Made by a program: the position numbers and the translations under genes
Origin: Myroides indicus
Lineage (GTDB): Bacteria > Bacteroidota > Bacteroidia > Flavobacteriales > Flavobacteriaceae
Assembly: GCF_004364575.1 (NCBI RefSeq)
Contig: NZ_SOAG01000014.1
Span: forward strand, 1 to 64,000
Direction of reading: 5' to 3'
DNA length: 64,000 nucleotides
In this document: piece by piece, positions 1 to 64,000 of the stretch
Layout of the letters: each line of letters begins with the position of its first letter
How positions within the stretch are numbered: the stretch's first letter is position 1
Notes under the pieces: generated by a model
What the model was told of the DNA's origin: nothing
The model's input: the letters and a program-made list of their open reading frames with translations, nothing else
Databases searched by the model: none

Positions 1-150
1 TCGGATCAGGGCTGGGACGGAACCTTTAACGGCAAGGCTATGCCTGCTACGGATTACTGGTTTATGGTAGAGTATATACAGGAGAGTGTGGATGGAAAAC
101 TCCTGCCTAGGAAAGTAGAGTATAAAGGACACTTCTCATTAAAAAGATAA
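1..150 (+). CDS. C-terminal end of a T9SS type B sorting-domain protein (partial)
   Basis: Open reading frame running in from the window start with no start codon visible; only the last 49 codons are present. The peptide begins with a GWDGTFNG motif and continues through MPATDYWFMVEY to a short basic end, the typical finish of the gliding motility-associated C-terminal domain (CHU_C, type B T9SS signal), where W-x-G-x-x-N-G and the DYW/GTYYY segment are conserved. Such tails direct proteins across the outer membrane by the type IX system. The stop lies 7 bases before a PorP/SprF gene, the usual pairing of a type B substrate with its cognate PorP. Size and function of the missing part are unknown. 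Confidence 0.85.
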   Translation, partial: SDQGWDGTFNGKAMPATDYWFMVEYIQESVDGKLLPRKVEYKGHFSLKR

Positions 151-157
151 TTAAGTT

Positions 158-1162
158 ATGAAGTTGATAAAAAAAGGTTGTATAGCATTGATATGTTTGA
201 CATCCCAAATGGGGATGTCTCAGGAAGGTTTGTCTGTGTATTCTGAATATCTGACAGACAACTATTACCTTCTTCACCCGGCTATGGCCGGGTTGAAGAA
301 CAGCACTCAGGTCCGGATCACAGCTCGTCAGCAGTGGAGTGACGTGGACGACGCTCCTCAGCTTCAGACTTTCAGCGGAAATGTTCGTTTAGGGGAGCAG
401 TCCGGCATAGGTATAATCGCCTATAACGACAAAAACGGCTACCACTCTCAGGCAGGGGCCAAGCTTACTTATGCTCATCACATTACTTTTAGTGAATCCC
501 GCTATGAGCTTAATCTGTTATCCTTTGGTATGAGTGCCGGTTTTTCTCGTACGGTTTTAGACGAGACAAAATTCGGGGGCTACGATCCTATTGTTCACGG
601 AGGCATGGAGATGAAAGACACCTATTTTGGAGTTGATTTCGGAGCAGCCTATCACCGGGGAAATCTCTTTACCATGTTTACGGTTAAGAATGCTGTAACC
701 AGCAAAAGAGATTTGTACAGTGATGTGGAGAGCAATAACCTTCGCAAGTACCTCTTGGGCGGTGGATATGCCTTTGGCGATAACCAATACGGCGGAGGCT
801 GGGTGTATGAGCCTTCTGTGCTGCTTCAGTACACGGAAGAGACCCAGGAGAAGATTGTGGATGTGAATATGAAGGTTTACAAATACATGGATTTTGGCAA
901 GGTTTGGGCAGGTGTGTCCTACCGTCGCAGTCTGGATGGCGTATCCTATATCAAAGGCGGCAAGAGCAAATCGCAGTACATGCAGTATTTCAGTCCTTTT
1001 ATCGGAGTTAATTACAAAAGCGTAATGATCAGTTATACGTATTCGCACGTGATGGGAGACATCGTTTTTGAGAAAGGCGGCTACCATCAGTTTGGGATAG
1101 GGTTTAATCTCTTTGGCAAAAAATCTCCACTGGATTGTAATTGTCCGACGGTGAAGGATTAA
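158..1162 (+). CDS. PorP/SprF family T9SS membrane protein
   Basis: 334 aa with a signal peptide (about residues 1-21, ending near MGMSQ). Family-typical features are an N-terminal region with LLHPAMAGLKNSTQVRI followed by ARQQW, a glycine- and aromatic-rich alternating strand pattern expected for an outer-membrane beta barrel, and a final strand ending in FGIGFNLF. The family (PF11751) consists of outer-membrane proteins needed to secrete or attach particular type B T9SS substrates, SprF with SprB being the classic case. The gene follows the truncated type B protein by 7 bases and is closed by a strong terminator, so the two form the end of one operon and are likely partners. A second family member lies at 32779. 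Confidence 0.9.
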   Translation: MKLIKKGCIALICLTSQMGMSQEGLSVYSEYLTDNYYLLHPAMAGLKNSTQVRITARQQWSDVDDAPQLQTFSGNVRLGEQSGIGIIAYNDKNGYHSQAGAKLTYAHHITFSESRYELNLLSFGMSAGFSRTVLDETKFGGYDPIVHGGMEMKDTYFGVDFGAAYHRGNLFTMFTVKNAVTSKRDLYSDVESNNLRKYLLGGGYAFGDNQYGGGWVYEPSVLLQYTEETQEKIVDVNMKVYKYMDFGKVWAGVSYRRSLDGVSYIKGGKSKSQYMQYFSPFIGVNYKSVMISYTYSHVMGDIVFEKGGYHQFGIGFNLFGKKSPLDCNCPTVKD

Positions 1163-1173
1163 ATTCTAAATTA

Positions 1174-1225
1174 ATAACAAAAACAGACCGGATTTACTAC
1201 AGTAAATCCGGTCTGTTTTTGTTAT
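1174..1225 (+). terminator. Perfect 25-bp hairpin terminator after porP-like gene
   Basis: Arms 1174-1198 and 1201-1225 are perfect reverse complements with a 2-base apex, GC-rich in the middle (ACCGGATTTACT), with A-rich and T-rich flanks so it can act on both strands. It lies 11 bases after the stop at 1162. Confidence 0.85.
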
Positions 1226-1511
1226 GTGAGTATTGTGACTTAAAAAATCAGAAAGAAATTTGTCTTCTTTGTCCTAAAATAAATATTTTTTACTGTTAAG
1301 TATATATCTGTAGATAAAATATATATAGTGGATTTTCTATAAATACTTTAATTTTTTTAACTTTAGTGATGAACATAACAAATCCTACAAAGAAAAGAAT
1401 TAAAAAATTGTTTCATATTCTATAATTACTACTGCTTTTTAAATCTAAAAATTAATTTGTATTATAAATGCTCCGGATAAAATAAGCTTATATTGAGCGA
1501 TTCAATAGTTA
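1226..1511. other. AT-rich intergenic region
   Basis: About 285 bases between the PorP terminator and the decayed cassette terminator on the other strand. It is very AT-rich and holds no reading frame, RNA or repeat that I can recognise. Confidence 0.5.
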
Positions 1512-1554
1512 TTCCCCGGCAAGCAATAAATCATGAAATACTTATCTGGGGGAA
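1512..1554 (-). terminator. Decayed copy of the giant-adhesin terminator
   Basis: On the minus strand, downstream of the pseudogene stop, the sequence repeats the trailer of the two giant genes: a TAGTTTTTTGGTTAGA stretch followed by an imperfect hairpin (TTCCCCCAGATAAG pairing with CTTGCCGGGGAA). The intact copies are at 21150 and 26881. Mismatches in the left arm suggest decay. Confidence 0.6.
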
Positions 1555-1573
1555 AATAATTCTAACCAAAAAA

Positions 1574-2046
1574 CTATTTATTGATCTGCACCCATCCAGT
1601 GTGAATTTTTCCATGTGCGTGAATGACGTAATAATACGTGCCATCCGGCAATTGTTTACCGCTTTTGCTTTGTCCATGCCATTGGGTAGTGTAACCTTCT
1701 CCATACGTGTAAACCTCCGTTCCCCAGCGGTTGTAAATCTTGATACTCTCTACTCCGTGTGGAGTTAAATCAAACGAATCGTTCAGATTGTCTCCGTTTG
1801 GTGATATTCCTCTTGAAATAGGGCAATCCTCATAATCGATAGTGAAGCTACTTTCATCTATACACAATTTATCTTTTGAACTTGCATAAACATAAACCGT
1901 CTGTCCCATAGAAAGCTGTATCCCCACAGATAACTTCTCTTCCTTCTCCATTTGGTTCGGTATAATAGCTATTGAACTCTGATAGCGGCTGAAGTGTATA
2001 CAGCTCGCATTTCAAAGTAGTATCTTCGAATACATCTGCTGCAACA
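1574..2046 (-). pseudogene. Frameshifted 3' remnant of a giant T9SS type B protein
   Basis: The minus strand encodes a clear copy of the C-terminal ~155 residues of the proteins at 14252 and 21477. One frame gives ADVFEDTTLKCELYTLQPLSE and YYTEPNGEGRE, a second gives QTVYVYASS, SSFTIDYEDCPISRGISPNG, IKIYNRWGTEVY and the final HTGWVQINK. The two frames join near 1917-1930, so one small indel breaks the reading. Homology starts abruptly near 2046, only 15 bases after the stop of the upstream regulator, with no start codon or signal peptide. This is a deletion remnant and not a short functional protein; the sorting domain itself (about 1574-1830) is intact. Together with its trailing terminator it forms the third copy of a 3' cassette seen downstream. 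Confidence 0.85.
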
Positions 2047-2061
2047 GAACATAATGTATTA

Positions 2062-3879
2062 TTAAAGATCATTAATGTATTCATCCAAATCTTCATTTCT
2101 CGATAATCGAAATTTTTTCCTCATTTTATAACGGGCCGTTATCAGGCTTGTTTGATTTATATTGAGGAGTTCTGATATTTCGGTGTTTGACATCCACATT
2201 TTAATAAAAGCACATATTCTTATTTCCGTTTTAGATAAATCAGGAAACTTATCTCTTAATGTTTTAAAAAAGTTGGGATGTATTTTTTGAAATATTTCTT
2301 CAAATATCTGCCAATCCTGTTTTGAGTTTCTATTTTGTCGGATAATTTTTAAAATTTGGTTAAATGTTATTTTAGGATTATTTGTTGCGTTTACTATTTG
2401 TTTTTCTATTTCATTAAATAATTTGTTTTTTGATAATAACTGCATACTTAGTAAATTGAGTTCTCTGTTTTTAGATTCTATATCTAATAAATATTGTTTT
2501 TTTTGTAACAGTTCAAATTCATTTTTTGAATTCATTTCAAGCTCATGTTGCTTGTTTTTTAATAGCTCTAATTCCATGTTTGCTTTTAGTTTTTCTAAAA
2601 GCCTCATATTTTCAAGCTTACTTATTTGAAGTGATTTGTTTTTGTTTTTATATAATATCCATATAATTATGACAGATGATAATACAGAAAGTATTATAAT
2701 AATATATGTTTTATTTAAATTTTTCTGTTTTTGGACGTCAATCTTAAAGTCATATTCTTGCTTCTCTAATAAGGTGTTCCATTCTATTGCCTCTACATTT
2801 TGTCTAATATTAGGCCCGTTAATTCGGTCTTTTTCTTCGTAATACTTATTCATGAATAATAAAGCATCTTCAAATCTTTCTTTCTTCTTTAATATGTCTG
2901 ATAATCTCTTTAAAGCATCTAATGCTTCAATAGGAAAAAAATCTTGATTAGATATATCTTCATATGTTCTTTCATAACACTCTATGGCTTTATCTAAATT
3001 TCCTTCAAGTTCATACGCATACCCATAATTAAAAGCAATAGAACTGTTAAACAGCTTATTATTAATAGAGTGATTTAGAACTTGGGTCTTATCTAAAATC
3101 TCTTTAGATTCTCTTATATTCCCTTCACTAGTTGCTATTTTGCTTATTAACAGTAGGATTCTAATAGAACTAACAGTATCTTTTAAATTTTCAAAAGTTT
3201 TTAAGGAAGAATAAAGATTTACTTTTGCTTCTTTATAGTCTTTTAAGGCTACTCTTACCAATCCAAAATTGGCTTTTATTACAGCTTTCCCTCTAGTATT
3301 CTTATTCTTATTAAAAAGGTCATAAGCACTTTGATAATAATTCTCAGATTTATCCATTTCATTAAGACCATAATAAAGTCCTCCAAGTCCATTATAAACT
3401 TCTCCTAATTCATTATAATAATTAGTTTGTTCGAAATAAGATTTAGATTTTAAAAAAAACTCTAAACAATTAGGATAATTATCTCTATATAAAAAATACA
3501 GTCCTTTGATATAATTAATTTTTGCTTTAGTGTATTCACTTTCTGATTCATTAGCATAAATAGTCGCTTTTTCTGCATAAAATAGTATACTATCATGAGT
3601 GTTTTTTCTGATACTTGATAAAATTTTATAGTAATAAAGATATGCTTTATCAGTAGGTTTGTTAATTTTGTTTATAGAACTATATGAGTTATTAATTATT
3701 CTATCTGCATTTTTAAAATCATAATCGACTAAAGAATCCATCTTTTTATATTTAAGATAAACATCATCAAGCACATCCTTATTATAATTGATTTTATTAG
3801 TATATATTTTATAAATACCTGTCGTAATTCCTGTTAGTAGAATAAAAATTAGTATATATTTACTTTTGTTTTTAATCAT
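2062..3879 (-). CDS. Membrane-anchored TPR protein with C-terminal LuxR-like HTH
   Basis: 605 aa. An N-terminal hydrophobic segment (about residues 8-24) is followed by tetratricopeptide-like helical repeats (about 50-370; for example GEVYNGLGGLYYGL and AIECYERTYEDI), a second hydrophobic segment (about 390-412), a long charged coiled coil (415-485) and a C-terminal helix-turn-helix (about 545-595: LSKTEIRICAFIKMWMSNTEIS, then ARYKMRKKF). This gives periplasmic repeats and a cytoplasmic DNA-binding end, the layout of Bacteroidota TPR/LuxR one-component regulators. Codon use is strongly AT-biased relative to the housekeeping genes. The only gene directly downstream is the adhesin remnant, so it may once have regulated a T9SS adhesin; the target and signal are unknown. 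Confidence 0.8.
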   Translation of the reverse strand: MIKNKSKYILIFILLTGITTGIYKIYTNKINYNKDVLDDVYLKYKKMDSLVDYDFKNADRIINNSYSSINKINKPTDKAYLYYYKILSSIRKNTHDSILFYAEKATIYANESESEYTKAKINYIKGLYFLYRDNYPNCLEFFLKSKSYFEQTNYYNELGEVYNGLGGLYYGLNEMDKSENYYQSAYDLFNKNKNTRGKAVIKANFGLVRVALKDYKEAKVNLYSSLKTFENLKDTVSSIRILLLISKIATSEGNIRESKEILDKTQVLNHSINNKLFNSSIAFNYGYAYELEGNLDKAIECYERTYEDISNQDFFPIEALDALKRLSDILKKKERFEDALLFMNKYYEEKDRINGPNIRQNVEAIEWNTLLEKQEYDFKIDVQKQKNLNKTYIIIILSVLSSVIIIWILYKNKNKSLQISKLENMRLLEKLKANMELELLKNKQHELEMNSKNEFELLQKKQYLLDIESKNRELNLLSMQLLSKNKLFNEIEKQIVNATNNPKITFNQILKIIRQNRNSKQDWQIFEEIFQKIHPNFFKTLRDKFPDLSKTEIRICAFIKMWMSNTEISELLNINQTSLITARYKMRKKFRLSRNEDLDEYINDL

Positions 3880-4089
3880 TATACTTATTTATTTGGAATT
3901 ACGTTTATCTATGGTAAGATAAGAAATAATTGCAGTTTGTAATATAAGAAGATATTTTGATTTTTAAAAGATGGGTTATTTGACTAATAGATATAAATCT
4001 ATTAATAAAGTGCTATTTTATGCTTTATGAAAGAAAAATTAACTTGATATCTATCTTACTACATCAATTAAGAGTTGTTTCTACTTTAT

Positions 4090-7000
4090 CTAGTCTAAAA
4101 TCTCCATAAATTCCAAAGCTTGTTTTATTGATTTTACACGATCAAAGCTAAGCAATAGTCTTAATCCATTCTTTGTCTCTTTTTCTTTTATTTTACACAA
4201 GTTGGCGTGTTGCTGTACAAAGACGAGAATTTTTCTGAATTTAGAAGACTGATAGAAATCTGAGTTTTGATCTCCGACAAAATAGCAAATCATTTTTCCT
4301 TGTTTTAAAACAATTTTTTCGATTCCCATATTGGAAGCATGCCATTTGATTCTCAAACTGTTTAAGAGTGCTATAGCTTGTTTTGGAAGTGTTCCAAAAC
4401 GATCTGTTAAGCGTTGTTCATATTCTTTGAGTTTGTCTTCGGATGAAATGGCACTCAATTCATTGTAAAGATTTAGTCTTTCTGTTATATTATTAACATA
4501 TTCATCTGGAAATAGGATTTCAAAATCAGTATCAATCTGTGTGTCTTTCACAAATATTTTTTCACTGTTTGTATCTTTCTCTTCATAAAGGCTCTTAAAC
4601 TCATTTTCTTTTAATTCCTCAATGGCTTCTTGCATAATTTTTTGATAGGTTTCAAAGCCGATTTCATTGATAAAACCACTTTGCTCGCCACCTAAGATAT
4701 CTCCTGCGCCCCGAATTTCTAAATCTTTCATTGCAATATTAAAGCCACTTCCTAAATCACTAAATTGCTCTAAAGCCTGAATGCGTTTTCGAGCTTCTTC
4801 AGTCATAGCAGAATAAGGCGGACAGATAAAATAGCAGAAGGCCTTTTTGTTGCTTCTGCCTACGCGCCCTCTCATTTGATGGAGATCAGATAATCCAAAA
4901 TTATTAGCGTTATTAATTAAAATTGTATTAGCATTCGGCACATCTAATCCGCTTTCTACAATAGTAGTAGCTACTAAAACGTCAAATTCTCCATTCATAA
5001 AAGCCAGCATTAGTTCTTCCAATTTTTTGCCATCCATTTGCCCGTGACCGATACCTACCTTTGCATCGGGAACAAGACGCTGGATCATACCTGCTACTTC
5101 GCGAATGTTTTCGATTCTGTTATTGATAAAATAAACTTGTCCACCGCGTTCTATTTCATAAGAAATAGCATCTCGTATGATTTCTTCATTAAAACCAATA
5201 ACATTGCTTTCGATGGGATACCTGTTTGGCGGAGGAGTATTAATTACAGATAAATCTCTGGCTGCCATCAGCGAAAATTGAAGCGTTCTCGGAATAGGAG
5301 TTGCTGTTAAAGTAAGTGTATCAACGTTTTCAGAAATCGTTTTGAGTTTATCTTTTACCGAAACACCAAATTTTTGTTCTTCGTCAATAATCAAAAGACC
5401 TAAATCTTTAAAAACTACATTCTTATTGACTAACTGATGTGTCCCAATAATAATGTCAATTTTTCCTTCTGATAGTTCTTTTAAAATTTCCTGTTTTTGT
5501 TTTGCTGTTCTAAATCGGTTGATATAACTGATTTTGACAGGCATGTCTTTTAATCGTTCACTAAAAGTTTTGAAATGTTGAAAGGCTAAAATAGTTGTCG
5601 GAACCAGTATAGCTACTTGTTTTCCATTATCAACCATTTTAAAAGCAGCGCGGATAGCAACTTCTGTTTTTCCAAAGCCTACGTCTCCACAAACCAAACG
5701 ATCCATCGGACGATCGCTTTCCATATCGGCTTTTACATCCTGTGTAGCCGTTAACTGGTCAGGAGTATCTTCATAAATAAAAGAACTTTCCAATTCGTGT
5801 TGAAGATAGCTGTCCGGAGCGCATTTAAATCCTTTTTGTGTTCTGCGTTTAGCGTAAAGCTGGATCAGATTAAAAGCAATGTGCTTAACTCTCGCTTTGG
5901 TTTTGTTTTTCAGATTTTTCCAAGCGCTAGAGCCAAGTTTGTATATTTTTGGAGGGGTTCCGTCTTTACCGTTATATTTTGAGATCTTGTGCAGAGAGTG
6001 AATGCTTACATAAACAATATCATTGTCTGCATATACCAATTTAATGGCTTCTTGCGTTTTTCCTTCAACCTGAATTTTTTGTAATCCGCCAAATTTTCCT
6101 ATTCCGTGATCAATATGCGTTACATAATCACCTACAGAAAGTGAACTCAGTTCTTTGAGGGTGATGGTTTGTTTTTTTGAATACCCATTTTTGAGAGAGA
6201 ATTTGTGGTATCGCTCAAAGATTTGATGGTCAGTATAGCAAGCGATCTGTTGCTCTTCATCAATAAAACCTTGAAAAAGTGGAAACACAATCGTCTTAAA
6301 GGATTTTACGGTAATTTGTTCATTATTTCTTAAAGATTCAAAAATTTCCTTAAACCTTCGGGCTTGGTTTTCATTGGCACAAAAGAGGTAGTTTTCAATA
6401 CCGTTTTCTGTGTTTTCATTTAGGTTTTGAACCAGTAAATTAAATTGTTTGTTGAAAGATGGTTGGGGTTTTGTATAAAAGTCAAAAACAGTCTGTGCGT
6501 CAATCAATTTAGAATCGTTCATCTCTGCCAGTGTAAATGGATCGAGTGATTTTAGAAACTCGCTTCCATTCATAAACATATCTGCAGGAGATTTGTATTT
6601 TATTTCTTTATTTAGTGACAGAAAAACATCATTTGCTTTTTCAAAGAGTCGATTGAGTTGATCTGTAACAAATGCAGCGTTTTGTATAAACAATATTGTT
6701 TTTTCCGGAATATAGTTCAAAAAACTTTCACGCATTTCTTGTGAAAATTTGTTTTCTACGTTTGGAATGATTGTTATTTTTTTTTGTCTGTCAACAGAAA
6801 GTTGTGTTTCTACATCAAAGGTGCGGATGCTGTCTATTTCATCACCAAAAAATTCAATTCGGTATGGATTGTCGTTAGAAAATGAAAATACATCAATGAT
6901 TCCTCCTCTTACAGAAAATTCTCCGGGTTCTGCAACAAAATCAACTCTTTTGAAATTGTATTCAAAAAGAATTTCGTTGACAAAATCAATGGATATTTTA

Positions 7001-7437
7001 TCGCCAATGCTAACTTTTAGAGTGTTTTTTTCGAGTACTTTTTTGGTGACTACTTTTTCAAAAATAGCTTCGGCATAGGCGACAATAATGCAGGCTTTTT
7101 TGCGAGAACTGATCCGGTTAAGTACTTCCGCTCGCAGCAAAACGTTTGCATTATCAGTTTCTTCAATTTGGTAAGGGCGGCGATAGGAGCCGGGATAGAA
7201 CAAAACGTCTTGTTTATTGATCAGATTTTCAAGATCGTTTAAATAATAAGCAGCTTCCTCCTTATCGTTGAAAATTAATAAGAAAGGGGATTCAGTTTGC
7301 GTAAAGATACTTTCGATAAGGAAAGATACGGAGGAACCAACTAATCCGTTGAAACGGGTTTTTTTGCCTCGTTGTCCGAGTTCTTTTAAAATTTGCTGTG
7401 TTTTTATAGATTGTTGAAAACGCTGTTTTATTTCCAT
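4090..7437 (-). CDS. mfd: Transcription-repair coupling factor Mfd
   Basis: 1115 aa from the chosen ATG at 7437; an upstream ATG at 7488 would overlap the preceding gene and adds a stretch unlike Mfd, so I reject it. Mfd removes RNA polymerase stalled at DNA lesions and recruits UvrA. Visible in order: an N-terminal UvrB-like region, the CarD-like RNA polymerase interaction domain (about 433-490, GDYVTHIDHGIGKFGG), Walker A (about 580, CGDVGFGKTE), DEEQ box (about 684), TATPIPRTLQFSLM, and helicase motifs V and VI (TTIVESGLDVPNAN, QMRGRVGRS), then the C-terminal TRCF domain. Full length for the family. It starts 7 bases after the stop of the lipoprotein gene, so the two are probably cotranscribed. 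Confidence 0.95.
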   Translation of the reverse strand: MEIKQRFQQSIKTQQILKELGQRGKKTRFNGLVGSSVSFLIESIFTQTESPFLLIFNDKEEAAYYLNDLENLINKQDVLFYPGSYRRPYQIEETDNANVLLRAEVLNRISSRKKACIIVAYAEAIFEKVVTKKVLEKNTLKVSIGDKISIDFVNEILFEYNFKRVDFVAEPGEFSVRGGIIDVFSFSNDNPYRIEFFGDEIDSIRTFDVETQLSVDRQKKITIIPNVENKFSQEMRESFLNYIPEKTILFIQNAAFVTDQLNRLFEKANDVFLSLNKEIKYKSPADMFMNGSEFLKSLDPFTLAEMNDSKLIDAQTVFDFYTKPQPSFNKQFNLLVQNLNENTENGIENYLFCANENQARRFKEIFESLRNNEQITVKSFKTIVFPLFQGFIDEEQQIACYTDHQIFERYHKFSLKNGYSKKQTITLKELSSLSVGDYVTHIDHGIGKFGGLQKIQVEGKTQEAIKLVYADNDIVYVSIHSLHKISKYNGKDGTPPKIYKLGSSAWKNLKNKTKARVKHIAFNLIQLYAKRRTQKGFKCAPDSYLQHELESSFIYEDTPDQLTATQDVKADMESDRPMDRLVCGDVGFGKTEVAIRAAFKMVDNGKQVAILVPTTILAFQHFKTFSERLKDMPVKISYINRFRTAKQKQEILKELSEGKIDIIIGTHQLVNKNVVFKDLGLLIIDEEQKFGVSVKDKLKTISENVDTLTLTATPIPRTLQFSLMAARDLSVINTPPPNRYPIESNVIGFNEEIIRDAISYEIERGGQVYFINNRIENIREVAGMIQRLVPDAKVGIGHGQMDGKKLEELMLAFMNGEFDVLVATTIVESGLDVPNANTILINNANNFGLSDLHQMRGRVGRSNKKAFCYFICPPYSAMTEEARKRIQALEQFSDLGSGFNIAMKDLEIRGAGDILGGEQSGFINEIGFETYQKIMQEAIEELKENEFKSLYEEKDTNSEKIFVKDTQIDTDFEILFPDEYVNNITERLNLYNELSAISSEDKLKEYEQRLTDRFGTLPKQAIALLNSLRIKWHASNMGIEKIVLKQGKMICYFVGDQNSDFYQSSKFRKILVFVQQHANLCKIKEKETKNGLRLLLSFDRVKSIKQALEFMEILD

Positions 7438-7444
7438 TTTGTGA

Positions 7445-8032
7445 TTATTCTTCGGGGTTTGCTCTTCGGGTTTCATCCATTGCTTCAAGCATTTCTTGTT
7501 CTCCTATTTCTTTTGGAATTTTAGTTTTAGCGAGATTTTCTTCCATCTGCATAATTAAAACCTTAAGATTGGTTTGAACTTCTTTCAGATAAATATCCAC
7601 TTTGTCCATCGGAATAGGATCGAGTTTAATAAACATTTCCAAATTATTGAGAGAAGTTAGCAAAACGGTAACTCTTGCTTTGATATCAGGTTGATTTAAC
7701 TTATTAGGATACGACTGAAAAGTTAAGGATAAAACACTGGAGCTTAATTTTTCTGCTTTTTTCTGGAATGCCCCTAGGGTAGATACCGGTTTTAGCTCTA
7801 TTTCCTGTTTAAACTCCTGCCACATTTTCCAGTTTTCCAGTTCTTGAGCGAGTTCGGGAGAGGTACGGGGAATTTTAAAATTCCAATTTTTTTGAACAAA
7901 AGCGAATATGCTGTCGTTGTATTCTTTTATCTTGATTTGCCTTTCCTGTTCAACTTTAGAATTGTCTTTGCACGAGTAGGTTGTGATAGACAGTGCGATG
8001 AGGCTGAGTATAAAAAACAGATAATTCTTCAT
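7445..8032 (-). CDS. Lipoprotein of unknown function upstream of mfd
   Basis: 195 aa with a lipoprotein signal peptide: basic start, hydrophobic core (residues 5-18) and lipobox TTYSC with Cys at about residue 21. The mature part is charged and mostly helical, without a domain I recognise. It ends 7 bases before the chosen mfd start, so it probably shares a transcript with mfd. I cannot assign a role. The bases upstream of its start are shared with the divergent tdh promoter region. Confidence 0.75.
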   Translation of the reverse strand: MKNYLFFILSLIALSITTYSCKDNSKVEQERQIKIKEYNDSIFAFVQKNWNFKIPRTSPELAQELENWKMWQEFKQEIELKPVSTLGAFQKKAEKLSSSVLSLTFQSYPNKLNQPDIKARVTVLLTSLNNLEMFIKLDPIPMDKVDIYLKEVQTNLKVLIMQMEENLAKTKIPKEIGEQEMLEAMDETRRANPEE

Positions 8033-8108
8033 GGTGTTGAATTAAACTCCAAATTTACAAATGTTATCGGATATTGCTTGGATAATTCTGTTAGTTTGTT
8101 GCATTTCG

Positions 8109-8139
8109 TTGATTAATTGTTGAAGTTAATCTATATTTG
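8109..8139 (+). promoter_or_regulatory. Bacteroidota-type promoter for tdh
   Basis: TTG at 8109-8111, a 20-base spacer, then TATATTTG at 8132-8139, matching the TTG/TAnnTTTG consensus. An in-frame upstream start codon at 8137 falls inside the -7 box, which argues for the ATG at 8161 as the true start. Confidence 0.7.
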
Positions 8140-8160
8140 TATCACTTAAATAGACAAATA

Positions 8161-9117
8161 ATGGGAACCAAAATTCTTATAATAGGAGCCTGTGGACAAA
8201 TTGGCTCAGAGTTGACGTTAAAGCTCAGAGAAATTTATGGAAATAATAATGTAATTGCTTCTGATATTCGGGAAGGAAATGAAAATCTGATGAAATCAGG
8301 TTCTTTTGAGATTTTAAATGCAATGGATGCAGAGGCAATTGCAAAAATTGTTGAAAAAGAGCAAATTAATGAAGTGTATTTAATGGCAGCAATGTTGTCT
8401 GCCACTGCAGAAAAGAACCCTTCTCTTGCTTGGGATTTGAATATGAATTCTCTTTTTCACGTTTTAAATCTGGCAAAAGAAGGAAAAATACAAAAGATTT
8501 TTTGGCCATCGTCTATTGCTGTTTTTGGTCCGACAACTCCTCGAGAAAACACGCCGCAATTTACTGTGATGGAACCTGCTACCGTTTATGGGATTTCAAA
8601 ACAGACAGGAGAGCGTTGGTGTGAATACTATTTCAATAAATATGGAGTAGATGTTCGTAGTATCAGATATCCGGGATTAATTTCTTGGACTACGCTACCT
8701 GGTGGAGGAACAACAGATTATGCTGTTGATATTTTTTATAAAGCAATTGAAAATAAACATTATGACTGTTTTTTGTCTGAAAAGTCTGCCCTGCCAATGA
8801 TGTATATGGAAGATGCACTTAATGCTACAATATCCATTATGCAGTCTCCAAAGGAAAATATAAAGATAAGATCTTCATATAACCTGGGAGGCATTTCTTT
8901 TACTCCGGAAGAAATAGCTGCAGAAATAAAAAAGCATATTCCTGATTTTTCAATTGAATACAATCCTGATTTCAGACAGGCAATTGCAGACAGCTGGCCG
9001 GCGAGTATTGACGATAGCAGAGCTCAGGCAGATTGGGGATGGAATCACAAATATGACTTGGCTTCAATGACAAAAGTTATGCTTGAAAATTTAAGTAAGG
9101 TTTTGATAGTTAAGTAA
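8161..9117 (+). CDS. tdh: L-threonine 3-dehydrogenase, SDR/UDP-galactose epimerase-like type
   Basis: 318 aa. The N-terminus has the Rossmann motif GACGQIGSEL (about residues 8-17) for NAD binding, a Ser in WPSSIAVFG and the catalytic Tyr/Lys pair in YGISK, as in the extended short-chain dehydrogenase type of threonine dehydrogenase known from Flavobacterium and related bacteria. The predicted reaction is oxidation of L-threonine to 2-amino-3-ketobutyrate in the cytoplasm. The segment YPGLISWTTLPGGGTTDYAV is characteristic of this group and makes a sugar epimerase less likely. The gene is monocistronic, with its own promoter and a strong hairpin behind it; the partner 2-amino-3-ketobutyrate ligase (kbl) is not in the window. 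Confidence 0.85.
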   Translation: MGTKILIIGACGQIGSELTLKLREIYGNNNVIASDIREGNENLMKSGSFEILNAMDAEAIAKIVEKEQINEVYLMAAMLSATAEKNPSLAWDLNMNSLFHVLNLAKEGKIQKIFWPSSIAVFGPTTPRENTPQFTVMEPATVYGISKQTGERWCEYYFNKYGVDVRSIRYPGLISWTTLPGGGTTDYAVDIFYKAIENKHYDCFLSEKSALPMMYMEDALNATISIMQSPKENIKIRSSYNLGGISFTPEEIAAEIKKHIPDFSIEYNPDFRQAIADSWPASIDDSRAQADWGWNHKYDLASMTKVMLENLSKVLIVK

Positions 9118-9129
9118 ATGTATAAAGTA

Positions 9130-9176
9130 AATATCTTAAAATTCAGTTTATCTAATAAACTGAATTTTAAGATATT
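9130..9176. terminator. 21-bp AT-rich hairpin between convergent genes
   Basis: Arms 9130-9150 and 9156-9176 are perfect complements with loop TCTAA. The stem is AT-rich but long, lying between tdh and the convergent lipoprotein gene, so it probably serves tdh and possibly both. Confidence 0.7.
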
Positions 9177-9244
9177 CATTTAAAAGTAAAAGTTAGTAAT
9201 ATTGACATCTCAAGTTAAAAATGTATAACTTTTATAAAGACGTT

Positions 9245-9625
9245 TTATTTTTCTTTTATATATAGATAAGTAAAGCAGTCGTAACACTGGTCTGAAATAA
9301 TCAGCGTGTCTCCTTTTTGTTCAATAGACTGTTTGCTAATACCGTTGTTTACAATAATATCTTTTAGCTCGTCGCTTTGGATTGTACTTCCTTTAATGGT
9401 TTTAAAATCTTCTTCAGAGAGAAGTTGTTCGTCTTCGTAACGGCTTATTTTCTTATTTGCAATAATCAATTTTATCTCTTTATTAGGTACGATGGTCTTA
9501 CCGGCAAAACCACCACTTTGGTACTTTAAAATCCATGTTCCTTCATACGGGGTTAAAGATTGCTTCATTGAAGCGCAACCTACAATTCCTAAAACTATTA
9601 AAAGAGATAATATTATATTTTTCAT
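9245..9625 (-). CDS. Small lipoprotein, lipocalin/META-like size, function unknown
   Basis: 126 aa with signal peptide and lipobox GIVGC (Cys about residue 17). The mature part opens with YEGTWILKYQSGGFAGKTIVP and continues as short beta strands (EIKLIIANKKISRY, DTLIISDQCYDCFTYLYI), resembling small lipocalin-like or META-type lipoproteins of Bacteroidota, though I cannot assign a family. A CYDC pair near the C-terminus could form a disulfide. It lies downstream of two small membrane protein genes on the same strand with a gap of 97 bases, so cotranscription is possible but not shown. Confidence 0.7.
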   Translation of the reverse strand: MKNIILSLLIVLGIVGCASMKQSLTPYEGTWILKYQSGGFAGKTIVPNKEIKLIIANKKISRYEDEQLLSEEDFKTIKGSTIQSDELKDIIVNNGISKQSIEQKGDTLIISDQCYDCFTYLYIKEK

Positions 9626-9722
9626 TGTTTGATGTTTTTCAGTTATAATCTAGTAAAAGCGGAGACAGTAATTCTCCTAAAATAAAAATCATACTGATCT
9701 AAAGAATAGAATGTGCGGTGTT

Positions 9723-9893
9723 TTATTTCCGTTTTTTAAAAACCATTCGGGATAAGGGAATAACAACAATGATAAGCGATATAACTATCAAAATATTGCT
9801 GAGTGTTTCAGATATTATATTTTGCATTCTCAAAATAAAAGAAAGTAAAAATATCACTAACCCTAAAAATAATAATTTTAGATTTTTGTCCAT
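9723..9893 (-). CDS. Small two-helix membrane protein, copy 2 (56 aa)
   Basis: A 56-codon frame on the minus strand reading MDKNLKLLFLGLVIFLLSFI, then a polar turn, then a second hydrophobic stretch (NILIVISLIIVVIPLS) and a basic end VFKKRK. Both hydrophobic segments are long enough to span the membrane. The upstream neighbour (9926-10096) is also exactly 56 codons and aligns along its whole length: Met-x-Lys-Asn start, LG near residue 10, F-x-LSF, the Pro in the second helix, and VF-x-K at the end. The conserved paralogy and strict hydrophobic pattern support a real gene over the overlapping plus-strand frame. Function unknown; no family recognised. Confidence 0.65.
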   Translation of the reverse strand: MDKNLKLLFLGLVIFLLSFILRMQNIISETLSNILIVISLIIVVIPLSRMVFKKRK

Positions 9894-9925
9894 AAAGCAT
9901 TTTTTGTGAGTGAATTACTAGAGTA

Positions 9926-10096
9926 TTAATTCGATTTGTTGAATACATAAATGACTATCGGAGCAATAATCATTACTAGCGCTATTCCTATTATAAAATA
10001 AGCGGTTTGAGCATTAAATATTTCTATATAATACAACCAAAAAGACAAGGCAAACAACAAAATACCGAGCAGTAATATAACTGTGTTTTTTTTCAT
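9926..10096 (-). CDS. Small two-helix membrane protein, copy 1 (56 aa)
   Basis: A 56-codon frame on the minus strand: MKKNTVILLLGILLFALSFW, a short polar loop with YYIEIFNAQTAY, a second hydrophobic helix FIIGIALVMIIAPIVIYVF and the end NKSN. Two transmembrane segments with a positive N-terminus predict an inner-membrane hairpin. It lies 32 bases upstream of a paralogue of identical length, forming a tandem pair that probably arose by duplication. It starts about 107 bases from the divergent aldehyde dehydrogenase. Function is unknown; such small hydrophobic proteins are often missed in annotation. Confidence 0.65.
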   Translation of the reverse strand: MKKNTVILLLGILLFALSFWLYYIEIFNAQTAYFIIGIALVMIIAPIVIYVFNKSN

Positions 10097-10150
10097 GATT
10101 TTGTCAAATTAGTTACTAAGGTATATGTTTATGGATTATTGACCAAATTT

Positions 10151-10183
10151 TTGTAGAATATCAACAAGAATGTTTTAATTTTA
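10151..10183 (+). promoter_or_regulatory. Candidate promoter for the aldehyde dehydrogenase
   Basis: TTG at 10151-10153, a 22-base spacer and TAATTTTA at 10176-10183, one mismatch from TAnnTTTG. The start codon follows at 10204. Confidence 0.4.
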
Positions 10184-10203
10184 GTAGGCAAAATAAATAT
10201 GAT

Positions 10204-11496
10204 ATGAAAGTAGATGTAAGACAAACCTTAGAAAATGCAAATCAAGCATTTAAAAACTGGAAAAAAACTTCGGTTGATTTAAGAATAACTTATTTAGAAA
10301 AAGTCAGAGAAAAACTCTTGTCTAATAAAGAGGATTATGCAAAACGAATGACAGAAGACATGCATAAACCGATTAAACAGGCAGTAGCGGAGGTTGAAAA
10401 ATGTAGTAAATTATTGACTTATTATATTGAAAACGGGAAAAATATATTAGAAGGAAGAACAATAAAGACGGATTGGTCTGAAACTTACACTGTTCATGAT
10501 CCACTGGGAGTGATTTTAGGAGTTATGCCATGGAATTTTCCTTTTTGGCAGGTTTTTCGGTTTGCCGTTCCTACTATTTTAGCAGGTAATACAATTGTAT
10601 TAAAACATGCCAGTAATGTTCCTAAATCAGCAACAGCTTTGGAAGAGTGTTTTGCAATAGAAGGGTATAAGCAGGTTTATTATAAAATAGAAATACCAGG
10701 AAAAGATGTGGAAAAAGTAATCGAAAGCCCTATTATCAAGGGGGTTTCTCTTACAGGGAGTGAGCCTGCGGGGAGCGCAGTTGCCAAAAAGGCAGGAGAA
10801 TTAATCAAGCCAGTTGTGCTTGAACTGGGAGGAAACAATGCTTTTATAATATTAGAAGATGCGGATTTAGAGAAAATTATTCCAGTGGCTGTTAATGCGC
10901 GTTTCCAAAATACAGGGCAAAGTTGTATTGCCGCAAAACGATTTTTGGTTCACAATACAATTAAAGATACTTTTGTGGAAAAATTCGTTACAGAAGTTAC
11001 AAAGCTGAAAAAGGGAGATTTGTTGGATTATGACACTGAGATAGGCTTAATGGCAAGAGAAGATTTGGCAATTGAACTTGAAAAAATGATGAAGGAGTCA
11101 ATCAAAATGGGTGCTAAAATAGTATGTGGAGGAGAAAGAGAAGGAAGTTTTTTTGAACCTACTGTTTTAACGAATGTAAATACAGCTATGTCTGTATTTA
11201 AAGAAGAAACATTTGGTCCGTTGGCAGCAGTAGTGGGATTTGATTCTTTTGAAGAAGCAGTTGAGTTAAGTAATAATTCGCATTTTGGACTGGGCGTAGC
11301 TATTTTTGGTAAAAATACTGAATATATAAAGTCTAAAGTGCATGAGTTTGATGAAGGTGCGGTTTATATTAATGAAATGGTTATTTCTGATCCACGCGTG
11401 CCTTTTGGAGGAAATAAATTTTCAGGTATAGGTCGGGAGATGGCAGAGGAGGGATTGTTGTCTTTTGTTAATAAAAAATCTGTAGTAGTTAAATAA
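10204..11496 (+). CDS. NAD(P)-dependent aldehyde (succinate-semialdehyde) dehydrogenase
   Basis: 430 aa of the aldehyde dehydrogenase superfamily, slightly shorter than the usual ~455. Visible are [18 protein letters not shown] (cofactor and substrate channel), the nucleotide-binding [17 protein letters not shown], the general-base region [12 protein letters not shown] (Glu), the catalytic [12 protein letters not shown] (Cys) and [10 protein letters not shown]. This combination is closest to the compact succinate-semialdehyde dehydrogenase group (Sad/GabD-like), which oxidises succinate semialdehyde to succinate, but substrate cannot be fixed from sequence. No GABA aminotransferase is adjacent. 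Likely cytoplasmic and monocistronic; the next gene starts 31 bases on. Confidence 0.85.
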
Positions 11497-11527
11497 GTAA
11501 TTCTAATACTTGTTTTTGAATATAAAA

Positions 11528-12169
11528 ATGATAAATGTATTTATAGCTTTTTGGAAGTCGATTACTTTTGTTGATATTATTGAATTTCTTGGCACTTTTG
11601 CTTTTGCTGTGTCGGGTATTCGCATGGCTTCTGCCAAAAGTTTAGATTGGTTTGGAGCAGTAGTTGTCGGTTTTGTTACTGCTACAGGAGGTGGAACATT
11701 ACGCGATCTTTTATTAGGACTAACTCCTTTTTGGATGCTCTCAAGCGTATATATATGGTGCACTATTTTTGCTTTATTTTTTGTTATACTATTTCGTAAA
11801 ATATTAGTTCGGTTAAATAATACATTTTTGTGGTTTGATAGTATTGGTCTAGGACTTTTTGTTGTGGTGGGAACAGAAAAAGCACTGCATTTAGATTATC
11901 CTTTTTGGGTTGTTGTTTTTATGGCAACGATTACGGGAGTTGTAGGGGGAATTATAAGAGATACATTGATTAATGAAATCCCTGCTATATTTAAGCAAGA
12001 ATTGTATGCGCTGGCGTGTATTTTTGGGGTTATTATTTACTATTTTCTGCTTCAATTAAACGTAGGTATAGTATTAGTGCAAATAGTAACAGCTGTATCT
12101 GTTTTTGTAATTCGCCTGATAGCAACGCATTATAAATTAGGACTGCCGACTCTGAAGAATGAAGATTAA
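11528..12169 (+). CDS. TRIC/YadS-type trimeric cation channel family membrane protein
   Basis: 213 aa from ATG 11528 (a TTG at 11510 is in frame but needless). It contains two related halves: FAVSGIRMASAKSLDWFGAV with TATGGGTLRDLLLG, and GLGLFVVVGTEKAL with TGVVGGIIRDTLINEIPA. The repeated glycine-rich GGG-x-x-RD motifs are diagnostic of the bacterial TRIC family (formerly UPF0126, E. coli YadS). About seven hydrophobic helices predict an inner-membrane protein. Bacterial homologues form trimeric monovalent cation pores; physiological substrate in this organism is unknown. Its stop codon lies in the stem of a terminator hairpin. Confidence 0.85.
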   Translation: MINVFIAFWKSITFVDIIEFLGTFAFAVSGIRMASAKSLDWFGAVVVGFVTATGGGTLRDLLLGLTPFWMLSSVYIWCTIFALFFVILFRKILVRLNNTFLWFDSIGLGLFVVVGTEKALHLDYPFWVVVFMATITGVVGGIIRDTLINEIPAIFKQELYALACIFGVIIYYFLLQLNVGIVLVQIVTAVSVFVIRLIATHYKLGLPTLKNED

Positions 12170-12188
12170 AAAAAATACTTTTTTAATC
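12164..12188 (+). terminator. Terminator overlapping the TRIC gene stop codon
   Basis: GATTAAAAAA (12164-12173) pairs with TTTTTTAATC (12179-12188). The TAA stop of the gene is part of the left arm. Confidence 0.55.
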
Positions 12189-12195
12189 AATAATT

Positions 12196-12225
12196 TTGGC
12201 AAAATGAAAAATCATAATATATTTG
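12196..12225 (+). promoter_or_regulatory. Promoter of tRNA-Asn
   Basis: TTG at 12196-12198, a 19-base spacer, TATATTTG at 12218-12225: a full match to the Bacteroidota consensus. The tRNA starts 25 bases after the -7 box. Confidence 0.8.
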
Positions 12226-12249
12226 CACCGCAATAAAGGTAACATATCT

Positions 12250-12323
12250 TCCTCCTTAGCTCAGTTGGTTAGAGCATCTGACTGTTAATCAGAGGGTCCT
12301 TGGTTCGAGCCCAAGAGGGGGAG
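12250..12323 (+). tRNA. tRNA-Asn (GTT)
   Basis: 74 bases with acceptor stem TCCTCCT/AGGGGGA (one T-G pair), D arm with AGCTCAGTTGGTTAGAGC, anticodon stem TCTGA/TCAGA around loop CTGTTAA giving anticodon GTT (12284-12286), and T arm CTTGG-TTCGAGC-CCAAG. The 3' CCA is not encoded (discriminator G followed by CAA). It stands alone and is followed directly by integrase remnants, a classic integration target. Confidence 0.95.
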
Positions 12324-12332
12324 CAAAATCAG

Positions 12333-12360
12333 AGCACTTACAGCAATGTAGGTGCTTTTT
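12333..12360 (+). terminator. Terminator after tRNA-Asn
   Basis: AGCACTTACA (12333-12342) pairs with TGTAGGTGCT (12347-12356), one T-G pair, loop GCAA, followed by a T-run. Confidence 0.75.
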
Positions 12361-12447
12361 TCGTTATTTAAAAACGGATTTATTGGGCGTGTCGACTTTT
12401 ATTTCAAAAATAAATATGGTGTTTTTGAGGTAAAAGGTGGAGAATTC

Positions 12448-12476
12448 GGGGGACATTTTTAAAATTTAGGTGTCCC
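12448..12476. repeat. Imperfect inverted repeat upstream of truncated integrase
   Basis: GGGGGACA at 12448-12455 and TGTCCC at 12471-12476 form a short inverted repeat about 70 bases upstream of the integrase fragment. It could be an integrase or excisionase arm site of the decayed element, but only position and symmetry support this. Confidence 0.3.
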
Positions 12477-12546
12477 ATTTTGAACTTAATGATGTTTGTA
12501 AATCAGAATGTTATGTCAATTTTTTAACACTTTAAAAATATTGACT

Positions 12547-12825
12547 ATGAACGTTAATCAAGTAAAAATCTTATTTGTTGTAAGAAGAGCTAAGACAAAT
12601 AAAAACGGGTTAAGTCCTTTGGTTTGTAGGATAACCTTCAATAACAAGAGAAAAGAGTTCCCGACAGGCTTCTATATTCCAGAGAAAGAATGGAATGCAA
12701 AATTTCAAATTATTACCTCGAAAACAGCATATGCAAAGAATATTAATACACATCTAGACAAGATATATCGAGGAATATTGAATACTTATTCTGAAATGAT
12801 TGATTCTGTCAAATCTACAAGATGA
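12547..12825 (+). pseudogene. Truncated tyrosine-family site-specific integrase (N-terminal arm domain only)
   Basis: 92 codons from ATG 12547 (an upstream in-frame TTG at 12508 adds unrelated residues). The peptide starts MNVNQVKILFVVRRAKTNKN and contains GLSPLVCRITFNNKRKEFPTG and FYIPEKEWNAK, the signature of the Arm-DNA-binding domain of Bacteroidota phage/ICE integrases. It stops after DKIYRGILNTYSEMIDSVKS, before the core-binding and catalytic domains (normally ~400 aa in total), so catalytic Arg/His/Tyr residues are absent. It lies just after tRNA-Asn and just before IS3 debris, so it is most likely the stump of an element that inserted at the tRNA. Confidence 0.8.
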
Positions 12826-12899
12826 TTAAAGCTAATTATCCAAAAATAATTTTAAAGCATCCTTAAGTACAAACGTTTTAATAAAAAACAAGGATATAG

Positions 12900-13185
12900 C
12901 TAATAGGAAAATACGAAAACTGGGAGCTTATATTGCTCCAATAGATACTTTTTTCCTTTCTGTTTTTCCGCAGGGCTTAGAGCCTTTTCGAAAGGACACT
13001 TTTAGGTATTTTTGTCTAAACTAACATCAGCATAAATCTAGTTAAGCTTGCTGTTTTCGTCTTTAAGCTCTTGTATGTGTTTCAATTATTGTTTTTTTAA
13101 CTCTTAGCTCTAAAGATATTTCATTTGCGGATCTTTCTTATTTATCTTCTTCACCAATAATGATTATTTGGTTTTTTACTAATAT
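12900..13185 (-). pseudogene. Degenerate IS3-family OrfA/transposase remnant
   Basis: Minus-strand translation across frames with several stop codons shows an IS3-type OrfA: first IIGEEDK then ERSANEISLELRVKKTI (helix-turn-helix part, about 13185-13093), then after a frame change LKHIQELKDENSKLN, IYADVSLDKNT, FEKALSPAEKQKGKKYLLEQ and YKLPVFVFSY (12903-13090). The pattern ELKDENSKLN-x-IYADVSLDK is the conserved leucine-zipper end of OrfA and the following part matches the start of OrfB. Stops, frameshifts and loss of the catalytic DDE region make it non-functional. Its insertion and decay may explain the integrase truncation. Confidence 0.65.
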
Positions 13186-13282
13186 TAATTGTCGGATTAA
13201 TGATTTTCTGATTTAGGAGGAGATCTACAATTGTTTTGAAATACTCATTTTATTGGAAACGAGATTTATTAAATAACGGCAT

Positions 13283-13966
13283 TTAGGTTTTTACTATATA
13301 ACCAAGAATCTTGAATAAGTGTTTAATTGATTCTTTAGGAATATCGATTGGTTCATGAATTAATTTTCCATCTGCATATTGTTCAGGATTCGAACTATAT
13401 GCAGTAATGAAGTTTTTATTATTAGATTTTTGTAATTTTTTTATGAGCCTATATTCAGCTGTTTCAACGCAATAATTTTGCCCCCAAACAATAAGATCTT
13501 TATCTCCAATTTCTTTAAGTGTTAAGATACAGCCTGGAGGGAATTCTAGCATATCACTTCCATGATATCGTATTGTGGCTGTGGCTTCTGGAAACCATTT
13601 ATCAGTATCTGTTTCTTCAGGAGAGTAAAGCTCTAAGTTGTCGTTTATTGCCGATTGGGTATTATCAAGACAGGGAGGCAGATGTGTAGCTCTTGTAGTC
13701 TTCTCCTGGTATTTGTAAGGAGAGCTTTCTTTTTTATAATCTTTAAGCATCAAGCCATTACCTGTAAGTAACCATTCGGGATTTAAATCCTTATATTGTG
13801 ATAAAATTTTAGCAATAGCTTCTCCGCCAACCTCGCTATATAGCCCTTTTCCTCTAAAGTTAGATGCTGAAATATCTAAGTTTTCAAAAAATTTCATTTT
13901 CTCAAATCCTTTGTTTTGAATGTATAATAATATTCTTTCTTTAATAGGTGCTAAAATTTTTTTCAT
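13283..13966 (-). CDS. S24/LexA-like phage-type repressor
   Basis: 227 aa. The N-terminal ~75 residues form a helix-turn-helix of the kind seen in Bacteroidota phage repressors (RILLYIQNKGFEKMKFFENL, then DLNPEWLLTGNGLML, a hallmark of these regulators). The C-terminal ~110 residues resemble a LexA/S24 peptidase domain: ATIRYHGSDMLEFPPGCILT with a Ser near the expected nucleophile position, and YRLIKKLQ with a Lys at the expected general-base position. The nucleophile motif is GSDM where GDSM is usual, so self-cleavage competence is uncertain. It is divergent from a small Cro-like gene across 63 bases holding two palindromes. Confidence 0.75.
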   Translation of the reverse strand: MKKILAPIKERILLYIQNKGFEKMKFFENLDISASNFRGKGLYSEVGGEAIAKILSQYKDLNPEWLLTGNGLMLKDYKKESSPYKYQEKTTRATHLPPCLDNTQSAINDNLELYSPEETDTDKWFPEATATIRYHGSDMLEFPPGCILTLKEIGDKDLIVWGQNYCVETAEYRLIKKLQKSNNKNFITAYSSNPEQYADGKLIHEPIDIPKESIKHLFKILGYIVKT

Positions 13967-13979
13967 AATTTTTGAAAAA

Positions 13980-14021
13980 GATAAAATTTTATCACTATGT
14001 TTGTTCTATAGATAGGAACAA
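13980..14021. promoter_or_regulatory. Two operator-like palindromes between repressor and Cro-like gene
   Basis: GATAAAATTTTATC (13980-13993) is a perfect 14-base palindrome. TTGTTC-N9-GAACAA (14001-14021) is a second dyad. Both lie in the 63-base divergent intergenic region, where repressor operators are expected. Confidence 0.5.
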
Positions 14022-14029
14022 CAAAAGCA

Positions 14030-14224
14030 ATGAACAAACCTACAAAAAAGCGAATGAACTACAATACAGTAGTGGTAAATAGATTAACAGAAAAATATGG
14101 GGTCACTCGTAGGTTCGTAATTATGAGCTTGTCGGGAGACAGAGAATCGGAGGTGTCTGATGCTATTGCAAAAGATTACCGATTGATGAGTAAAACAATT
14201 GATAATCTTTTGAAAACTATGTGA
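14030..14224 (+). CDS. Small Cro-like DNA-binding protein of the remnant element
   Basis: 64 aa, basic, starting MNKPTKKRMNYN and continuing VNRLTEKYGVTRRFVIMSLS and GDRESEVSDAIAKDYR. The pattern KYG-h-(S/T)-x-x-(F/Y)-h-x-x-x-h-x-GDR is typical of small helix-turn-helix proteins placed divergently from a phage repressor in Bacteroidota elements. It probably binds the same operators in the 63-base intergenic region. It ends 27 bases before the giant adhesin gene and could be cotranscribed with it, which would tie adhesin expression to the switch; that is inference. Confidence 0.6.
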   Translation: MNKPTKKRMNYNTVVVNRLTEKYGVTRRFVIMSLSGDRESEVSDAIAKDYRLMSKTIDNLLKTM

Positions 14225-14251
14225 ATGAAATCAAAAAAATAATTATACATT

Positions 14252-17200
14252 ATGAACAAAAAATTAAACACTTTTACGTTGTGGATTTCTTGTTTACTCT
14301 TATTGAGTGAATCATCGCTACTTTATAGTGCTGAATTTTCAGTATGGCGACAAAGAAGTTATGTGTCTGGATTGTATTTTGTATTATACAATGAAGTATT
14401 TCAGAACAATCCATGTGAAGGGCTGTCTGTGCCTTTTTTAGAAACTTTCAATACAGACTCTCCTACAAGAGGATGTTGGCAAACTGTGGATGTAGATAAT
14501 AGCGGAACTACTTGGTCACTGAATACATCTACTCCGTATGAAGGAACACATGCTATGCGGTATTTTGAAAATAAAAATTTGGGAGGAGGGGGGTTAAATC
14601 CTAGCCCTATAGACATAGGTTCTATACTTCCGGGATTACTTAAGACCGGTGTCAGCACAAGTAAAGTAGGTATAGGAATAGGTGATGATGTTGGTGGTGG
14701 TAATACAGGTGGCGGTAATAATGGTAATGCGGCAAGGAGTGATTTTCTGATTTCTCCAAAGCTTCAGGTAGATTCTACAAAGATATATGAACTCAGATAT
14801 TTTTATAAGACAAATGCTTCTTATAATAATGAATTTGAGGTGTTATTATCAGAAAATGGAGATTCAATAAGTAGCTTTACAGAGACAGTAGTTCCAAGAA
14901 AAACCTATTACAATGGAACTTACAAAGAGGAAATAGCATATATTTCAGGAGTACATAATACGATTCATCTTGCATGGAATGTAGTAAGTACTGATGCCAT
15001 TACGTATGTGTTTATCGATAAGGTCTCTTTAAAAGAGGTGGATTGTCCTTTGCCTTTGGAATTGGAAGTTAAAGATATTCAAGACAATGAAGTAACCATT
15101 CGTTGGGACGGAAAATATAGTACAGAATGGGAATATAGGCTTCAAGAAGATCAAGGAGGAGGGACTCCACTTTCTTCCGGTGGTGTTTTGACAAGTTCAA
15201 ATGAAGTGAAACTATCTAAAGATTTTTCTGGAGATGCTTTGAAAGCAGATACTGAATATGAGCTTTATGTGCGTTCTAAGTGTGCAAGTGGGAAGTTTAG
15301 TGATTGGGTGCTTCTAACAATTAAGACAAGTTGTAAATCAGTAGGTTTACCGTTTACAGAGAGTTTTGAAACCAACTCTCTTTCGAAAGATTGTTGGGTG
15401 ATTCTGGATATAAATGACGATTCTGCAAATACTACGGCAACCACAAATCAATGGCATTTTATAAGTGGAACTGCTAATGCTTATGAAGGCAGTTACAGTA
15501 TGCGTTTTTACGGAGCGGGTACTGAAAAAATCCATGACGATTGGTTGATTTCTCCTTCATTCGAAGTAGATAGTACTAAAATTTATCAAGTATCTTACTA
15601 CTATAAAACGCATTGGACATCAGGTAGTAATGAGTTCGAAGTGTTGCTGTCTAATAAAGGTGTTAACCCGGATAGTTTCACCACTGTTTTATTGCCCGAG
15701 CAAACTTATTCAGGATTGGGTGAGTATCGCAAACAATCTTTGTATATTCAAAATACTCACGGAAAAGTAAATGTGGCTTGGCATGTAATTGCAAAAGGGG
15801 CTGCTTATGTGTTTATAGATATGGTTGCTATTAAAGAGGTGGACTGTATAGGACCTGAAGAAGAGGTTGAGATAAGTGGACTAGGCACAAAAGAGGCTAC
15901 TTTTAGTTGGGAGGATAATCTGAATTCACAGTGGGAATATTTTGTACAAGAGGCAATAGGCGGAGGAGCTCCGGTGGGGAGCGGTGTACTAGCTAATGGA
16001 AAAAGTGCGAAAGTAACTCGGACAAGTGGAGCCGGAGGTGTAAATTTGGAGCCAGATACTGACTATGTGTTTTATGTGCGTTCGAATTGTGGTCCTGGAA
16101 AGAATAGTAGCTGGGTCGGTCCAATCTACTTTAGAACACTTTGTGATAGTCAACCATTGCCTTTTTGGGAAGGGTTTAATACAGGTTCACAAACAACAGA
16201 TTGTTGGATGATTATTGACAATAACAAAGATTCTACAAATCCTAGTGGTAATGATATTTGGAATCTTAAGACAACTCGTTATGAAGGTACTCATGCGATG
16301 GCTTTTGTAAGTACACATACAGATGAGTCAAAGTTTCCTCATGATGATTGGTTAATTTCTCCTTCGTTTAAGTTTGATGCAACTAAATATTATAAAGTGA
16401 CCTATCGCTATAGAACTAATACTAATTATCCTACTGACTTTAGAGTGGTTCTCTCCGATAAAGGTTTGGGTGTAAATAGCTTTGACAAGGTTTTGGATGT
16501 CAAGAAAAAGATAGCCAGTAACGATTGGGAGGAAGCAACGTTAATTATTGGAAAGACAGGAGGAGAAATATACATAGCCTGGCATGTCGACGCTTCTGCA
16601 AGAGCTTATCTGTATTTAGATGACATATCCATAGAAGAATTAGACACTTGCCCTCAGCCGGTGTTTTTGGGGATCAAAGAGGAAAAAGAAGATCGTGTGA
16701 CTATTTTTTGGACCGATGATTATAGTACTGATTGGGAATATGTAGTTCAGGAACCAAGAGGAGGGATGCCTACGGGCTCGGGTACGATTTCAACTACTAA
16801 GGAAATAGTGATATCTCAGGACAAAGAAGGAAGTGCTTTAGAACCAAATACGGAATATGAGTTTTATGTACGAACGGATTGTGCGAATGGAAAATATAGT
16901 GATTGGTCAGGTCCCTTTGTTTTTAGAACGGCTTGTCAAGTGTTTACTACGCCATTTTGGGAAGGATTTAATGCGAATTCAAACAATATTGAATGCTGGA
17001 CAATTATAGATAATAATGAAGACACTTCCGCATCAACAAACGCTTGGAAGCAGCTTACAACACAAATTTATGAAGGTACGCACGCAATGGCTTTTCAAGG
17101 AACACAATCAAATGCCTCTAAATTGCCTCATGATGATTGGTTGGTGTCTCCTAAGGTTAAATTTGAAGCTGGTAAGGTATATCGCTTAAAATATCATTAT

Positions 17201-20200
17201 AGGACACATACGGGTACTACAGACTTGTACAAATATGAATTCGAAGTTTTAGCTTCTAATTCAGGTACAGATGTAAAGAATTTTACCAAGGTAGTAGTAC
17301 CCAAGCAAGAATATAGTGCGGGTGCAGCATGGAAAGAAGAATATGTATTTATTTCGGGGATAAGCGGAGAGGTGAACATAGCGTGGCATGTCACAGGAGA
17401 TTTACGCTATTCATATTTATTTATAGATAATATTTTTATTGAGGAAGTGAATAATTGTCCGGAGCCCTTAAATTTAGATGCTAAGGATTTGGAAACGAAT
17501 AAAGCAACACTGGCTTGGACAGACAATATGGGAGGAACTAATTATGAATACTATGTGCAAAAAGAAGGATTGGGATTGCCTTTTGGAAAAGGGATGACAG
17601 CTTCTGTTAAAGAGATAATTGTAACGCAGGATGCAAACGGAAATTCTTTAGATCATAATACAGACTATGAGTTTTATGTGCGTACGGATTGTGGAGATGG
17701 AACCTATAGTATATGGAATGGACCTTACTATTTTACTACTTTGTGTGATGAATTTAAAACTCCTTTCTGGGAAGGATTTAATTCGGATTCAAAAACAGCG
17801 AGATGTTGGACTATATTGGATGAGGATGAAGATGACCGCTCATGGAGCGTAACAATTAGGAATGGGCAGTTTTATGAAGGAGATGGAGGAGCTATGATAA
17901 CCACAGCAGGAGCTACAGGAGGAGGATTAATAGGTACTCCGATAGATATAATAGGTGGAGGTGGAGGTAGTGATGTTGCTGCTTCATCAGACGATTGGTT
18001 GATCTCTCCGAACCTACAAGTAGATAGTGCAATGTATGTGTTGAAATTTCATTATCGAACTGTTTCAAGTAATGAAGAGAACAAAGTACTCTTTAGTTTA
18101 AAAGCCTCTCAGAAAGGTGTAGATATAGCTGATTTTGATCGAACACTGATAGGAAAAAAGGAGTATGACAACTCGCTTTGGAAAGAAGAAATAGTGTATT
18201 TTAACGCTTCAAAAGGAATAATAAACATAGCATGGCATTGTGAAAGTGATGTTAAGGGACAAAGTGCTAGTTTGTATATAGATAATTTCTCATTAAAGAA
18301 GATGGGAGCTTGTGCAGAGCCTTATTCTGTCATCGTGGTCGATCAGACAGATACTACTTTAGATATAGAATGGGAGGAAGACGGAGACAATACAGAGTGG
18401 GAAGTGATTGTAGTAGAGTATGAGGAGGATGAAACAGCTACTCCTATTCAGACCATAATTGTTACAGGAAATCCGGAAGTTAAGATTACTGGTTTGGATT
18501 CTGGAAAAGTATATAAGTTATATGTTCGCTCTAAATGTAAAGGCGGCAACTCTTATAGTAATTGGAGTACAGCAGTGATTGGGGCTACTAATCTGGGAGC
18601 GAATGATAACTGTAGTGGTGCATTGCCTATTCCTGTGAATTCGACTTTGGAATGCGTAGAAACCATTAAAGGAAGTTTGCAAGGAGCTACGCAGTCCTCA
18701 GCTCCTACCCCGAGTTGTAGTACTAACTTAAAAAACGATTTGTGGTTTGAGTTTACAGCTACCGCTACAGCTCATATGTTTAGCATTGATCAAGTCATGG
18801 CTTTGCCTTCTACAAGTCTTGCTCCGATATTATATGTAGCACTTTATGCACGAGATTGTAATTCAATTTCCGCAACTCCTGTAGTTTGTTTCGCAGCGTC
18901 AACGGGTGGTGTTTCCAGAATGTTAACAGATCTGATTCCAGGTAATACCTATTATGTCAGAATAGGAAATTATGAACGGAGAGATGATAAAACCAATGAA
19001 TTAGTCCAAGGAGAACAACCCGACTTTGTTTTTACCTTGTGTATAACCACATCTGAATATACACCAATAGAAGTCAGTCCTAGCGGGCAGCGATATTCTG
19101 TAGAAGAGCTGGTGAAAGATGTGTTGATTCGGTCCAATTGTGATTTGGTGTCTAATGTACGTTATCAGGTGGGTAACGGAAGTCCTGCTACGAAATCAGT
19201 GAATACGCTGGGATATTTCAATAAAGGTAAAGGTAAGTCGATTTTTCCGTTTGAGGAAGGTATTGTGTTGTCTACAAGTCAGGTGCAGTATGTTCCAGGA
19301 CCGTACACTACAAGTAATAAAGGGACTAACCCACATCGTTGGACAGGAGATAAAGATATTAATGATGCTATTGCTGATGCTGGTGGAGGTCCTAGATCGG
19401 ATAAACGAGTTACGCAGTTGGAATTTGACTTTATTCCAATATTAGATTCGATCCACTTTGATTATCTTTTTGCTTCGAATAGTTATATGAACGGTTGTAC
19501 ATATACATGTCAAAATGGAGCGTTGTTTGCCGCTTGGTTAATCGATACTACTACTGGTGAGGGGCAAAATTTGGCGAAGATTAAAGGAACTAATACCCCT
19601 ATAGCTTTGCATACAATTTGGGATAGTGAGAAAATATTGGGGACAAACTGTTCAAGTAACCCGGAACTGTTTTGGAATAATTATTCATCCGGAAGCTCAA
19701 ATCCTATAGATGCGCCCTTTAACTTTTCAGGATCTACTATTGGAATGAGCTCAGAAACAGTACATGTAGTTCCCGGACGTCAGTATCATATCAAATTAGC
19801 AGTGATGGACTTTTGCCCTACAGCTTCACATTCTTCAGCAGTGTTTTTTAATGCAGGTAGTTTTAATTTAGGGAATTTAGACCTTGGAGCTGACTTGCTT
19901 GTAGAAACTAATAATGCGTTATGTGGTGGGGAGTGTGCGACTATTACCTCTGGATTAAGCACAGAAGGGATAGCTATAAAATGGTTTAAAGATGGAGTTC
20001 TTATTACTGGCGAAGAAGATTCTGAACTAGAGGTGTGTGAAAGTGGTTTGTATAGAGTAGAAGGATACCAAGCTGAAATTGATTGTACTGTAATTGGAGA
20101 AATTAAAGTTGAAATATATCCTTCTATATCCGAAGTGGTGAATGCGCCTAAATCTATAGAAGCATGCAGGTATTCTTTATCTGGTCAAGTTCTTGATTTA

Positions 20201-21121
20201 TCGGTTGTAGAAGAGGAAATGTTTTTAGGGATTGAAAATACAGAGGGCTATACAACGAAGTATTACCTGACGGAAAAAGGAGCTGTAGAAGCTTTAGCTG
20301 AGGATGAAATGGATTTAGAATATCAGATAGATGGAGAGGAGATAAGAACGGTCTATCTTCGAGTAGAAGACCTGCATACAGGATGTTATGAAATATTCTC
20401 TTTTTCGATTAATGTGAGTAGAGGAGAAGTTCCGGCTCAGCCTGAAAACGCTTCAGTCTGCGCAGAATATGTATTTCCACAAGTCAATGGTGATCAGTAT
20501 TACTATACCGAACCGGGGGGTCAGGGTAAAGAATACAAGGTTGGAGATCTTTTAGCAGAATCGGGTGAACATACGATTTATCTGTTGCAGGCAAACAACG
20601 ATGAAGGATGTTATGAAGAAACCGCTTATCAGGTGAAAATTACAGCTGCGGTAACGGCAGATATTTTTGAAAGCGAAACGCTGAGTTGCGAATATTATGA
20701 ACTAAAGCCTCTGTCTGAATACAGTCAGTATTTTACCGGACCGGAAGGACAGGGAATAGAATTGTACGAAGGCATGCAGGTTCTTCAAGGACAAACCATT
20801 TACGTTTACGCAAGTTCAGACGATAAAGAGTGTACGGATGAGAGTAGTTTTACGATAGATTACGAAGACTGCCCTATTCCAAGAGGAATTTCACCAAACG
20901 GCGACAATCTGAATGATGTCTTTGATTTAACTCCTCACGGAGTAGAAGATATTAAGATTTACAACCGTTGGGGTACAGAGGTTTATTCGCATGGAGCAGG
21001 CTATACTACCCAGTGGCATGGGCAGGGTAAAAATGGCAAACAGTTACCTGACGGAACGTATTACTATGTAATTATCGCTCATGGTAAAACCCGAACAGGT
21101 TGGGTGCAGATTAATAAGTAA
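14252..21121 (+). CDS. Giant secreted adhesin-like protein: anchor J/FN3 repeats, anchor L, T9SS type B tail
   Basis: 2289 aa with an N-terminal signal segment (about residues 5-27). Five choice-of-anchor J (cleaved-adhesin/MAM-like) modules start near residues 59, 366, 635, 899 and 1169, marked by PFWEGFN, CW-x-(I/V)-D, YEGTHAM, DDWL(I/V)SP and AWHV. Each is followed by a fibronectin III-like module ending in YELYVRS/YEFYVRT and C-x-x-GKYSDW. Then come a Cys-containing domain (1451-1600, NDNCSGALPIPV), a choice-of-anchor L domain (about 1604-1875), Ig-like segments and a type B sorting domain (about 2204-2289, GISPNGDNLNDVF, NRWGTEVYSHG, WVQINK). Predicted to be exported by T9SS and held at or released from the cell surface; ligand unknown. 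J1 and J5 carry glycine-rich insertions. A close paralogue follows at 21477. Confidence 0.85.
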   Translation: MNKKLNTFTLWISCLLLLSESSLLYSAEFSVWRQRSYVSGLYFVLYNEVFQNNPCEGLSVPFLETFNTDSPTRGCWQTVDVDNSGTTWSLNTSTPYEGTHAMRYFENKNLGGGGLNPSPIDIGSILPGLLKTGVSTSKVGIGIGDDVGGGNTGGGNNGNAARSDFLISPKLQVDSTKIYELRYFYKTNASYNNEFEVLLSENGDSISSFTETVVPRKTYYNGTYKEEIAYISGVHNTIHLAWNVVSTDAITYVFIDKVSLKEVDCPLPLELEVKDIQDNEVTIRWDGKYSTEWEYRLQEDQGGGTPLSSGGVLTSSNEVKLSKDFSGDALKADTEYELYVRSKCASGKFSDWVLLTIKTSCKSVGLPFTESFETNSLSKDCWVILDINDDSANTTATTNQWHFISGTANAYEGSYSMRFYGAGTEKIHDDWLISPSFEVDSTKIYQVSYYYKTHWTSGSNEFEVLLSNKGVNPDSFTTVLLPEQTYSGLGEYRKQSLYIQNTHGKVNVAWHVIAKGAAYVFIDMVAIKEVDCIGPEEEVEISGLGTKEATFSWEDNLNSQWEYFVQEAIGGGAPVGSGVLANGKSAKVTRTSGAGGVNLEPDTDYVFYVRSNCGPGKNSSWVGPIYFRTLCDSQPLPFWEGFNTGSQTTDCWMIIDNNKDSTNPSGNDIWNLKTTRYEGTHAMAFVSTHTDESKFPHDDWLISPSFKFDATKYYKVTYRYRTNTNYPTDFRVVLSDKGLGVNSFDKVLDVKKKIASNDWEEATLIIGKTGGEIYIAWHVDASARAYLYLDDISIEELDTCPQPVFLGIKEEKEDRVTIFWTDDYSTDWEYVVQEPRGGMPTGSGTISTTKEIVISQDKEGSALEPNTEYEFYVRTDCANGKYSDWSGPFVFRTACQVFTTPFWEGFNANSNNIECWTIIDNNEDTSASTNAWKQLTTQIYEGTHAMAFQGTQSNASKLPHDDWLVSPKVKFEAGKVYRLKYHYRTHTGTTDLYKYEFEVLASNSGTDVKNFTKVVVPKQEYSAGAAWKEEYVFISGISGEVNIAWHVTGDLRYSYLFIDNIFIEEVNNCPEPLNLDAKDLETNKATLAWTDNMGGTNYEYYVQKEGLGLPFGKGMTASVKEIIVTQDANGNSLDHNTDYEFYVRTDCGDGTYSIWNGPYYFTTLCDEFKTPFWEGFNSDSKTARCWTILDEDEDDRSWSVTIRNGQFYEGDGGAMITTAGATGGGLIGTPIDIIGGGGGSDVAASSDDWLISPNLQVDSAMYVLKFHYRTVSSNEENKVLFSLKASQKGVDIADFDRTLIGKKEYDNSLWKEEIVYFNASKGIINIAWHCESDVKGQSASLYIDNFSLKKMGACAEPYSVIVVDQTDTTLDIEWEEDGDNTEWEVIVVEYEEDETATPIQTIIVTGNPEVKITGLDSGKVYKLYVRSKCKGGNSYSNWSTAVIGATNLGANDNCSGALPIPVNSTLECVETIKGSLQGATQSSAPTPSCSTNLKNDLWFEFTATATAHMFSIDQVMALPSTSLAPILYVALYARDCNSISATPVVCFAASTGGVSRMLTDLIPGNTYYVRIGNYERRDDKTNELVQGEQPDFVFTLCITTSEYTPIEVSPSGQRYSVEELVKDVLIRSNCDLVSNVRYQVGNGSPATKSVNTLGYFNKGKGKSIFPFEEGIVLSTSQVQYVPGPYTTSNKGTNPHRWTGDKDINDAIADAGGGPRSDKRVTQLEFDFIPILDSIHFDYLFASNSYMNGCTYTCQNGALFAAWLIDTTTGEGQNLAKIKGTNTPIALHTIWDSEKILGTNCSSNPELFWNNYSSGSSNPIDAPFNFSGSTIGMSSETVHVVPGRQYHIKLAVMDFCPTASHSSAVFFNAGSFNLGNLDLGADLLVETNNALCGGECATITSGLSTEGIAIKWFKDGVLITGEEDSELEVCESGLYRVEGYQAEIDCTVIGEIKVEIYPSISEVVNAPKSIEACRYSLSGQVLDLSVVEEEMFLGIENTEGYTTKYYLTEKGAVEALAEDEMDLEYQIDGEEIRTVYLRVEDLHTGCYEIFSFSINVSRGEVPAQPENASVCAEYVFPQVNGDQYYYTEPGGQGKEYKVGDLLAESGEHTIYLLQANNDEGCYEETAYQVKITAAVTADIFESETLSCEYYELKPLSEYSQYFTGPEGQGIELYEGMQVLQGQTIYVYASSDDKECTDESSFTIDYEDCPIPRGISPNGDNLNDVFDLTPHGVEDIKIYNRWGTEVYSHGAGYTTQWHGQGKNGKQLPDGTYYYVIIAHGKTRTGWVQINK

Positions 21122-21149
21122 CTTAGTAGTTTTTTGGTTAGATTTGGTT

Positions 21150-21188
21150 ATCCCCGGACAAGTATTTTGTAATTTTCTTGCCGGGGAT
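21150..21188 (+). terminator. Terminator of giant gene 1
   Basis: ATCCCCGG-(A)-CAAG pairs with CTTGCCGGGGAT (21177-21188) with one bulged base. It is preceded by a trailer identical for about 40 bases to that behind the second giant gene. Confidence 0.75.
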
Positions 21189-21476
21189 TAACTTATAAAT
21201 TATTATATGAGGCACACGCATGAGGGAGTTTCATCGGTTAGCTGTATATTTAGTAAAAATAATTTATAACCCTTTACATAAGAAACGCCTCTTATGTATG
21301 AGCTATTTCATAACGAGATAAATTAATATAAAAAGGAGCTGTCTTTTTAGATAGCTCCTTTTTAATGTTTGATTTTTTAGATAATTAATGATATACTGAG
21401 GCTTTTGGTGTTGAAGAAGATTAATATTTGATTCACAAATTCAAAATTAATGCTATATTGTGAGCAATAAAGATTT
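21189..21476. other. Intergenic region between the two giant genes
   Basis: It holds a 9-bp hairpin (TACATAAGA/TCTTATGTA, 21275-21298) and a terminator-like hairpin at 21330-21363. No reading frame of note and no clear TAnnTTTG promoter for the second gene, although AATATTTG at 21423-21430 is a near match. Confidence 0.4.
21330..21363 (+). terminator. Second terminator-like hairpin between the giant genes
   Basis: AAAAAGGAGCT-GTCT pairs with AGAT-AGCTCCTTTTT around a short T loop. It would stop residual read-through from gene 1, or terminate a short transcript starting after 21190. Confidence 0.65.
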
Positions 21477-24400
21477 ATGAAAAGTTTATTTAAAATTACT
21501 AATATGAAAATAAAATTATTCTATAGAATTTTAATCGTATTTTTTATGATAATTACTTTGAGTTTTTCAAAGAAGTTGACATATGAAAATATATATTTAA
21601 ATGAGGAGGGAGAAACTGTTAGTATAAATGCCCTTGATTGTAATGAGCCTAAAGAAATAAAAATATTAAATGTTTTACCAAATAGTGCTGATTTTAGCTG
21701 GGAAGATGAGGAGAATACTGAATGGGAATATTATGTACAAGATGCTTGGGAAGTAGCACCTGTTGGGAGTGGTGTGCTTTCAAAGTCTAAGAGTGTAACA
21801 GTGACTCGTACAAGTGGTCTTGGGGGAGTGAATTTTCAGCCCGGTACAGAATATGACTTTTATGTGCGAGCTTCTTGTGGAGGGGGAAAGTTTAGCGCTT
21901 GGGTTGGACCTTTACGTTTTAAAACCCCTTGTAATGCTATAGCTTTACCTTTTTGGGAAGGGTTTAATTCAGATTCTACGACTATAGACTGCTGGGAGAT
22001 TGTAGATAATAATAAAGATTCAACTTCTTCGACAGATAGTAATATATGGAAAATAACTACTACAAGTTATGAGGGAACACATGCCATGTATTTTATAGGG
22101 AATCAATCTGATAATTCGAAGAGACCTCATGATGATTGGTTGATTTCACCAACATTTACTTTAGATGCTACCAAAGTGTATAGACTAAAATATTATTATA
22201 GGTTAGATTCTAATTCTTTAACCTCATATGAGTATGAATATGAGGTATTATTATCTAATTCTGGCATAAGTGTAGATGATTTCACTACAATAGTAGTGCC
22301 AAGCAAAAAATACAATCCAGATACCGTATGGACAGAACAAACAGCATTTATTACAGGTATAAATGGAAACATTAATTTAGCGTGGCATGTAACATCATCC
22401 ACTCAGTATACTTATATTTACATTGATGCTGTTTCTTTGGAAGAGATAGAATGCCCTGAACCGATTAATTTAGGAAGTAAATATGAGGAAAAGTCTACAT
22501 CAACAATCTTTTGGGAAGATGAATTTGGTTCGGATTGGGAATATGTGGTTCAAGAATCTGGTAAAGGAGCGCCTGCTGTTTCAGGAACACTTACGACAAA
22601 TAAGGAAGTAATTGTAACGAAAGATATAAAAGGTAAAAATCTGGAGGAGAATACAGAATACGAACTTTATGTTCGTACAGATTGTGGAGCTGGAAAATAT
22701 AGTGAATGGTCTGGTCCTTATGTTTTTAGAACGGGATGTGGAGTTTTTGGAACTCCTTTTTGGGAGGGCTTTAATGTGGGGCATGATTCTAAGTACTGTT
22801 GGACAATTATTGATAGTAATGGAGACTCAACTTCCAAAACAGCGGATATTTGGCATTTCGATACGACGAGCTATGAAGGAACGCATTCAGCACGTTTTAA
22901 TGGAACTTCTTCTGCGGATGTTCCTCATGATGATTGGCTTATTTCTCCAACAATTGAGTTTGAAAAAGGAAAAACTTATCGTTTGAAGTATCATTATAGA
23001 ACATCCTCTATAACTACGTATGAGTACGAATTCGAAGTTTTGTTATCCGATTCAGGAGTGGATGAAGATAGCTTTAAAACTACTATTATTCCTAAGAAGA
23101 ATTATGAGCCAGAAAGTGTTTGGATAGAACAAACAACTTTTATTGAAGGGGTTGAGGGTCATATTAACTTGGCGTGGCATGTAACTTCAAATACACAGTA
23201 TACAACGATATATATAGACAATATCTTTGTAGAAGAAGTAGAGAATTGTCCGGAACCTTATAACTTGGGGGTAAAAGATATAGAAACTGATAGTGTCACC
23301 ATATATTGGACTGATGATATGGGTGGAAGTAACTATGAATATTACATACAAGGGACAGGTGGCTCCGAACCATTAGGAAATGGTATATCTACTACTCAAA
23401 AAGAGGTAGTGGCTACTAAGGATGGTAAAGGAACGGTTTTGAATCATAATACAAATTATGAGTTATATGTACGTACGGATTGTGGTGACGGTACATTTAG
23501 TTCTTGGAGCGGCCCTGTTAAATTTACTACGCCTTGTGGAGTGTTTGAAACAACATTTTTAGAAAATTTTAATCTAGATTCTCCTACTATGCGCTGTTGG
23601 ACTGAAGATGATTTGATGGTCTCCAAAGAAATAATAAACACGTATAAAAATGTGTTCTTTTCATATGATAATTATGAAGGTGATGACAGCCCATTATTAA
23701 CTAATTTTATTGATAACTTTCTTTTTGCTCAGTCAAGAATAGAATCAAATCTAATATCTCCTCAATTGAAATTAGAAGGAGGTACTTATATGTTAAAATA
23801 CAACTACATTTCTCCTGTTTCAGTAAAAGCTTTCGGAGTACCATTGAATACTATGATGGAGTTAAAATTGTCAGGTACAGATAATACAGGTAAAGCAATT
23901 GAAGAAAATATTGTAACAAGGAAATTATATTCAGCTGATTCATGGGAAGAAGAAATACTATTTATTACCGGAGTCTCGGGAGAGGTAAATCTGCAATGGC
24001 GGGTAACTTCTGATGGGACATATTATGCGATGGGAATAGATAATCTTTCTTTGAAAGAAGTGAAAACATGTCCGGAACCCTATTTTATTGAACTTACAAA
24101 CGCTAGTTCTTCTAGTGTTACTGTTCAATGGGAACAGTTTGGAGACATCAAGGAATGGGAAGTAATTATTGTAAATTATGGGGAGGATGAAACAGCCTCG
24201 CCAATTAAAACTCTAAATGTAACAGGAACACCGCAAACAACTATATCCGGATTAGATGCTGGAAAAGCTTATACAATTTATGTTCGTGCTAAATGCAAAG
24301 ATAATGTCTCGGCTAGTGAGTGGTCATCGTCAATAAATGCGGCTACAGAAGTGAGTGCTAATAACAATTGTACTGGAGCGTTGAATATTCCTGTGAATTT

Positions 24401-26852
24401 GGGACCAGATTGTGAAGAGTTTCTTTCTATATCTACATTAGGATCTTTTATGTCTTCTTCTGTTCTTCCTGCGTGTTATTCAGATGATGTAGAGGCAGAT
24501 GTCTGGCTTGAATTCACTGCAAATTCTACGGCTCACCTATTAACTTTTAAAAATATTAAAGAACAATCTGAAGGCTCTCTTCCTAGTTTTGATATTGCTG
24601 TTTATGGAGTGAATTGTTCAGCCATTAGTACAAGTACTCCGCTTTTCTGCGATTCAGTTTACCCGTATTCATCAACGGAAAGAATGTTAACAGGATTAAT
24701 TCCGGGACAAAAATATTTTGTTCGCATTGCATTTCCTAAAGGAAATTATTTGCTTACTGTCTGTCTGACCCAATCTGAGTGGGGATATATGGAAGTGAGC
24801 GCCAGTGGCGAAAAATATTCGGTAGATGAATTGATTAAAGATGTTTTAATTCAGTCTAATTGTAATTTGGTGTCTAATGTACGTTATCAAGTCGGAGATG
24901 GAAGTCCAGCTACAGCATCGGTAAATACTTTGGGGTATTTCAAAAAAGGAAATACAGAGTTTCCGTTTACAGATGGAATTGTACTATCTACAAGTGAAGT
25001 AGATTATGTACCTGGTCCATATACACCTAGTGGTAGTTTTAAAGGCGATAATCCTCATCGTTGGACAGGAGATAAAGATATCAATGACGCAATTAAAAAT
25101 GCGGGAGGTGGACCAAGAGAAGATAAAAGAGTGACTCAAGTAGAATTCGATTTTATACCAATTAAAGATTCTTTAGATTTTGAATACTTGTTTGTTAGTA
25201 ATAGCTATATTGAAGGTTGTACCTATACCTGTGAGAATGGAGCTTTATTTGCTGCATGGTTGATAGATGAAACTACAGGAGAGGGAGTAAATTTGGCAAA
25301 GATTAAAGGTACAAATACTCCGATTTCTTTATATACAATTTGGGACTCTAATAAAATAATAGGAACAAGTTGTTCTAGTTATCCAGAGTTGTTTTGGAAA
25401 AACTATTCTTCAGGAATCTCTCATCCCCTGGATGCGCCATTTAATTTCGCAGGAGCAACCAAAGCTATGAGCTCAGAAACTGTTTATGTGGTACCGGGAC
25501 GCAAATATCATATTAAATTAGCAGTGATGGATTTTTGCCCAACTTCATCTCATTCTTCTGCGGTATTTTTCAACGCAGGAAGTTTTGATTTGGGAACGTT
25601 GGATTTAGGAGAAGATTTGTTGATAGAAACTAATACAGCTTTATGTGAAGATGAAAGTGTTCTGATCCGATCCGGAGTTACTATTTCCGAAGAATTGAAT
25701 ACAAAGATAGAATGGAAAAAAGATGGAGTTATAATTCCAGGTGCAACCGAAGTGGATTTAGAGGTAAGAGAAAGTGGCGTATATACTGTTCAGGTTGATT
25801 TTGTTGATATAAATTGTCAAAGAGAAGACAGTATTACAATAGAAATGTATCCTCCTATTTCCGAAAGCGTAAATCAGGCAAAAGATATTATAGTTTGCAG
25901 ACAAGCTTTGGAAGAAGTTTCTGTTAATCTGATCTCTGTAGAAACGGAAATGTTTAAAGATGTTGAAAGAAGTGATTATAATACAGAATACTATAAGACA
26001 ATCGAAGAAGCTGAAGCATCGGAGAATGCAATATCTAATGTAGAAAATTATGCATTGGGCAAAGAACCGCAAGCTCAAACACTATATATCCGTGTTGAGA
26101 GTATGATAACGGGATGCCATGAGATATTTGAGTTGCATATTCAGCCGGAACAAGGTGCTATTCCGGATAAACCATCTGATGTTTTAGTTTGTGCAGAATA
26201 TGTATTCCCTCAAGTAAATGGAACACAATATTATTATATGCAGCCGGGAGGAGAAGGAAAAGCTTATAAAACGGGAGACGTTTTAGCTGAACCGGGAGAA
26301 CATACCATTTATCTGTTACAGATAAACAATGAGGAAGGCTGTTATGAAGAAATTGCTTATAAAGTAAAAATAACAGCACCTGTAGTGGCAGATGTATTTG
26401 AAGATAAAACACTAAGCTGTGAGTACTACGAGCTAAAACCACTTTCTGAGTACAATCATTATTTTACAGAACCGGGAGGAAATGGCGACGAACTATACCC
26501 AGGCAGACAGATTCTCGAAAAACAGACCATTTATGTGTATGCCAGTTCAGAAGGCGGTTTATGTACGGATGAAAGCAGTTTTACTATCGATTATGAAGAT
26601 TGTCCGATACCAAGGGGAATCTCTCCCAATAACGATGGTTTAAATGATGTTTTTGATCTGACACCTCACGGCGTGGAAAACATAAAAATTTATAATCGAT
26701 GGGGTACAGAAGTTTATTCGCATGGAGCAGGCTATACTACCCAATGGCACGGACAAAATAAAAACGGCAAACAACTTCCGGACGGAACGTATTACTACGT
26801 AATTCAGGCGCATGGCAAAACGCGTACCGGATGGGTACAGATCAATAAGTAA
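21477..26852 (+). CDS. Giant secreted adhesin-like protein 2, paralogue of the preceding gene
   Basis: 1791 aa. The signal/anchor segment is about residues 14-32; an internal ATG at 21504 gives a tidier signal peptide and is an alternative start. The mature protein opens directly with a fibronectin III-like module (about 56-150), then J modules near 157, 427 and 692 alternate with FN3 modules, the Cys-containing NNNCTGALNIPV domain (962), choice-of-anchor L (about 1104-1375), Ig-like segments and the type B tail (about 1708-1791). Compared with gene 1 it lacks the first J module and one later J/FN3 unit. The anchor L region and the last ~150 residues are the most similar between the two. Role probably surface adhesion or substrate binding; T9SS-dependent export is inferred from the tail. 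Confidence 0.85.
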   Translation: MKSLFKITNMKIKLFYRILIVFFMIITLSFSKKLTYENIYLNEEGETVSINALDCNEPKEIKILNVLPNSADFSWEDEENTEWEYYVQDAWEVAPVGSGVLSKSKSVTVTRTSGLGGVNFQPGTEYDFYVRASCGGGKFSAWVGPLRFKTPCNAIALPFWEGFNSDSTTIDCWEIVDNNKDSTSSTDSNIWKITTTSYEGTHAMYFIGNQSDNSKRPHDDWLISPTFTLDATKVYRLKYYYRLDSNSLTSYEYEYEVLLSNSGISVDDFTTIVVPSKKYNPDTVWTEQTAFITGINGNINLAWHVTSSTQYTYIYIDAVSLEEIECPEPINLGSKYEEKSTSTIFWEDEFGSDWEYVVQESGKGAPAVSGTLTTNKEVIVTKDIKGKNLEENTEYELYVRTDCGAGKYSEWSGPYVFRTGCGVFGTPFWEGFNVGHDSKYCWTIIDSNGDSTSKTADIWHFDTTSYEGTHSARFNGTSSADVPHDDWLISPTIEFEKGKTYRLKYHYRTSSITTYEYEFEVLLSDSGVDEDSFKTTIIPKKNYEPESVWIEQTTFIEGVEGHINLAWHVTSNTQYTTIYIDNIFVEEVENCPEPYNLGVKDIETDSVTIYWTDDMGGSNYEYYIQGTGGSEPLGNGISTTQKEVVATKDGKGTVLNHNTNYELYVRTDCGDGTFSSWSGPVKFTTPCGVFETTFLENFNLDSPTMRCWTEDDLMVSKEIINTYKNVFFSYDNYEGDDSPLLTNFIDNFLFAQSRIESNLISPQLKLEGGTYMLKYNYISPVSVKAFGVPLNTMMELKLSGTDNTGKAIEENIVTRKLYSADSWEEEILFITGVSGEVNLQWRVTSDGTYYAMGIDNLSLKEVKTCPEPYFIELTNASSSSVTVQWEQFGDIKEWEVIIVNYGEDETASPIKTLNVTGTPQTTISGLDAGKAYTIYVRAKCKDNVSASEWSSSINAATEVSANNNCTGALNIPVNLGPDCEEFLSISTLGSFMSSSVLPACYSDDVEADVWLEFTANSTAHLLTFKNIKEQSEGSLPSFDIAVYGVNCSAISTSTPLFCDSVYPYSSTERMLTGLIPGQKYFVRIAFPKGNYLLTVCLTQSEWGYMEVSASGEKYSVDELIKDVLIQSNCNLVSNVRYQVGDGSPATASVNTLGYFKKGNTEFPFTDGIVLSTSEVDYVPGPYTPSGSFKGDNPHRWTGDKDINDAIKNAGGGPREDKRVTQVEFDFIPIKDSLDFEYLFVSNSYIEGCTYTCENGALFAAWLIDETTGEGVNLAKIKGTNTPISLYTIWDSNKIIGTSCSSYPELFWKNYSSGISHPLDAPFNFAGATKAMSSETVYVVPGRKYHIKLAVMDFCPTSSHSSAVFFNAGSFDLGTLDLGEDLLIETNTALCEDESVLIRSGVTISEELNTKIEWKKDGVIIPGATEVDLEVRESGVYTVQVDFVDINCQREDSITIEMYPPISESVNQAKDIIVCRQALEEVSVNLISVETEMFKDVERSDYNTEYYKTIEEAEASENAISNVENYALGKEPQAQTLYIRVESMITGCHEIFELHIQPEQGAIPDKPSDVLVCAEYVFPQVNGTQYYYMQPGGEGKAYKTGDVLAEPGEHTIYLLQINNEEGCYEEIAYKVKITAPVVADVFEDKTLSCEYYELKPLSEYNHYFTEPGGNGDELYPGRQILEKQTIYVYASSEGGLCTDESSFTIDYEDCPIPRGISPNNDGLNDVFDLTPHGVENIKIYNRWGTEVYSHGAGYTTQWHGQNKNGKQLPDGTYYYVIQAHGKTRTGWVQINK

Positions 26853-26880
26853 ATTAGTAGTTTTTTGGTTAGATTTGGTT

Positions 26881-26911
26881 ATCCCCGGACAGAGTACGCT
26901 CTGTCGGGGAT
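26881..26911 (+). terminator. Terminator of giant gene 2
   Basis: ATCCCCGGACAGAG (26881-26894) pairs with CTCTGTCGGGGAT (26899-26911), one bulged G, loop TACG. Same position and outer stem as the terminator of gene 1, but a different inner stem and loop. Confidence 0.8.
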
Positions 26912-27270
26912 TAACTTTTAAGGAGTATACATATAAAATATAAGTTTGATTTACCTACAGTATGTTTAACCTGCCGGATTTTAAGGATTGGTTTAAAATT
27001 AATGAGGCTACAAAGTTTTTTTGTATATTTTAGTATACTTTCCATGAACTAACGTCTCTTTTGCAAGTTTAAATTAGATGTATGTCAGTAAACTTAAACT
27101 CAAAAGATATATTGAACTAGGAATTCAAAGGCTCTTAGGATTAATTGTCATAAACTAGACTATTTTGGAGATTTATAAGTAATCAAGAGTTTGTACAAGC
27201 TCATCTTACGATATGATTTACTTTTATTTCAGATATTTTTGAATTTCTTTCTGTATTTATAATATATCTC
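26912..27270. other. AT-rich intergenic region
   Basis: About 360 bases between the giant gene terminator and the convergent acyltransferase gene. Only very short frames (23 and 26 codons, at 26961 and 27078) without recognisable similarity. I see no RNA, repeat or convincing promoter. Confidence 0.4.
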
Positions 27271-29097
27271 TTACTCACTAGTTTTATTATTTTCTTCCTG
27301 AATTTTCCGTTCCAGTTCAGCGGCAAACTCTTCCATTACAGGTTTTACCGTACTTTCAGGTAAATCGGCTATTTTTATATACATGAGTCCGTCAATAGCA
27401 TTGTTGAATAACGGATCTACATTAAAAGCAATAACCTTAGCATTTTGCTTGATATATTTTTTAATTAATACAGGCAAGCGCAGTTTACCGGGTTCTACAT
27501 CTTCTATGATTTTATCAAACTTATTGAGGTCAGACTCGGTTTCATTAAAAATTAAATCTTTATCGCTCCCTTTTAAATTAACCTTGTACTCCATTTTTGG
27601 AGTTACATATTGAGCAATGTAAGGATCAAAATAGTGCGAACGCATAAACTCAATCATCAGTGATTTTGAAAAATCAGAAAACTGATTACTGATGCTCACA
27701 CCGCCAATAAGGTATTTGTGCTCCGGATGACGAAGCGTAGTATGAACAATTCCTTTCCACAGTAAAAACAGCGGCATAGGCTTTTGCTGATAACTACTGA
27801 TAATAAAAGCTCTTCCCATTTCAATAGACTGCGCCATCATGGGATATAATTCGGATTCGAAACGAAACAGTTCGTTTAGATAAAACCCGTTAATACCGTG
27901 CTTTTTGTAAATTTCAGCTCCTAGTCCCATTCGGTAAGCACCTACTATCAGCTGTGCATCATTGTCCCACAAAAACATGTGGTGATAATATTTATCGTAG
28001 ATATCTAAATCCAAAGAGTTGTTTGTACCTTCTCCTACCTCACGAAAAGTAATCTCGCGCAAACGACCTAGTTCCCGCAAAATCGTATGAATATGTTCTG
28101 CTTTACATAAAAATACTTCATAGTTTTTACTTTGAAGTAATCGATAATCCTTTTCTCTTAATTCTTTAATTTCTTCTAAAATCTTGTCTTTGGAAGATTC
28201 CGGAGCTATTTCTTTTACAGCCTTTGGAAATTTAAAATTAAAAGACGGAACTTTTATCCTCTTGTGTGCCTCCCCTTCTTTATACGCATTGGACAGAAGA
28301 TAGGTTTTAAACCTTAAAAAATTTCCATAATCCATTAAATCATAATGTTCATTTTGTTCTTCAATAGATATGGGTCTTCCTATCCGAATCTTAATTACTC
28401 TGTTTTTTTGAGTCAGTAATTCGGATGGTAATTTTGCAGTTCGCAAAGTAGGATTTATCTGAGATAAAAAATAAAACAACTTGCTGTTTTGTGCGTGAAA
28501 ATAAATAGGAACTACCGGAACATTGGCTTTTTTTATCAGTTTTATTGCTCCTTCTTCCCAAGGTTTATCTACCACCAATTGATCATCCTTATAAGTGGAG
28601 ACTTCTCCGGCGGGAAATATTCCCAAAGGTTTTCCTTCATGCAGATGTCTTAAAGTATCTTTAATGCCTATCACGCTGGACTTTACATCCTTATTGTTTT
28701 CGAAAGGATTTACCGGCATAATATAGGGTTTCAAGGGCTCTATTCTATGCAACAAAAAATTGGCAATAATTTTAAAATCAGGATCGTGTTCAAGCATTAG
28801 CTTTAAAAGCAAAATACCATCTATACCTCCTAACGGGTGATTAGAAATCGTAATATAAGGTCCGTTTTTAGGAATTCTCTTTAATTCTTCCGGATCAATT
28901 TCAAACTCAATTTGAAATTCTTCTAAAATAGCATTTAGAAAATCTAAATCTTTTAAGTGCTTATTGCGATCGTAAATTTTATTTAGCGTAGTAATTTTCA
29001 ATGTTTTCATTAACAACCAACCCGACAATGTACCTAATACGCCGTACTTATTTACATTAATCGCTTTCGCTACTTCCTTAGCTGTTACTAACCCCAT
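27271..29097 (-). CDS. Bifunctional PlsC-GNAT acyltransferase, OlsF-like (predicted aminolipid synthesis)
   Basis: 608 aa from ATG 29097; the longer frame begins with a TTG at 29121 that lies inside the -7 promoter box, so it is rejected. The N-terminal half is a PlsC-type acyltransferase (NHPLGGIDGI = HX4D motif near residue 85; FPAGEVSTYKD), the C-terminal half (about 310-560) a hemolysin/OlsB-type GNAT acyltransferase (EVFLCKAEHI, REITFREVGEG, LGAEIYKKHGINGFYLNELF). This order matches OlsF, described in Serratia and Flavobacterium johnsoniae, where the C-terminal part N-acylates ornithine and the N-terminal part adds the second acyl chain. The role in ornithine- or other amino-acid-lipid synthesis is inferred from this architecture. 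Probably membrane-associated. Confidence 0.75.
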   Translation of the reverse strand: MGLVTAKEVAKAINVNKYGVLGTLSGWLLMKTLKITTLNKIYDRNKHLKDLDFLNAILEEFQIEFEIDPEELKRIPKNGPYITISNHPLGGIDGILLLKLMLEHDPDFKIIANFLLHRIEPLKPYIMPVNPFENNKDVKSSVIGIKDTLRHLHEGKPLGIFPAGEVSTYKDDQLVVDKPWEEGAIKLIKKANVPVVPIYFHAQNSKLFYFLSQINPTLRTAKLPSELLTQKNRVIKIRIGRPISIEEQNEHYDLMDYGNFLRFKTYLLSNAYKEGEAHKRIKVPSFNFKFPKAVKEIAPESSKDKILEEIKELREKDYRLLQSKNYEVFLCKAEHIHTILRELGRLREITFREVGEGTNNSLDLDIYDKYYHHMFLWDNDAQLIVGAYRMGLGAEIYKKHGINGFYLNELFRFESELYPMMAQSIEMGRAFIISSYQQKPMPLFLLWKGIVHTTLRHPEHKYLIGGVSISNQFSDFSKSLMIEFMRSHYFDPYIAQYVTPKMEYKVNLKGSDKDLIFNETESDLNKFDKIIEDVEPGKLRLPVLIKKYIKQNAKVIAFNVDPLFNNAIDGLMYIKIADLPESTVKPVMEEFAAELERKIQEENNKTSE

Positions 29098-29118
29098 CAA
29101 TAGTCTATTATATAAATA

Positions 29119-29143
29119 CAAATATACTAAAATCTTTAGGCAA
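29119..29143 (-). promoter_or_regulatory. Promoter of the OlsF-like gene
   Basis: On the minus strand TATATTTG (29126-29119) with TTG (29143-29141) 14 bases upstream. The -7 box is perfect, the spacing short. It fixes the start at 29097. Confidence 0.5.
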
Positions 29144-29256
29144 ACTATTTTATTTTACTATTACCTGTTTATTAATAAGGAAAATATTGCTGTAAAACTT
29201 TTAAATATCTGATTAAAAATGAAATAATGTTACCTTATTCAATATATATTTTTTCC

Positions 29257-29264
29257 TATTTTTG
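29257..29264 (+). promoter_or_regulatory. -7 box of the xthA promoter
   Basis: TATTTTTG matches TAnnTTTG; no TTG at the standard distance. An in-frame TTG at 29262 lies within it, so translation starts at ATG 29292. Confidence 0.45.
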
Positions 29265-29291
29265 GCTTATTTAAAATATACTTTCAAAACC

Positions 29292-30056
29292 ATGAAAATT
29301 ATTTCTTACAACGTAAACGGTATAAGAGCGGCAATAAACAAAAGATTTTTAGATTGGATACAGGAAGAAAATCCCGATATAATCTGTTTACAGGAAATTA
29401 AAGCCAAAAAAGAACAAATTCCGGTAGAAGATATAACTGCAGCAGGATATCCGTATCAATATTATTTTCCGGCACAAAAAAACGGTTATAGCGGGGTAGC
29501 TATTCTTTGCAAAGAAGAACCTAACAAAATAACTTATGGGACAGGAATAGAATACATGGATGCTGAAGGAAGAAACTTAAGGGTTGATTACGACACCTTT
29601 TCCGTCATGTCTCTGTACTTGCCATCGGGAACCAACATTGACCGGTTGGGCTTTAAGTTTCAGTTTATGGATGATTTTCAGACTTATATTTCAAACTTGG
29701 TTAAACAACTTCCAAATTTGATTATCTGTGGAGATTTTAATATCTGCCATCAGGCAATTGATATTCACGATCCGATTAGAAATGCAAAAGTATCTGGTTT
29801 TTTACCGGAGGAACGCGCATGGATAGATCAGTTTATAAAAAACGGCTTTATTGATAGTTTCAGGATGTTTAACAAAGAGCCTCACAATTATAGCTGGTGG
29901 ACCTACAGAGCCAATGCGCGCAACAACAACAAAGGGTGGAGAATTGATTACAGTATGATCTCTGAAGCTATGTCTGACAGAGTATTATCTGCATCGATAT
30001 TGCCCGATGTCAAACATTCTGACCACTGCCCGATTGTAGTTGAAATTGCAAAATAA
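29292..30056 (+). CDS. xthA: Exodeoxyribonuclease III
   Basis: 254 aa, full length for the family, from ATG 29292. Exonuclease III/AP endonuclease of base-excision repair: it cuts 5' to abasic sites and degrades DNA 3' to 5'. Visible are MKIISYNVNGIRAA (metal-binding Asn), CLQEIKAKKEQ (catalytic Glu), YSGVAILCKE, GDFNICHQAIDI (Asp/Asn active site), and the C-terminal SDHCPI with the catalytic Asp-His pair; WRIDY is also conserved. Cytoplasmic. The next gene follows after 15 bases and may be cotranscribed. Confidence 0.92.
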   Translation: MKIISYNVNGIRAAINKRFLDWIQEENPDIICLQEIKAKKEQIPVEDITAAGYPYQYYFPAQKNGYSGVAILCKEEPNKITYGTGIEYMDAEGRNLRVDYDTFSVMSLYLPSGTNIDRLGFKFQFMDDFQTYISNLVKQLPNLIICGDFNICHQAIDIHDPIRNAKVSGFLPEERAWIDQFIKNGFIDSFRMFNKEPHNYSWWTYRANARNNNKGWRIDYSMISEAMSDRVLSASILPDVKHSDHCPIVVEIAK

Positions 30057-30071
30057 TTATAAAAAAAACTA

Positions 30072-30983
30072 ATGGTCATGATTTTCAAAAAACTTCCTTT
30101 GTTTCTCTTAACTGGAATAACTTTATCTTCTTGTGTAACAAGAAAACTATATAATGATCTGGATCAGCAATATCAGAATGTGCTAAAAGAAAACGAACGC
30201 TTAAACAGCGACTTAGAGCTATTGAACACTTCAAACAAGGATTTAGAGCAGATAAAAAAACAACTGGCAGATCAATTAAAAGATCTACAGCAAGAGCGTA
30301 GCAATTTAAATGCCGAAATAATCGCTGCTCAAAATAAGCTGAAAGATTTAAAAGATTCTTATACCAATTTGGAAAAACACTCCGAAGAGACTTTAAGAGC
30401 CGAAGCAGCCCGATTAGCTAAAGCAAAATCCGAGTTGGAAGAAAAAGCCAATCGCGTTTTAGAACTTGAAAATATTTTGGCAGAAAATGACCGACAAATG
30501 AAGACGCTTAAAGATAATCTTGCTCAAGCTTTAAATGATTTTGAAGGTAGAGGACTGTCGATTGAACAAAAAAATGGGCGGGTTTACGTATCTATGGAAA
30601 ACAAACTTTTGTTCAACTCCGGGAGCTGGACCATCAATAACGAAGGGAAAAAAGCAGTTGTAGAATTGGGAAAAGTTTTGGCAGATAACAATGATATTTC
30701 CGTTTTAATCGAGGGGCACACAGACAATGACAAAGTGTTGGGGAATTTAGGAGAAGGAGTACAAAATAACTGGGATTTGTCTACAAAAAGAGCACTTACA
30801 ATTGTAGCTGTATTGGTTGAAAACCCTTCTATAAACAAAAAAAATCTGACCGCTGCCGGACGAAGCGAATATGCCCCTGTGGCAGATAGCAATACTCCAG
30901 AAGGAAAATCCAAGAACAGGAGAATAGAAATTATCTTAACACCCAATCTGGATAAAATCAATCAGATGTTAAATCAAATTTAA
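30072..30983 (+). CDS. OmpA-family outer-membrane lipoprotein with coiled coil
   Basis: 303 aa. Lipoprotein signal with lipobox TLSSC (Cys about residue 21), then a long charged coiled coil (about 30-155) and a C-terminal OmpA/peptidoglycan-binding domain (about 185-300: KLLFNSGSWTIN, VLIEGHTDND, NWDLSTKRALTIV, AAGRSEYAPV, KSKNRRIEIIL). It is expected to tether the outer membrane to peptidoglycan from the periplasmic face, with the coiled coil as spacer. Common in Flavobacteriia. An ATG at 30078 (MIFKK) is an equally good start. Confidence 0.85.
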   Translation: MVMIFKKLPLFLLTGITLSSCVTRKLYNDLDQQYQNVLKENERLNSDLELLNTSNKDLEQIKKQLADQLKDLQQERSNLNAEIIAAQNKLKDLKDSYTNLEKHSEETLRAEAARLAKAKSELEEKANRVLELENILAENDRQMKTLKDNLAQALNDFEGRGLSIEQKNGRVYVSMENKLLFNSGSWTINNEGKKAVVELGKVLADNNDISVLIEGHTDNDKVLGNLGEGVQNNWDLSTKRALTIVAVLVENPSINKKNLTAAGRSEYAPVADSNTPEGKSKNRRIEIILTPNLDKINQMLNQI

Positions 30984-31056
30984 ACAGAGCTTTTAATTTG
31001 TTTTTCTCCATTAATTTATTAGAATGTAGTTGCTTAATTCATAATTTTAATAATAA

Positions 31057-32361
31057 ATGATAAACGTCATTACTACTTTAAATAATTTCATCGAGACTTC
31101 TGATCTAAATCAGCTATATAATTGGTTTCATAAATTGTTGTCTAATTTACACCTCAATAGCGAACAAACACATACTGCTACAGCAATATCATTGGTGATT
31201 TCGTTTACTGCCTGTATGGTTCTTTTGGATTATATACTTAAAAAAATTTTACTAGTTGTAATAAAAACACTTATTATAAAAAGTAAAACAAAATTAGATG
31301 ACATCTTATTGAACAATAAAGTATATCACAATATTGTTCACCTTATTCCTATTGTATTATCTAAAATATTTTTTCCTATATTCTTTACAGGGTTTCCAAA
31401 ACTGATTCAATTTACAATCGTTTTGACAGATGTAGTACTGGTCATTGCATTTACCCTGCTTATTAATTCAATAATCAGGAGCATAAGAGATTACATCAAA
31501 ACAAAACCCAGGCTTGCTGATAAACCTTTGGACAGTTATTCTCAGGTTGCATCAATAGGAGTATATTTCATAGCTTTTATTTTCATTTTCTCCTCTATTT
31601 CGGGTAAATCTCCTGTAAATTTTTTGGTTTCATTAGGTGCAGCTTCCGCTATTTTGCTGTTGGTTTTCAAAGATATTATAATGGGATTTGTAGCAAGTAT
31701 CCAGGTTTCTGCCAATGACATGGTAAGAGTTGGCGACTGGATAGAAATGTCAAAGTTCGGAGCTGATGGATCGGTTTTAGAAATAAACCTCAGTACTGTT
31801 AAAGTTCAGAATTTTGATAAAACTATTACAACCATCCCTACTCATCTGCTGATTAGCGATTCGTTTAAAAATTATAGAGGAATGCAAAGTTCCGGTGGAA
31901 GAAGGATAAAAAGAAGTATCAATATCAAAATGTCATCTATCCGGTTTTTGGAACTAAATGAAATTGAAGAGCTCAAAAAGATTCAGTTGTTAAAACCTTA
32001 TATTGAACAACGACAGAAAGAGATAGACGAGCACAATCAGCTCTATCAAATGGATCAGACAATGCCTGTCAATGGCAGAAAAATGACTAATATAGGATTG
32101 TTTCGTGCTTATATTTTGAGATATGCCGAGCAAAATCCTCATATTCATAAAGATCTCGCTTTAATGGTTAGGCATTTGCAACCCACTGAACACGGTCTGC
32201 CAGTTGAACTTTACATGTTTGTTAATAATACACTTTGGGCTTTTTATGAAAACGTTATGGCAGATATATTTGATCATTTATTTGCTTCGGTTTCCTATTT
32301 TAAATTAGAGGTTTACGAGCTTCCTTCTTCCGATGATGTTAGAATGTTTTTGAAAAAGTAG
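31057..32361 (+). CDS. Mechanosensitive ion channel, MscS family (YbdG-like)
   Basis: 434 aa. Several N-terminal transmembrane helices (between about 45 and 190), then the MscS pore helix and beta domain: FLVSLGAASAILLLVFKDII, GFVASIQVSANDMVRVGDWI, EINLSTVKVQNFDKTITTIP and HLLISDSFKNYRGMQ. The long form with the cytoplasmic segment up to EVYELPSSDDVRMFLKK resembles E. coli YbdG/MscM-type channels, which respond to mild osmotic downshock. Inner membrane. It is separated from its neighbours by 73 and 417 bases, so it is probably transcribed alone. Confidence 0.88.
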   Translation: MINVITTLNNFIETSDLNQLYNWFHKLLSNLHLNSEQTHTATAISLVISFTACMVLLDYILKKILLVVIKTLIIKSKTKLDDILLNNKVYHNIVHLIPIVLSKIFFPIFFTGFPKLIQFTIVLTDVVLVIAFTLLINSIIRSIRDYIKTKPRLADKPLDSYSQVASIGVYFIAFIFIFSSISGKSPVNFLVSLGAASAILLLVFKDIIMGFVASIQVSANDMVRVGDWIEMSKFGADGSVLEINLSTVKVQNFDKTITTIPTHLLISDSFKNYRGMQSSGGRRIKRSINIKMSSIRFLELNEIEELKKIQLLKPYIEQRQKEIDEHNQLYQMDQTMPVNGRKMTNIGLFRAYILRYAEQNPHIHKDLALMVRHLQPTEHGLPVELYMFVNNTLWAFYENVMADIFDHLFASVSYFKLEVYELPSSDDVRMFLKK

Positions 32362-32495
32362 ATAGTAGACATAGAGTTTTTTTGAAAAAATTAGAAGAGA
32401 ATTTAAATAGATAAATTACTCTAAGTGATAAGTTTGTTTGGTTTTGTAAAAATATTGCATGAAACTGGTGTTAAATTTTTAAGTTTAACTGTTTT

Positions 32496-32527
32496 TGTTA
32501 ATTTTCATATAATAAAATTTATATATT
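32496..32527 (+). promoter_or_regulatory. Promoter of the second porP operon, far upstream
   Basis: TTG at 32496-32498, a 21-base spacer and TATATTTA at 32520-32527 (one mismatch). If used, transcription starts near 32534, leaving a leader of about 245 bases before the porP start. Confidence 0.5.
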
Positions 32528-32570
32528 TACGCGACTAACCAAAACTAGTCATTGTAAGAGGTGAAACAAA

Positions 32571-32642
32571 ATGGAAGTATTATCTCAGTTATTATCTTTC
32601 TCAATTAGTAGCATCTTGGTTTATGCTATAGTTAAGGGGTAG
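32571..32642 (+). CDS. Possible 23-codon hydrophobic leader peptide
   Basis: ATG at 32571 preceded by a purine-rich AAGAGGTG seven bases upstream, encoding MEVLSQLLSFSISSILVYAI and three more residues. It lies in the leader between the porP promoter and the porP start. It could be a short membrane peptide, a translated leader or chance; only the ribosome binding site and hydrophobic content support it. Confidence 0.25.
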   Translation: MEVLSQLLSFSISSILVYAIVKG

Positions 32643-32710
32643 ATAGTATGTATGTATTTGTGCTTATGAAGAAATTCCATAAGGATGGATACAGACGAAT
32701 TAAAAAGATA

Positions 32711-32746
32711 ATTCGTATTCGGAAGAGATTGTATCTGGATACGAAT
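32711..32746 (+). promoter_or_regulatory. Hairpin in the porP leader
   Basis: ATTCGTATTC (32711-32720) pairs with GGATACGAAT (32737-32746) with one T-G pair, loop of 16 bases. It lies 32 bases before the porP start and has no T-run after it, so it is not a terminator. Confidence 0.4.
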
Positions 32747-32778
32747 ATTTATAATTAATCTAAAAAAATCTATAATAT

Positions 32779-33708
32779 ATGAATAGGATTTATTTATTGT
32801 TGGGATTGATGGTTTTAGGAGGGGTGCAATCTACCTTACAAGCACAACAGAACCCCCAATACACACAGTATATGTATAATATGAGTGTGATCAACCCAGC
32901 TTATGCAGGTAGTAAAGAGAGTTTGTCTATGGGTCTTTTGTACCGCAAGCAGTGGGTTGGCTTTGAAGGAGCACCTGCCACCGGTACTTTTTTCGGACAT
33001 ACCCGGGTTGGTAAAAACGTAGGATTGGGCTTATCCTTTATCAACGATAAACTGGGACCTATCACGGAGAACAACGTTTACGGAGACTTTTCCTATACGT
33101 TAGATTTAGGCAGAGAACACAAGCTTGCTTTGGGACTTAAGGCAGGAGCTACGTTTCACAATGCCAAATTGCTTTCAGAAGTAGGCGTTTACGATCAGAT
33201 GGATCCGGATGACCCGGCTTTTGGAGAAGACAGTAATTCTACGCTTTTTAACTTTGGTTTAGGAGCTTATTATTACACAGATCGCTATTATGTAGGTTTG
33301 GGTATGCCCAATATGCTCAAAGGATACTATCTGAATTATGACGGACGTCAGTTCGGACAGGAGGAACTACACATGTTTTTAACCGGAGGATATGTTTTTG
33401 ATCTGGACAGAGACTGGAAATTGAAGCCTTCGGCAATGGTTAAATATGGTTTTAATGCACCGATGTCATTTGATGTTAGTTTAAATGCGATGTATGCCAA
33501 CAAATTAGAAGGAGGAATCACTTATCGCAAGGACGATGCTATAGGAGGTATGCTGAATTACAGGATCACCAAGAGCCTCAGAATCGGTTATGCCTATGAT
33601 TACATCACTTCTGACATCCGAAGAGAAGCTAAGGGATCACATGAGTTTATTCTGCTTTACGATTTGTTTTTCTCGAAAAGAGTATCGAGTTCATCGAGAT
33701 ATTTTTAA
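32779..33708 (+). CDS. PorP/SprF family T9SS membrane protein
   Basis: 309 aa with a signal peptide ending near TLQAQ (residue 23). The N-terminal QNPQYTQYMYNMSVINPAYA and RKQWVGFEGAPAT, plus the Gly/aromatic-rich strand pattern and SLRIGYAYDYITSDI near the end, are hallmarks of PorP/SprF (PF11751), outer-membrane partners in secretion and attachment of type B T9SS substrates. It is followed after 24 bases by a PorE-like OmpA protein, the standard flavobacterial pair. Unlike the copy at 158, no type B substrate gene precedes it here, so it may serve substrates encoded elsewhere, such as the giant genes at 14252 and 21477. Confidence 0.92.
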   Translation: MNRIYLLLGLMVLGGVQSTLQAQQNPQYTQYMYNMSVINPAYAGSKESLSMGLLYRKQWVGFEGAPATGTFFGHTRVGKNVGLGLSFINDKLGPITENNVYGDFSYTLDLGREHKLALGLKAGATFHNAKLLSEVGVYDQMDPDDPAFGEDSNSTLFNFGLGAYYYTDRYYVGLGMPNMLKGYYLNYDGRQFGQEELHMFLTGGYVFDLDRDWKLKPSAMVKYGFNAPMSFDVSLNAMYANKLEGGITYRKDDAIGGMLNYRITKSLRIGYAYDYITSDIRREAKGSHEFILLYDLFFSKRVSSSSRYF

Positions 33709-33732
33709 TAATATTCCAACTAATAAATAACT

Positions 33733-35643
33733 ATGAGAATAAGAAAAATATATGTAGGCTTATTGTTGAGCAGTTTATTCATTTTACAAGTTTCAGCACA
33801 AGATGAGAAAAAAACTCCATTAGAAATTGCAGATGGCTTATATAGTCGTTATGAATTTGTAGATGCAGCTAAGGCATATCAAAAGTTGGTACGAGGTGTA
33901 AAGACAGATAATTATATTTACCTTCAGTTGGCAGATTGTTATTACAATATATTTAATACTGTAGAAGCTGCAAAATATTATGGAAAAGCACTAGAGAAAG
34001 AGCCTAACTTAGATTCGGAGCTCTATTATCGTTATGCACAGATGCTTAAAGCAAGTGGTCGTTATGAAACTGCTAACGCAGTAATGAAGAAATTTGCTGA
34101 GCGTGTTCCTGAAGATCAACGGGCAATTTCTTTTATGCGTGAACCGGACTACATTCCGAGACTTCGTGAACAGGAAGAGCTTTTTACCTATGAAGAATCG
34201 GGAATTAATGATATGAAAGGATCTGATTTTGGTGCTTTTTTAACTAGTGGAGACACGCTTTATTTTGCCTCTACACGTACCACTAAAAGAGATCCGAAGA
34301 CGTATGGGTGGAATGATCAGCCTTATTTGGATATTTATCAGGCAAGATACAAATCAATAGAAGATCCTTTATATGATGTAGAAGAAGTATCTGAGTTGAA
34401 TACAAAATATCATGATGGACCTGCCACGGTTACAGGAGATGGTAAAACGATGTATTTTGCCACTGAGAGTTTCCGAGAAGGCAAATTTACTAAGAATAAA
34501 CAGAAACTGCTAAAGTTGGGTAAAGTTAGTTTATTTAGAGCTACCAAGAAGAAAGGTAAGTGGAGTAATATTGAGCCAGTTCCTTTCAATGGAAGCGATT
34601 ATTCGGTTAGTAATCCAAGTGTAAGCAAAGACGGAAGTACTCTTTATTTTTCTTCAGATATGCCTGGTACGATGGGAGAAACTGATATTTGGAAAGTAGA
34701 AATTGATGATGAGGGCAACTACGGTACACCGGTGAATATGGGAAGTCAAGTAAATACGGAAGGAAGAGAGTCGTTTCCTTTTATTTCCGAAGAAGGAAAG
34801 CTTTACTTCGCTTCTGATTCTAGAAAAGGGTTTGGAGGATTGGATGTCTATGTTGTAGATTTAGCTATTCCTCAGGCAGAGCCTAAGAACTTAGGCGCTC
34901 CGATTAATACGGCTAAAGATGATTTTGCATTTTCTTTTTATCCTTCTAAAGATATTGGGTTCTTTTCGACGAATCGAGTGGGAAGAGATGATATTTATAA
35001 GGCTATTCCGATTTGTAACTCTGAGATGTACGTAACTGTTACAGATAAACAAAATGGACAGATACTAGCAAATTCTAAAGTTGATATTTTTGATGATCGG
35101 AAGAACTTGATAGAGACAAAATATTCGGATGAGCGTGGTATAGTGGAATATGTTGTAGATTGTGGCAAATTTTTTAATCTTCAGGTTTCTAAGGAGGATT
35201 ATGAGAGTAAATCTATAGAGGTCCCTTTAAATCGAAAAGGAGGAAGACAGTTGATAAATGTTGCACTTAACCCTATAGAAGTTATTGTTTTGAAAGAAGA
35301 AATTCTTTTGGGAGACATTCACTTTGAATTTGATCGCTTTAATATTACTCAGCAGGGAGCTTTTGAGTTAGATAAACTGGTTCAGGTGATGAAGCGCAAT
35401 CCTCAGATGCGAATTAAGGTAGGTTCGCATACCGATACACAGGGAAGTCCGACTTATAATCAGAAGCTATCTGAGAATCGGGCTAAAACTACGGTTCAGT
35501 ACCTGCTTTCTAAAGGGATAGAGTCTTACCGTTTGGAGTCAGAAGGATTTGGTGCCAGTCGACCTAAGATTAATTGTGGTGGCGACTGTACAGAAGCTCA
35601 GCATGCTATCAACAGACGCAGCGAATTTGAGATTTTAAAGTAG
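33733..35643 (+). CDS. PorE-like OmpA family protein (TPR, PD40 propeller, OmpA)
   Basis: 636 aa. Signal peptide to about residue 22 (ILQVSAQ), TPR-like helices (about 30-125, YIYLQLADCYYNIFNTVEAA), PD40/WD40-like propeller (about 165-410; SKDGSTLYFSSDM, SEEGKLYFASDSRKGFGGLD), a carboxypeptidase-regulatory-like beta domain (about 430-510) and a C-terminal OmpA domain (about 520-636; HFEFDRFNI, RIKVGSHTDTQG, LSENRAKTTVQYLL). This order matches PorE of the T9SS, which binds peptidoglycan and links to other T9SS components, though many flavobacterial paralogues accompany individual PorP/SprF proteins and this is probably one of those. Operon with porP; closed by a terminator. Confidence 0.85.
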   Translation: MRIRKIYVGLLLSSLFILQVSAQDEKKTPLEIADGLYSRYEFVDAAKAYQKLVRGVKTDNYIYLQLADCYYNIFNTVEAAKYYGKALEKEPNLDSELYYRYAQMLKASGRYETANAVMKKFAERVPEDQRAISFMREPDYIPRLREQEELFTYEESGINDMKGSDFGAFLTSGDTLYFASTRTTKRDPKTYGWNDQPYLDIYQARYKSIEDPLYDVEEVSELNTKYHDGPATVTGDGKTMYFATESFREGKFTKNKQKLLKLGKVSLFRATKKKGKWSNIEPVPFNGSDYSVSNPSVSKDGSTLYFSSDMPGTMGETDIWKVEIDDEGNYGTPVNMGSQVNTEGRESFPFISEEGKLYFASDSRKGFGGLDVYVVDLAIPQAEPKNLGAPINTAKDDFAFSFYPSKDIGFFSTNRVGRDDIYKAIPICNSEMYVTVTDKQNGQILANSKVDIFDDRKNLIETKYSDERGIVEYVVDCGKFFNLQVSKEDYESKSIEVPLNRKGGRQLINVALNPIEVIVLKEEILLGDIHFEFDRFNITQQGAFELDKLVQVMKRNPQMRIKVGSHTDTQGSPTYNQKLSENRAKTTVQYLLSKGIESYRLESEGFGASRPKINCGGDCTEAQHAINRRSEFEILK

Positions 35644-35690
35644 GTATAAAGAGCTGATAATATAATATTTAAACTTTAATATACTTTAAG

Positions 35691-35721
35691 AAGTCCTTAC
35701 AATTTCTGTAAGGACTTTTTT
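35691..35721 (+). terminator. Terminator of the porP-porE-like operon
   Basis: AAGTCCTTAC (35691-35700) pairs perfectly with GTAAGGACTT (35708-35717), loop AATTTCT, followed by a T-run. Confidence 0.85.
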
Positions 35722-35790
35722 ATTAATTTAGTCTAAGAAATAAAATGGTATTGTTATTGACAATATAATTTTAGTAATATTAATTAAAAA

Positions 35791-37038
35791 ATGAAAATGA
35801 TGAAGCTGTTTAGATATATTTTTTTAGTGAGTTCTTTGGTTTTATTCTGGAATGGATATGCACAGAGGGCAGTTGTAACGGCTAATAATTACGATATTAG
35901 TGACAATCTCGATTTGCAGGCGGTTGCTTCTATTTTTGGTGATTCTAAAGATTTGGCAGACTTTGAATACAGGCTGAATGATCCGGATTTAAGGATTTCA
36001 AACTTAGATTTAAATGGAGATGGTTATGTAGATTATCTACGAGTTGTAGAAACAATTGAGGGAAATACCCATTTAATTGTTGTACAGGCTGTATTGGGAC
36101 AAGATATGTTTCAGGACGTTGCTACCATTGAAGTAGAAAAGAAAAAGAAAAACAAAGTGTACGTTCAGGTTGTAGGAAATCCTTATTTATATGGAGCCAG
36201 TTATATTTATGAGCCGGTATATGTAAGCACGCCTCCTGTGTTTAGTCTGTTCTGGGGAAATTCTTATTCACCCTATTATTCGAGTTGGTATTGGGGGTAT
36301 TATCCGTCTTATTATTCATATTATAGACCTTATCCAACAGCAACTTATATTGTAAATGTTCATACACATATCAATTACAATAACAGATATGTATATACCA
36401 ATAACAGATATAGTACAAGAACGCCATATATGTATGAAAATGTGAGACAAAATTATTACGAACGAAAAAATCCTAATAATTCTTTTACATCGAGAAATAC
36501 AAATTATAACAATAGATATGATTTGGCAAGCAACAGAAGAACAACTTACAGCAGAAGCGAATATAGCGTAAATAGCAACTCCAGAAATAATAGATATGGC
36601 ACCAATAACAACAGAACGGTAAATAAAGTCTCGGCTGAAGGAATTGGCAACAGATCTTCCTCGAGATCGAGTTATCAAACCGGAACTGCGGTGTCTTCTG
36701 ACAGAAAAGTATCTGTGAAAAATAATAATAGCAGAGCGGTTAATACAACGCAGAGAACGTCAACCACTTCACGAGCTGCTGTAAACAGTCCGAAGACGAG
36801 TACTTCTACAAGTAATAATTATAACAGAGCTTCAAGGTCGTCTTATTCGACGAATAATTCATCCTCTTTCAGTAATAACAGAAGCTCTAACAACACTATG
36901 CGAACTTCAAGCTCGCCGTCAAGAAGTAATTATAGCAATTCTGCTTCTTCTGGTTCCAGAAGTTCTTCAGCAGCAAGTTATAGCAGTGGAAGATCTTCTT
37001 CGAATGCATCTGGAAGCCGATCTTCTTATAGTAGATAA
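35791..37038 (+). CDS. Exported low-complexity protein with Tyr-rich middle and Ser/Asn/Arg-rich tail
   Basis: 415 aa. Signal peptide to about residue 25 (NGYAQ). A folded N-terminal part (about 30-135) includes LDLNGDGYVDYLRVVE, a Ca-binding-loop-like segment, followed by HLIVVQAVLGQDMFQDVATI. Then comes a Tyr/Trp/Pro-rich stretch (about 140-195, many SYY and YWGYY) and a long disordered tail (about 200-415) made almost wholly of Ser, Asn, Arg, Tyr and Thr. The folded part belongs to an uncharacterised exported Bacteroidota family; I know no function. The tail is positively charged and could bind polyanions or form aggregates; this is inference. Confidence 0.75.
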   Translation: MKMMKLFRYIFLVSSLVLFWNGYAQRAVVTANNYDISDNLDLQAVASIFGDSKDLADFEYRLNDPDLRISNLDLNGDGYVDYLRVVETIEGNTHLIVVQAVLGQDMFQDVATIEVEKKKKNKVYVQVVGNPYLYGASYIYEPVYVSTPPVFSLFWGNSYSPYYSSWYWGYYPSYYSYYRPYPTATYIVNVHTHINYNNRYVYTNNRYSTRTPYMYENVRQNYYERKNPNNSFTSRNTNYNNRYDLASNRRTTYSRSEYSVNSNSRNNRYGTNNNRTVNKVSAEGIGNRSSSRSSYQTGTAVSSDRKVSVKNNNSRAVNTTQRTSTTSRAAVNSPKTSTSTSNNYNRASRSSYSTNNSSSFSNNRSSNNTMRTSSSPSRSNYSNSASSGSRSSSAASYSSGRSSSNASGSRSSYSR

Positions 37039-37060
37039 ATAAAGATATTAGTAAAAAATA

Positions 37061-37090
37061 AAAAACCAGAGTTGTCAAACTCTGGTTTTT
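37061..37090. terminator. Bidirectional terminator
   Basis: AAAAACCAGAGTT (37061-37073) pairs perfectly with AACTCTGGTTTTT (37078-37090), loop GTCA. Placed between convergent genes with A and T runs on both sides. Confidence 0.88.
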
Positions 37091-37091
37091 T

Positions 37092-37880
37092 TTATTGAAA
37101 AATCTGATTTAAAATTTTTGCAAGCCTTAAGCCGCCTTTTAAAAGCTGGTTTTCAAGGTCATATTTGTAGTCAAAATGATATTTAAAACTAAGAGCATCT
37201 CCCTGTTCTGCTCCATCATATATTTTGTTAGAGAGCATATAGGAATCAAAAATCCAGTCAGCGAAAGAACCTTTCGTTAAATTTTGATTGTATTGTTTGT
37301 TGTGAATATCTAAAACTTCAGCATATTCGGTAAAGCTGTATTTGTCAAAGTCGATTAAGGATGAATCCCAAACACTGTGAAGATTAGTAGGTTTTCTGAA
37401 CCACTCTACTTTTATTCTGTTTCCGCCTAAATCTTCTTCTCTGCCGATGTGCAACGGCTGATGTGCATCGCCGATAAGGTGAATAATAAAGTAAAGATAT
37501 TGTTGTTTCTTTGCTAAAGGTAAATCTTTGGTTTTAAGCTCCTCAATCAAATACAAAGCTTTTTTATATAAGTTTTCATCAGTTGATTGTTCGAGAGCCA
37601 TATCAAAGGAAACACGGTCTAAATCGCCTGCTAAATTGATATAATGCCAACTGTCTGCAAATTTCCATGAAGGATCTGATTTTATAAAATCTGGCCAATT
37701 AGCCCAATAGGCTAATTTTTGATTTCCAATAAGTTTTTTGATTTCTTTTTTTGCTTTTTTAGATAGATTTCTTTCCGCAATTTCCGCAACTACACGGTGT
37801 CCTGTTGTTCCCCAAGAGTACCCTGCTGTTAATTGGAATACAAAAAATAAAAGAACTAATAACCGAAATGATTTTTTCAT
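37092..37880 (-). CDS. S1/P1-type zinc-dependent nuclease
   Basis: 262 aa from ATG 37880, which gives a clean signal peptide (MKKSFRLLVLLFFVFQLTA); an ATG at 37895 overlapping the previous gene is an alternative. Cleavage before Trp in YSWGTTGHR would free the N-terminal Trp that ligates zinc in S1/P1 nucleases. Other ligands and motifs are visible: AEIAERNL, WANWPDFIKSD, SWHYINLA, LIGDAHQPLHIG, GGNRIKVEW and NLHSVWDSSLI. The enzyme degrades single-stranded RNA and DNA outside the cytoplasm, releasing 5' nucleotides for nutrition. It follows the thioesterase gene closely and may be cotranscribed. Confidence 0.9.
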   Translation of the reverse strand: MKKSFRLLVLLFFVFQLTAGYSWGTTGHRVVAEIAERNLSKKAKKEIKKLIGNQKLAYWANWPDFIKSDPSWKFADSWHYINLAGDLDRVSFDMALEQSTDENLYKKALYLIEELKTKDLPLAKKQQYLYFIIHLIGDAHQPLHIGREEDLGGNRIKVEWFRKPTNLHSVWDSSLIDFDKYSFTEYAEVLDIHNKQYNQNLTKGSFADWIFDSYMLSNKIYDGAEQGDALSFKYHFDYKYDLENQLLKGGLRLAKILNQIFQ

Positions 37881-37887
37881 ATTGTGT

Positions 37888-38400
37888 TTATTCATTAAAA
37901 AGTGCTTTTAATTCTGTTGCATCAGAAGGTTTCATTTTCCCTGCTAAAACGAGACTCAGCTGTTTTCTTCTTAGTGCTGCTTCATAGCGTAGTTTTTCCA
38001 ATTCTGTTTCAGGAATTACTTCCGGAACGCCTACCGGACTTCCCGTATCATCCACTGCAACAAAAGTATAGATGGCTTCATTTGCTTTTTGTTTTGAGCC
38101 GTTTTCCCTATCTTCAATCCAAACGTCGAGGTAAATTTCCATAGAAGATTTAAAGGCTCTTGAAACCTTTGCTTCGACTGTAACAACGCTTCCCAACGGA
38201 ATTGGTCGGTTAAAAGCCACATGATTAACAGAAGCCGTAACACATATACGTCGAGAATGACGACGTGCAGCGATACCTGCGGTTCTATCCATACGAGCTA
38301 AAAGTTCTCCTCCAAACATATTATTTAAAGGATTGGTTTCTCCTGTTAAAACCAAATCAGTAGTTAAAGTAGCGGATTCGGATACTAATTTTGCTTTCAT
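37888..38400 (-). CDS. Acyl-CoA thioesterase, hotdog fold (YciA/BACH-like)
   Basis: 170 aa. Hotdog thioesterase: NPLNNMFGGELLARMDRTAGIAA carries the Asn/Asp region of the active site, followed by VTASVNHVAFNRPIPLGSVV and MEIYLDVWIEDRENG. This form hydrolyses acyl-CoA esters in the cytoplasm; chain-length preference cannot be read. The C-terminal ~40 residues are a charged helix found in many Bacteroidota members. The stop overlaps or nearly abuts the next gene's start. Confidence 0.85.
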   Translation of the reverse strand: MKAKLVSESATLTTDLVLTGETNPLNNMFGGELLARMDRTAGIAARRHSRRICVTASVNHVAFNRPIPLGSVVTVEAKVSRAFKSSMEIYLDVWIEDRENGSKQKANEAIYTFVAVDDTGSPVGVPEVIPETELEKLRYEAALRRKQLSLVLAGKMKPSDATELKALFNE

Positions 38401-38416
38401 ATCAAAAGTTTTGGCA

Positions 38417-38449
38417 CAAATATACTTACATTAAAGAAAAAATCCCCAA
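38417..38449 (-). promoter_or_regulatory. Promoter of the thioesterase-nuclease pair
   Basis: Minus strand TATATTTG (38424-38417) with TTG (38449-38447) 22 bases upstream. The -33 element lies inside the terminator stem of the upstream gene. Confidence 0.55.
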
Positions 38450-38475
38450 ACTTTAAGTTTAGGGACTTTTTCTTT
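38433..38475 (-). terminator. Terminator of the HU-SPOR gene
   Basis: Imperfect long hairpin: AAAGAAAAAATCCCCAAACTT (38433-38453) against AAGTTTAGGGACTTTTTCTTT (38455-38475). It lies 6 bases beyond the stop at 38482 on the minus strand. Confidence 0.7.
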
Positions 38476-38481
38476 AACTTT

Positions 38482-39417
38482 TTATTGAACCAAAATCCAT
38501 GCATCCGGATTAATGGTTTTATGTATTTCTTTTAATCTTGTTTGAGCTTCTTCTTGATTGATATAACTGGAGTATAAAACAGGATACATACCATGTCGGT
38601 TTTTTTCCAGGAATACTGCTTGTTCAAAGCCTTTTGCCTTTAATTGCTCTACTGCTTTTTGTGCGTTGGCTTCGCTTCTAAAAGCAGAGGCTACGATATG
38701 ATAAGGCATAGGAACTTCTGATTTATCCTTTACAGATAATGTGATAGCTTCTAAGTCAGGCTCGATAACAAAAGTTGCTTGCTGTAATTGCTGTTGAACT
38801 TTGGTCTGTACACTTTTTTCTATTGCCAGTGTTTGATCTGACAGGTAGGCATTGTAACCGTTATTAACCAGAATACCGCCAATACCAGCCATTAAAGTAA
38901 AAACAGAAGCATATCTTAAAAAGGTGTATCGGTTTGGTTTTTTATTGACTTGCGGAGCTGAATTAATATGAATTACAGGAGCTGGCGCTTCTTTTTCTCT
39001 TAATATTTCAGAAGATACAACACCAGATAGACCAAAAGAAGTGGCAAGGAAATTGCTGTTTACTGAAGGTTCAAAGACCAATCCGCCTTCATTATTTGAA
39101 TTTAAAACACCAATAGGGGATAGTTTAAGCATTCCGAAAGAGTTGAGTTCTTCAGACCACTTGTTTATGGAATTTTTTATCAGTTCGGTGGCTTGATCGT
39201 AAGACATTTTTTCCTGATTAGCAATATGATTGGCTAGTAAGCCATCATTATGGGTTATATTTACATTAAATAAAACTCGTTTTTGAGGAGGAAAAAAGAT
39301 TTGCTTTTTATCGTCGTAATAAGACGACTGAATTTCAGTTAAAAAAGCGCCAAACCCTGGTACAATAACGCATTGATACCGATATAATAAAGCTGATATG
39401 TGTTTTTCAATTCCCAT
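38482..39417 (-). CDS. CCDC81-type HU domain protein with transmembrane segment and SPOR domain
   Basis: 311 aa. N-terminal HU-like domain of the CCDC81 kind (about 1-125: ISALLYRYQCVIVPGFGAFL, FNVNITHNDGLLANHI, LKLSPIGVL), a single membrane segment (about 163-182, YASVFTLMAGIGGILVNNGY), and a C-terminal SPOR domain (about 235-311, PYHIVASAFRSEANAQKAVEQL). SPOR domains bind denuded peptidoglycan at division septa; the N-terminal part should be cytoplasmic. The combination is known in Bacteroidota and suggests a link between chromosome or protein ligand inside and septal wall outside. Function is not established. Monocistronic with a good promoter and terminator. Confidence 0.85.
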   Translation of the reverse strand: MGIEKHISALLYRYQCVIVPGFGAFLTEIQSSYYDDKKQIFFPPQKRVLFNVNITHNDGLLANHIANQEKMSYDQATELIKNSINKWSEELNSFGMLKLSPIGVLNSNNEGGLVFEPSVNSNFLATSFGLSGVVSSEILREKEAPAPVIHINSAPQVNKKPNRYTFLRYASVFTLMAGIGGILVNNGYNAYLSDQTLAIEKSVQTKVQQQLQQATFVIEPDLEAITLSVKDKSEVPMPYHIVASAFRSEANAQKAVEQLKAKGFEQAVFLEKNRHGMYPVLYSSYINQEEAQTRLKEIHKTINPDAWILVQ

Positions 39418-39421
39418 AACA

Positions 39422-39451
39422 CAAAAATACAGTAAACAATAGGCGGAACAA
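39422..39451 (-). promoter_or_regulatory. Promoter of the HU-SPOR gene
   Basis: Minus strand TATTTTTG (39429-39422), 19-base spacer, TTG (39451-39449). Matches the Bacteroidota consensus; leader of only a few bases before ATG 39417. Confidence 0.6.
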
Positions 39452-39579
39452 AAAAATATTCACAAATGTTATTAACAAAAGAACAATCATAGAGAGATTA
39501 CATGTTGATAAATAAATTATAAATATCCCTATAAAAATAGTACCTTTTAGAGACTATATTAATGCTTTTAATTTTTGAA

Positions 39580-40692
39580 ATGGATCAAGAACAATTGTTT
39601 TACAGTTTGGCTTTACAAAAAGTTACGGGAATCGGAGCAATAACCGCGAGGCGTCTAGTGGAATATTTTGGAACAGAAAAAGCTGTTTTTAAAGCTGCTA
39701 AAAAAGAACTAATCGAGGCGGGTAGGATTAGTGAAACGCTAATTAAAAATTTAAGTAATCGCACAGTTTTTGAATTGGCGGAAACAGAAATGAAGCATAT
39801 TAAACAAAATAATATAACAGTTATACACTATAAAGATGAACGTTTTCCTGAATTATTGAATCACTGTCCGGATGCGCCAATTCTGCTTTTTAGCAATACT
39901 TTAAACTGCAATTGGAATACCGACAAAATAATAAGTATTGTGGGAACCAGACAGCCAACTACAAGAGGTTTGGATTTTTGTGCAGAATTACTGGAGGGAC
40001 TTAAAGATTACAACCCGGTTGTTGTTAGCGGGTTGGCTTACGGCGTTGACATCAGTGCGCATTTGGCAGCGTTAAACAATAACGTGATAACTTATGCCGT
40101 TTTAGGACACGGATTGAATAAAATTTATCCGGACGAACATTTCCATTACGCAAAAAATATGGAAAAAGGAGGAGGAGGACTGTTGTCGGAGTTTTGGATA
40201 ACAGATAAAATTGACAGGGAAAACTTTATTAAACGCAATCGGATTGTGGCGGGAATGACAAAGGCAACCATCGTAATTGAAAGTGCGTTAAAGGGCGGTT
40301 CTATGTCAACCATTTCTTTTGCCAACGATTATAACAGGGATGCATTTGCTGTACCGGGACGGGTACAAGATAGAATGAGTGCTGGTTGCAATGAACTTAT
40401 CAGAACAAATAGAGCACAATTGCTAACATCGGCAAAGGAAATTATTGAAACTTTGAATTGGGATTGCGCTCCGGTTAAACAAAAGCAAATTCAACCGAAA
40501 TTGTTTTTAGATCTCAATGAAGAGGAACAGAAAATATACGACTTTTTAAAAATCCGAAAAAAAGAACTATTGGATGTAATAGCTATAGATTGCGCCATGC
40601 CGATTTATAAAGTAAGTACGGCGTTGCTTAATTTGGAATTAAAAGGAGCAGTGGCTCCCCTGCCTGGAAAATATTTTGAAATTGTAGAATAA
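39580..40692 (+). CDS. dprA: DNA-processing protein DprA/Smf
   Basis: 370 aa from ATG 39580 (MDQEQLFYSLALQKV), the usual family start; an ATG at 39562 adds six residues. N-terminal helix-hairpin-helix region (VTGIGAITARRLVEYFG), central Rossmann-like DprA domain (about 100-290: SIVGTRQPTTRGLDF, VVSGLAYGVDISAHLAAL, VLGHGLNKIYPDEH, SALKGGSMSTI, AVPGRVQD) and a C-terminal winged-helix domain (LNEEEQKIYDFLKIRKKELL). DprA protects incoming single-stranded DNA and loads RecA during transformation. recA lies 2 kb away on the other strand. Closed by a bidirectional terminator. Confidence 0.93.
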   Translation: MDQEQLFYSLALQKVTGIGAITARRLVEYFGTEKAVFKAAKKELIEAGRISETLIKNLSNRTVFELAETEMKHIKQNNITVIHYKDERFPELLNHCPDAPILLFSNTLNCNWNTDKIISIVGTRQPTTRGLDFCAELLEGLKDYNPVVVSGLAYGVDISAHLAALNNNVITYAVLGHGLNKIYPDEHFHYAKNMEKGGGGLLSEFWITDKIDRENFIKRNRIVAGMTKATIVIESALKGGSMSTISFANDYNRDAFAVPGRVQDRMSAGCNELIRTNRAQLLTSAKEIIETLNWDCAPVKQKQIQPKLFLDLNEEEQKIYDFLKIRKKELLDVIAIDCAMPIYKVSTALLNLELKGAVAPLPGKYFEIVE

Positions 40693-40727
40693 AAAATCCG
40701 GCTGTATTTTTACTACAGCCGGATTTT
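40693..40727. terminator. Bidirectional terminator between dprA and trpS
   Basis: AAAATCCGGCTGTA (40693-40706) pairs perfectly with TACAGCCGGATTTT (40714-40727), loop TTTTTAC. Confidence 0.88.
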
Positions 40728-40737
40728 GTAAAAAATA

Positions 40738-41706
40738 TTAATAACCTAACTTTTCTCTAACCCGTTGTAAAGTTTGGGTTGCTATTTGAGATGCTTTTTC
40801 AGCCCCGATAGCCAACAGCTTATCTACCTCGTCCGGATTATTGATGTAGAAATCATATTTTTCGCGAATGGTTTTAAACTGTTCAGTGATTAATTCAAAC
40901 AAAGCTTGTTTAGCGTGTCCGTATCCATAATTTCCACCTTCGTAATTAGTCCGCATTTGAGCAATCTGTTCTGGAGATGCAAGCAGTTTATAAAGCGTAA
41001 ATACATTACAGTTATCAGGGCTTTTAGGCTCTTCCAAAGAGGTGCTGTCCGTTTCAATACTCATTACTTCTTTTCGCAACGTTTTATCGTTCTGAAAGAT
41101 GTTAATTGTATTTTTTCGGGATTTACTCATTTTGTTGCCGTCTGTTCCGGGAACAATCATTACATCTTCAGAAAGTTTGACCTCCGGTAAAACAAAAGTT
41201 TCTCCCATTTGATTGTTAAAACGCGAAGCAACATCTCTGGTTATTTCAATGTGCTGCTGCTGATCTTTGCCTACAGGGACAATTTCTGCGTCATACAACA
41301 AAATATCTGCTGCCATTAGCATCGGGTAAGTAAAAAGTCCGGTATTCACATCTGAAAGAACAGAAGCTTTGTCTTTGAACGAATGAGCCAATGTCAATCG
41401 CTGATATGGAAAAAAGCAACTTAAATACCACGTTAACTCAGTCGTTTGAGGTACGTCGGACTGGCGGTAAAAAGTTACGTGATTAACATCTAAACCACAA
41501 GCCAGCCAAGTTGCCGCAACACTATAGGTATTTTCCTTTAATGTTTTAGCGTCTTTAATTTGTGTTGCCGAATGTAAGTTGGCAATAAAAATAAAAGACT
41601 CGTTCTCTTTGCTGTTTGCCATTTCAATTGCAGGCAGAATAGCTCCCAAGAGATTCCCTAAATGTGGAGTTCCGGTACTTTGAACTCCAGTTAGAATTTT
41701 AGCCAT
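40738..41706 (-). CDS. trpS: Tryptophanyl-tRNA synthetase
   Basis: 322 aa, normal length. Class I synthetase signatures: HLGN (residues 15-18, the HIGH motif) in GTPHLGNLLG and NKMSKSRKN (about 189-197, the KMSKS loop). Also visible are FIANLHSATQ, LMAADILLYDAEIVPVGKDQ and QHIEITRD, typical of TrpRS. It charges tRNA-Trp in the cytoplasm. On the minus strand a -7 box TATCTTTG lies at 41740-41733 without a properly spaced TTG. Monocistronic between convergent dprA and divergent plsC. Confidence 0.95.
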   Translation of the reverse strand: MAKILTGVQSTGTPHLGNLLGAILPAIEMANSKENESFIFIANLHSATQIKDAKTLKENTYSVAATWLACGLDVNHVTFYRQSDVPQTTELTWYLSCFFPYQRLTLAHSFKDKASVLSDVNTGLFTYPMLMAADILLYDAEIVPVGKDQQQHIEITRDVASRFNNQMGETFVLPEVKLSEDVMIVPGTDGNKMSKSRKNTINIFQNDKTLRKEVMSIETDSTSLEEPKSPDNCNVFTLYKLLASPEQIAQMRTNYEGGNYGYGHAKQALFELITEQFKTIREKYDFYINNPDEVDKLLAIGAEKASQIATQTLQRVREKLGY

Positions 41707-41845
41707 TGTGTGAAATTTATTGAAATAAGAAACAAAGATAAAGTTTTTGAAACTTATTCATTCACTTTTTGAGTTACGATATTATTTTTAATGACTGAAA
41801 TACTTAAATTTGATACTTAATATTTATACAGAACAGCTATAAAAC

Positions 41846-42607
41846 ATGGGATTTATCAAAACAATTTTGAGTGTGCTTTGGCGTATTTGGTTTTATTTGT
41901 GGATGCTTGTGGTGATTTTGTTGTTGTCTCCTGCTTTATTGCTGACGATTTGGACAGAAAAAACTTATCCGTATTTTTTTAAAGTAGCTCGCCTTTGGGC
42001 AAAAATGATTTTTTTTGGCATGGGAATGCGTTACGAAGTAACACGACTTCAGGCTTTGGAAAAAGGAAAGAGCTATATGCTTGTTGCCAATCACACCTCT
42101 ATGATGGATATTATGCTGATGTATATTTTAGTCCAAGGCAATCCTTTTGTTTTTGTAGGAAAAAAAGAACTTGCTAAACTGCCACTGTTCGGTTTCTTTT
42201 ATAAAAAAACTTGTATTTTGGTTGACAGAGGCAGCTCAAAAAGCAAATATGAAGTATTTAAGAGAGCACAGGCAAGATTAAACCAAGGTCTCAGTATTTG
42301 TATTTTTCCAGAGGGTGGTGTTCCTGACGATACCAGGGTTGTTCTTGATACCTTTAAAGATGGAGCTTTCAGATTGGCAATAGAGCATCAAATACCTATA
42401 GTACCTATATCTTTTGGATACCTGAAACATTATTTTCCTTTTGATTTTGGTAAAGGGTTTCCCGGAAAAGTTCCTGTTACAGTTCACCCTTTTGTAGAAA
42501 CAAAAGGTCTCCATCAGGAGGATAAAAGAGCCCTCAAAGAAAAAACACGTCAGATTATACTGAATCAGTTAACTATATGGGAAATCCAAAAAAAAATCCA
42601 GACTTGA
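41846..42607 (+). CDS. plsC: 1-acyl-sn-glycerol-3-phosphate acyltransferase
   Basis: 253 aa. An N-terminal hydrophobic helix (about 8-33) is followed by the PlsC acyltransferase domain with NHTSMMDIMLM (HX4D motif), FVGKKELAKLPLFGFF, ILVDRGSSKSKY and FPEGGVPDD (the EGG-type phosphate-binding motif), then IPIVPISFGY. It transfers an acyl chain to lysophosphatidic acid to make phosphatidic acid at the inner membrane. A second acyltransferase of this superfamily is the N-terminal half of the gene at 27271. The stop codon lies inside a terminator loop. Confidence 0.88.
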   Translation: MGFIKTILSVLWRIWFYLWMLVVILLLSPALLLTIWTEKTYPYFFKVARLWAKMIFFGMGMRYEVTRLQALEKGKSYMLVANHTSMMDIMLMYILVQGNPFVFVGKKELAKLPLFGFFYKKTCILVDRGSSKSKYEVFKRAQARLNQGLSICIFPEGGVPDDTRVVLDTFKDGAFRLAIEHQIPIVPISFGYLKHYFPFDFGKGFPGKVPVTVHPFVETKGLHQEDKRALKEKTRQIILNQLTIWEIQKKIQT

Positions 42608-42626
42608 TAAAAAGTCCGGATTTTTT
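42591..42626. terminator. Bidirectional terminator between plsC and recA
   Basis: AAATCCAGACTT (42594-42605) pairs with AAGTCCGGATTT (42612-42623) with one mismatch and A/T runs on both sides. It overlaps the plsC stop codon and ends 2 bases before the recA stop. Confidence 0.75.
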
Positions 42627-42627
42627 A

Positions 42628-43632
42628 TTATGATTCTCGGTTTTTGATTTCTTCCTTGATTTTCTGTTCAAGTTCTTCCATTAGCTCAGGGTTGTCTTTA
42701 ATTAAGCCTTTTACAGCATCTCTTCCCTGTCCTAATTTTGTATCGCCATAGCTAAACCAGGATCCGCTTTTTTTAACAATGTCAAAATCTACAGCCATAT
42801 CCAGCACTTCGCCTACTTTTGAAATTCCTTCACCATACATGATGTCAAATTCTGCCGTTCTGAATGGAGGTGCTACTTTATTTTTAACGATTTTGACTTT
42901 TGTTCTGTTTCCTGTAACGTTGTCGCCGTCTTTTATTTGAGTAGATTTTCGGATGTCTAAACGCACTGAGGCATAAAACTTAAGAGCGTTACCTCCGGTT
43001 GTAGTTTCAGGGTTTCCAAACATTACCCCGATTTTATCTCTTAACTGGTTGATGAAAAATACAGTACAGTTGGTTTTGCTGATAGTTGATGTTAGTTTTC
43101 TCAACGCTTGTGACATCAATCGGGCGTGCAGTCCCATTTTAGAGTCACCCATTTCACCTTCAATTTCGCTTTTTGGCGTAAGTGCAGCCACTGAGTCAAT
43201 AACTACCAGATCAATTGCACCTGATCGGATTAAATTTTCTGCAATTTCCAGTGCTTGTTCACCATTATCTGGTTGAGAAATGATTAGATTATCAATATCA
43301 ACGCCTAATTTTTGTGCATAAAAACGATCAAAAGCATGTTCTGCATCAATAAAGGCAGCTATGCCGCCTCCTTTTTGTGCTTCTGCAATGGCGTGTAGCG
43401 TTAAGGTAGTTTTTCCTGAAGACTCCGGGCCGTATATCTCTATCACTCTTCCTCTCGGATAACCTCCAACGCCTAAAGCTAAGTCAATGCCAAGCGAGCC
43501 CGAAGAAATTACTTCTACTTCTTCTACTGCAGTATCTCCAAGTTTCATTACCGTTCCCTTGCCGTAGGTTTTGTCTAGTTTGTCCAGCGTTAGCTGCAAC
43601 GCTTTTAATTTGGCTTCTTTGTCTGCGCTCAT
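42628..43632 (-). CDS. recA: Recombinase RecA
   Basis: 334 aa. Walker [10 protein letters not shown] (about residues 67-75), [19 protein letters not shown] before it, Walker B region [10 protein letters not shown], loop regions [16 protein letters not shown] and [22 protein letters not shown], and [11 protein letters not shown] near the end. Central enzyme of homologous recombination and SOS induction; cytoplasmic. The C-terminal acidic tail is short but ends [11 protein letters not shown] as usual. No intein or insertion. Transcribed alone from a recognisable promoter. Confidence 0.97.
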
Positions 43633-43656
43633 TTTTTAAACTGTAAAATTATATTG

Positions 43657-43686
43657 TAAAAGTAATACAATTTATTCAGACTTCAA
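43657..43686 (-). promoter_or_regulatory. recA promoter
   Basis: Minus strand TACTTTTA (43664-43657), 19-base spacer, TTG (43686-43684). One mismatch to TAnnTTTG. No obvious SOS box was recognised in this region. Confidence 0.5.
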
Positions 43687-43722
43687 GAGGAAGGTGTAAT
43701 TATGGAAAACAATAAACTGGTT

Positions 43723-43749
43723 TTGTGAGCTTTTTTTGCGATATATTTA
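43723..43749 (+). promoter_or_regulatory. Promoter of the exported 195-aa protein
   Basis: TTG at 43723-43725, 16-base spacer, TATATTTA at 43742-43749. Start codon at 43772. Confidence 0.5.
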
Positions 43750-43771
43750 CAGACGATTTAATCGTTAACGT

Positions 43772-44359
43772 ATGAAATACATTTTTTATATTATTGTTTG
43801 GGCAATGTCATCATTAGCTTTTTCTCAGGAAGCTATAGAGTGGACTAAGGATTATAAACTGCAATTAACCGATTTTAAATCGCCTGCAACCAAAATAGAA
43901 AAGAATACCAGACCTGCTTTAGCAATGCCTGTAGGGTTTGATTTTCAGTTTGGCATGAGCAGTTTGGCATTTATGGCAAAAAAGAATTTTAATGCAGATG
44001 TAGTATGCTTATTTAAAAAAGAAGCAGCCAGCTTATCGGCTTCTGATGAGGTTTCTGCTATGGAATTGTTACATTTAGCACAATATCAGTTTGATTTATC
44101 GGAATTATATGCAAGGAAAACGAGAAAAGAGCTTTACGAAAGTAAAAATGCTTTTTCTAATATAGATTTTTGTAAATCAATTGTTGAAAAATATAACAAT
44201 GAAGTGCTGGTAAAAATCAGCAAAGTTTCTAATGAGGTTGAATGGGGTAAAAATAAAGAACTATTAGCTCAATTCCATCAAGAGGTTTTGGAAGAAATAG
44301 AAAACCTGAGCGATTTTTGCAAGAATTGTAAACCAACCAAAAAGAAAAAAGCAAGATAA
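43772..44359 (+). CDS. Exported protein of unknown function
   Basis: 195 aa with a signal peptide (about residues 1-19, SSLAFSQ). The mature part begins EAIEWTKDYKLQLTDFKSPA, followed by a Met/Phe-rich stretch (GFDFQFGMSSLAFMAKKNF) and a helical, charged C-terminal half with two cysteines, CKNCKP, just before a lysine-rich end. The opening resembles the start of small exported flavobacterial proteins that begin with the same W-x-x-x-x-KL-x-x-x-DF pattern. No catalytic motif seen. Monocistronic; the next promoter follows directly. Confidence 0.7.
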   Translation: MKYIFYIIVWAMSSLAFSQEAIEWTKDYKLQLTDFKSPATKIEKNTRPALAMPVGFDFQFGMSSLAFMAKKNFNADVVCLFKKEAASLSASDEVSAMELLHLAQYQFDLSELYARKTRKELYESKNAFSNIDFCKSIVEKYNNEVLVKISKVSNEVEWGKNKELLAQFHQEVLEEIENLSDFCKNCKPTKKKKAR

Positions 44360-44375
44360 CTTCTTAATCCCCGAT

Positions 44376-44406
44376 TTTGTAGTTTAATAATCAAAATATT
44401 ATCTTT
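44376..44406 (+). promoter_or_regulatory. Promoter of the trhO-trhP operon
   Basis: TTG at 44376-44378, 20-base spacer, TATCTTTG at 44399-44406: full consensus. Leader of about 65 bases to the ATG at 44478. Confidence 0.75.
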
Positions 44407-44477
44407 GTGCCGAAATTCTTCCATTTTAGAATTTCGAAAACGTTTTTTTAATATTCTACACTTAAAAAGTTTATAGC

Positions 44478-45836
44478 ATGCAACTGTATAACACATTAAG
44501 CGCAGAAGAAAGAGCACAACTTATTGAACAAGCAGGTGAAAACCGTTTGACTTTGTCTTTCTATGCGTATGCCAACATTGAGAACCCTCAACAATTTAGA
44601 GATGAATTATTTTTAGCATGGAATGCTTTGGACGCTTTAGGGCGCATTTACGTTGCTCATGAAGGAATCAATGCACAAATGTCTGTTCCGGCATCTAAAT
44701 TTGAAGCTTTCAGAGATACTTTGGAGGAGTATGACTTTATGAAAGGCATTCGTCTAAATGTAGCGATTGAGCAAGACGACCTTTCTTTTTTAAAGCTCAC
44801 CATAAAAGTACGAAATAAAATTGTTGCTGATGGGTTAAATGACAATACTTTTGACGTTACCAATAAAGGAATACACCTAAAAGCAAAAGAGTTTAATCAG
44901 CTGTTAGAAGATCCGAATACAATTGTAGTGGATTTTAGAAATCACTACGAAAGTGAAGTTGGACATTTTATAGGAGCAATAACTCCGGATGTAGATACTT
45001 TCCGCGAGTCATTGCCTATTATAAAAAATCAGCTGAAGGATATCAAAGAAGAAAAAAACTTATTGATGTATTGCACAGGTGGTATTCGCTGTGAAAAAGC
45101 TTCCGCTTACTTTAAGCATCACGGCTTTAAAAATGTATATCAGCTTGAAGGAGGAATTATAGAATATACACGACAGGTAAAAGCTGAAGGACTGGAAAGT
45201 AAATTCATTGGGAAAAACTTTGTATTTGACCACCGTTTGGGAGAACGCATTACAGATGATGTTATTGCACATTGCCACCAATGCGGAAAACCTTGTGATA
45301 CTCACGTAAACTGTGCTAATGAAGCTTGCCATTTACTTTTTATCCAGTGCGATGAATGTGCCGAAAAAATGCACGGTTGCTGTTCAGATGAATGTTTGGA
45401 TATTATCCAATTGCCTGTTGAAGAACAAAAACGGTTGCGAAAAGGAATACAAAAAGGAAATCTGATCTTTAAAAAAGGACGCTCGGAAGCTTTAAAATTC
45501 AAAAAAGAGCGCAATGTTTTTGAAGAGATAAAGGCAGTGAAAGTTGCAGCGGTAACTCAGATCCGCAAAAAACAAGCCGAGCGAAAAATTCTTGTAGGAA
45601 CTGTACAGCATTATTTTACAAAAGCAGGAGTAGGACAATTTCTGATAGAAAAAGAAATTAAATTGGGCGATAAAATTGCCATTGTTGGGCCAACGACAGG
45701 GGATGAAAGAGTAACGCTTGATCACATGATGGTAAACGGACAAGAAGTTGCAATTGCAAACGAAGGAGATAGAATGACAATGACGTTGAACTTTCGTGTG
45801 CGCAAAAACGATCAGCTATTTAAAATCACAGAATAA
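44478..45836 (+). CDS. trhO: tRNA uridine(34) hydroxylase TrhO (YceA-type) with extra U32-like C-terminal domain
   Basis: 452 aa. The N-terminal ~110 residues are the TrhO-specific acylphosphatase-like domain (LTLSFYAYANIENPQQFRDE, YVAHEGINAQMSVP), followed by a rhodanese domain (about 130-235; VVDFRNHYESEVGHF, active-site Cys in LMYCTGGIRCEKASAY) and a Cys-rich zinc-like segment (about 262-310; CHQCGKPC, CANEACH, CDECAEK, CCSDEC). TrhO makes 5-hydroxyuridine at tRNA position 34 using oxygen. The last ~80 residues (about 372-452, VGTVQHYFTKAGVGQFLIE to FRVRKNDQLFKI) match the C-terminal domain of the neighbouring U32 protein, which standard YceA lacks. First gene of a four-gene operon, 12 bases before the next. 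Confidence 0.88.
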   Translation: MQLYNTLSAEERAQLIEQAGENRLTLSFYAYANIENPQQFRDELFLAWNALDALGRIYVAHEGINAQMSVPASKFEAFRDTLEEYDFMKGIRLNVAIEQDDLSFLKLTIKVRNKIVADGLNDNTFDVTNKGIHLKAKEFNQLLEDPNTIVVDFRNHYESEVGHFIGAITPDVDTFRESLPIIKNQLKDIKEEKNLLMYCTGGIRCEKASAYFKHHGFKNVYQLEGGIIEYTRQVKAEGLESKFIGKNFVFDHRLGERITDDVIAHCHQCGKPCDTHVNCANEACHLLFIQCDECAEKMHGCCSDECLDIIQLPVEEQKRLRKGIQKGNLIFKKGRSEALKFKKERNVFEEIKAVKVAAVTQIRKKQAERKILVGTVQHYFTKAGVGQFLIEKEIKLGDKIAIVGPTTGDERVTLDHMMVNGQEVAIANEGDRMTMTLNFRVRKNDQLFKITE

Positions 45837-45848
45837 TAAATAGACGTA

Positions 45849-47093
45849 ATGACAGTTTCGGGAAGAATTGAACTGATGGCTCCTGCTGGCAATTTTGAAT
45901 CGTTGCAGGCCGCTCTGGACAATGGGGCAGATTCCGTATATTTTGGTGTGGATCAGCTAAATATGAGAGCGCGTTCTACCGTAAATTTTTCGATTGATGA
46001 TTTACAAGAAATAGCCAAGCGTTGTCAGACAAAAAATGTTCGAACTTATTTAACGGTGAATACAATAATTTATGATCACGATCTGTCCATTGTAAAAACC
46101 TTGTTGAACAAAGCAAAAGAAGCCGGACTGACAGCAGTAATTGCTTCAGATCAGGCGGTAATTGCCTCGGCAAGGGCTATTGGACTGGAAGTTCATATTT
46201 CAACACAGCTAAACATTACCAATATTGAAACAGTTAGGTTTTACAGTCTGTTTGCAGATACTATTGTTTTGTCGCGGGAGCTGAGTTTGCGTCAGGTAAA
46301 AAAGATTGCCGAAGCCATCGAACGAGAACAAATCAAAGGACCGTCTGGCAATTTGGTTGAAATTGAAATATTCGGGCATGGCGCATTGTGTATGGCGGTT
46401 TCCGGGAAGTGTTATTTGAGTCTGCATTCGCATAATTCTTCAGCTAATAGAGGCGCTTGCAAGCAAAATTGCCGAAAAAAATATACAGTAATTGATCAGG
46501 AAAGCGGTTTTGAAATCGAATTGGATAACGAGTATATGATGTCGCCAAAAGATTTATGTACAGTTGACTTCTTGGATCAGGTAATTGCTGCCGGGGCTAA
46601 AGTCTTAAAGATAGAAGGAAGAGGACGAGCTCCTGAATATGTTGCTACTGTTATACGGACATATCGGGCTGCGATTGACTCTGTGGCGGAAGGAAATTAT
46701 ACTAAAGACAAAGTGAAAGAGTGGATGAAAGCTCTTGAAACAGTTTATAATCGCGGATTTTGGAGCGGCTATTATTTAGGGCAGAAATTGGGCGAATGGA
46801 GTGATAATCCGGGCAGTAATGCAACACAAAAAAAGGTATATGTGGGTAAGGCGATACATTATTTTCAAAAAGCTGCCGTGGGAGAGTTTAAGATAGAGGC
46901 CTATGACATTAGAGTAGGTGATAAGATACTGGTTACCGGATCAAGTACAGGAGCTAAAGAAGTGATTGTTGACGAAATGCTGGTAAATGAACAGGCTGCC
47001 GAACGCGCTACTAAAGGAGATGATTGTACTATAAAACTGCCGTTTAGAGTAAGGATGTCTGATAAATTGTATAAAATTGTAGAAGCGCAATGA
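45849..47093 (+). CDS. trhP: U32 peptidase family protein, TrhP/YegQ-like tRNA hydroxylation protein
   Basis: 414 aa. U32 family signatures: ELMAPAGNFESLQAAL, GADSVYFGVDQLNMRARS, VHISTQLNITN, the cysteine cluster CMAVSGKCYLSLHSHNSSAN with GACKQNCRKKY, and MSPKDLC. The C-terminal ~80 residues form the U32 C-terminal domain (VGKAIHYFQKAAVGEFKIE to FRVRMSDKLYKI). In E. coli, TrhP (YegQ) drives oxygen-independent hydroxylation of U34, depends on prephenate and Fe-S cluster biogenesis, and acts in parallel with TrhO. Assignment as TrhP and not another U32 branch rests on the domain layout and the trhO neighbour. The stop overlaps the ferredoxin start (ATGA). Confidence 0.85.
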   Translation: MTVSGRIELMAPAGNFESLQAALDNGADSVYFGVDQLNMRARSTVNFSIDDLQEIAKRCQTKNVRTYLTVNTIIYDHDLSIVKTLLNKAKEAGLTAVIASDQAVIASARAIGLEVHISTQLNITNIETVRFYSLFADTIVLSRELSLRQVKKIAEAIEREQIKGPSGNLVEIEIFGHGALCMAVSGKCYLSLHSHNSSANRGACKQNCRKKYTVIDQESGFEIELDNEYMMSPKDLCTVDFLDQVIAAGAKVLKIEGRGRAPEYVATVIRTYRAAIDSVAEGNYTKDKVKEWMKALETVYNRGFWSGYYLGQKLGEWSDNPGSNATQKKVYVGKAIHYFQKAAVGEFKIEAYDIRVGDKILVTGSSTGAKEVIVDEMLVNEQAAERATKGDDCTIKLPFRVRMSDKLYKIVEAQ

Positions 47094-47320
47094 TAGTTGT
47101 AACTTTACAGCGAGATAAATGTATTGGTTGCAATTATTGCGTTGAGGTAGCTCCCCGGCAATTTCAGATGTCGAAAAAAGACGGAAAAACCGTTTTGCTC
47201 AGATCTGTTAACAATAAGGGCTTTTATACATTAAAATCTTCTGATTACAGTATATTGGAGGGATGTGAACAAGCAGAAAAAGTTTGTCCGGTACACATCA
47301 TAAAGGTTAAAGATATTTAA
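47090..47320 (+). CDS. Small [4Fe-4S] ferredoxin
   Basis: 76 aa with one cluster-binding set: CIGCNYC (residues 12-18) and a distal Cys-Pro in VCPVHIIKV, with APRQFQMSKKDGK between, the layout of monocluster ferredoxins. An additional Cys in EGCEQAEKVC is common in this group. Translationally coupled to the upstream U32 gene by a 4-base overlap and separated from the next by one base. Placement suggests it donates electrons to, or maintains, the Fe-S cluster of the U32 protein; this is inference. Confidence 0.88.
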   Translation: MIVVTLQRDKCIGCNYCVEVAPRQFQMSKKDGKTVLLRSVNNKGFYTLKSSDYSILEGCEQAEKVCPVHIIKVKDI

Positions 47321-47321
47321 G

Positions 47322-47678
47322 ATGAGAAAGATATATTATTTAAGCAGCTGTACAACCTGTAAACGAATTTTAGGTGAGATGTCTGAAATTGATAGTTTTG
47401 AATTGCAGGAAATAAAACAAAACCCTGTAACGGAACAACAGTTGGCAGAAATGTTTGCAAAAACAGGCAGTTATGAAAAGTTGTTTAACAAACGCGCACA
47501 GTTGTACAAAAGCAGAGGGTTGAAAGACCAAAATCTTGGAGAAGAGGATTTTAAAGATCTGATTTTAGAGCATTATACCTTTTTGAGCCGTCCGGTTATG
47601 TTTATAGATGGCAATATTTATGTAGGTAACAGTAAAAAAGTAGTTGAAGAAGCCATTCAACAAGCAAATAAGTTGTAG
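47322..47678 (+). CDS. ArsC/Spx family thioredoxin-like reductase
   Basis: 118 aa. ArsC-family thioredoxin fold with SSCTTCKRIL (Cys-x-x-Cys near residues 9-12), LQEIKQNPVTEQQLAEMF, NKRAQLYKSRGL and the cis-Pro segment SRPVMFIDGNIYVGN. Arsenate reductases use the first Cys; the second could form a disulfide as in Spx-like regulators. No arsenic genes are nearby, so arsenate reduction should not be assumed. It is the last gene of the tRNA-modification operon (one base after the ferredoxin). Confidence 0.8.
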   Translation: MRKIYYLSSCTTCKRILGEMSEIDSFELQEIKQNPVTEQQLAEMFAKTGSYEKLFNKRAQLYKSRGLKDQNLGEEDFKDLILEHYTFLSRPVMFIDGNIYVGNSKKVVEEAIQQANKL

Positions 47679-47724
47679 GTTTTATTGTTGTAAGTTGTAT
47701 GTTAAATGGTGAAAATACTACCGT

Positions 47725-48825
47725 TTACTCAATAGCTTCCCACCAATTTTCAAACGCTTGATTTTCGTTGTTTAAATAAACGATTTCGCCAATTTTGGGA
47801 GTCATTATTTTTGTTTCAGAAATTTTGCCGGCATTTTCGGTTATTTTTTGCAGAGGTTCTTTCCACGGATGGTTTGCCAGTTTGAATTTAGAATTATGGA
47901 CAGGCAGCAGTCGTTTAGTGTTTAGATCGGAACAAGCTTTAGGCAAATCTTCTGGCAATAAGTGGATATACTTCCATTTTTTGTCATATTGTCCATTTTC
48001 GAGAATAGCTATATCAAAGGGTCCAAACTGTTTTCCAATAGCTTTAAAGTGCGTATCGTATCCGCTATCGCCGCCCAAAAACAAATTCAATTTTTCCGAT
48101 TTTAATACATAAGACGCCCATAGAGTATTGTTTCGCTTAAATCCTCGCCCCGAAAAATGTCGTGAAGGAGTTGCGGTAAGCTGTATTGATTTATTAAGAA
48201 TAATATTTTCATACCAATCTAGTTCAATAATGTGTTCCGCTGGAAATCCCCAATATTCTAAATGCGCTCCGACTCCTAACGGGCAAATAATCTTAGAAAT
48301 TCTATTTTTAATTTCTTTAAAAGTAGTATAGTCTAAATGGTCGTAATGGTCGTGTGTTAAAATAAGGAAATCAATCGCGGGCAATATAGCTGTATTAAAA
48401 AAATCTGCTCCTTTAAAAGCTACATTAGTATTGTATAGAGGCGAGGCATTTTTTGTTAAAACAGGATCTACTACTATTTTTTGTTGATCTACCTGTAAAA
48501 AATAAGACGAATGCCCGAACCACACCAGATAATCTTCAGTAAGTTTTAATTGATTAATATCTGTTTTTATATGTGGAATGCTCTTTGTTGGTTTAGTCGC
48601 TTTTACCTTTGAAAACAAAATGTCCTTTAAGGCATCGTAATAGAAAACTCCTTCTGCTAAAGCAGGGGTTTTGGATAAGTTTTGAAACTGATTTCCTCTA
48701 AAGTTTTTAGATTGCTTAATTTTCTCTAAACGAATGTCTTTCGCCTTTTTGCCAAATAAGGGGTGCTGAAGGAAAGCGGTGATGCCTATTGCAGCAATAA
48801 AAATGATTCCTAAAAGAATAAACAT
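47725..48825 (-). CDS. MBL-fold metallo-hydrolase (UlaG/NAPE-PLD-like), membrane-anchored
   Basis: 366 aa with an N-terminal hydrophobic anchor or signal (about residues 1-17). Metallo-beta-lactamase fold of the lactonase/NAPE-PLD group: WFGHSSYFLQVD, VVDPVLTKNASPL, the zinc motif LTHDHYDHLDY (HxHxDH variant HDHYDH), GVGAHLEYWG, TPSRHFSGRG, LFLGGDSGYDTHF and LLPVHNSKF. Substrate is not predictable; relatives act on phosphodiesters or lactones. Encoded convergently to the ArsC-like gene and probably monocistronic. Confidence 0.88.
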   Translation of the reverse strand: MFILLGIIFIAAIGITAFLQHPLFGKKAKDIRLEKIKQSKNFRGNQFQNLSKTPALAEGVFYYDALKDILFSKVKATKPTKSIPHIKTDINQLKLTEDYLVWFGHSSYFLQVDQQKIVVDPVLTKNASPLYNTNVAFKGADFFNTAILPAIDFLILTHDHYDHLDYTTFKEIKNRISKIICPLGVGAHLEYWGFPAEHIIELDWYENIILNKSIQLTATPSRHFSGRGFKRNNTLWASYVLKSEKLNLFLGGDSGYDTHFKAIGKQFGPFDIAILENGQYDKKWKYIHLLPEDLPKACSDLNTKRLLPVHNSKFKLANHPWKEPLQKITENAGKISETKIMTPKIGEIVYLNNENQAFENWWEAIE

Positions 48826-49442
48826 ATCTTCAATATAATAATTTATAGTGCGAAATATCGCGATTTAATCCTAATCTGCCCTTTAACATGTTCTTAATCT
48901 ATTTTTTTGTCTTTAAAAACTGCATAACAAAATATAAATATAGGGCTGAATATTAATTTGTTGTATATATGGGTTCGTTTTTTTAAATAAAGTAGATGTT
49001 AAAATTTTATTTTTCTGCATAATATTTGTGACTAAATAATAAACGTGTTGTCTTAATAATAACAAAGAGGGAATAATTGCTATGAAAGCCTTTTTTATTT
49101 ATCTGAAAATTTCAGATGAAATCTGTCAAAAGTAAAATTTTGGCAAATGTATTTATAAGAAGAGTTATGGTTGTTTTGGTTATCTCCTATGAAGTGGAAT
49201 AATTGTGCATAAAAGGTGAAAAGGAAAAGGAGTAACACTAAAAAGGCTGTTAGACATTTGTTTAGCAGCCTTTTGTTTTTATATATAGGTACCTTAAAAT
49301 TATTATAAAAATAAGCCAGATAAAACAAGGGTAATAAAAAAGAAAATAAGATTAATGCTAAAAGTAAATGAAAACGAGTATAAAGGCTGTTTAAAAACCT
49401 GATTTATATAGAAATTACTCCTTTCATTTTGTGAGTTTTGCT
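48826..49442. other. Long intergenic region with a terminator-like hairpin
   Basis: About 640 bases without a convincing gene. It holds an AT-rich stretch, a small hairpin ATCTGAA/TTCAGAT (49101-49117), and AAAAGGCTG (49241-49250) pairing with CAGCCTTTT (49266-49274) followed by a T-rich tract, which resembles a plus-strand terminator although no gene ends here. A weak -7-like TAATATTTG lies near 49019-49027. A small RNA between the two is possible. Confidence 0.35.
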
Positions 49443-49450
49443 TAACTTTG
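49443..49450 (+). promoter_or_regulatory. -7 box of the yicC-gmk-nadD operon
   Basis: TAACTTTG matches TAnnTTTG; nearest TTG (49429) is only 11 bases away, so the -33 element is unclear. Confidence 0.45.
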
Positions 49451-49469
49451 CAGTTATTATTTTAAGTAT

Positions 49470-50330
49470 ATGATACATTCCATGACGGGATTTGGTAAAG
49501 CATGTATGCAGTTGCCAACCAAAAAAATTACAGTTGAGGTAAAGTCTTTGAACAGTAAAAACTTAGATTTAAATGTTCGTTTACCGTTGACTTACAGAGA
49601 AAAAGAGCTCCCGCTTAGAAACCTGATTGCGCAGGAACTAGAAAGAGGAAAAGTCGATTTTTCGGTTTATAGTGAAGTTACGGCAGAAGAAACCTCAAGT
49701 AAGATTAATGGTCCTATAGTCCTATCATACATTCAGCAAATGCGTCAGATTATTCCAAATGCCGACGAAACGGAATTAATGAAAATGGCAGTCCGAATGC
49801 CAGATTCTTTAAAAGTGGAGCGTGTAGAGTTGGATGAAAATGAATGGGCGCAGATTGAAACAGTTATCAAAGAAGCACTTAAAAATATTAATGAATTTCG
49901 TACCAGTGAAGGATCGTCTTTAGAAAAAGACTTTAGAATAAGGGTGGAAAATATTCGGCAATACATGGAGCAGATAATTGAATTGGATGCAGAAAGAATT
50001 GTGGGAGTGAAAGAACGTCTGCGCAATAATCTGAACGAACTGAAATTGACGGTTGATGAAAACAGATATGAGCAAGAGGTGATCTATTACCTTGAAAAAA
50101 TGGATATTACTGAAGAAAAAGTCCGCTTGGGCAAGCATCTCGATTATTTTGAAGAAACTTTAGAAAGAGGAGAGGCAAATGGCAGAAAATTAGGATTTAT
50201 TGCTCAGGAAATGGGAAGAGAAATTAACACGATGGGTTCTAAATCAAACCATGCCGAAATGCAAAAGGTAGTGGTAATGATGAAAGACGAATTAGAAAAA
50301 ATAAAAGAACAGGTACTCAACGTTCTTTAA
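49470..50330 (+). CDS. yicC: YicC/YloC family endoribonuclease
   Basis: 286 aa, normal for the family. Starts MIHSMTGFGKA, the diagnostic N-terminus, with EVKSLNSKNLDLNVRLP, then a helical middle, and the conserved C-terminal domain (EKVRLGKHLDYFEETLERGE, GRKLGFIAQEMGREINTMGS, KSNHAEMQKVVVMMKDELEKI). Family members act as endoribonucleases on structured RNA in E. coli. First gene of an operon with gmk (16 bases) and nadD (7 bases), a common arrangement in Bacteroidota. Confidence 0.93.
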   Translation: MIHSMTGFGKACMQLPTKKITVEVKSLNSKNLDLNVRLPLTYREKELPLRNLIAQELERGKVDFSVYSEVTAEETSSKINGPIVLSYIQQMRQIIPNADETELMKMAVRMPDSLKVERVELDENEWAQIETVIKEALKNINEFRTSEGSSLEKDFRIRVENIRQYMEQIIELDAERIVGVKERLRNNLNELKLTVDENRYEQEVIYYLEKMDITEEKVRLGKHLDYFEETLERGEANGRKLGFIAQEMGREINTMGSKSNHAEMQKVVVMMKDELEKIKEQVLNVL

Positions 50331-50346
50331 AAAATAGATCGATTTT

Positions 50347-50919
50347 ATGACGAAAAAAGGAAAATTGATTGTGTTTTCAGCTCCATCCGGTTCTGGAAAA
50401 ACAACAATTGTCAGACATTTGTTAGCTCAAAAAGATTTGAATTTGGAGTTTTCTATTTCTTGTACTTCTCGTGCTTCACGCGGCGAAGAAATAAACGGAA
50501 AGGATTATTATTTTATTTCGCTGGACGATTTTAAGCAGCATATTAAAAACGAAGATTTTTTGGAATGGGAAGAGGTTTATAGGGACAATTTTTATGGAAC
50601 TTTAAAATCTGAAGTTGAACGAATCTGGAGTGAAGGCAAAAATGTTATTTTTGATATAGACGTTGCGGGAGGGTTACGCATTAAGCGAAAGTTTCCGGAC
50701 GAAACGCTGGCTGTTTTTGTAAAGCCGCCCAGTATTGATGAACTAAAAATTCGTTTGAAAAAGCGCTGTACCGAAAGTGAAGATAAAATAAATATGCGCA
50801 TTGCCAAAGCATCTGTTGAGCTGGCTACAGCGCCTCAATTTGATCTGATTATAAAAAATTATGATTTAGAGGTAGCTAAGGAAGAGTCTTATCAATTGGT
50901 AAAAGAGTTTTTAAAATAA
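50347..50919 (+). CDS. gmk: Guanylate kinase
   Basis: 190 aa. Walker A SAPSGSGKTT (residues 11-20), SCTSRASRGEEINGKDYYFI (GMP-binding), EWEEVYRDNFYGT and DIDVAGGLRIKRKFPD, then RLKKRCTESEDKINMRI. Phosphorylates GMP to GDP with ATP in the cytoplasm. Full length, in the middle of the yicC-gmk-nadD operon. Confidence 0.96.
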   Translation: MTKKGKLIVFSAPSGSGKTTIVRHLLAQKDLNLEFSISCTSRASRGEEINGKDYYFISLDDFKQHIKNEDFLEWEEVYRDNFYGTLKSEVERIWSEGKNVIFDIDVAGGLRIKRKFPDETLAVFVKPPSIDELKIRLKKRCTESEDKINMRIAKASVELATAPQFDLIIKNYDLEVAKEESYQLVKEFLK

Positions 50920-50926
50920 TCAAAAG

Positions 50927-51514
50927 ATGAAAATAGGGCTGTATTTTGGTACTTTTAATCCCATTCACATCGGGCACTTGGTAATTGCCAATCACATGGT
51001 TCAATATACTGAGCTAGATGAGGTATGGATGGTTGTAACACCACATAGTCCACATAAAAAGAAAAGAGGATTGTTGGAAGATTATCATCGTTTACACATG
51101 GTAAATCTGGCGGTTGAAGATTACGATTATCTCCGTTCATCCGATATTGAATTTCATCTGCCTCAGCCTAACTATACCGTAAATACGATGGAGCACTTGC
51201 ACGAGCGCTTTCCAAAACATGAATTTGCCTTATTAATGGGAGAAGATAATTTGAATACGTTCACAAAGTGGAAAAACTATGAAACTCTATTGGACAGGTA
51301 TGATATTTTTGTGTATCCGCGGATTTTTGAAGACAAAATGAAAGATAATCCGCTTCTTAAACATTCACGAATAAAATTAGTTGAAAACGCTCCTGTTATG
51401 GAAATATCTGCCACGTTTATCCGAAATGCCATCAAAGAAGGAAAGAATATTAAACCCTTGTTAGATAAACAAGTATGGGAGTATATAGATCACAATTTAT
51501 TTTATAAAAAATAG
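50927..51514 (+). CDS. nadD: Nicotinate-nucleotide adenylyltransferase
   Basis: 195 aa. Nucleotidyltransferase motif GTFNPIHIGHL (residues 8-18; H-x-G-H), VWMVVTPHSPHKKK, LLMGEDNLNTFTKW and the C-terminal ISATFIRNAIKEGKNIKPL (ISSTxxR motif). Converts nicotinate mononucleotide plus ATP into deamido-NAD, a late step of NAD synthesis. Seven bases after gmk and probably cotranscribed. Confidence 0.95.
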   Translation: MKIGLYFGTFNPIHIGHLVIANHMVQYTELDEVWMVVTPHSPHKKKRGLLEDYHRLHMVNLAVEDYDYLRSSDIEFHLPQPNYTVNTMEHLHERFPKHEFALLMGEDNLNTFTKWKNYETLLDRYDIFVYPRIFEDKMKDNPLLKHSRIKLVENAPVMEISATFIRNAIKEGKNIKPLLDKQVWEYIDHNLFYKK

Positions 51515-51748
51515 AAATATACTTTTTTTATAAATATAGCTTCATGTTATTTTGATTTATTATGTGTTAATATCTTCTAAAATAGATAAATAAAGGAAAG
51601 GTTTGTCTATTTGTTTTTAATTAATTTATTGGGTTCAAAAAAATATTTTACATATTATTTTAGGTTCTTTAATTGGTTTTTTGGGGTTTTTTTGTATTTT
51701 TGTTAAGGTATTTTTATTTTATTGCATTAAAAACCAATAGGTGTTCAA

Positions 51749-51779
51749 TTGCTTGAAAAAGGTTTTTTATTTACTTTTG
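51749..51779 (+). promoter_or_regulatory. gpsA promoter
   Basis: TTG at 51749-51751, 20-base spacer, TACTTTTG at 51772-51779: full consensus. ATG follows at 51802. The rest of the 287-base gap after nadD is AT-rich with nothing recognised. Confidence 0.7.
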
Positions 51780-51801
51780 GCGCAATAATAGTGTAACAAT
51801 C

Positions 51802-52797
51802 ATGAATGACAATCCGAAATTTGCGGTAATTGGAGGGGGGAGCTGGGCAACCGCTATCGTAAAAATGCTAAGTGAAAATTTAACTGATATAGCTTGGTAT
51901 ATGCGCAATGAAAACGCTATTGAAGAAATAAAGCTGAATTACCACAATCCAAATTATTTAAGTTCTGTAGAACTCGATGTTGAAAAGCTTTCTATAACTA
52001 ATAATGTAAATGAGGCGATCACCAATGCGGATTATATTGTTTTTGCCATTCCATCAGCATTTTTAAGTCAGGAACTGGAAAGCCTGACAGAAAGTTTGGA
52101 AAACAAAGTGATTATTTCTGCAATAAAAGGAATTATTCCCGAAACAAGTTTGATTGTCGGGGAACACTTTCATCAAACCTATAATGTACCGTATGATAAT
52201 ATTGCGGTGCTTACAGGACCCTGCCATGCAGAAGAGGTTGCTTTGGAACGTTTGTCGTACCTGACGATTGCTTGTAAAAATAAAGAATACGCAGAGGTTA
52301 TAGAAAATTGCTTAGGCAGTCACTATATCAGAGTAAAGCTGACGGATGATATTGTTGGAGCAGAATATGCTGCCATGCTGAAAAATATTTATGCTATTGC
52401 TTGCGGAATAGCACATGGCTTGGGATATGGCGATAATTTTCAGGCTCTTTTAATGAGCAATGCCATCCGAGAGATGAAAAAGTTTATTAAAAAGGTTCAT
52501 AAAATGAAGAGGAATATTAATAATTCTGCTTACCTAGGCGATTTGCTGGTAACAGGATATTCATTGTTTTCCAGAAACAGAATGTTTGGAAATATGATAG
52601 GAAAAGGATATACTGTAAAATCTGCTCAAATGGAAATGAATATGATTGCAGAGGGATATTACGCTACAAAAAGCGCCTATGAACTCAATAAAAAATACGG
52701 CGCTAAAACACCCATTATCAATGCTGTGTATGACATTTTGTATAATGGAGGAAATCCTAAGAAAGCTTTTAGAAAACTAACAGAAAAATTAGATTGA
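51802..52797 (+). CDS. gpsA: NAD(P)H-dependent glycerol-3-phosphate dehydrogenase
   Basis: 331 aa. N-terminal Rossmann motif GGGSWATAI (residues 11-19), AIPSAFLSQEL, ISAIKGIIPETS, LTGPCHAEEVALERLS, and the C-terminal catalytic region EYAAMLKNIYAIACGIAHGL with the conserved Lys, GYGDNFQALL and LGDLLVTGYSLFSRNRMFG. Reduces dihydroxyacetone phosphate to sn-glycerol 3-phosphate for phospholipid synthesis, feeding the acyltransferases elsewhere in the window. Monocistronic, with its own promoter and terminator. Confidence 0.95.
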   Translation: MNDNPKFAVIGGGSWATAIVKMLSENLTDIAWYMRNENAIEEIKLNYHNPNYLSSVELDVEKLSITNNVNEAITNADYIVFAIPSAFLSQELESLTESLENKVIISAIKGIIPETSLIVGEHFHQTYNVPYDNIAVLTGPCHAEEVALERLSYLTIACKNKEYAEVIENCLGSHYIRVKLTDDIVGAEYAAMLKNIYAIACGIAHGLGYGDNFQALLMSNAIREMKKFIKKVHKMKRNINNSAYLGDLLVTGYSLFSRNRMFGNMIGKGYTVKSAQMEMNMIAEGYYATKSAYELNKKYGAKTPIINAVYDILYNGGNPKKAFRKLTEKLD

Positions 52798-52843
52798 TTT
52801 TTTTATTCTTGTCACGTGTAAACTAATTTCGTTACATTTATAT

Positions 52844-52874
52844 AAGCAACTTATTGGTATTCATTAAGTTGCTT
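52844..52874 (+). terminator. gpsA terminator
   Basis: AAGCAACTTA (52844-52853) pairs perfectly with TAAGTTGCTT (52865-52874), followed by a T-rich tract. Confidence 0.75.
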
Positions 52875-52949
52875 TCTTGTTTTTATTTTTTTAAAGCAAG
52901 CAATATATGTATTAACTTTATGGTTTACAGTGTTTTACTTTAAATTTCC

Positions 52950-52977
52950 TTGGAGGAATATTAATACCGTAGTTTTG
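52950..52977 (+). promoter_or_regulatory. Promoter of the TerC-family gene
   Basis: TTG at 52950-52952, 17-base spacer, TAGTTTTG at 52970-52977: full consensus. No manganese riboswitch-like structure was recognised in the short leader. Confidence 0.6.
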
Positions 52978-52997
52978 GAGACTTAAATAAATAAAAT

Positions 52998-53984
52998 ATG
53001 GATCATTTAATTAACCATCCCGGGTTATTATTCGTTTTCGGCATTGTAATCTTTGTTATGCTTTTGTTGGATTTAGGCGTTTTTAATAAAAACAGCCATG
53101 TAGTGTCTACAAAAGAAGCTTTGATTTGGACTGTGGTTTGGATTGGATTGGCAATGTGTTTTAGCGGAGTTATTTATTACTACATGGATTTTGAAAATTT
53201 TGCCAGATTTCAATCTGCCTACTGGATAGAAAAAGCTCTTTCAATAGACAATTTATTTGTTTTTATTTTAGTATTTACCTTTTTTAAGGTTCCTAAAGAA
53301 CTACATCATCGAGTGTTGTTTTGGGGGATTATAGGAGCTTTGATTTTTAGAGCTATATTTATATTTGCCGGAGTAGAATTGATTAATCACACCTATTTGC
53401 CTGCAATGACGATTTGGGGAAAAGAAATCCAGATTAATGTGGTGTTAACCATCTTTGGTGTATTTCTTCTCGTTTCTGGTATTAAATCTTGGTTTGCCAG
53501 TGATGACCACAGCAATGAAGAAGACCTAAGTAAAAACTTTGCAGTGCGTATGGTGCACCGGTTCTTTAAAGTGAGTAAAGAGTATGACGGAGATAAGTTT
53601 TTTACGGTTCAAAACGGAATAAAAATGGTAACCCCGCTTTTTGTAGCGCTGATGGTGATAGAATTTACAGATTTGGTTTTTGCAGTAGACAGCATACCGG
53701 CAATATTTGCTATTGCCCCTGACGATCCGTTTATCCTTTATACGTCAAATATTTTTGCTATTTTAGGATTGCGTTCGCTTTATTTCTTGCTTGCAAACTT
53801 TATGGATAGATTCTCAAAACTCAAGTATGGACTGGCAATTATTTTGTCATTTATCGGAATAAAAATGATTATTTCTCCCTTTGTACATATTGAATCTACC
53901 GTTTCTCTTTCTGTAATTATAGGAGTTTTAGTCCTTTCGGTAGTTGCTTCCTTTCTGTTTCCTCCTAAAACGAAAGAAATTTAA
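52998..53984 (+). CDS. TerC/Alx family integral membrane protein
   Basis: 328 aa with about nine transmembrane helices. TerC signatures are visible: acidic residues in LDLGVFNKNSHVVSTKEALI, EKALSIDNLFVFILVF and VIEFTDLVFAVDSIPAIFAI, plus YTSNIFAILGLRSLYFLLA. Members of the family (Alx, MeeF/MeeY, TerC) export manganese or metallate exoenzymes and proteins at the inner membrane; this sequence has the Alx-like length. The cytoplasmic loop (about 170-200) is charged. Monocistronic with a strong terminator. Confidence 0.9.
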   Translation: MDHLINHPGLLFVFGIVIFVMLLLDLGVFNKNSHVVSTKEALIWTVVWIGLAMCFSGVIYYYMDFENFARFQSAYWIEKALSIDNLFVFILVFTFFKVPKELHHRVLFWGIIGALIFRAIFIFAGVELINHTYLPAMTIWGKEIQINVVLTIFGVFLLVSGIKSWFASDDHSNEEDLSKNFAVRMVHRFFKVSKEYDGDKFFTVQNGIKMVTPLFVALMVIEFTDLVFAVDSIPAIFAIAPDDPFILYTSNIFAILGLRSLYFLLANFMDRFSKLKYGLAIILSFIGIKMIISPFVHIESTVSLSVIIGVLVLSVVASFLFPPKTKEI

Positions 53985-54008
53985 AAATAGATAAATTGCT
54001 GAATATCT

Positions 54009-54052
54009 AACCCCTGATAGTTTTTGCTAAACAAAAAAACTGTCAGGGGTTT
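54009..54052. terminator. Terminator between TerC gene and cytochrome gene
   Basis: AACCCCTGATAGTTTTT (54009-54025) pairs with AAAAACTGTCAGGGGTT, one T-G pair, loop of about ten bases. Serves the convergent pair. Confidence 0.85.
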
Positions 54053-54069
54053 ATTGCATAATAGTTTTA

Positions 54070-54498
54070 TTATTTCAAACTTTCGGAGGGCTTTGCTGTT
54101 CCTCTGTGACACATTGTACAGGAAACTACATCTATTTTTTCTGGTTCAGGACTGTTTTGCCAATTAAAGTTTTCGGCATTAATCTTTTGCGTCATTAAAA
54201 TCATGTGTCGGGCAAATTCTTTTTCTTTTTTGGAGTCGCTGGCAAAATCCAACTCTCCTTTTTTTCCGCTCGGGTCTTCGCTGTGACAGTAATTGCATTT
54301 TACCCCTAAAGCCTTATTGTATCCTTTCATCAAAGTTTTTAGGCTGTCATTTGAAATAGTGGAAGGCAGTACTTTTAGGTTTTTCCATTCGCTCTCATTC
54401 ATTACCTTATCCGTAATGGTCGCCTTAGAAGTAAAGGCATATAGAATAGTCAAAATAGCAATAAAGCCACTAATTAATAATAGGTGCTTGATTTTCAT
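54070..54498 (-). CDS. Dihaem c-type cytochrome, reaction-centre cytochrome c subunit-like
   Basis: 142 aa. N-terminal signal/anchor (about 5-24), then two haem-binding sites, CNYCH (about residue 73) and CTMCH (about 130), each with a nearby Met (LITLMTQKI type segment ARHMILMTQKINAENF). The spacing, with DFASDSKKEKEFARHM between the sites, fits the 'photosynthetic reaction centre cytochrome c subunit' family, which in non-phototrophs is a periplasmic electron-transfer protein. Its redox partner is unknown. Monocistronic. Confidence 0.83.
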   Translation of the reverse strand: MKIKHLLLISGFIAILTILYAFTSKATITDKVMNESEWKNLKVLPSTISNDSLKTLMKGYNKALGVKCNYCHSEDPSGKKGELDFASDSKKEKEFARHMILMTQKINAENFNWQNSPEPEKIDVVSCTMCHRGTAKPSESLK

Positions 54499-54603
54499 AG
54501 TTTAAACGTTTTTAATAGAATTAGAGAAACTAATTTACGTAAACAATCAATTGGATTGATTATAAATTAGTTACTGGTCAAACGACTAAAAACAAGTTGA
54601 AAA

Positions 54604-55011
54604 CTATTGTGCAGTAATTCCTTTTTTATCAGTAAAGGACAGGTCTTTTAGTTTTTCATCTCCTATTGAGCCTGCCGAAAAAGAATACTTTTTATCAAAT
54701 AATTTTCCGTTTTGAAAAAAGGAAAGCATAAAAGTATTGGTAAGTTGAAAAATATTTTCATCCAACAGCTCTATTTTTTGTGATTGGTTTTGTGATACCA
54801 GAGGAAAAGCATGTCGGAATAAACTCGATTTTCTTCGTTCTCCATCTATGATTCCTTCTGCTTCAGAAACAATCATCACGGCTTCAATCGGTAGATTAGA
54901 ATTGTTAAACAAATAAGCATACCACGCATCTTGCTGAAAATCTGTATTGAATTCTTTGACTATCACTATTTCAATATCCTTCACTAGGGGTATTTCTATA
55001 TCTTTTTTCAT
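54604..55011 (-). CDS. Conserved flavobacterial protein of unknown function
   Basis: 135 aa from ATG 55011 (MKKDIEIPLVKDIEIVIVKE); a longer frame to 55149 would add a low-complexity aromatic stretch that overlaps the promoter box at 55024-55031 and is rejected. The protein is mainly beta: DAWYAYLFNNSNLPIEAVMI, GERRKSSLFRHAFPLV, KIELLDENIFQLTNTFMLSF and GKLFDKKYSFSAG. No signal peptide; likely cytoplasmic. I recognise the pattern as a conserved protein of this lineage but know no function. It is divergent from the DUF5687 gene. Confidence 0.75.
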   Translation of the reverse strand: MKKDIEIPLVKDIEIVIVKEFNTDFQQDAWYAYLFNNSNLPIEAVMIVSEAEGIIDGERRKSSLFRHAFPLVSQNQSQKIELLDENIFQLTNTFMLSFFQNGKLFDKKYSFSAGSIGDEKLKDLSFTDKKGITAQ

Positions 55012-55167
55012 GGATTTTTTTTGCAAATATAAAATTTTTGTCCGCATTAAGAGGAGAGCATAACGGTTGCTTCCTTTCCAAGAAACCTTTTTAAAGAAAA
55101 AATATACAAAAACTGTAACAAAAAAATATAAATACAGTCTAATATACAAATAACATTACGAAACACT

Positions 55168-56640
55168 ATGCATAAGGCGCTTGTTGCACTTGAAAAAAAG
55201 AGAGTTAAAAGAGGAACTAAAAAATTGGATGTATGGGTTACCATCTTTAAATGGCTGGGAATCGTATATTTTGGTTTTTTGTTTTTAGCGTTAGGATTTG
55301 GGGCTTATCCGCTTATTAATGAAAGTTTTCCAGATGAAAATCCGGTTAATTTTATAAGCAGATATTTAACATATTATTTCGTTGTTGAGCTTGTTATGAG
55401 ATTTTTGATGCAAAAATTGCCAACAGCAAATATCAAACCACTATTGACGCTTAATATTCCCCGAAAAAAGATAGTAAGCTTTTTTGTGGGAAAGACATTC
55501 TTTTCCCCTTTTAACTTTATACAGTTATTATTTTTGGTTCCTTTTGCAATTGCCTGCATCATGAATGAAGAAAACAGTGCGCAGATTATTCTTTGGATAA
55601 CGGGTACTTATCTGTATATATGCTGTATGCATTTTGTCAATATTTTATCAGAATCATATAAAAAAGTATTTTATTCTATTGTTGTATTCTTTATTCTGGG
55701 AGGCTTTTTGCAGTATTACAATCTGTTTGATGTAACTATATACACACAATATGTGTTTTTGAGCGTTTATCATTATCCATTTTTGATCATTATACCCCTT
55801 TTATTATTGGGGATACTAAGTTATGCAACGCATCGGTATTACTTGTCTAATTTGTATTTAGACAATCTGATGACTGCCAAAGTAGAAGAAGCCAAAACAC
55901 AGGAAATGTCGTGGCTGGATCGGTTTGGCACACATGCTTTGTTTTTAAAGAATGATATTCGTTTAATTATACGCAACAAACGTGCTAAAACAACGGTTTT
56001 ATTAAGCGTACTGTTTTTGTTTTATGGTTTTTTGTTGTTGAGATTTGGTGAGGGAGAAACAAATTCTATTTACTCTTTAGTTTTTGTAGCCTTTTTTGTT
56101 TCTGGAGGTTTTTTGATGTTGTATGGTCAATACGTGCCCAGTTGGGATTCCTCTTATTACCCGTTAATGATGACGCAAAATATTACCTATAAAAATTACT
56201 TGAAGTCAAAGTGGCTGATCATTGCGTTAGGAACATTGTTGTCTACTCTTTTTTGTTTTTTCTATGCTTTTTTTGATATGAACCTCTTTTATCTGATCAT
56301 TGCCATGGGTATTTTTAATGTGGGAATTAATGGGTACGTCGTTTTATGGGGAGGAGCATATATGAAATCGCCAATGGATCTGACGGCAAATAAAAATGTA
56401 TTTGGCGATAAAAATGCCTTTAACTTAAAAGTGATGCTGATATCGCTTCCTAAAGTAATTTTACCCATTATTTTATTTGTTATAGGAAATTTAATTTATG
56501 CTTTTTGGGGTGGAATTGCAGTTTTAGTACTTGTTGGAATTGCCGGAATGTTTTTCCAAAAACAAGCATTCGGTTACATTGAAAAAATATATAAGAAAGA
56601 AAAATACGATACTTTAAAGTCATTTAAAGAAAACAATTAA
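55168..56640 (+). CDS. DUF5687 family membrane protein, predicted ABC transporter permease
   Basis: 490 aa with about a dozen hydrophobic helices arranged in blocks (55-80, 100-125, 130-240, 285-330, 350-410, 425-475). The N-terminal MHKALVALEKKRVKRGTKKL and the middle RFGTHALFLKNDIRLIIRNKRAKTT are typical of DUF5687, a Bacteroidota family encoded next to ABC ATPases. The gene ends 12 bases before an ATPase gene, so the two proteins probably form one transporter. Substrate unknown. Confidence 0.85.
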   Translation: MHKALVALEKKRVKRGTKKLDVWVTIFKWLGIVYFGFLFLALGFGAYPLINESFPDENPVNFISRYLTYYFVVELVMRFLMQKLPTANIKPLLTLNIPRKKIVSFFVGKTFFSPFNFIQLLFLVPFAIACIMNEENSAQIILWITGTYLYICCMHFVNILSESYKKVFYSIVVFFILGGFLQYYNLFDVTIYTQYVFLSVYHYPFLIIIPLLLLGILSYATHRYYLSNLYLDNLMTAKVEEAKTQEMSWLDRFGTHALFLKNDIRLIIRNKRAKTTVLLSVLFLFYGFLLLRFGEGETNSIYSLVFVAFFVSGGFLMLYGQYVPSWDSSYYPLMMTQNITYKNYLKSKWLIIALGTLLSTLFCFFYAFFDMNLFYLIIAMGIFNVGINGYVVLWGGAYMKSPMDLTANKNVFGDKNAFNLKVMLISLPKVILPIILFVIGNLIYAFWGGIAVLVLVGIAGMFFQKQAFGYIEKIYKKEKYDTLKSFKENN

Positions 56641-56652
56641 TTCAGAAAAGCC

Positions 56653-57357
56653 ATGATTACAGTTGAAAAGTTGACTAAGGTTTACAATCAAAAACAGGTT
56701 CTTAATATAGACAGTCTCGTAATACCTAAAGGACAGAGTATTGGTTTGGTTGGAAATAACGGAGCAGGAAAAACAACTTTTTTTAGTTTGTTACTGGATT
56801 TGATTAAACCGACATCCGGACAGATTTTATCTAAGGGTATAGCTGTTAATGAAAGTGAGGAATGGAAGAACTATACCGGTTCGTTTTTTGACGATTCTTT
56901 TCTGATAGGTTATCTCACGCCGGAAGAATACTTTTTGTTTGTAGGAGAACTGAGAGGAATGAATAAACAGCAGATTTTTGATTATATCAAAGAACACGAG
57001 TACCTTTTTAACGGTGAAGTTTTAAATCAGAAAAAATTTATCCGTGATTTTTCAAAAGGTAATCAGAAAAAAGTGGGAATTGCAGCTGCTTTTATGGGAG
57101 ATCCGGAGTTGGTGATTTTGGATGAGCCGTTTGCTAATTTAGACCCTACCACTCAAATAAGGTTAAAAGAACTGGTTAAACAAAAGATGAAAAGCAGTGA
57201 GATTACAATAGTGATTTCAAGTCATGATTTGCAACATACTTTTGAAGTATCCGATCGAATAATCGCTTTAGATAAAGGGCTGTTAGTTAAGGATGTATTA
57301 ACAAGGGAAAGTACTTTTCAGGAACTGGAAAGTTTTTTCGCAACAGAATCCGTGTAG
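56653..57357 (+). CDS. ABC transporter ATP-binding protein
   Basis: 234 aa. Walker A GNNGAGKTT (about 34-42), Q-loop and helical region, signature FSKGNQKKVGIAAAF, Walker B LVILDEPFANLDP, and switch His in ISSHDLQHTF. Single nucleotide-binding domain; it should dimerise and drive the DUF5687 permease encoded just upstream. Followed by a terminator, so the two genes form a complete unit. Confidence 0.92.
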   Translation: MITVEKLTKVYNQKQVLNIDSLVIPKGQSIGLVGNNGAGKTTFFSLLLDLIKPTSGQILSKGIAVNESEEWKNYTGSFFDDSFLIGYLTPEEYFLFVGELRGMNKQQIFDYIKEHEYLFNGEVLNQKKFIRDFSKGNQKKVGIAAAFMGDPELVILDEPFANLDPTTQIRLKELVKQKMKSSEITIVISSHDLQHTFEVSDRIIALDKGLLVKDVLTRESTFQELESFFATESV

Positions 57358-57390
57358 AGCACATTATATTAGTTGAGTTAGTTAGTAAAG

Positions 57391-57423
57391 AAGTCTGTTT
57401 AAGTTTTTTATTTAAGCAGGCTT
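57391..57423 (+). terminator. Terminator after the ABC transporter unit
   Basis: AAGTCTGTTTAA (57391-57402) pairs with TTAAGCAGGCTT (57412-57423) with two T-G pairs, followed by T-rich sequence. Confidence 0.6.
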
Positions 57424-57448
57424 TCTTTATTTTGGTCTAAGATAATGA

Positions 57449-57475
57449 TTGGTAGAAAAAAGTAACGTATTTTTA
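57449..57475 (+). promoter_or_regulatory. Promoter upstream of sprE
   Basis: TTG at 57449-57451, 16-base spacer, TATTTTTA at 57468-57475. Confidence 0.5.
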
Positions 57476-57539
57476 CAACGCACTTATATACTAAAATAAA
57501 GATTTAAAAGTTTTTAAGTAAAGTTTGATAGATTTGAAA

Positions 57540-60224
57540 GTGAAGAATATTTTAAAATATATTTATATTCCTGTCGTGTTGTTCTTTGTGGTAGCTTGTT
57601 CTGTAAAAAAGGATAAAATGCTCAACAGAGGATATCATGCATTGACTACCAAATACAATATTTTATTCCACGGAAATCTGGCATATGAAGAAGCATTAGA
57701 GGCTTTGAAACAAGGGTATTTTGATGATTACTGGGATATATTGCCAATAGAAAGGATTGATATTAAGGTAAATCCGGAAAAAGAATTTAGAAAAGGACAA
57801 AGCCTGGAGTCTAAAGAAGGCTCAATTTTTGATAATTTTTCATTTGAAGGAGAAGCTCCCGGAATGACTGAAGAAGAGACGACTAGCGGGTTTGAAAGAG
57901 CAGAAGACAAAGCTGTAAAAGCCATCCAGAAACATTCCATGGATATCCGGGGAAGAGAAAGAAACTTCCAGATGGATGAAGCTTATTTGTTGTTGGGTAA
58001 ATCGCGTTACTATGACGGCAGATTTATTCCCGCTTTGGAAGCTTTTAATTATATTTTATTTAAATATCAGGAAAGCGATAAAATAAACGCAGCTAAAGTT
58101 TGGCGAGAAAAAACCAATTTGCGGTTAAAGTATGATGATTTGGCAATTAAAAATCTCAACGAGTTGATCAAAGAGCGCAAAGGCAGAATGGACAAGCAAG
58201 TAGAGGCGGATGCATATGCTACGTTGGCTCAGGGGTATATTAATATTTCGGAAATTGATAATGCGGCAACAGCTTTAAAATCCGCTGTTGAAATAACGCC
58301 AAATAAAGAAGAACAGGCAAGGTATATGTTTATTCTGGGGCAATTATATGGTAAATTAAATAAGAAAGAGGAGGCATATCAGGAATTTCAAAAAGTAATA
58401 GAACTAAACAGAAAATCTCCACGGTTGTATGTAATGCAGGCTCATGCCAGTCAATTTCAGTTAAGAAGAGGTCAGCAGATTGACTCTGTAGATTTTTTAA
58501 ATCAATACAAAAAGTTGCTTAACAATAGAGAAAATCGCCCTTATCTAGATATACTTAACAGACAGGTCGGGCTTTTTTATGAAGATAGAGAGAATACGAA
58601 TCAAGCGTTGAAATATCTGAAAGAAGCTGTAAAGCATGGGAGAGAAGATCAGCAATTAAAAGCGAGAAACTATATTGATATTGCACAAATCTATTTTAAT
58701 ACAGCAGGGTACGCATTATCAGGTCAGTATTATGACAGTGCATTAGCTGTATTGCCGCCAAAAGCAAAAGAAACTTTTGATATTGCAAAGCGAAGAGAAT
58801 CATTAAGAGAAGTTGTGGAGTTAGAGCAAACCGCTCATAATAATGATAGTATTCTCAATCTGGTTGCTATGAATCAAGAGCAGCGTACGGCTTATTTTCA
58901 AAATTACGTAGACGAATTAAGAAAAGAAGATTTTAGAAAACTACAAGCTAATCTAAAGGGAAAAGCCGGAAATCAGGATTATTTTAATATGCCGAGCTTT
59001 GGAGATGCAATAGATTTTGCAACCGGAGGAAGCGGAGTTGCTTCAGGAGGAAAAACATCCTTCTATTTTTATTCTACTCAAGCGACTTCTTATGGAAAAA
59101 TAGAATTTAAAAAACGTTGGGGAAATAGAGGTTTAGCAGATAACTGGCGTTGGTCATCTTCTTCATCCTCATCATCTCCTGCAACAGCGGACTCAGAGGG
59201 AGAACAAGAACAAGTTGCTGAACAGGTAAAAGAAAAACCAACCGTCGGTGAGCCGGAAGATGCAAGATACGATATAGAAGGGTACATCAATCAGATTCCT
59301 GTAGACTCTACGATGATAGCACAACTCAAAAAAGACCGCGATCAGGCTTATTTCGAGTTAGGATCAATCTATAGTGAACGGTTTAAAAAACATGAAATGG
59401 GAGCTGAAAAGTTTGAGTCTTTGTTGATATTTGATCCGGAAGAAAAGCTTGTATTGCCAACACTGTATAAGCTGTATAAAATTTATGAAGAAATAGATCC
59501 GGCAAAAGCGATGGCTGTAAAAAATACAATCACAACCCAGCATCCAGATTCCAGATATGCAAAATTACTGCAAAATATGGCAATAGAATCCGCGAGTGAT
59601 CTGGCTCCGGAACAAGTGTATGCAAACGTGTTTAAAGTATACCAAACCGGAGACTATTTACAGGCTTTTCGCGAAGTTGAAAATACATTGGACAATTTAG
59701 ATAACGAAGATTTTGTGAGTAAATTTGAGCTGTTAAAGGCAAATATTACAGCTCGTATTGATGGATTGGAAAAGTATAAAGAAGCTTTAAATTTTGTTGC
59801 GCTCAATTATAGCTCTACTCCCGAAGGAAAAGAAGCGGCAAATATTCTGGCAGTTAATATCCCTGCTTTAGAAGCAAAGAATTTTTCGGAAGAGGTATCC
59901 AATCGATGGAAAATTGTATTTGAAAGTCCGGTTAAAGACAGTGTCGGAAGAGAAATGAAACGCAAAATGATTGATTATGCCAATTCAAACGCCTATATAG
60001 GAATTAAGTTTTCAGAAGATTTTTATACGAGAGATTCTGTGTTTTTTGTATTGCACGGCTTTACGAGTAAGGAAAATGCGGAAGATGCAATACAAAAACT
60101 GACAGGAAATTCAGAAGGTATTCTTTATGCTATAACAGCCGAGGATTATTCAGTAGTACAAATCAAGAAAAATTGGGATAATTACAAAGCTGTACAAGAG
60201 ATTTCAGAAACGCCAATACCATAA
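57540..60224 (+). CDS. sprE: Gliding motility/T9SS lipoprotein SprE (PorW-like)
   Basis: 894 aa from a GTG start at 57540; no ATG precedes the lipobox, and a TTG at 57525 is the only longer option. The GTG gives MKNILKYIYIPVVLFFVVACS, a textbook lipoprotein signal. The mature protein begins SVKKDKMLNRGYHALTTKYN, the signature of SprE/PorW, followed by many TPR-like repeats (AYLLLGKSRYYDGRFIPALEAF, ADAYATLAQGYINI and others), a Ser/Glu-rich low-complexity linker near residue 540-570, and more helical repeats. SprE is required for gliding and T9SS secretion in Flavobacterium johnsoniae; PorW does the same in Porphyromonas gingivalis. Bactofilin follows after 16 bases. Confidence 0.85.
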   Translation: MKNILKYIYIPVVLFFVVACSVKKDKMLNRGYHALTTKYNILFHGNLAYEEALEALKQGYFDDYWDILPIERIDIKVNPEKEFRKGQSLESKEGSIFDNFSFEGEAPGMTEEETTSGFERAEDKAVKAIQKHSMDIRGRERNFQMDEAYLLLGKSRYYDGRFIPALEAFNYILFKYQESDKINAAKVWREKTNLRLKYDDLAIKNLNELIKERKGRMDKQVEADAYATLAQGYINISEIDNAATALKSAVEITPNKEEQARYMFILGQLYGKLNKKEEAYQEFQKVIELNRKSPRLYVMQAHASQFQLRRGQQIDSVDFLNQYKKLLNNRENRPYLDILNRQVGLFYEDRENTNQALKYLKEAVKHGREDQQLKARNYIDIAQIYFNTAGYALSGQYYDSALAVLPPKAKETFDIAKRRESLREVVELEQTAHNNDSILNLVAMNQEQRTAYFQNYVDELRKEDFRKLQANLKGKAGNQDYFNMPSFGDAIDFATGGSGVASGGKTSFYFYSTQATSYGKIEFKKRWGNRGLADNWRWSSSSSSSSPATADSEGEQEQVAEQVKEKPTVGEPEDARYDIEGYINQIPVDSTMIAQLKKDRDQAYFELGSIYSERFKKHEMGAEKFESLLIFDPEEKLVLPTLYKLYKIYEEIDPAKAMAVKNTITTQHPDSRYAKLLQNMAIESASDLAPEQVYANVFKVYQTGDYLQAFREVENTLDNLDNEDFVSKFELLKANITARIDGLEKYKEALNFVALNYSSTPEGKEAANILAVNIPALEAKNFSEEVSNRWKIVFESPVKDSVGREMKRKMIDYANSNAYIGIKFSEDFYTRDSVFFVLHGFTSKENAEDAIQKLTGNSEGILYAITAEDYSVVQIKKNWDNYKAVQEISETPIP

Positions 60225-60240
60225 GAAAAAGAAAGAAAGT

Positions 60241-60603
60241 ATGTTTGAAAAATTAAAAAAAGCAAATTACGTCGATTCTTTAGGAAGAACAAACCGCATT
60301 GTAGAAGGAACAGTCATAAAGGGAAATATAGAGGCTGTGGCGGATCTGAGACTTGACGGAATCTTGGAAGGAGATTTAATTGTAAAGGGAAGGGTTGTGT
60401 TGGGACCCACTGCGAAAGTAATTGGAAATATAGAATGTGAAAACAGCGATATTGAAGGAGTGGTTGAAGGAAAGATAAAAGTAAGCGATTTACTTCATTT
60501 AAAATCCAACGCTTTGATAAAAGGAGAAATAACCGTTGGAAGACTATCAGTAGAACCCGGAGCAAAAATCGAAGTCAATTGCCAGATGAGAGGAACGGAA
60601 TAA
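60241..60603 (+). CDS. Bactofilin (polymer-forming cytoskeletal protein)
   Basis: 120 aa. Bactofilin core of short glycine- and valine-spaced repeats: IVEGTVIKGNIEAVADLRLD, GILEGDLIVKGRVVLGPTAK, VIGNIECENSDIEGVVEGKI, forming a beta-helix, flanked by short charged ends. Bactofilins polymerise without nucleotide and position cell-wall or motility proteins near the membrane. Encoded 16 bases after sprE and 16 bases before the AtpZ-like gene; the cluster probably shares transcription. Confidence 0.92.
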   Translation: MFEKLKKANYVDSLGRTNRIVEGTVIKGNIEAVADLRLDGILEGDLIVKGRVVLGPTAKVIGNIECENSDIEGVVEGKIKVSDLLHLKSNALIKGEITVGRLSVEPGAKIEVNCQMRGTE

Positions 60604-60619
60604 ATATATTAATTATTGA

Positions 60620-60859
60620 ATGAATAAGCGGCAAACCAGTTCTGTAAATCAATATATACGGTTTTCGGGAATAGCTTTTCAAATGGGAATAGTTATTGCT
60701 GCGGGGATTTATTTAGGTGTTTGGCTGGATGAAAAATATACCAATACTTATTCATTATTCACTGTGATTTGCTCGTTGCTATCGGTTTTTATATCCTTGT
60801 TTTTAGTAATTAGGCAAGTTCATAAAATAGATAAAAGAAATAATAATTATAAACAATAA
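60620..60859 (+). CDS. AtpZ/AtpI family small membrane protein
   Basis: 79 aa with two hydrophobic helices (about 12-30 and 44-64). The motif FSGIAFQMGIVIAAGIYLGVWLDEK with the D-E-K end of the first helix is characteristic of AtpZ/AtpI proteins encoded ahead of ATP synthase operons; they help cation uptake or c-ring assembly. The stop overlaps the next ATG by one base. Confidence 0.85.
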   Translation: MNKRQTSSVNQYIRFSGIAFQMGIVIAAGIYLGVWLDEKYTNTYSLFTVICSLLSVFISLFLVIRQVHKIDKRNNNYKQ

Positions 60860-61260
60860 TGAAACAAAAGGTGTTTGGCTTTGTTAAATATTTGGTGATT
60901 TTTACAGTAGCTATAGGAAGTATTCAGTGGTTAATTGTGAATTTCCTTATGATAAATCAAGAATATTACTACAATACGCTTGAAATTTATGGCTTTCTTT
61001 TTCTGATAACGTTGTTGTTGTATATAGGAGTTGCGTATATCAATAGCGTTTTTTCTCAATATACAGGATATGCTTTTATGGCAAGCAGTTTTTTAAAGAT
61101 GATTCTGTCCGTTATCTTTTTATTGCCAATAATTTTAAAAGATGATCGCTCTTATACGGCAGATGTATTACTTTTCTTTATGCCTTATTTTTTGTATTTG
61201 CTCTTTGAGACGGTTTTTGTAGTTCAATTGTTGAAAGACAAAGCAGAAAGAAATGTTTGA
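60859..61260 (+). CDS. ATP synthase subunit I-like membrane protein
   Basis: 133 aa with four hydrophobic helices (about 10-32, 43-63, 70-95, 103-123). Encoded with a one-base overlap after the AtpZ-like gene and before atpB, the position of AtpI-like assembly proteins in Bacteroidota. The sequence itself (VIFTVAIGSIQWLIVNFLM, FMASSFLKMILSVIFLLPII) carries no strong motif, so the assignment rests on size, topology and location. Confidence 0.7.
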   Translation: MKQKVFGFVKYLVIFTVAIGSIQWLIVNFLMINQEYYYNTLEIYGFLFLITLLLYIGVAYINSVFSQYTGYAFMASSFLKMILSVIFLLPIILKDDRSYTADVLLFFMPYFLYLLFETVFVVQLLKDKAERNV

Positions 61261-61304
61261 TTTATAGAGATATGAGGTGTTTTTATTTTTTATATTATTA
61301 ACAG

Positions 61305-61333
61305 TTGATTATAAATTAAAAATTTTATCTTTG
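61305..61333 (+). promoter_or_regulatory. Internal promoter for the ATP synthase genes
   Basis: TTG at 61305-61307, 18-base spacer, TATCTTTG at 61326-61333: full consensus. It allows atpB onward to be transcribed independently of sprE-bactofilin-atpI. Confidence 0.75.
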
Positions 61334-61375
61334 CACCAAATTTTACAGACCATAATTTTTAATTTCTAAGTAAAA

Positions 61376-62479
61376 ATGATGACCGCAAAAAAGTTCATGA
61401 AGTATTTATTAGTTCTGTCAGTGGTTTTAATGCCTTTTATTTCTAAAGCAACTAATGGAGACCAAACTCTTGCTGATGAAATAGAAGAATTTGACGCTAC
61501 TGAATTAATTCAGCATCATATTGCAGATTCACATGATTTTCATCTTTTTGATTATAACGGTGATTCTTATTCTTTGCCACTGCCAATAATTCTTTGGACA
61601 AAGAATGGTCTGGTTACTTTTATGTCAAGCGAATTTAAACATGATGAAGATGCTTCTGTGGTAGTTGAAAAAAACGGACAGGAATTTGTAAGATATCATG
61701 GTAATATTTATTATGCAGATGCTTTTGCATCAAAAGTAGAAGGAGAGCATTTTGAAGCCCCGTCTGTTATGGATTTTTCTCAAAGACCAGTGAACTTTTC
61801 AATTACTAAAAACGTTTTTTCTTTAATACTTTCTGTTATATTGATTTTTGTATTGTTTAATGCTGTAGCAAAATCATACAAGAAAAATGATGGTGCGCCT
61901 AAAGGACTCACAGGTTTTCTTGAGCCATTAGTTATATTTGTAAGAGATGAGATTGCTATTCCGAATATTGGAGAAAAAAAACACGGAAAATTCATGCCTT
62001 ATTTGTTGACAGTTTTTTTCCTGATATGGGTTAATAACTTGTTTGGATTGATTCCTTTTTTCCCTTTTAGTGCAAACTTGACAGGAAATATAGCCTTTAC
62101 ATTTACAATGGCAACAATTACTTTTTTGATTACTATTTTTAGTGGCAACAAAAATTATTGGGGACACATTTTTAATACTCCAGGTGTGCCATTGTGGTTA
62201 GCTCCGATTATGATTCCCGTGGAAATTATGGGTATGTTTACAAAGCCAATTGCATTGATGATTCGTTTGTTTGCTAATATTACCGCAGGTCACATTATCA
62301 TCTTGAGTTTAGTTTCATTGATATTTATATTTAAATCCGTCTTCATATCTCCTGTTTCAGGAGCATTTGTTTTGTTCATGAGCGCATTAGAAATATTGGT
62401 TGCAGCATTACAGGCATATGTATTTACATTATTGTCGGCTCTGTTTATTGGACAAGCAGTAGAAGAAGGACATCACTAA
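61376..62479 (+). CDS. atpB: F0F1 ATP synthase subunit a
   Basis: 367 aa, long because of an N-terminal signal (ending near ISKA) plus a periplasmic extension (about 25-140) typical of Bacteroidota. The conserved proton-channel region is intact: PNIGEKKHGKFMPYLLTVFF, NLFGLIPFFPFSANLTGN, and helix 4-5 with MIRLFANITAGHIIILSL (essential Arg) and LEILVAALQAYVFTLLSALF. Subunit a forms the half-channels for proton flow against the c-ring in the inner membrane. An ATG one codon later (61379) is equally possible. Confidence 0.95.
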   Translation: MMTAKKFMKYLLVLSVVLMPFISKATNGDQTLADEIEEFDATELIQHHIADSHDFHLFDYNGDSYSLPLPIILWTKNGLVTFMSSEFKHDEDASVVVEKNGQEFVRYHGNIYYADAFASKVEGEHFEAPSVMDFSQRPVNFSITKNVFSLILSVILIFVLFNAVAKSYKKNDGAPKGLTGFLEPLVIFVRDEIAIPNIGEKKHGKFMPYLLTVFFLIWVNNLFGLIPFFPFSANLTGNIAFTFTMATITFLITIFSGNKNYWGHIFNTPGVPLWLAPIMIPVEIMGMFTKPIALMIRLFANITAGHIIILSLVSLIFIFKSVFISPVSGAFVLFMSALEILVAALQAYVFTLLSALFIGQAVEEGHH

Positions 62480-62519
62480 AATAGAAGTTTTTTAATATTA
62501 ACTATATAATTTTTTTATT

Positions 62520-62720
62520 ATGATTTTAGCTGGAATTGGTGCTGGAATTGCTGCTTTAGCAGCTGGAATAGGGATTGGAAAAATCGGCGGTTCAGCAATG
62601 GACGCTATTGCTCGTCAACCTGAAGCAGCTTCAAAAATTCAAACTGCAATGATTATTTCTGCTGCACTTATCGAGGGTGTTGCTTTATTTGCTGTAGTTG
62701 TTGCATTAATTGCAAAATAA
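62520..62720 (+). CDS. atpE: F0F1 ATP synthase subunit c
   Basis: 66 aa proteolipid with two transmembrane helices: GIGAGIAALAAGIGIGKIGG (helix 1), polar loop ARQPEA, and helix 2 with the proton-binding carboxylate in IISAALIEGVALFAVVVALI (Glu). The residue pattern around it is of the proton-binding type (E-G, without the extra polar residues of Na-binding rings); this is suggestive only. Many copies form the rotor ring. A terminator-like hairpin follows. Confidence 0.96.
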   Translation: MILAGIGAGIAALAAGIGIGKIGGSAMDAIARQPEAASKIQTAMIISAALIEGVALFAVVVALIAK

Positions 62721-62731
62721 TTTTTGAAAAG

Positions 62732-62767
62732 GCATCCTGAAACGGTTGGTTTCAGGATGCTGTTTTT
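62732..62767 (+). terminator. Terminator-like hairpin between atpE and atpF
   Basis: GCATCCTGAAAC (62732-62743) pairs perfectly with GTTTCAGGATGC (62749-62760), loop GGTTG, followed by TGTTTTT. It lies inside the atp operon, 11 bases after the atpE stop and 41 before the atpF start. Confidence 0.75.
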
Positions 62768-62800
62768 AATGTAAAAAAACAAATTTAAAGATAGTATATT

Positions 62801-63292
62801 ATGAATTTTGTAGCACCTGAGAGTTTAATTTTTTGGACAACGGCTATTTTTATCGTTTTCTTTTTTCTCTTAAAGAAATTTGCTTGGAAACCTATATTAG
62901 AAGCGGTAAAGAAAAGAGAAGAATCTATTACAGATGCTTTAGCTTCAGCTGAGAATGCAAAAAGAGAAATGGCAAACTTAAAAGCTGATAACGAAAAATT
63001 GTTAGCAGCTGCGCGTGCAGAGCGCGATGAATTGCTAAAAGAAGCTCGTGAAATTAAAGAAAAAATGATTGCTGATGCTAAAAATATAGCAGAAGCTCAA
63101 GGTGAAAAAATAATTGCCCAAGCAAAAGCTACGATTGAAAGTGAGAAAGCAGCCGCAGTTGCCGATTTGAGAAATCAAGTATCCTCTATTTCAATTGAAA
63201 TTGCTGAAAAGTTATTAAAGGAACAACTGGCAAATAAAGAAGCTCAATCTAATTTGGTTGAGAAAATGCTAGAAGATATAAAATTAAATTAA
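62801..63292 (+). CDS. atpF: F0F1 ATP synthase subunit b
   Basis: 163 aa. One N-terminal membrane helix (LIFWTTAIFIVFFFLLKKFAW) followed by KPILEAVKKREESITDAL and a long Ala/Lys/Glu-rich coiled coil, as in subunit b of the peripheral stalk. The C-terminal ISIEIAEKLLKEQL segment binds subunit delta. Starts 80 bases after atpE, 9 bases before atpH. Confidence 0.95.
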   Translation: MNFVAPESLIFWTTAIFIVFFFLLKKFAWKPILEAVKKREESITDALASAENAKREMANLKADNEKLLAAARAERDELLKEAREIKEKMIADAKNIAEAQGEKIIAQAKATIESEKAAAVADLRNQVSSISIEIAEKLLKEQLANKEAQSNLVEKMLEDIKLN

Positions 63293-63301
63293 TCAATCAT
63301 T

Positions 63302-63838
63302 ATGGTAGGCACAAGAGCAGCTGCACGTTATGCAAAAGCAATACTAGAAATTTCTAGCGAAAAAGGAAACGCTGATGCTATAAATAATGACATGATCCTG
63401 ATTTCCCAATCAATATCTCAAAGCAAAGAATTAAATATTTTTCTGAATAATCCGATTATTAAAAACGAAGTTAAATACAATGCTCTTTTAGAAGTGTTTG
63501 CATCGGTCAATGAGGGAACAAAAGAATTGTTTAAATTGCTTAACACAAACAATAGATTTGAACTTCTCAATGCTATTGCGTTGGAGTTTCAAAGACAGTA
63601 CAATGTGTTAAAGGGAATTGAAAAAGTAATAGTAACTACGGCAGTGCCGATGGATGCTGTTTTAGAGAGTAAAGTTCTGGAAAAGGCAAGAGCATTGGCA
63701 CCCGGAAAATCAATTTCAATTTCAAATATAGTAGATTCGTCAATTTTGGGAGGATTTATCCTTAAAATAGGAGACAAACAGTACAATGCTTCTATAGCAA
63801 ATCAATTACAACTTTTAAAAAGAGAATTAACAAATTAA
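63302..63838 (+). CDS. atpH: F0F1 ATP synthase subunit delta
   Basis: 178 aa. OSCP/delta family: ARYAKAILEISSEKGN at the N-terminus, LNIFLNNPIIKNEVKYNAL in the helical bundle, and the conserved C-terminal SILGGFILKIGDKQYNASIANQLQLLKREL. Links the peripheral stalk to the top of the F1 head. A 14-base palindrome CACGAATATTCGTG (63849-63862) sits between its stop and atpA. Confidence 0.94.
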   Translation: MVGTRAAARYAKAILEISSEKGNADAINNDMILISQSISQSKELNIFLNNPIIKNEVKYNALLEVFASVNEGTKELFKLLNTNNRFELLNAIALEFQRQYNVLKGIEKVIVTTAVPMDAVLESKVLEKARALAPGKSISISNIVDSSILGGFILKIGDKQYNASIANQLQLLKRELTN

Positions 63839-63879
63839 AAAATCACCGCACGAATATTCGTGTATAAACATAGATAAAA

Positions 63880-64000
63880 ATGGCGGAAATTAAACCAGCT
63901 GAAATATCAGCGATTTTAAAGAAACAGTTATCTGGATTTAACTCTGAAGCTTCTTTAGAAGAAGTAGGAACTGTGCTTGAAGTAGGAGATGGAGTTGCCC
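63880..64000 (+). CDS. atpA: F0F1 ATP synthase subunit alpha (partial, cut by window end)
   Basis: ATG at 63880, 41 bases after the atpH stop. The visible 40 residues read [20 protein letters not shown] and then [14 protein letters not shown], the typical start of AtpA with its N-terminal helix and the first strands of the beta-barrel domain. The nucleotide-binding part lies beyond the window. Confidence 0.95.

Follow-up and report, generated by a model that had tools for sequence, protein, structure and literature searches.

Giant surface-protein genes at the locus

The window analysed here is a stretch of 64,000 nucleotides from Myroides indicus (contig NZ_SOAG01000014.1, positions 1 to 64,000). 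It harbours two giant surface-protein genes, W20k and W26k, and the remnant of a third family member, W1k.

158..1162, plus strand: PorP/SprF family protein, preceded by another type B tail that is truncated by the window start
1502..1584, minus strand: trailer element of the remnant, stem partly decayed
1577..2060, minus strand: remnant W1k, the final ~160 codons of a family member spread over two frames, rest of the gene missing
2062..3879, minus strand: TPR protein of the kind preceding 7 of 15 intact family genes, no GerE match
14252..21121, plus strand: W20k (2289 aa), with choice-of-anchor J repeats, fn3, choice-of-anchor L and type B sorting tail
20876..21112, plus strand: type B sorting domain of W20k (TIGR04131 / CHU_C)
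21119..21198, plus strand: trailer element of W20k (model R1), leader TTTTTTGGTTAGATTTGGTTA and CCCCGG hairpin (stem ~21146-21193) without U-tract
21329..21364, plus strand: ordinary terminator-like hairpin with U-tract, ~210 nt past the W20k stop codon and downstream of the trailer
21477..26852, plus strand: W26k (1791 aa), architecture of W20k with fewer anchor-J repeats
25830..26881, plus strand: exchanged 3' block of W26k, 1052 bp from -1022 to +29 relative to the stop, at 96.3% identity with C12_5k (another contig)
26607..26843, plus strand: type B sorting domain of W26k
26850..26921, plus strand: trailer element of W26k, whose hairpin (~26877-26916) differs at the stem tip in a compensated way
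32779..33708, plus strand: PorP/SprF protein of the same type as the pieces that immediately follow two family genes (88-89% identity to them)

The two giant proteins scored 71.2 and 76.5 bits with CHU_C (cut-off 27). TIGR04131 gave 37.5 and 37.9 bits for W26k and the remnant (cut-off 35), while W20k scored 31.4 bits, below the cut-off, in a whole-protein scan and 39.0 bits in a genome search. By these profile matches both giants and the remnant are predicted type IX secretion system (T9SS) type B sorting-domain proteins, and T9SS export and surface anchoring are predicted for the family. W1k is frame-broken and lies directly behind the gene at 2062-3879; it is a dead remnant. The PorP/SprF protein at 158..1162 is not of the family-linked PorP type, to which it is 25-33% identical. 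The one at 32779..33708 is a candidate shared partner of the family.

The original prediction for this DNA was a three-copy 3' cassette of sorting tail, noncoding trailer and terminator. The likeness of the three ends was borne out: the 16-mer TAGTTTTTTGGTTAGA occurs exactly at 1561-1576 (minus), 21127-21142 (plus) and 26858-26873 (plus), the two giant ORFs are 80% identical over their final 300 bp, to which the minus-strand copy is 74-78% complementary, and the trailer at 26854-26896 matches the other intact copy at 98% identity. Three copies is the right count for the window, but the genome holds 22 such 3' ends. A 31-base identical patch (VYSHGAGYTTQ) that had been taken as a sign of exchange is present (32 bases here, the longest stretch of coding identity between W20k and W26k) but unremarkable under synonymous-codon shuffles, and was rejected as exchange evidence. 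It is also exact in a third copy of the family; 199 of 200 shuffles gave a run of 31 bases or more between some family members, and its length was matched for the W20k/W26k pair in 43 of 1000.

The family in the genome

The 3.06-Mb draft genome (79 contigs) contains 22 family 3' ends, belonging to 15 intact genes encoding 1776-2549 aa, six genes cut by contig ends and one remnant; complete genes were thus available for only 15 of the 22 members, and one genome per species was compared. Several contig ends fall inside family genes, with 95-base ends in common. The 16-mer TAGTTTTTTGGTTAGA has 11 exact matches genome-wide (reversed control, 0). Seven of the 15 intact genes have their own upstream TPR gene, and the TPR protein on contig C40 shows a weak LuxR-type (GerE) C-terminal match below the Pfam cut-off. 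The upstream regions of the 15 intact genes have stretches in common, 66-77% alike over up to 442 bp; much of this likeness is due to the TPR gene or an adjacent member of the family, the remainder consisting of short pieces. Neither a single expression site nor an array of silent cassettes was noticed for the family. The bodies of the giant proteins are old and divergent, and their secretion-tail ends are alike.

Comparison of similarity matrices revealed a break between body and 3' block. Three body windows correlated well with one another (rho 0.79-0.83), as did adjacent windows of the 3' block (rho 0.59-0.78), whereas all 16 combinations of body with 3' block gave rho -0.13 to 0.32 (none under 77/1000). 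Mantel tests were weak or negative for body-tail (778/2000), body-Ig (516/2000) and Ig-tail (124/2000). A linkage scan reached its minimum correlation, 0.04, at column 520. Weak correlations were also found between the first and the other body windows (0.27-0.37) and between the start of the 3' block and the sorting domain (0.19). From the block map the break is placed roughly 340-390 codons before the stop.

Exchange between family members

W26k and C12_5k, genes that are not neighbours, are 96.3% identical over a tract of 1052 bp, from -1022 to +29 relative to the stop (shared tracts were listed at a threshold of 88% identity and 70 bp). Their pS is 0.00-0.28 within the tract vs 0.46-0.79 before it, and the W26k body upstream is unrelated to C12_5k at the tract's identity level. 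AU tests, for which the clades were chosen after the profiles had been inspected, gave conflicting trees: the body segment rejects W26k with C12_5k (p 1.7e-11) and groups W26k with its neighbour W20k, a grouping rejected by the Ig segment (9e-4) and by the tail segment (3e-4). C4_44k groups with C4_12k and C14_75k in the Ig segment (100/99), and this grouping is rejected by the tail (6e-4). In our own PHI-type test none of 2000 permutations reached the observed value for the last 800 aa or the last 330 codons; with all sites the signal was weak for the last 210 codons (116/2000) and the sorting domain (75/2000), and synonymous third positions alone gave none (469, 1072, 562 and 266 of 2000).

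Median pS is 0.60-0.77 over all windows and most pairs are saturated in the tail too, while pN drops to 0.06-0.08 there. Since the synonymous sites are saturated, tail likeness is largely due to purifying selection. Sharp low-pS tracts with tree conflict, the mark of gene conversion, are found in few pairs only, and recent exchange is visible in those alone. W20k and W26k are not among them: recent conversion between the two was rejected, with pS at 0.53-0.97, saturated in all 20 windows, and the tail data against their grouping (p = 0.0003). Exchange of whole 3' modules, as originally proposed, is supported genome-wide on other evidence and is not shown by the pair from which it was deduced.

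Tails and bodies in other genomes

The last 100 aa of the M. indicus copies are 87.1% identical on average (105 pairs, minimum 77.0%), against 67.7% between these copies and M. guanonis (195 pairs, maximum 77.0%). As a scale for the divergence of M. guanonis, Mfd (79% identical) was preferred over another benchmark protein at 54%. Three reciprocal-best pairs between both species have bodies 59-75% and tails 68-71% identical, with upstream homology of the flanks in one and downstream homology in none of the three. C4_12k and M. guanonis L106 (= L168) share 75-96% in 15 of 16 mid-to-late body windows and 68% in the last 100 aa. By tail the M. indicus copies form one clade (support 75 only), a grouping rejected for the choice-of-anchor L part (p 2.5e-17). 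Paralogous tails are thus closer within the genome than to M. guanonis, as in concerted evolution. This does not hold between Flavobacterium HSC-61S13 and UBA1682, mutually close genomes in which one tail clade per genome was rejected (9e-5 and 3e-7) and several tails pair across the two. A fall in likeness within the 3' block is seen in other assemblies too, in HSC_L123/UBA_L117 and in M. indicus vs M. guanonis.

The trailer element

A covariance model built from 16 tails, with 150 of 3941 first-look candidates scored over the whole genome, found the trailer at 18 of the 22 family tails, those 16 included; all 18 matches are family tails and none lies on an unrelated gene. A genome-wide repeat or an element of unrelated genes was rejected, as 16 of 22 sequence matches, at E <= 1e-4, are all family tails; of the other six, the weak match C14:84021 is also a family tail and five weak ones are non-tails (E >= 0.18). 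The trailer was found in none of 120 other sampled genomes of the genus. All three M. indicus genes with a reciprocal-best M. guanonis body carry the hairpin, which occurs at none of the 13 M. guanonis tails. A known Rfam family was rejected as well: the window gives only a tRNA and no trailer match above the gathering score, and a relaxed search of 21000-21480 returned eight matches, all under that score. An integron attC-like site was considered on sight and then dropped.

Over 91 pairs the median distance is 0.148 for the trailer vs a tail pS of 0.71; by part it is 0.05 for the leader, 0.17-0.18 for the arms and 0.31 for the loop. Synonymous sites next to the trailer are far less conserved than its leader and stem, which argues for constraint rather than conversion alone, and the trailer likeness once read as a sign of conversion is better explained in this way. 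Stem cells are paired in 93.7% with six double changes; covariation is modest (three pairs with a double change, reached by 34 of 500 shuffles).

Six of the 16 hairpin copies and none of the six others are associated with porP, numbers too small for security, with only 275-635 bp of downstream sequence for four members. A porP start lies behind two of the 22 genes, ~148-181 nt past the stop codon, and porP 3' remnants behind four (one weak, E 4e-4), all of them hairpin copies. In C14_75k and C30_34k the DNA match to porP starts inside the right arm of the hairpin; in copies without a longer remnant the right arm is porP-like at E 0.04 at best. The right arm thus resembles porP codons, and the element is possibly the scar of a porP deletion that spread with the tail.

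Alternative explanations

The CCCCGG stem that had been called a terminator is present, but its role as terminator is doubtful because the hairpin has no U-tract. A GC hairpin followed by a U-tract within 130 nt was detected for none of the 16 copies; 15 stems are followed by ATTAACTT-like sequence without T-run. That it is nevertheless the intrinsic terminator of this lineage, working without U-tract, is a possibility to which we give limited credence. The hairpin occupies the position of an ordinary terminator in other copies, and within 130 nt the two are mutually exclusive (ordinary terminators at 0 of 16 genes with vs 5 of 6 without hairpin, Fisher 2.3e-4, in a scan that misses the weak terminator of C40_1.6k), and C4_44k alone has a T-run behind its stem. 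The other stems, the porP starts shortly downstream in two copies and the ordinary terminator ~210 nt downstream of W20k speak against it.

The 3' ends may also have arisen without any exchange, by old duplication and purifying selection, with the tail held by a common export machine and the trailer inherited as a terminator. Median pS saturated along the whole region, pN down to 0.06-0.08 in the tail, the lack of recent exchange between W20k and W26k and the several HSC-61S13 and UBA1682 tails that pair as orthologues agree with this. It is unlikely in view of low-pS tracts in some pairs, conflicting trees, the block map and related bodies with genome-specific tails, and is contradicted at least for W26k/C12_5k and C4_44k. 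Tails converging residue by residue on the species' own PorP/translocon, without DNA exchange, would account for protein tails that are genome-specific despite saturated synonymous sites, and type B proteins do bind PorP-like partners in the cited part of PMC9143113; this is improbable, since it fails on a noncoding trailer present in 18 of 22 copies and 0 of 13 in M. guanonis, and on the 96% DNA tract. A mosaic produced by short-read assembly of repeats is suggested by the 79 contigs and by several contig ends in family genes with common 95-base ends. The W26k/C12_5k tract is not identical and therefore no simple assembly chimera, the listed tracts are 88-97% alike, overlaps of neighbouring flanks aside, and the drop in the 3' block recurs in other assemblies; this explanation hardly merits belief.

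Proposed model

The 3' ends are probably an exchange module among ~22 giant T9SS type B proteins, combined with a separately selected trailer. The last ~340-390 codons (Ig-like region and sorting tail) would be copied between dispersed members, the first 30-80 nt of the trailer travelling along. RecA-type ectopic homologous recombination or gene conversion is the most likely route, for which the conserved 3' block may serve as homology. The likely benefit would be that diverging bodies stay matched to the PorP/SprF-kind partner in the cell's type B export and anchoring. The trailer appears to be a separate constrained piece in the place of an ordinary terminator, between gene and porP in two copies. 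It may act between cistrons or at the mRNA 3' end as a hairpin that stops 3' exonucleases or adjusts readthrough into porP, and could have arisen from a porP deletion behind one member, to be copied along with the tail thereafter. More speculatively, and with little confidence, the tail might be a standard exchangeable plug, with recombination holding the ~22 adhesin bodies to a single genome-specific tail so that a few PorP partners serve them all in trans, the porP-scar RNA element letting one factor control the stability of the whole repertoire.

Relation to known systems

Campylobacter sap, Neisseria pilin and Mycoplasma vlhA are surface-antigen families that recombine via a conserved end. 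The present family shares with them a conserved block, a variable body and ectopic recombination, but not an expression site or silent array, none having been noticed here, and 7 of 15 intact genes have their own upstream TPR gene. Intercistronic hairpins stabilise mRNA in malE-malF and puf. The 3' ends of Rho-terminated transcripts are trimmed by exonuclease, as described in the cited part of PMC7815308. Both cases resemble the trailer in their stable hairpin, which follows a stop codon and lacks a U-tract. Unlike them, the trailer is one sequence family behind 16-18 paralogues and was found nowhere else in the genome.

The gingipains and HagA of P. gingivalis carry type A tails that are anchored covalently. 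Rearrangement of adhesin domains and exchange of alleles were reported for these modular T9SS-secreted adhesins with recombining cleaved-adhesin domains, where variation, as far as the cited part goes, concerns internal adhesin and catalytic domains between strains (PMC5266723). Here, in contrast, exchange concerns the 3' sorting block of ~22 paralogues. In F. johnsoniae SprB-SprF and P. gingivalis PG1035-PorP, type B CTD proteins of the T9SS are paired with PorP/SprF partners (cited part of PMC9143113). TIGR04131 and PF13585 domains, giant surface proteins and PorP-type genes behind some members are common to these systems and the present family, but here an intact porP start was found behind only 2 of 22 genes, and tails have been homogenised within one genome. 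No description of such tail exchange was found among the papers searched on type IX secretion, gene conversion, concerted evolution and adhesins.

A family-specific 3' RNA element without U-tract is indicated; for this phylum, RNA 3' ends have to our knowledge been little mapped. The matching of tail residues to PorP partners is, as far as we know, an open question in type IX secretion, for which related bodies with different tails provide material. A large surface repertoire can thus diversify its bodies while the secretion tail evolves in concert.

Composition of the gene family

The window spans C14:1-64000 of a draft genome of 3.06 Mb in 79 contigs. It contains the following members of a family of giant adhesin-like genes, the 3′ ends of which encode a type B sorting region of the T9SS (the tail; the upstream rest is called the body):

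14252..21121 (+), W20k, giant surface-protein gene, 2289 aa
21477..26852 (+), W26k, giant surface-protein gene, 1791 aa
1577..2060 (-), W1k, dead 3′ remnant

Both giant proteins carry choice-of-anchor J, fn3, choice-of-anchor L and type B sorting domains. The original prediction described a three-copy 3′ cassette. The shared 3′ ends are real, but three was far too few: searching the genome at DNA level, the 3′ end serving as query, gave 22 sites, comprising 15 intact genes (1776-2549 aa), 6 genes truncated by contig ends and the remnant. TIGR04131 matches 27 times in the genome (20 family tails and 7 other type B tails). Relatives by sequence include Myroides guanonis, Flavobacterium sp. HSC-61S13 and the Flavobacteriaceae MAG UBA1682.

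Contigs C12, C38, C29, C61, C40, C34, C30, C13 and C2 end inside family genes, and their ends match exactly over 95 bases (175 in one case); long identical stretches are therefore present in several members. The window opens, at 1-147, with the tail of a different type B protein; since a TIGR04131 match of equal score and coordinates begins contigs C44 and C55, the genome probably has further copies of this end. Beside the adhesin pair, at 27271-29121 (-), is a gene for an OlsF-like protein (ornithine lipid synthase; 417 bits, cut-off 620).

Evidence for exchange within the genome

Exchange takes place across the family, and there has been no recent exchange between the two window genes. W26k and C12_5k (members outside the window are named by contig) have 1052 bp at 96.3% in common, from -1022 to +29 around the stop. 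Among clades chosen after viewing the similarity profiles, the body segment rejects this pairing (p 1.7e-11) and the W26k body adjoins W20k in the tree (support 85/89), while C4_44k combines an Ig segment like that of C4_12k and C14_75k with a tail like that of W26k and C12_5k (tail grouping support only 84/85).

Over the 105 pairs of the 15 genes, similarity was correlated at 0.79-0.83 among three body windows and at 0.59-0.78 between adjacent 3′-block windows; the 16 combinations of body and 3′-block windows gave -0.13 to 0.32. Correlation was also weak between the first body window and the rest of the body (0.27-0.37) and between the first 3′-block window and the sorting domain (0.19). A linkage scan had its minimum (0.04) at alignment column 520, at ~25,690-25,750 of the window in W26k. 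In the alignment of the last 800 aa a second low (0.06) falls at column ~180, ahead of the anchor-L domain, so the anchor-L part may be a separate exchange block. A PHI-type test on all sites gave 0/2000 both for the 800 aa and for 330 codons and was weak for the last 210 codons (116/2000) and the sorting domain (75/2000); on synonymous third positions alone no signal was obtained. In most within-genome pairs synonymous sites are saturated in the tail too (across all windows the median pS is 0.60-0.77), where pN drops to 0.06-0.08. Strong purifying selection is thus also at work, and synonymous change outpaces exchange.

W20k and W26k had been proposed to have undergone gene conversion or exchange of whole 3′ modules, partly on the basis of an identical 31-base patch (32 by our count). 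Their pS is high in every one of 20 windows of 45 codons (0.53-0.97), and tail data reject their grouping (p 3e-4). The identical run is exact in a third copy, C45_0.5k, as well. When synonymous codons were dealt among the copies, runs of at least 31 bases arose somewhere in the family in 199/200 shuffles and in this pair in 43/1000; the patch is thus no sign of exchange. The kind of event proposed is upheld by the family-wide evidence, whereas its scale and the evidence first brought for it are not.

Comparison between species

For the M. indicus genome, the contrast between tail and body is sharper between species than within. In the tail tree its 15 genes form one clade (support 75), and 5 tails of M. 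guanonis form another (81). With the anchor-L part, a single clade was rejected both for M. indicus (p 2.5e-17) and for 4 genes of M. guanonis (1e-27). For HSC-61S13 and UBA1682 alike, a single clade of tails in each genome was rejected; several of their tails pair across the two genomes in an orthologue-like manner. Over the last 100 residues, each of the 105 pairs within M. indicus is at least 77.0% identical and each of the 195 pairs with M. guanonis at most 77.0%; M. guanonis tails are on average 73.1% identical mutually (78 pairs). Of the 13 M. guanonis loci, 10 had enough length for comparison with the 15 genes, and three reciprocal-best body pairs resulted.

Table. Reciprocal-best body pairs (M. 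indicus/M. guanonis)
Pair; body; tail; rank among 13 M. guanonis tails
C4_12k/L168; 75%; 68%; 1 (tied)
C38_7k/L161; 67%; 68%; 9
C14_83k/L164; 59%; 71%; 3

C4_12k was compared with L106 (which is L168) in windows of 60 columns. Identity is 25-70% in the first seven windows and 58-96% in the sixteen that follow (at least 75% in 15 of them); one window of 71% comes next, and the last six have 43-66%. As a yardstick, the Mfd proteins of the two genomes share 79% identity. The control pair HSC_L107/UBA_L125 shows no drop in likeness; in HSC_L123/UBA_L117 likeness falls in the 3′ block.

The remnant and neighbouring genes

By tblastn the remnant corresponds to the final ~160 codons, split over two frames, from 2060 to 1577 on the minus strand, directly 3′ of the stop of a TPR protein gene. 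TPR-type proteins of up to ~600 aa with the C-terminal motif RIRKK...LDE, their likeness being judged by length and this motif, are encoded at:

2062-3879 (-) of the window
upstream of C45_0.5k, C40_10k, C40_1.6k, C38_7k, C34_1.8k, C14_75k and C4_12k

Such proteins precede 7/15 intact members, so at the remnant site a family locus has probably been stripped of almost its whole adhesin gene. A Pfam scan of two of them found TPR repeats in both, and a weak GerE/LuxR match under the cut-off in that of contig C40. They are possibly dedicated regulators. Small divergent genes, helix-turn-helix-like by eye, lie beside family genes at 13283-13966 (-) of the window, C51_0.4k, C14_75k and C4_4k; Pfam and NCBIfam scans of the window gene gave no match.

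The trailer element

The noncoding trailer behind the stop codon consists of a leader and a CCCCGG hairpin. The search for further copies was successful: the leader TTTTTTGGTTAGATTTGGTTA, or a near variant of it, is present at 18/22 copies, and 16 of these also have the hairpin. In C12_5k and C38_24k the leader is followed by a different, ordinary terminator; C40_10k, C40_1.6k, C4_4k and C35_0k lack both leader and hairpin. A covariance model matched 18 times in the genome (16 being the sequences that built it, the other two leader-only copies with E 0.03 and 0.2), always at a family tail and never at unrelated genes; a scan with stricter filters over 120 other genomes from the genus, sampled out of a larger set, gave no match.

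Over 91 pairs from 14/16 hairpin copies (two with too few codons being omitted), the proportion of differing sites is 0.148 in the trailer, and pS is 0.71 in the adjoining tail; the two distances show almost no correlation (Spearman 0.17, p 0.10). Differences increase from leader (0.05) through stem arms (0.17-0.18) to loop (0.31), an order that points to selection on the element. In the stem 93.7% of cells are paired; its 6 double changes were reached in 5/500 shuffles and its number of pairs with a double change in 34/500.

The hairpin had been taken for a terminator. Its stem lacks a following T-run in every copy except C4_44k. A scan of the first 130 nt after the stop found ordinary terminators in 0/16 hairpin copies versus 5/6 others (Fisher 2.3e-4) and in 9/13 M. 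guanonis loci; candidates at 130-450 nt exist in six hairpin copies, most clearly W20k and C32_0k. The hairpin has an intercistronic or 3′-end position, where it may protect the messenger or tune readthrough. Rho-made 3′ ends are described as trimmed by exonucleases (PMC7815308).

Possible origin of the hairpin and proposed link to PorP

Behind C45_0.5k and C14_83k a PorP frame starts ~148-181 nt past the stop, beyond the hairpin. PorP C-terminal remnants follow the hairpin of C14_75k (C14:75355-75501), C30_34k, C34_1.8k and, weakly, C2_0k, which suggests loss of porP from former adhesin-porP pairs. For C14_75k and C30_34k the porP DNA match (81-87%, ~200 nt) starts within the right arm, ...ATTAACTTACCG, which corresponds to the porP codons for GGITYR (the C51 piece reads GGCGGAATAACTTACCG there). 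C32_0k, without a longer remnant, matches the same porP site in the same register (E 0.04). The alignment suggests that the right arm is a scar, born of a deletion that left the last porP codons behind one adhesin gene. The hairpin is present in the M. indicus member of each of the three reciprocal-best pairs (C4_12k, C38_7k, C14_83k) and absent from all 13 M. guanonis tails. A scar of single origin would therefore have been copied between genes after the lineages split, or have disappeared from all copies in M. guanonis.

Type B proteins bind PorP-like partners (PMC9143113). PorP matches number 12 in the genome, 8 above the cut-off (6 full length and 2 contig-end pieces), and an intact porP start lies behind just 2 of about 22 tails. 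As a hypothesis, the reason that tails might be STANDARDISED is that one common tail would let few PorP partners serve many adhesins. The family is under concerted evolution in which the exchanged block is the secretion tail, which is unusual, with a family-specific 3′ RNA element alongside.
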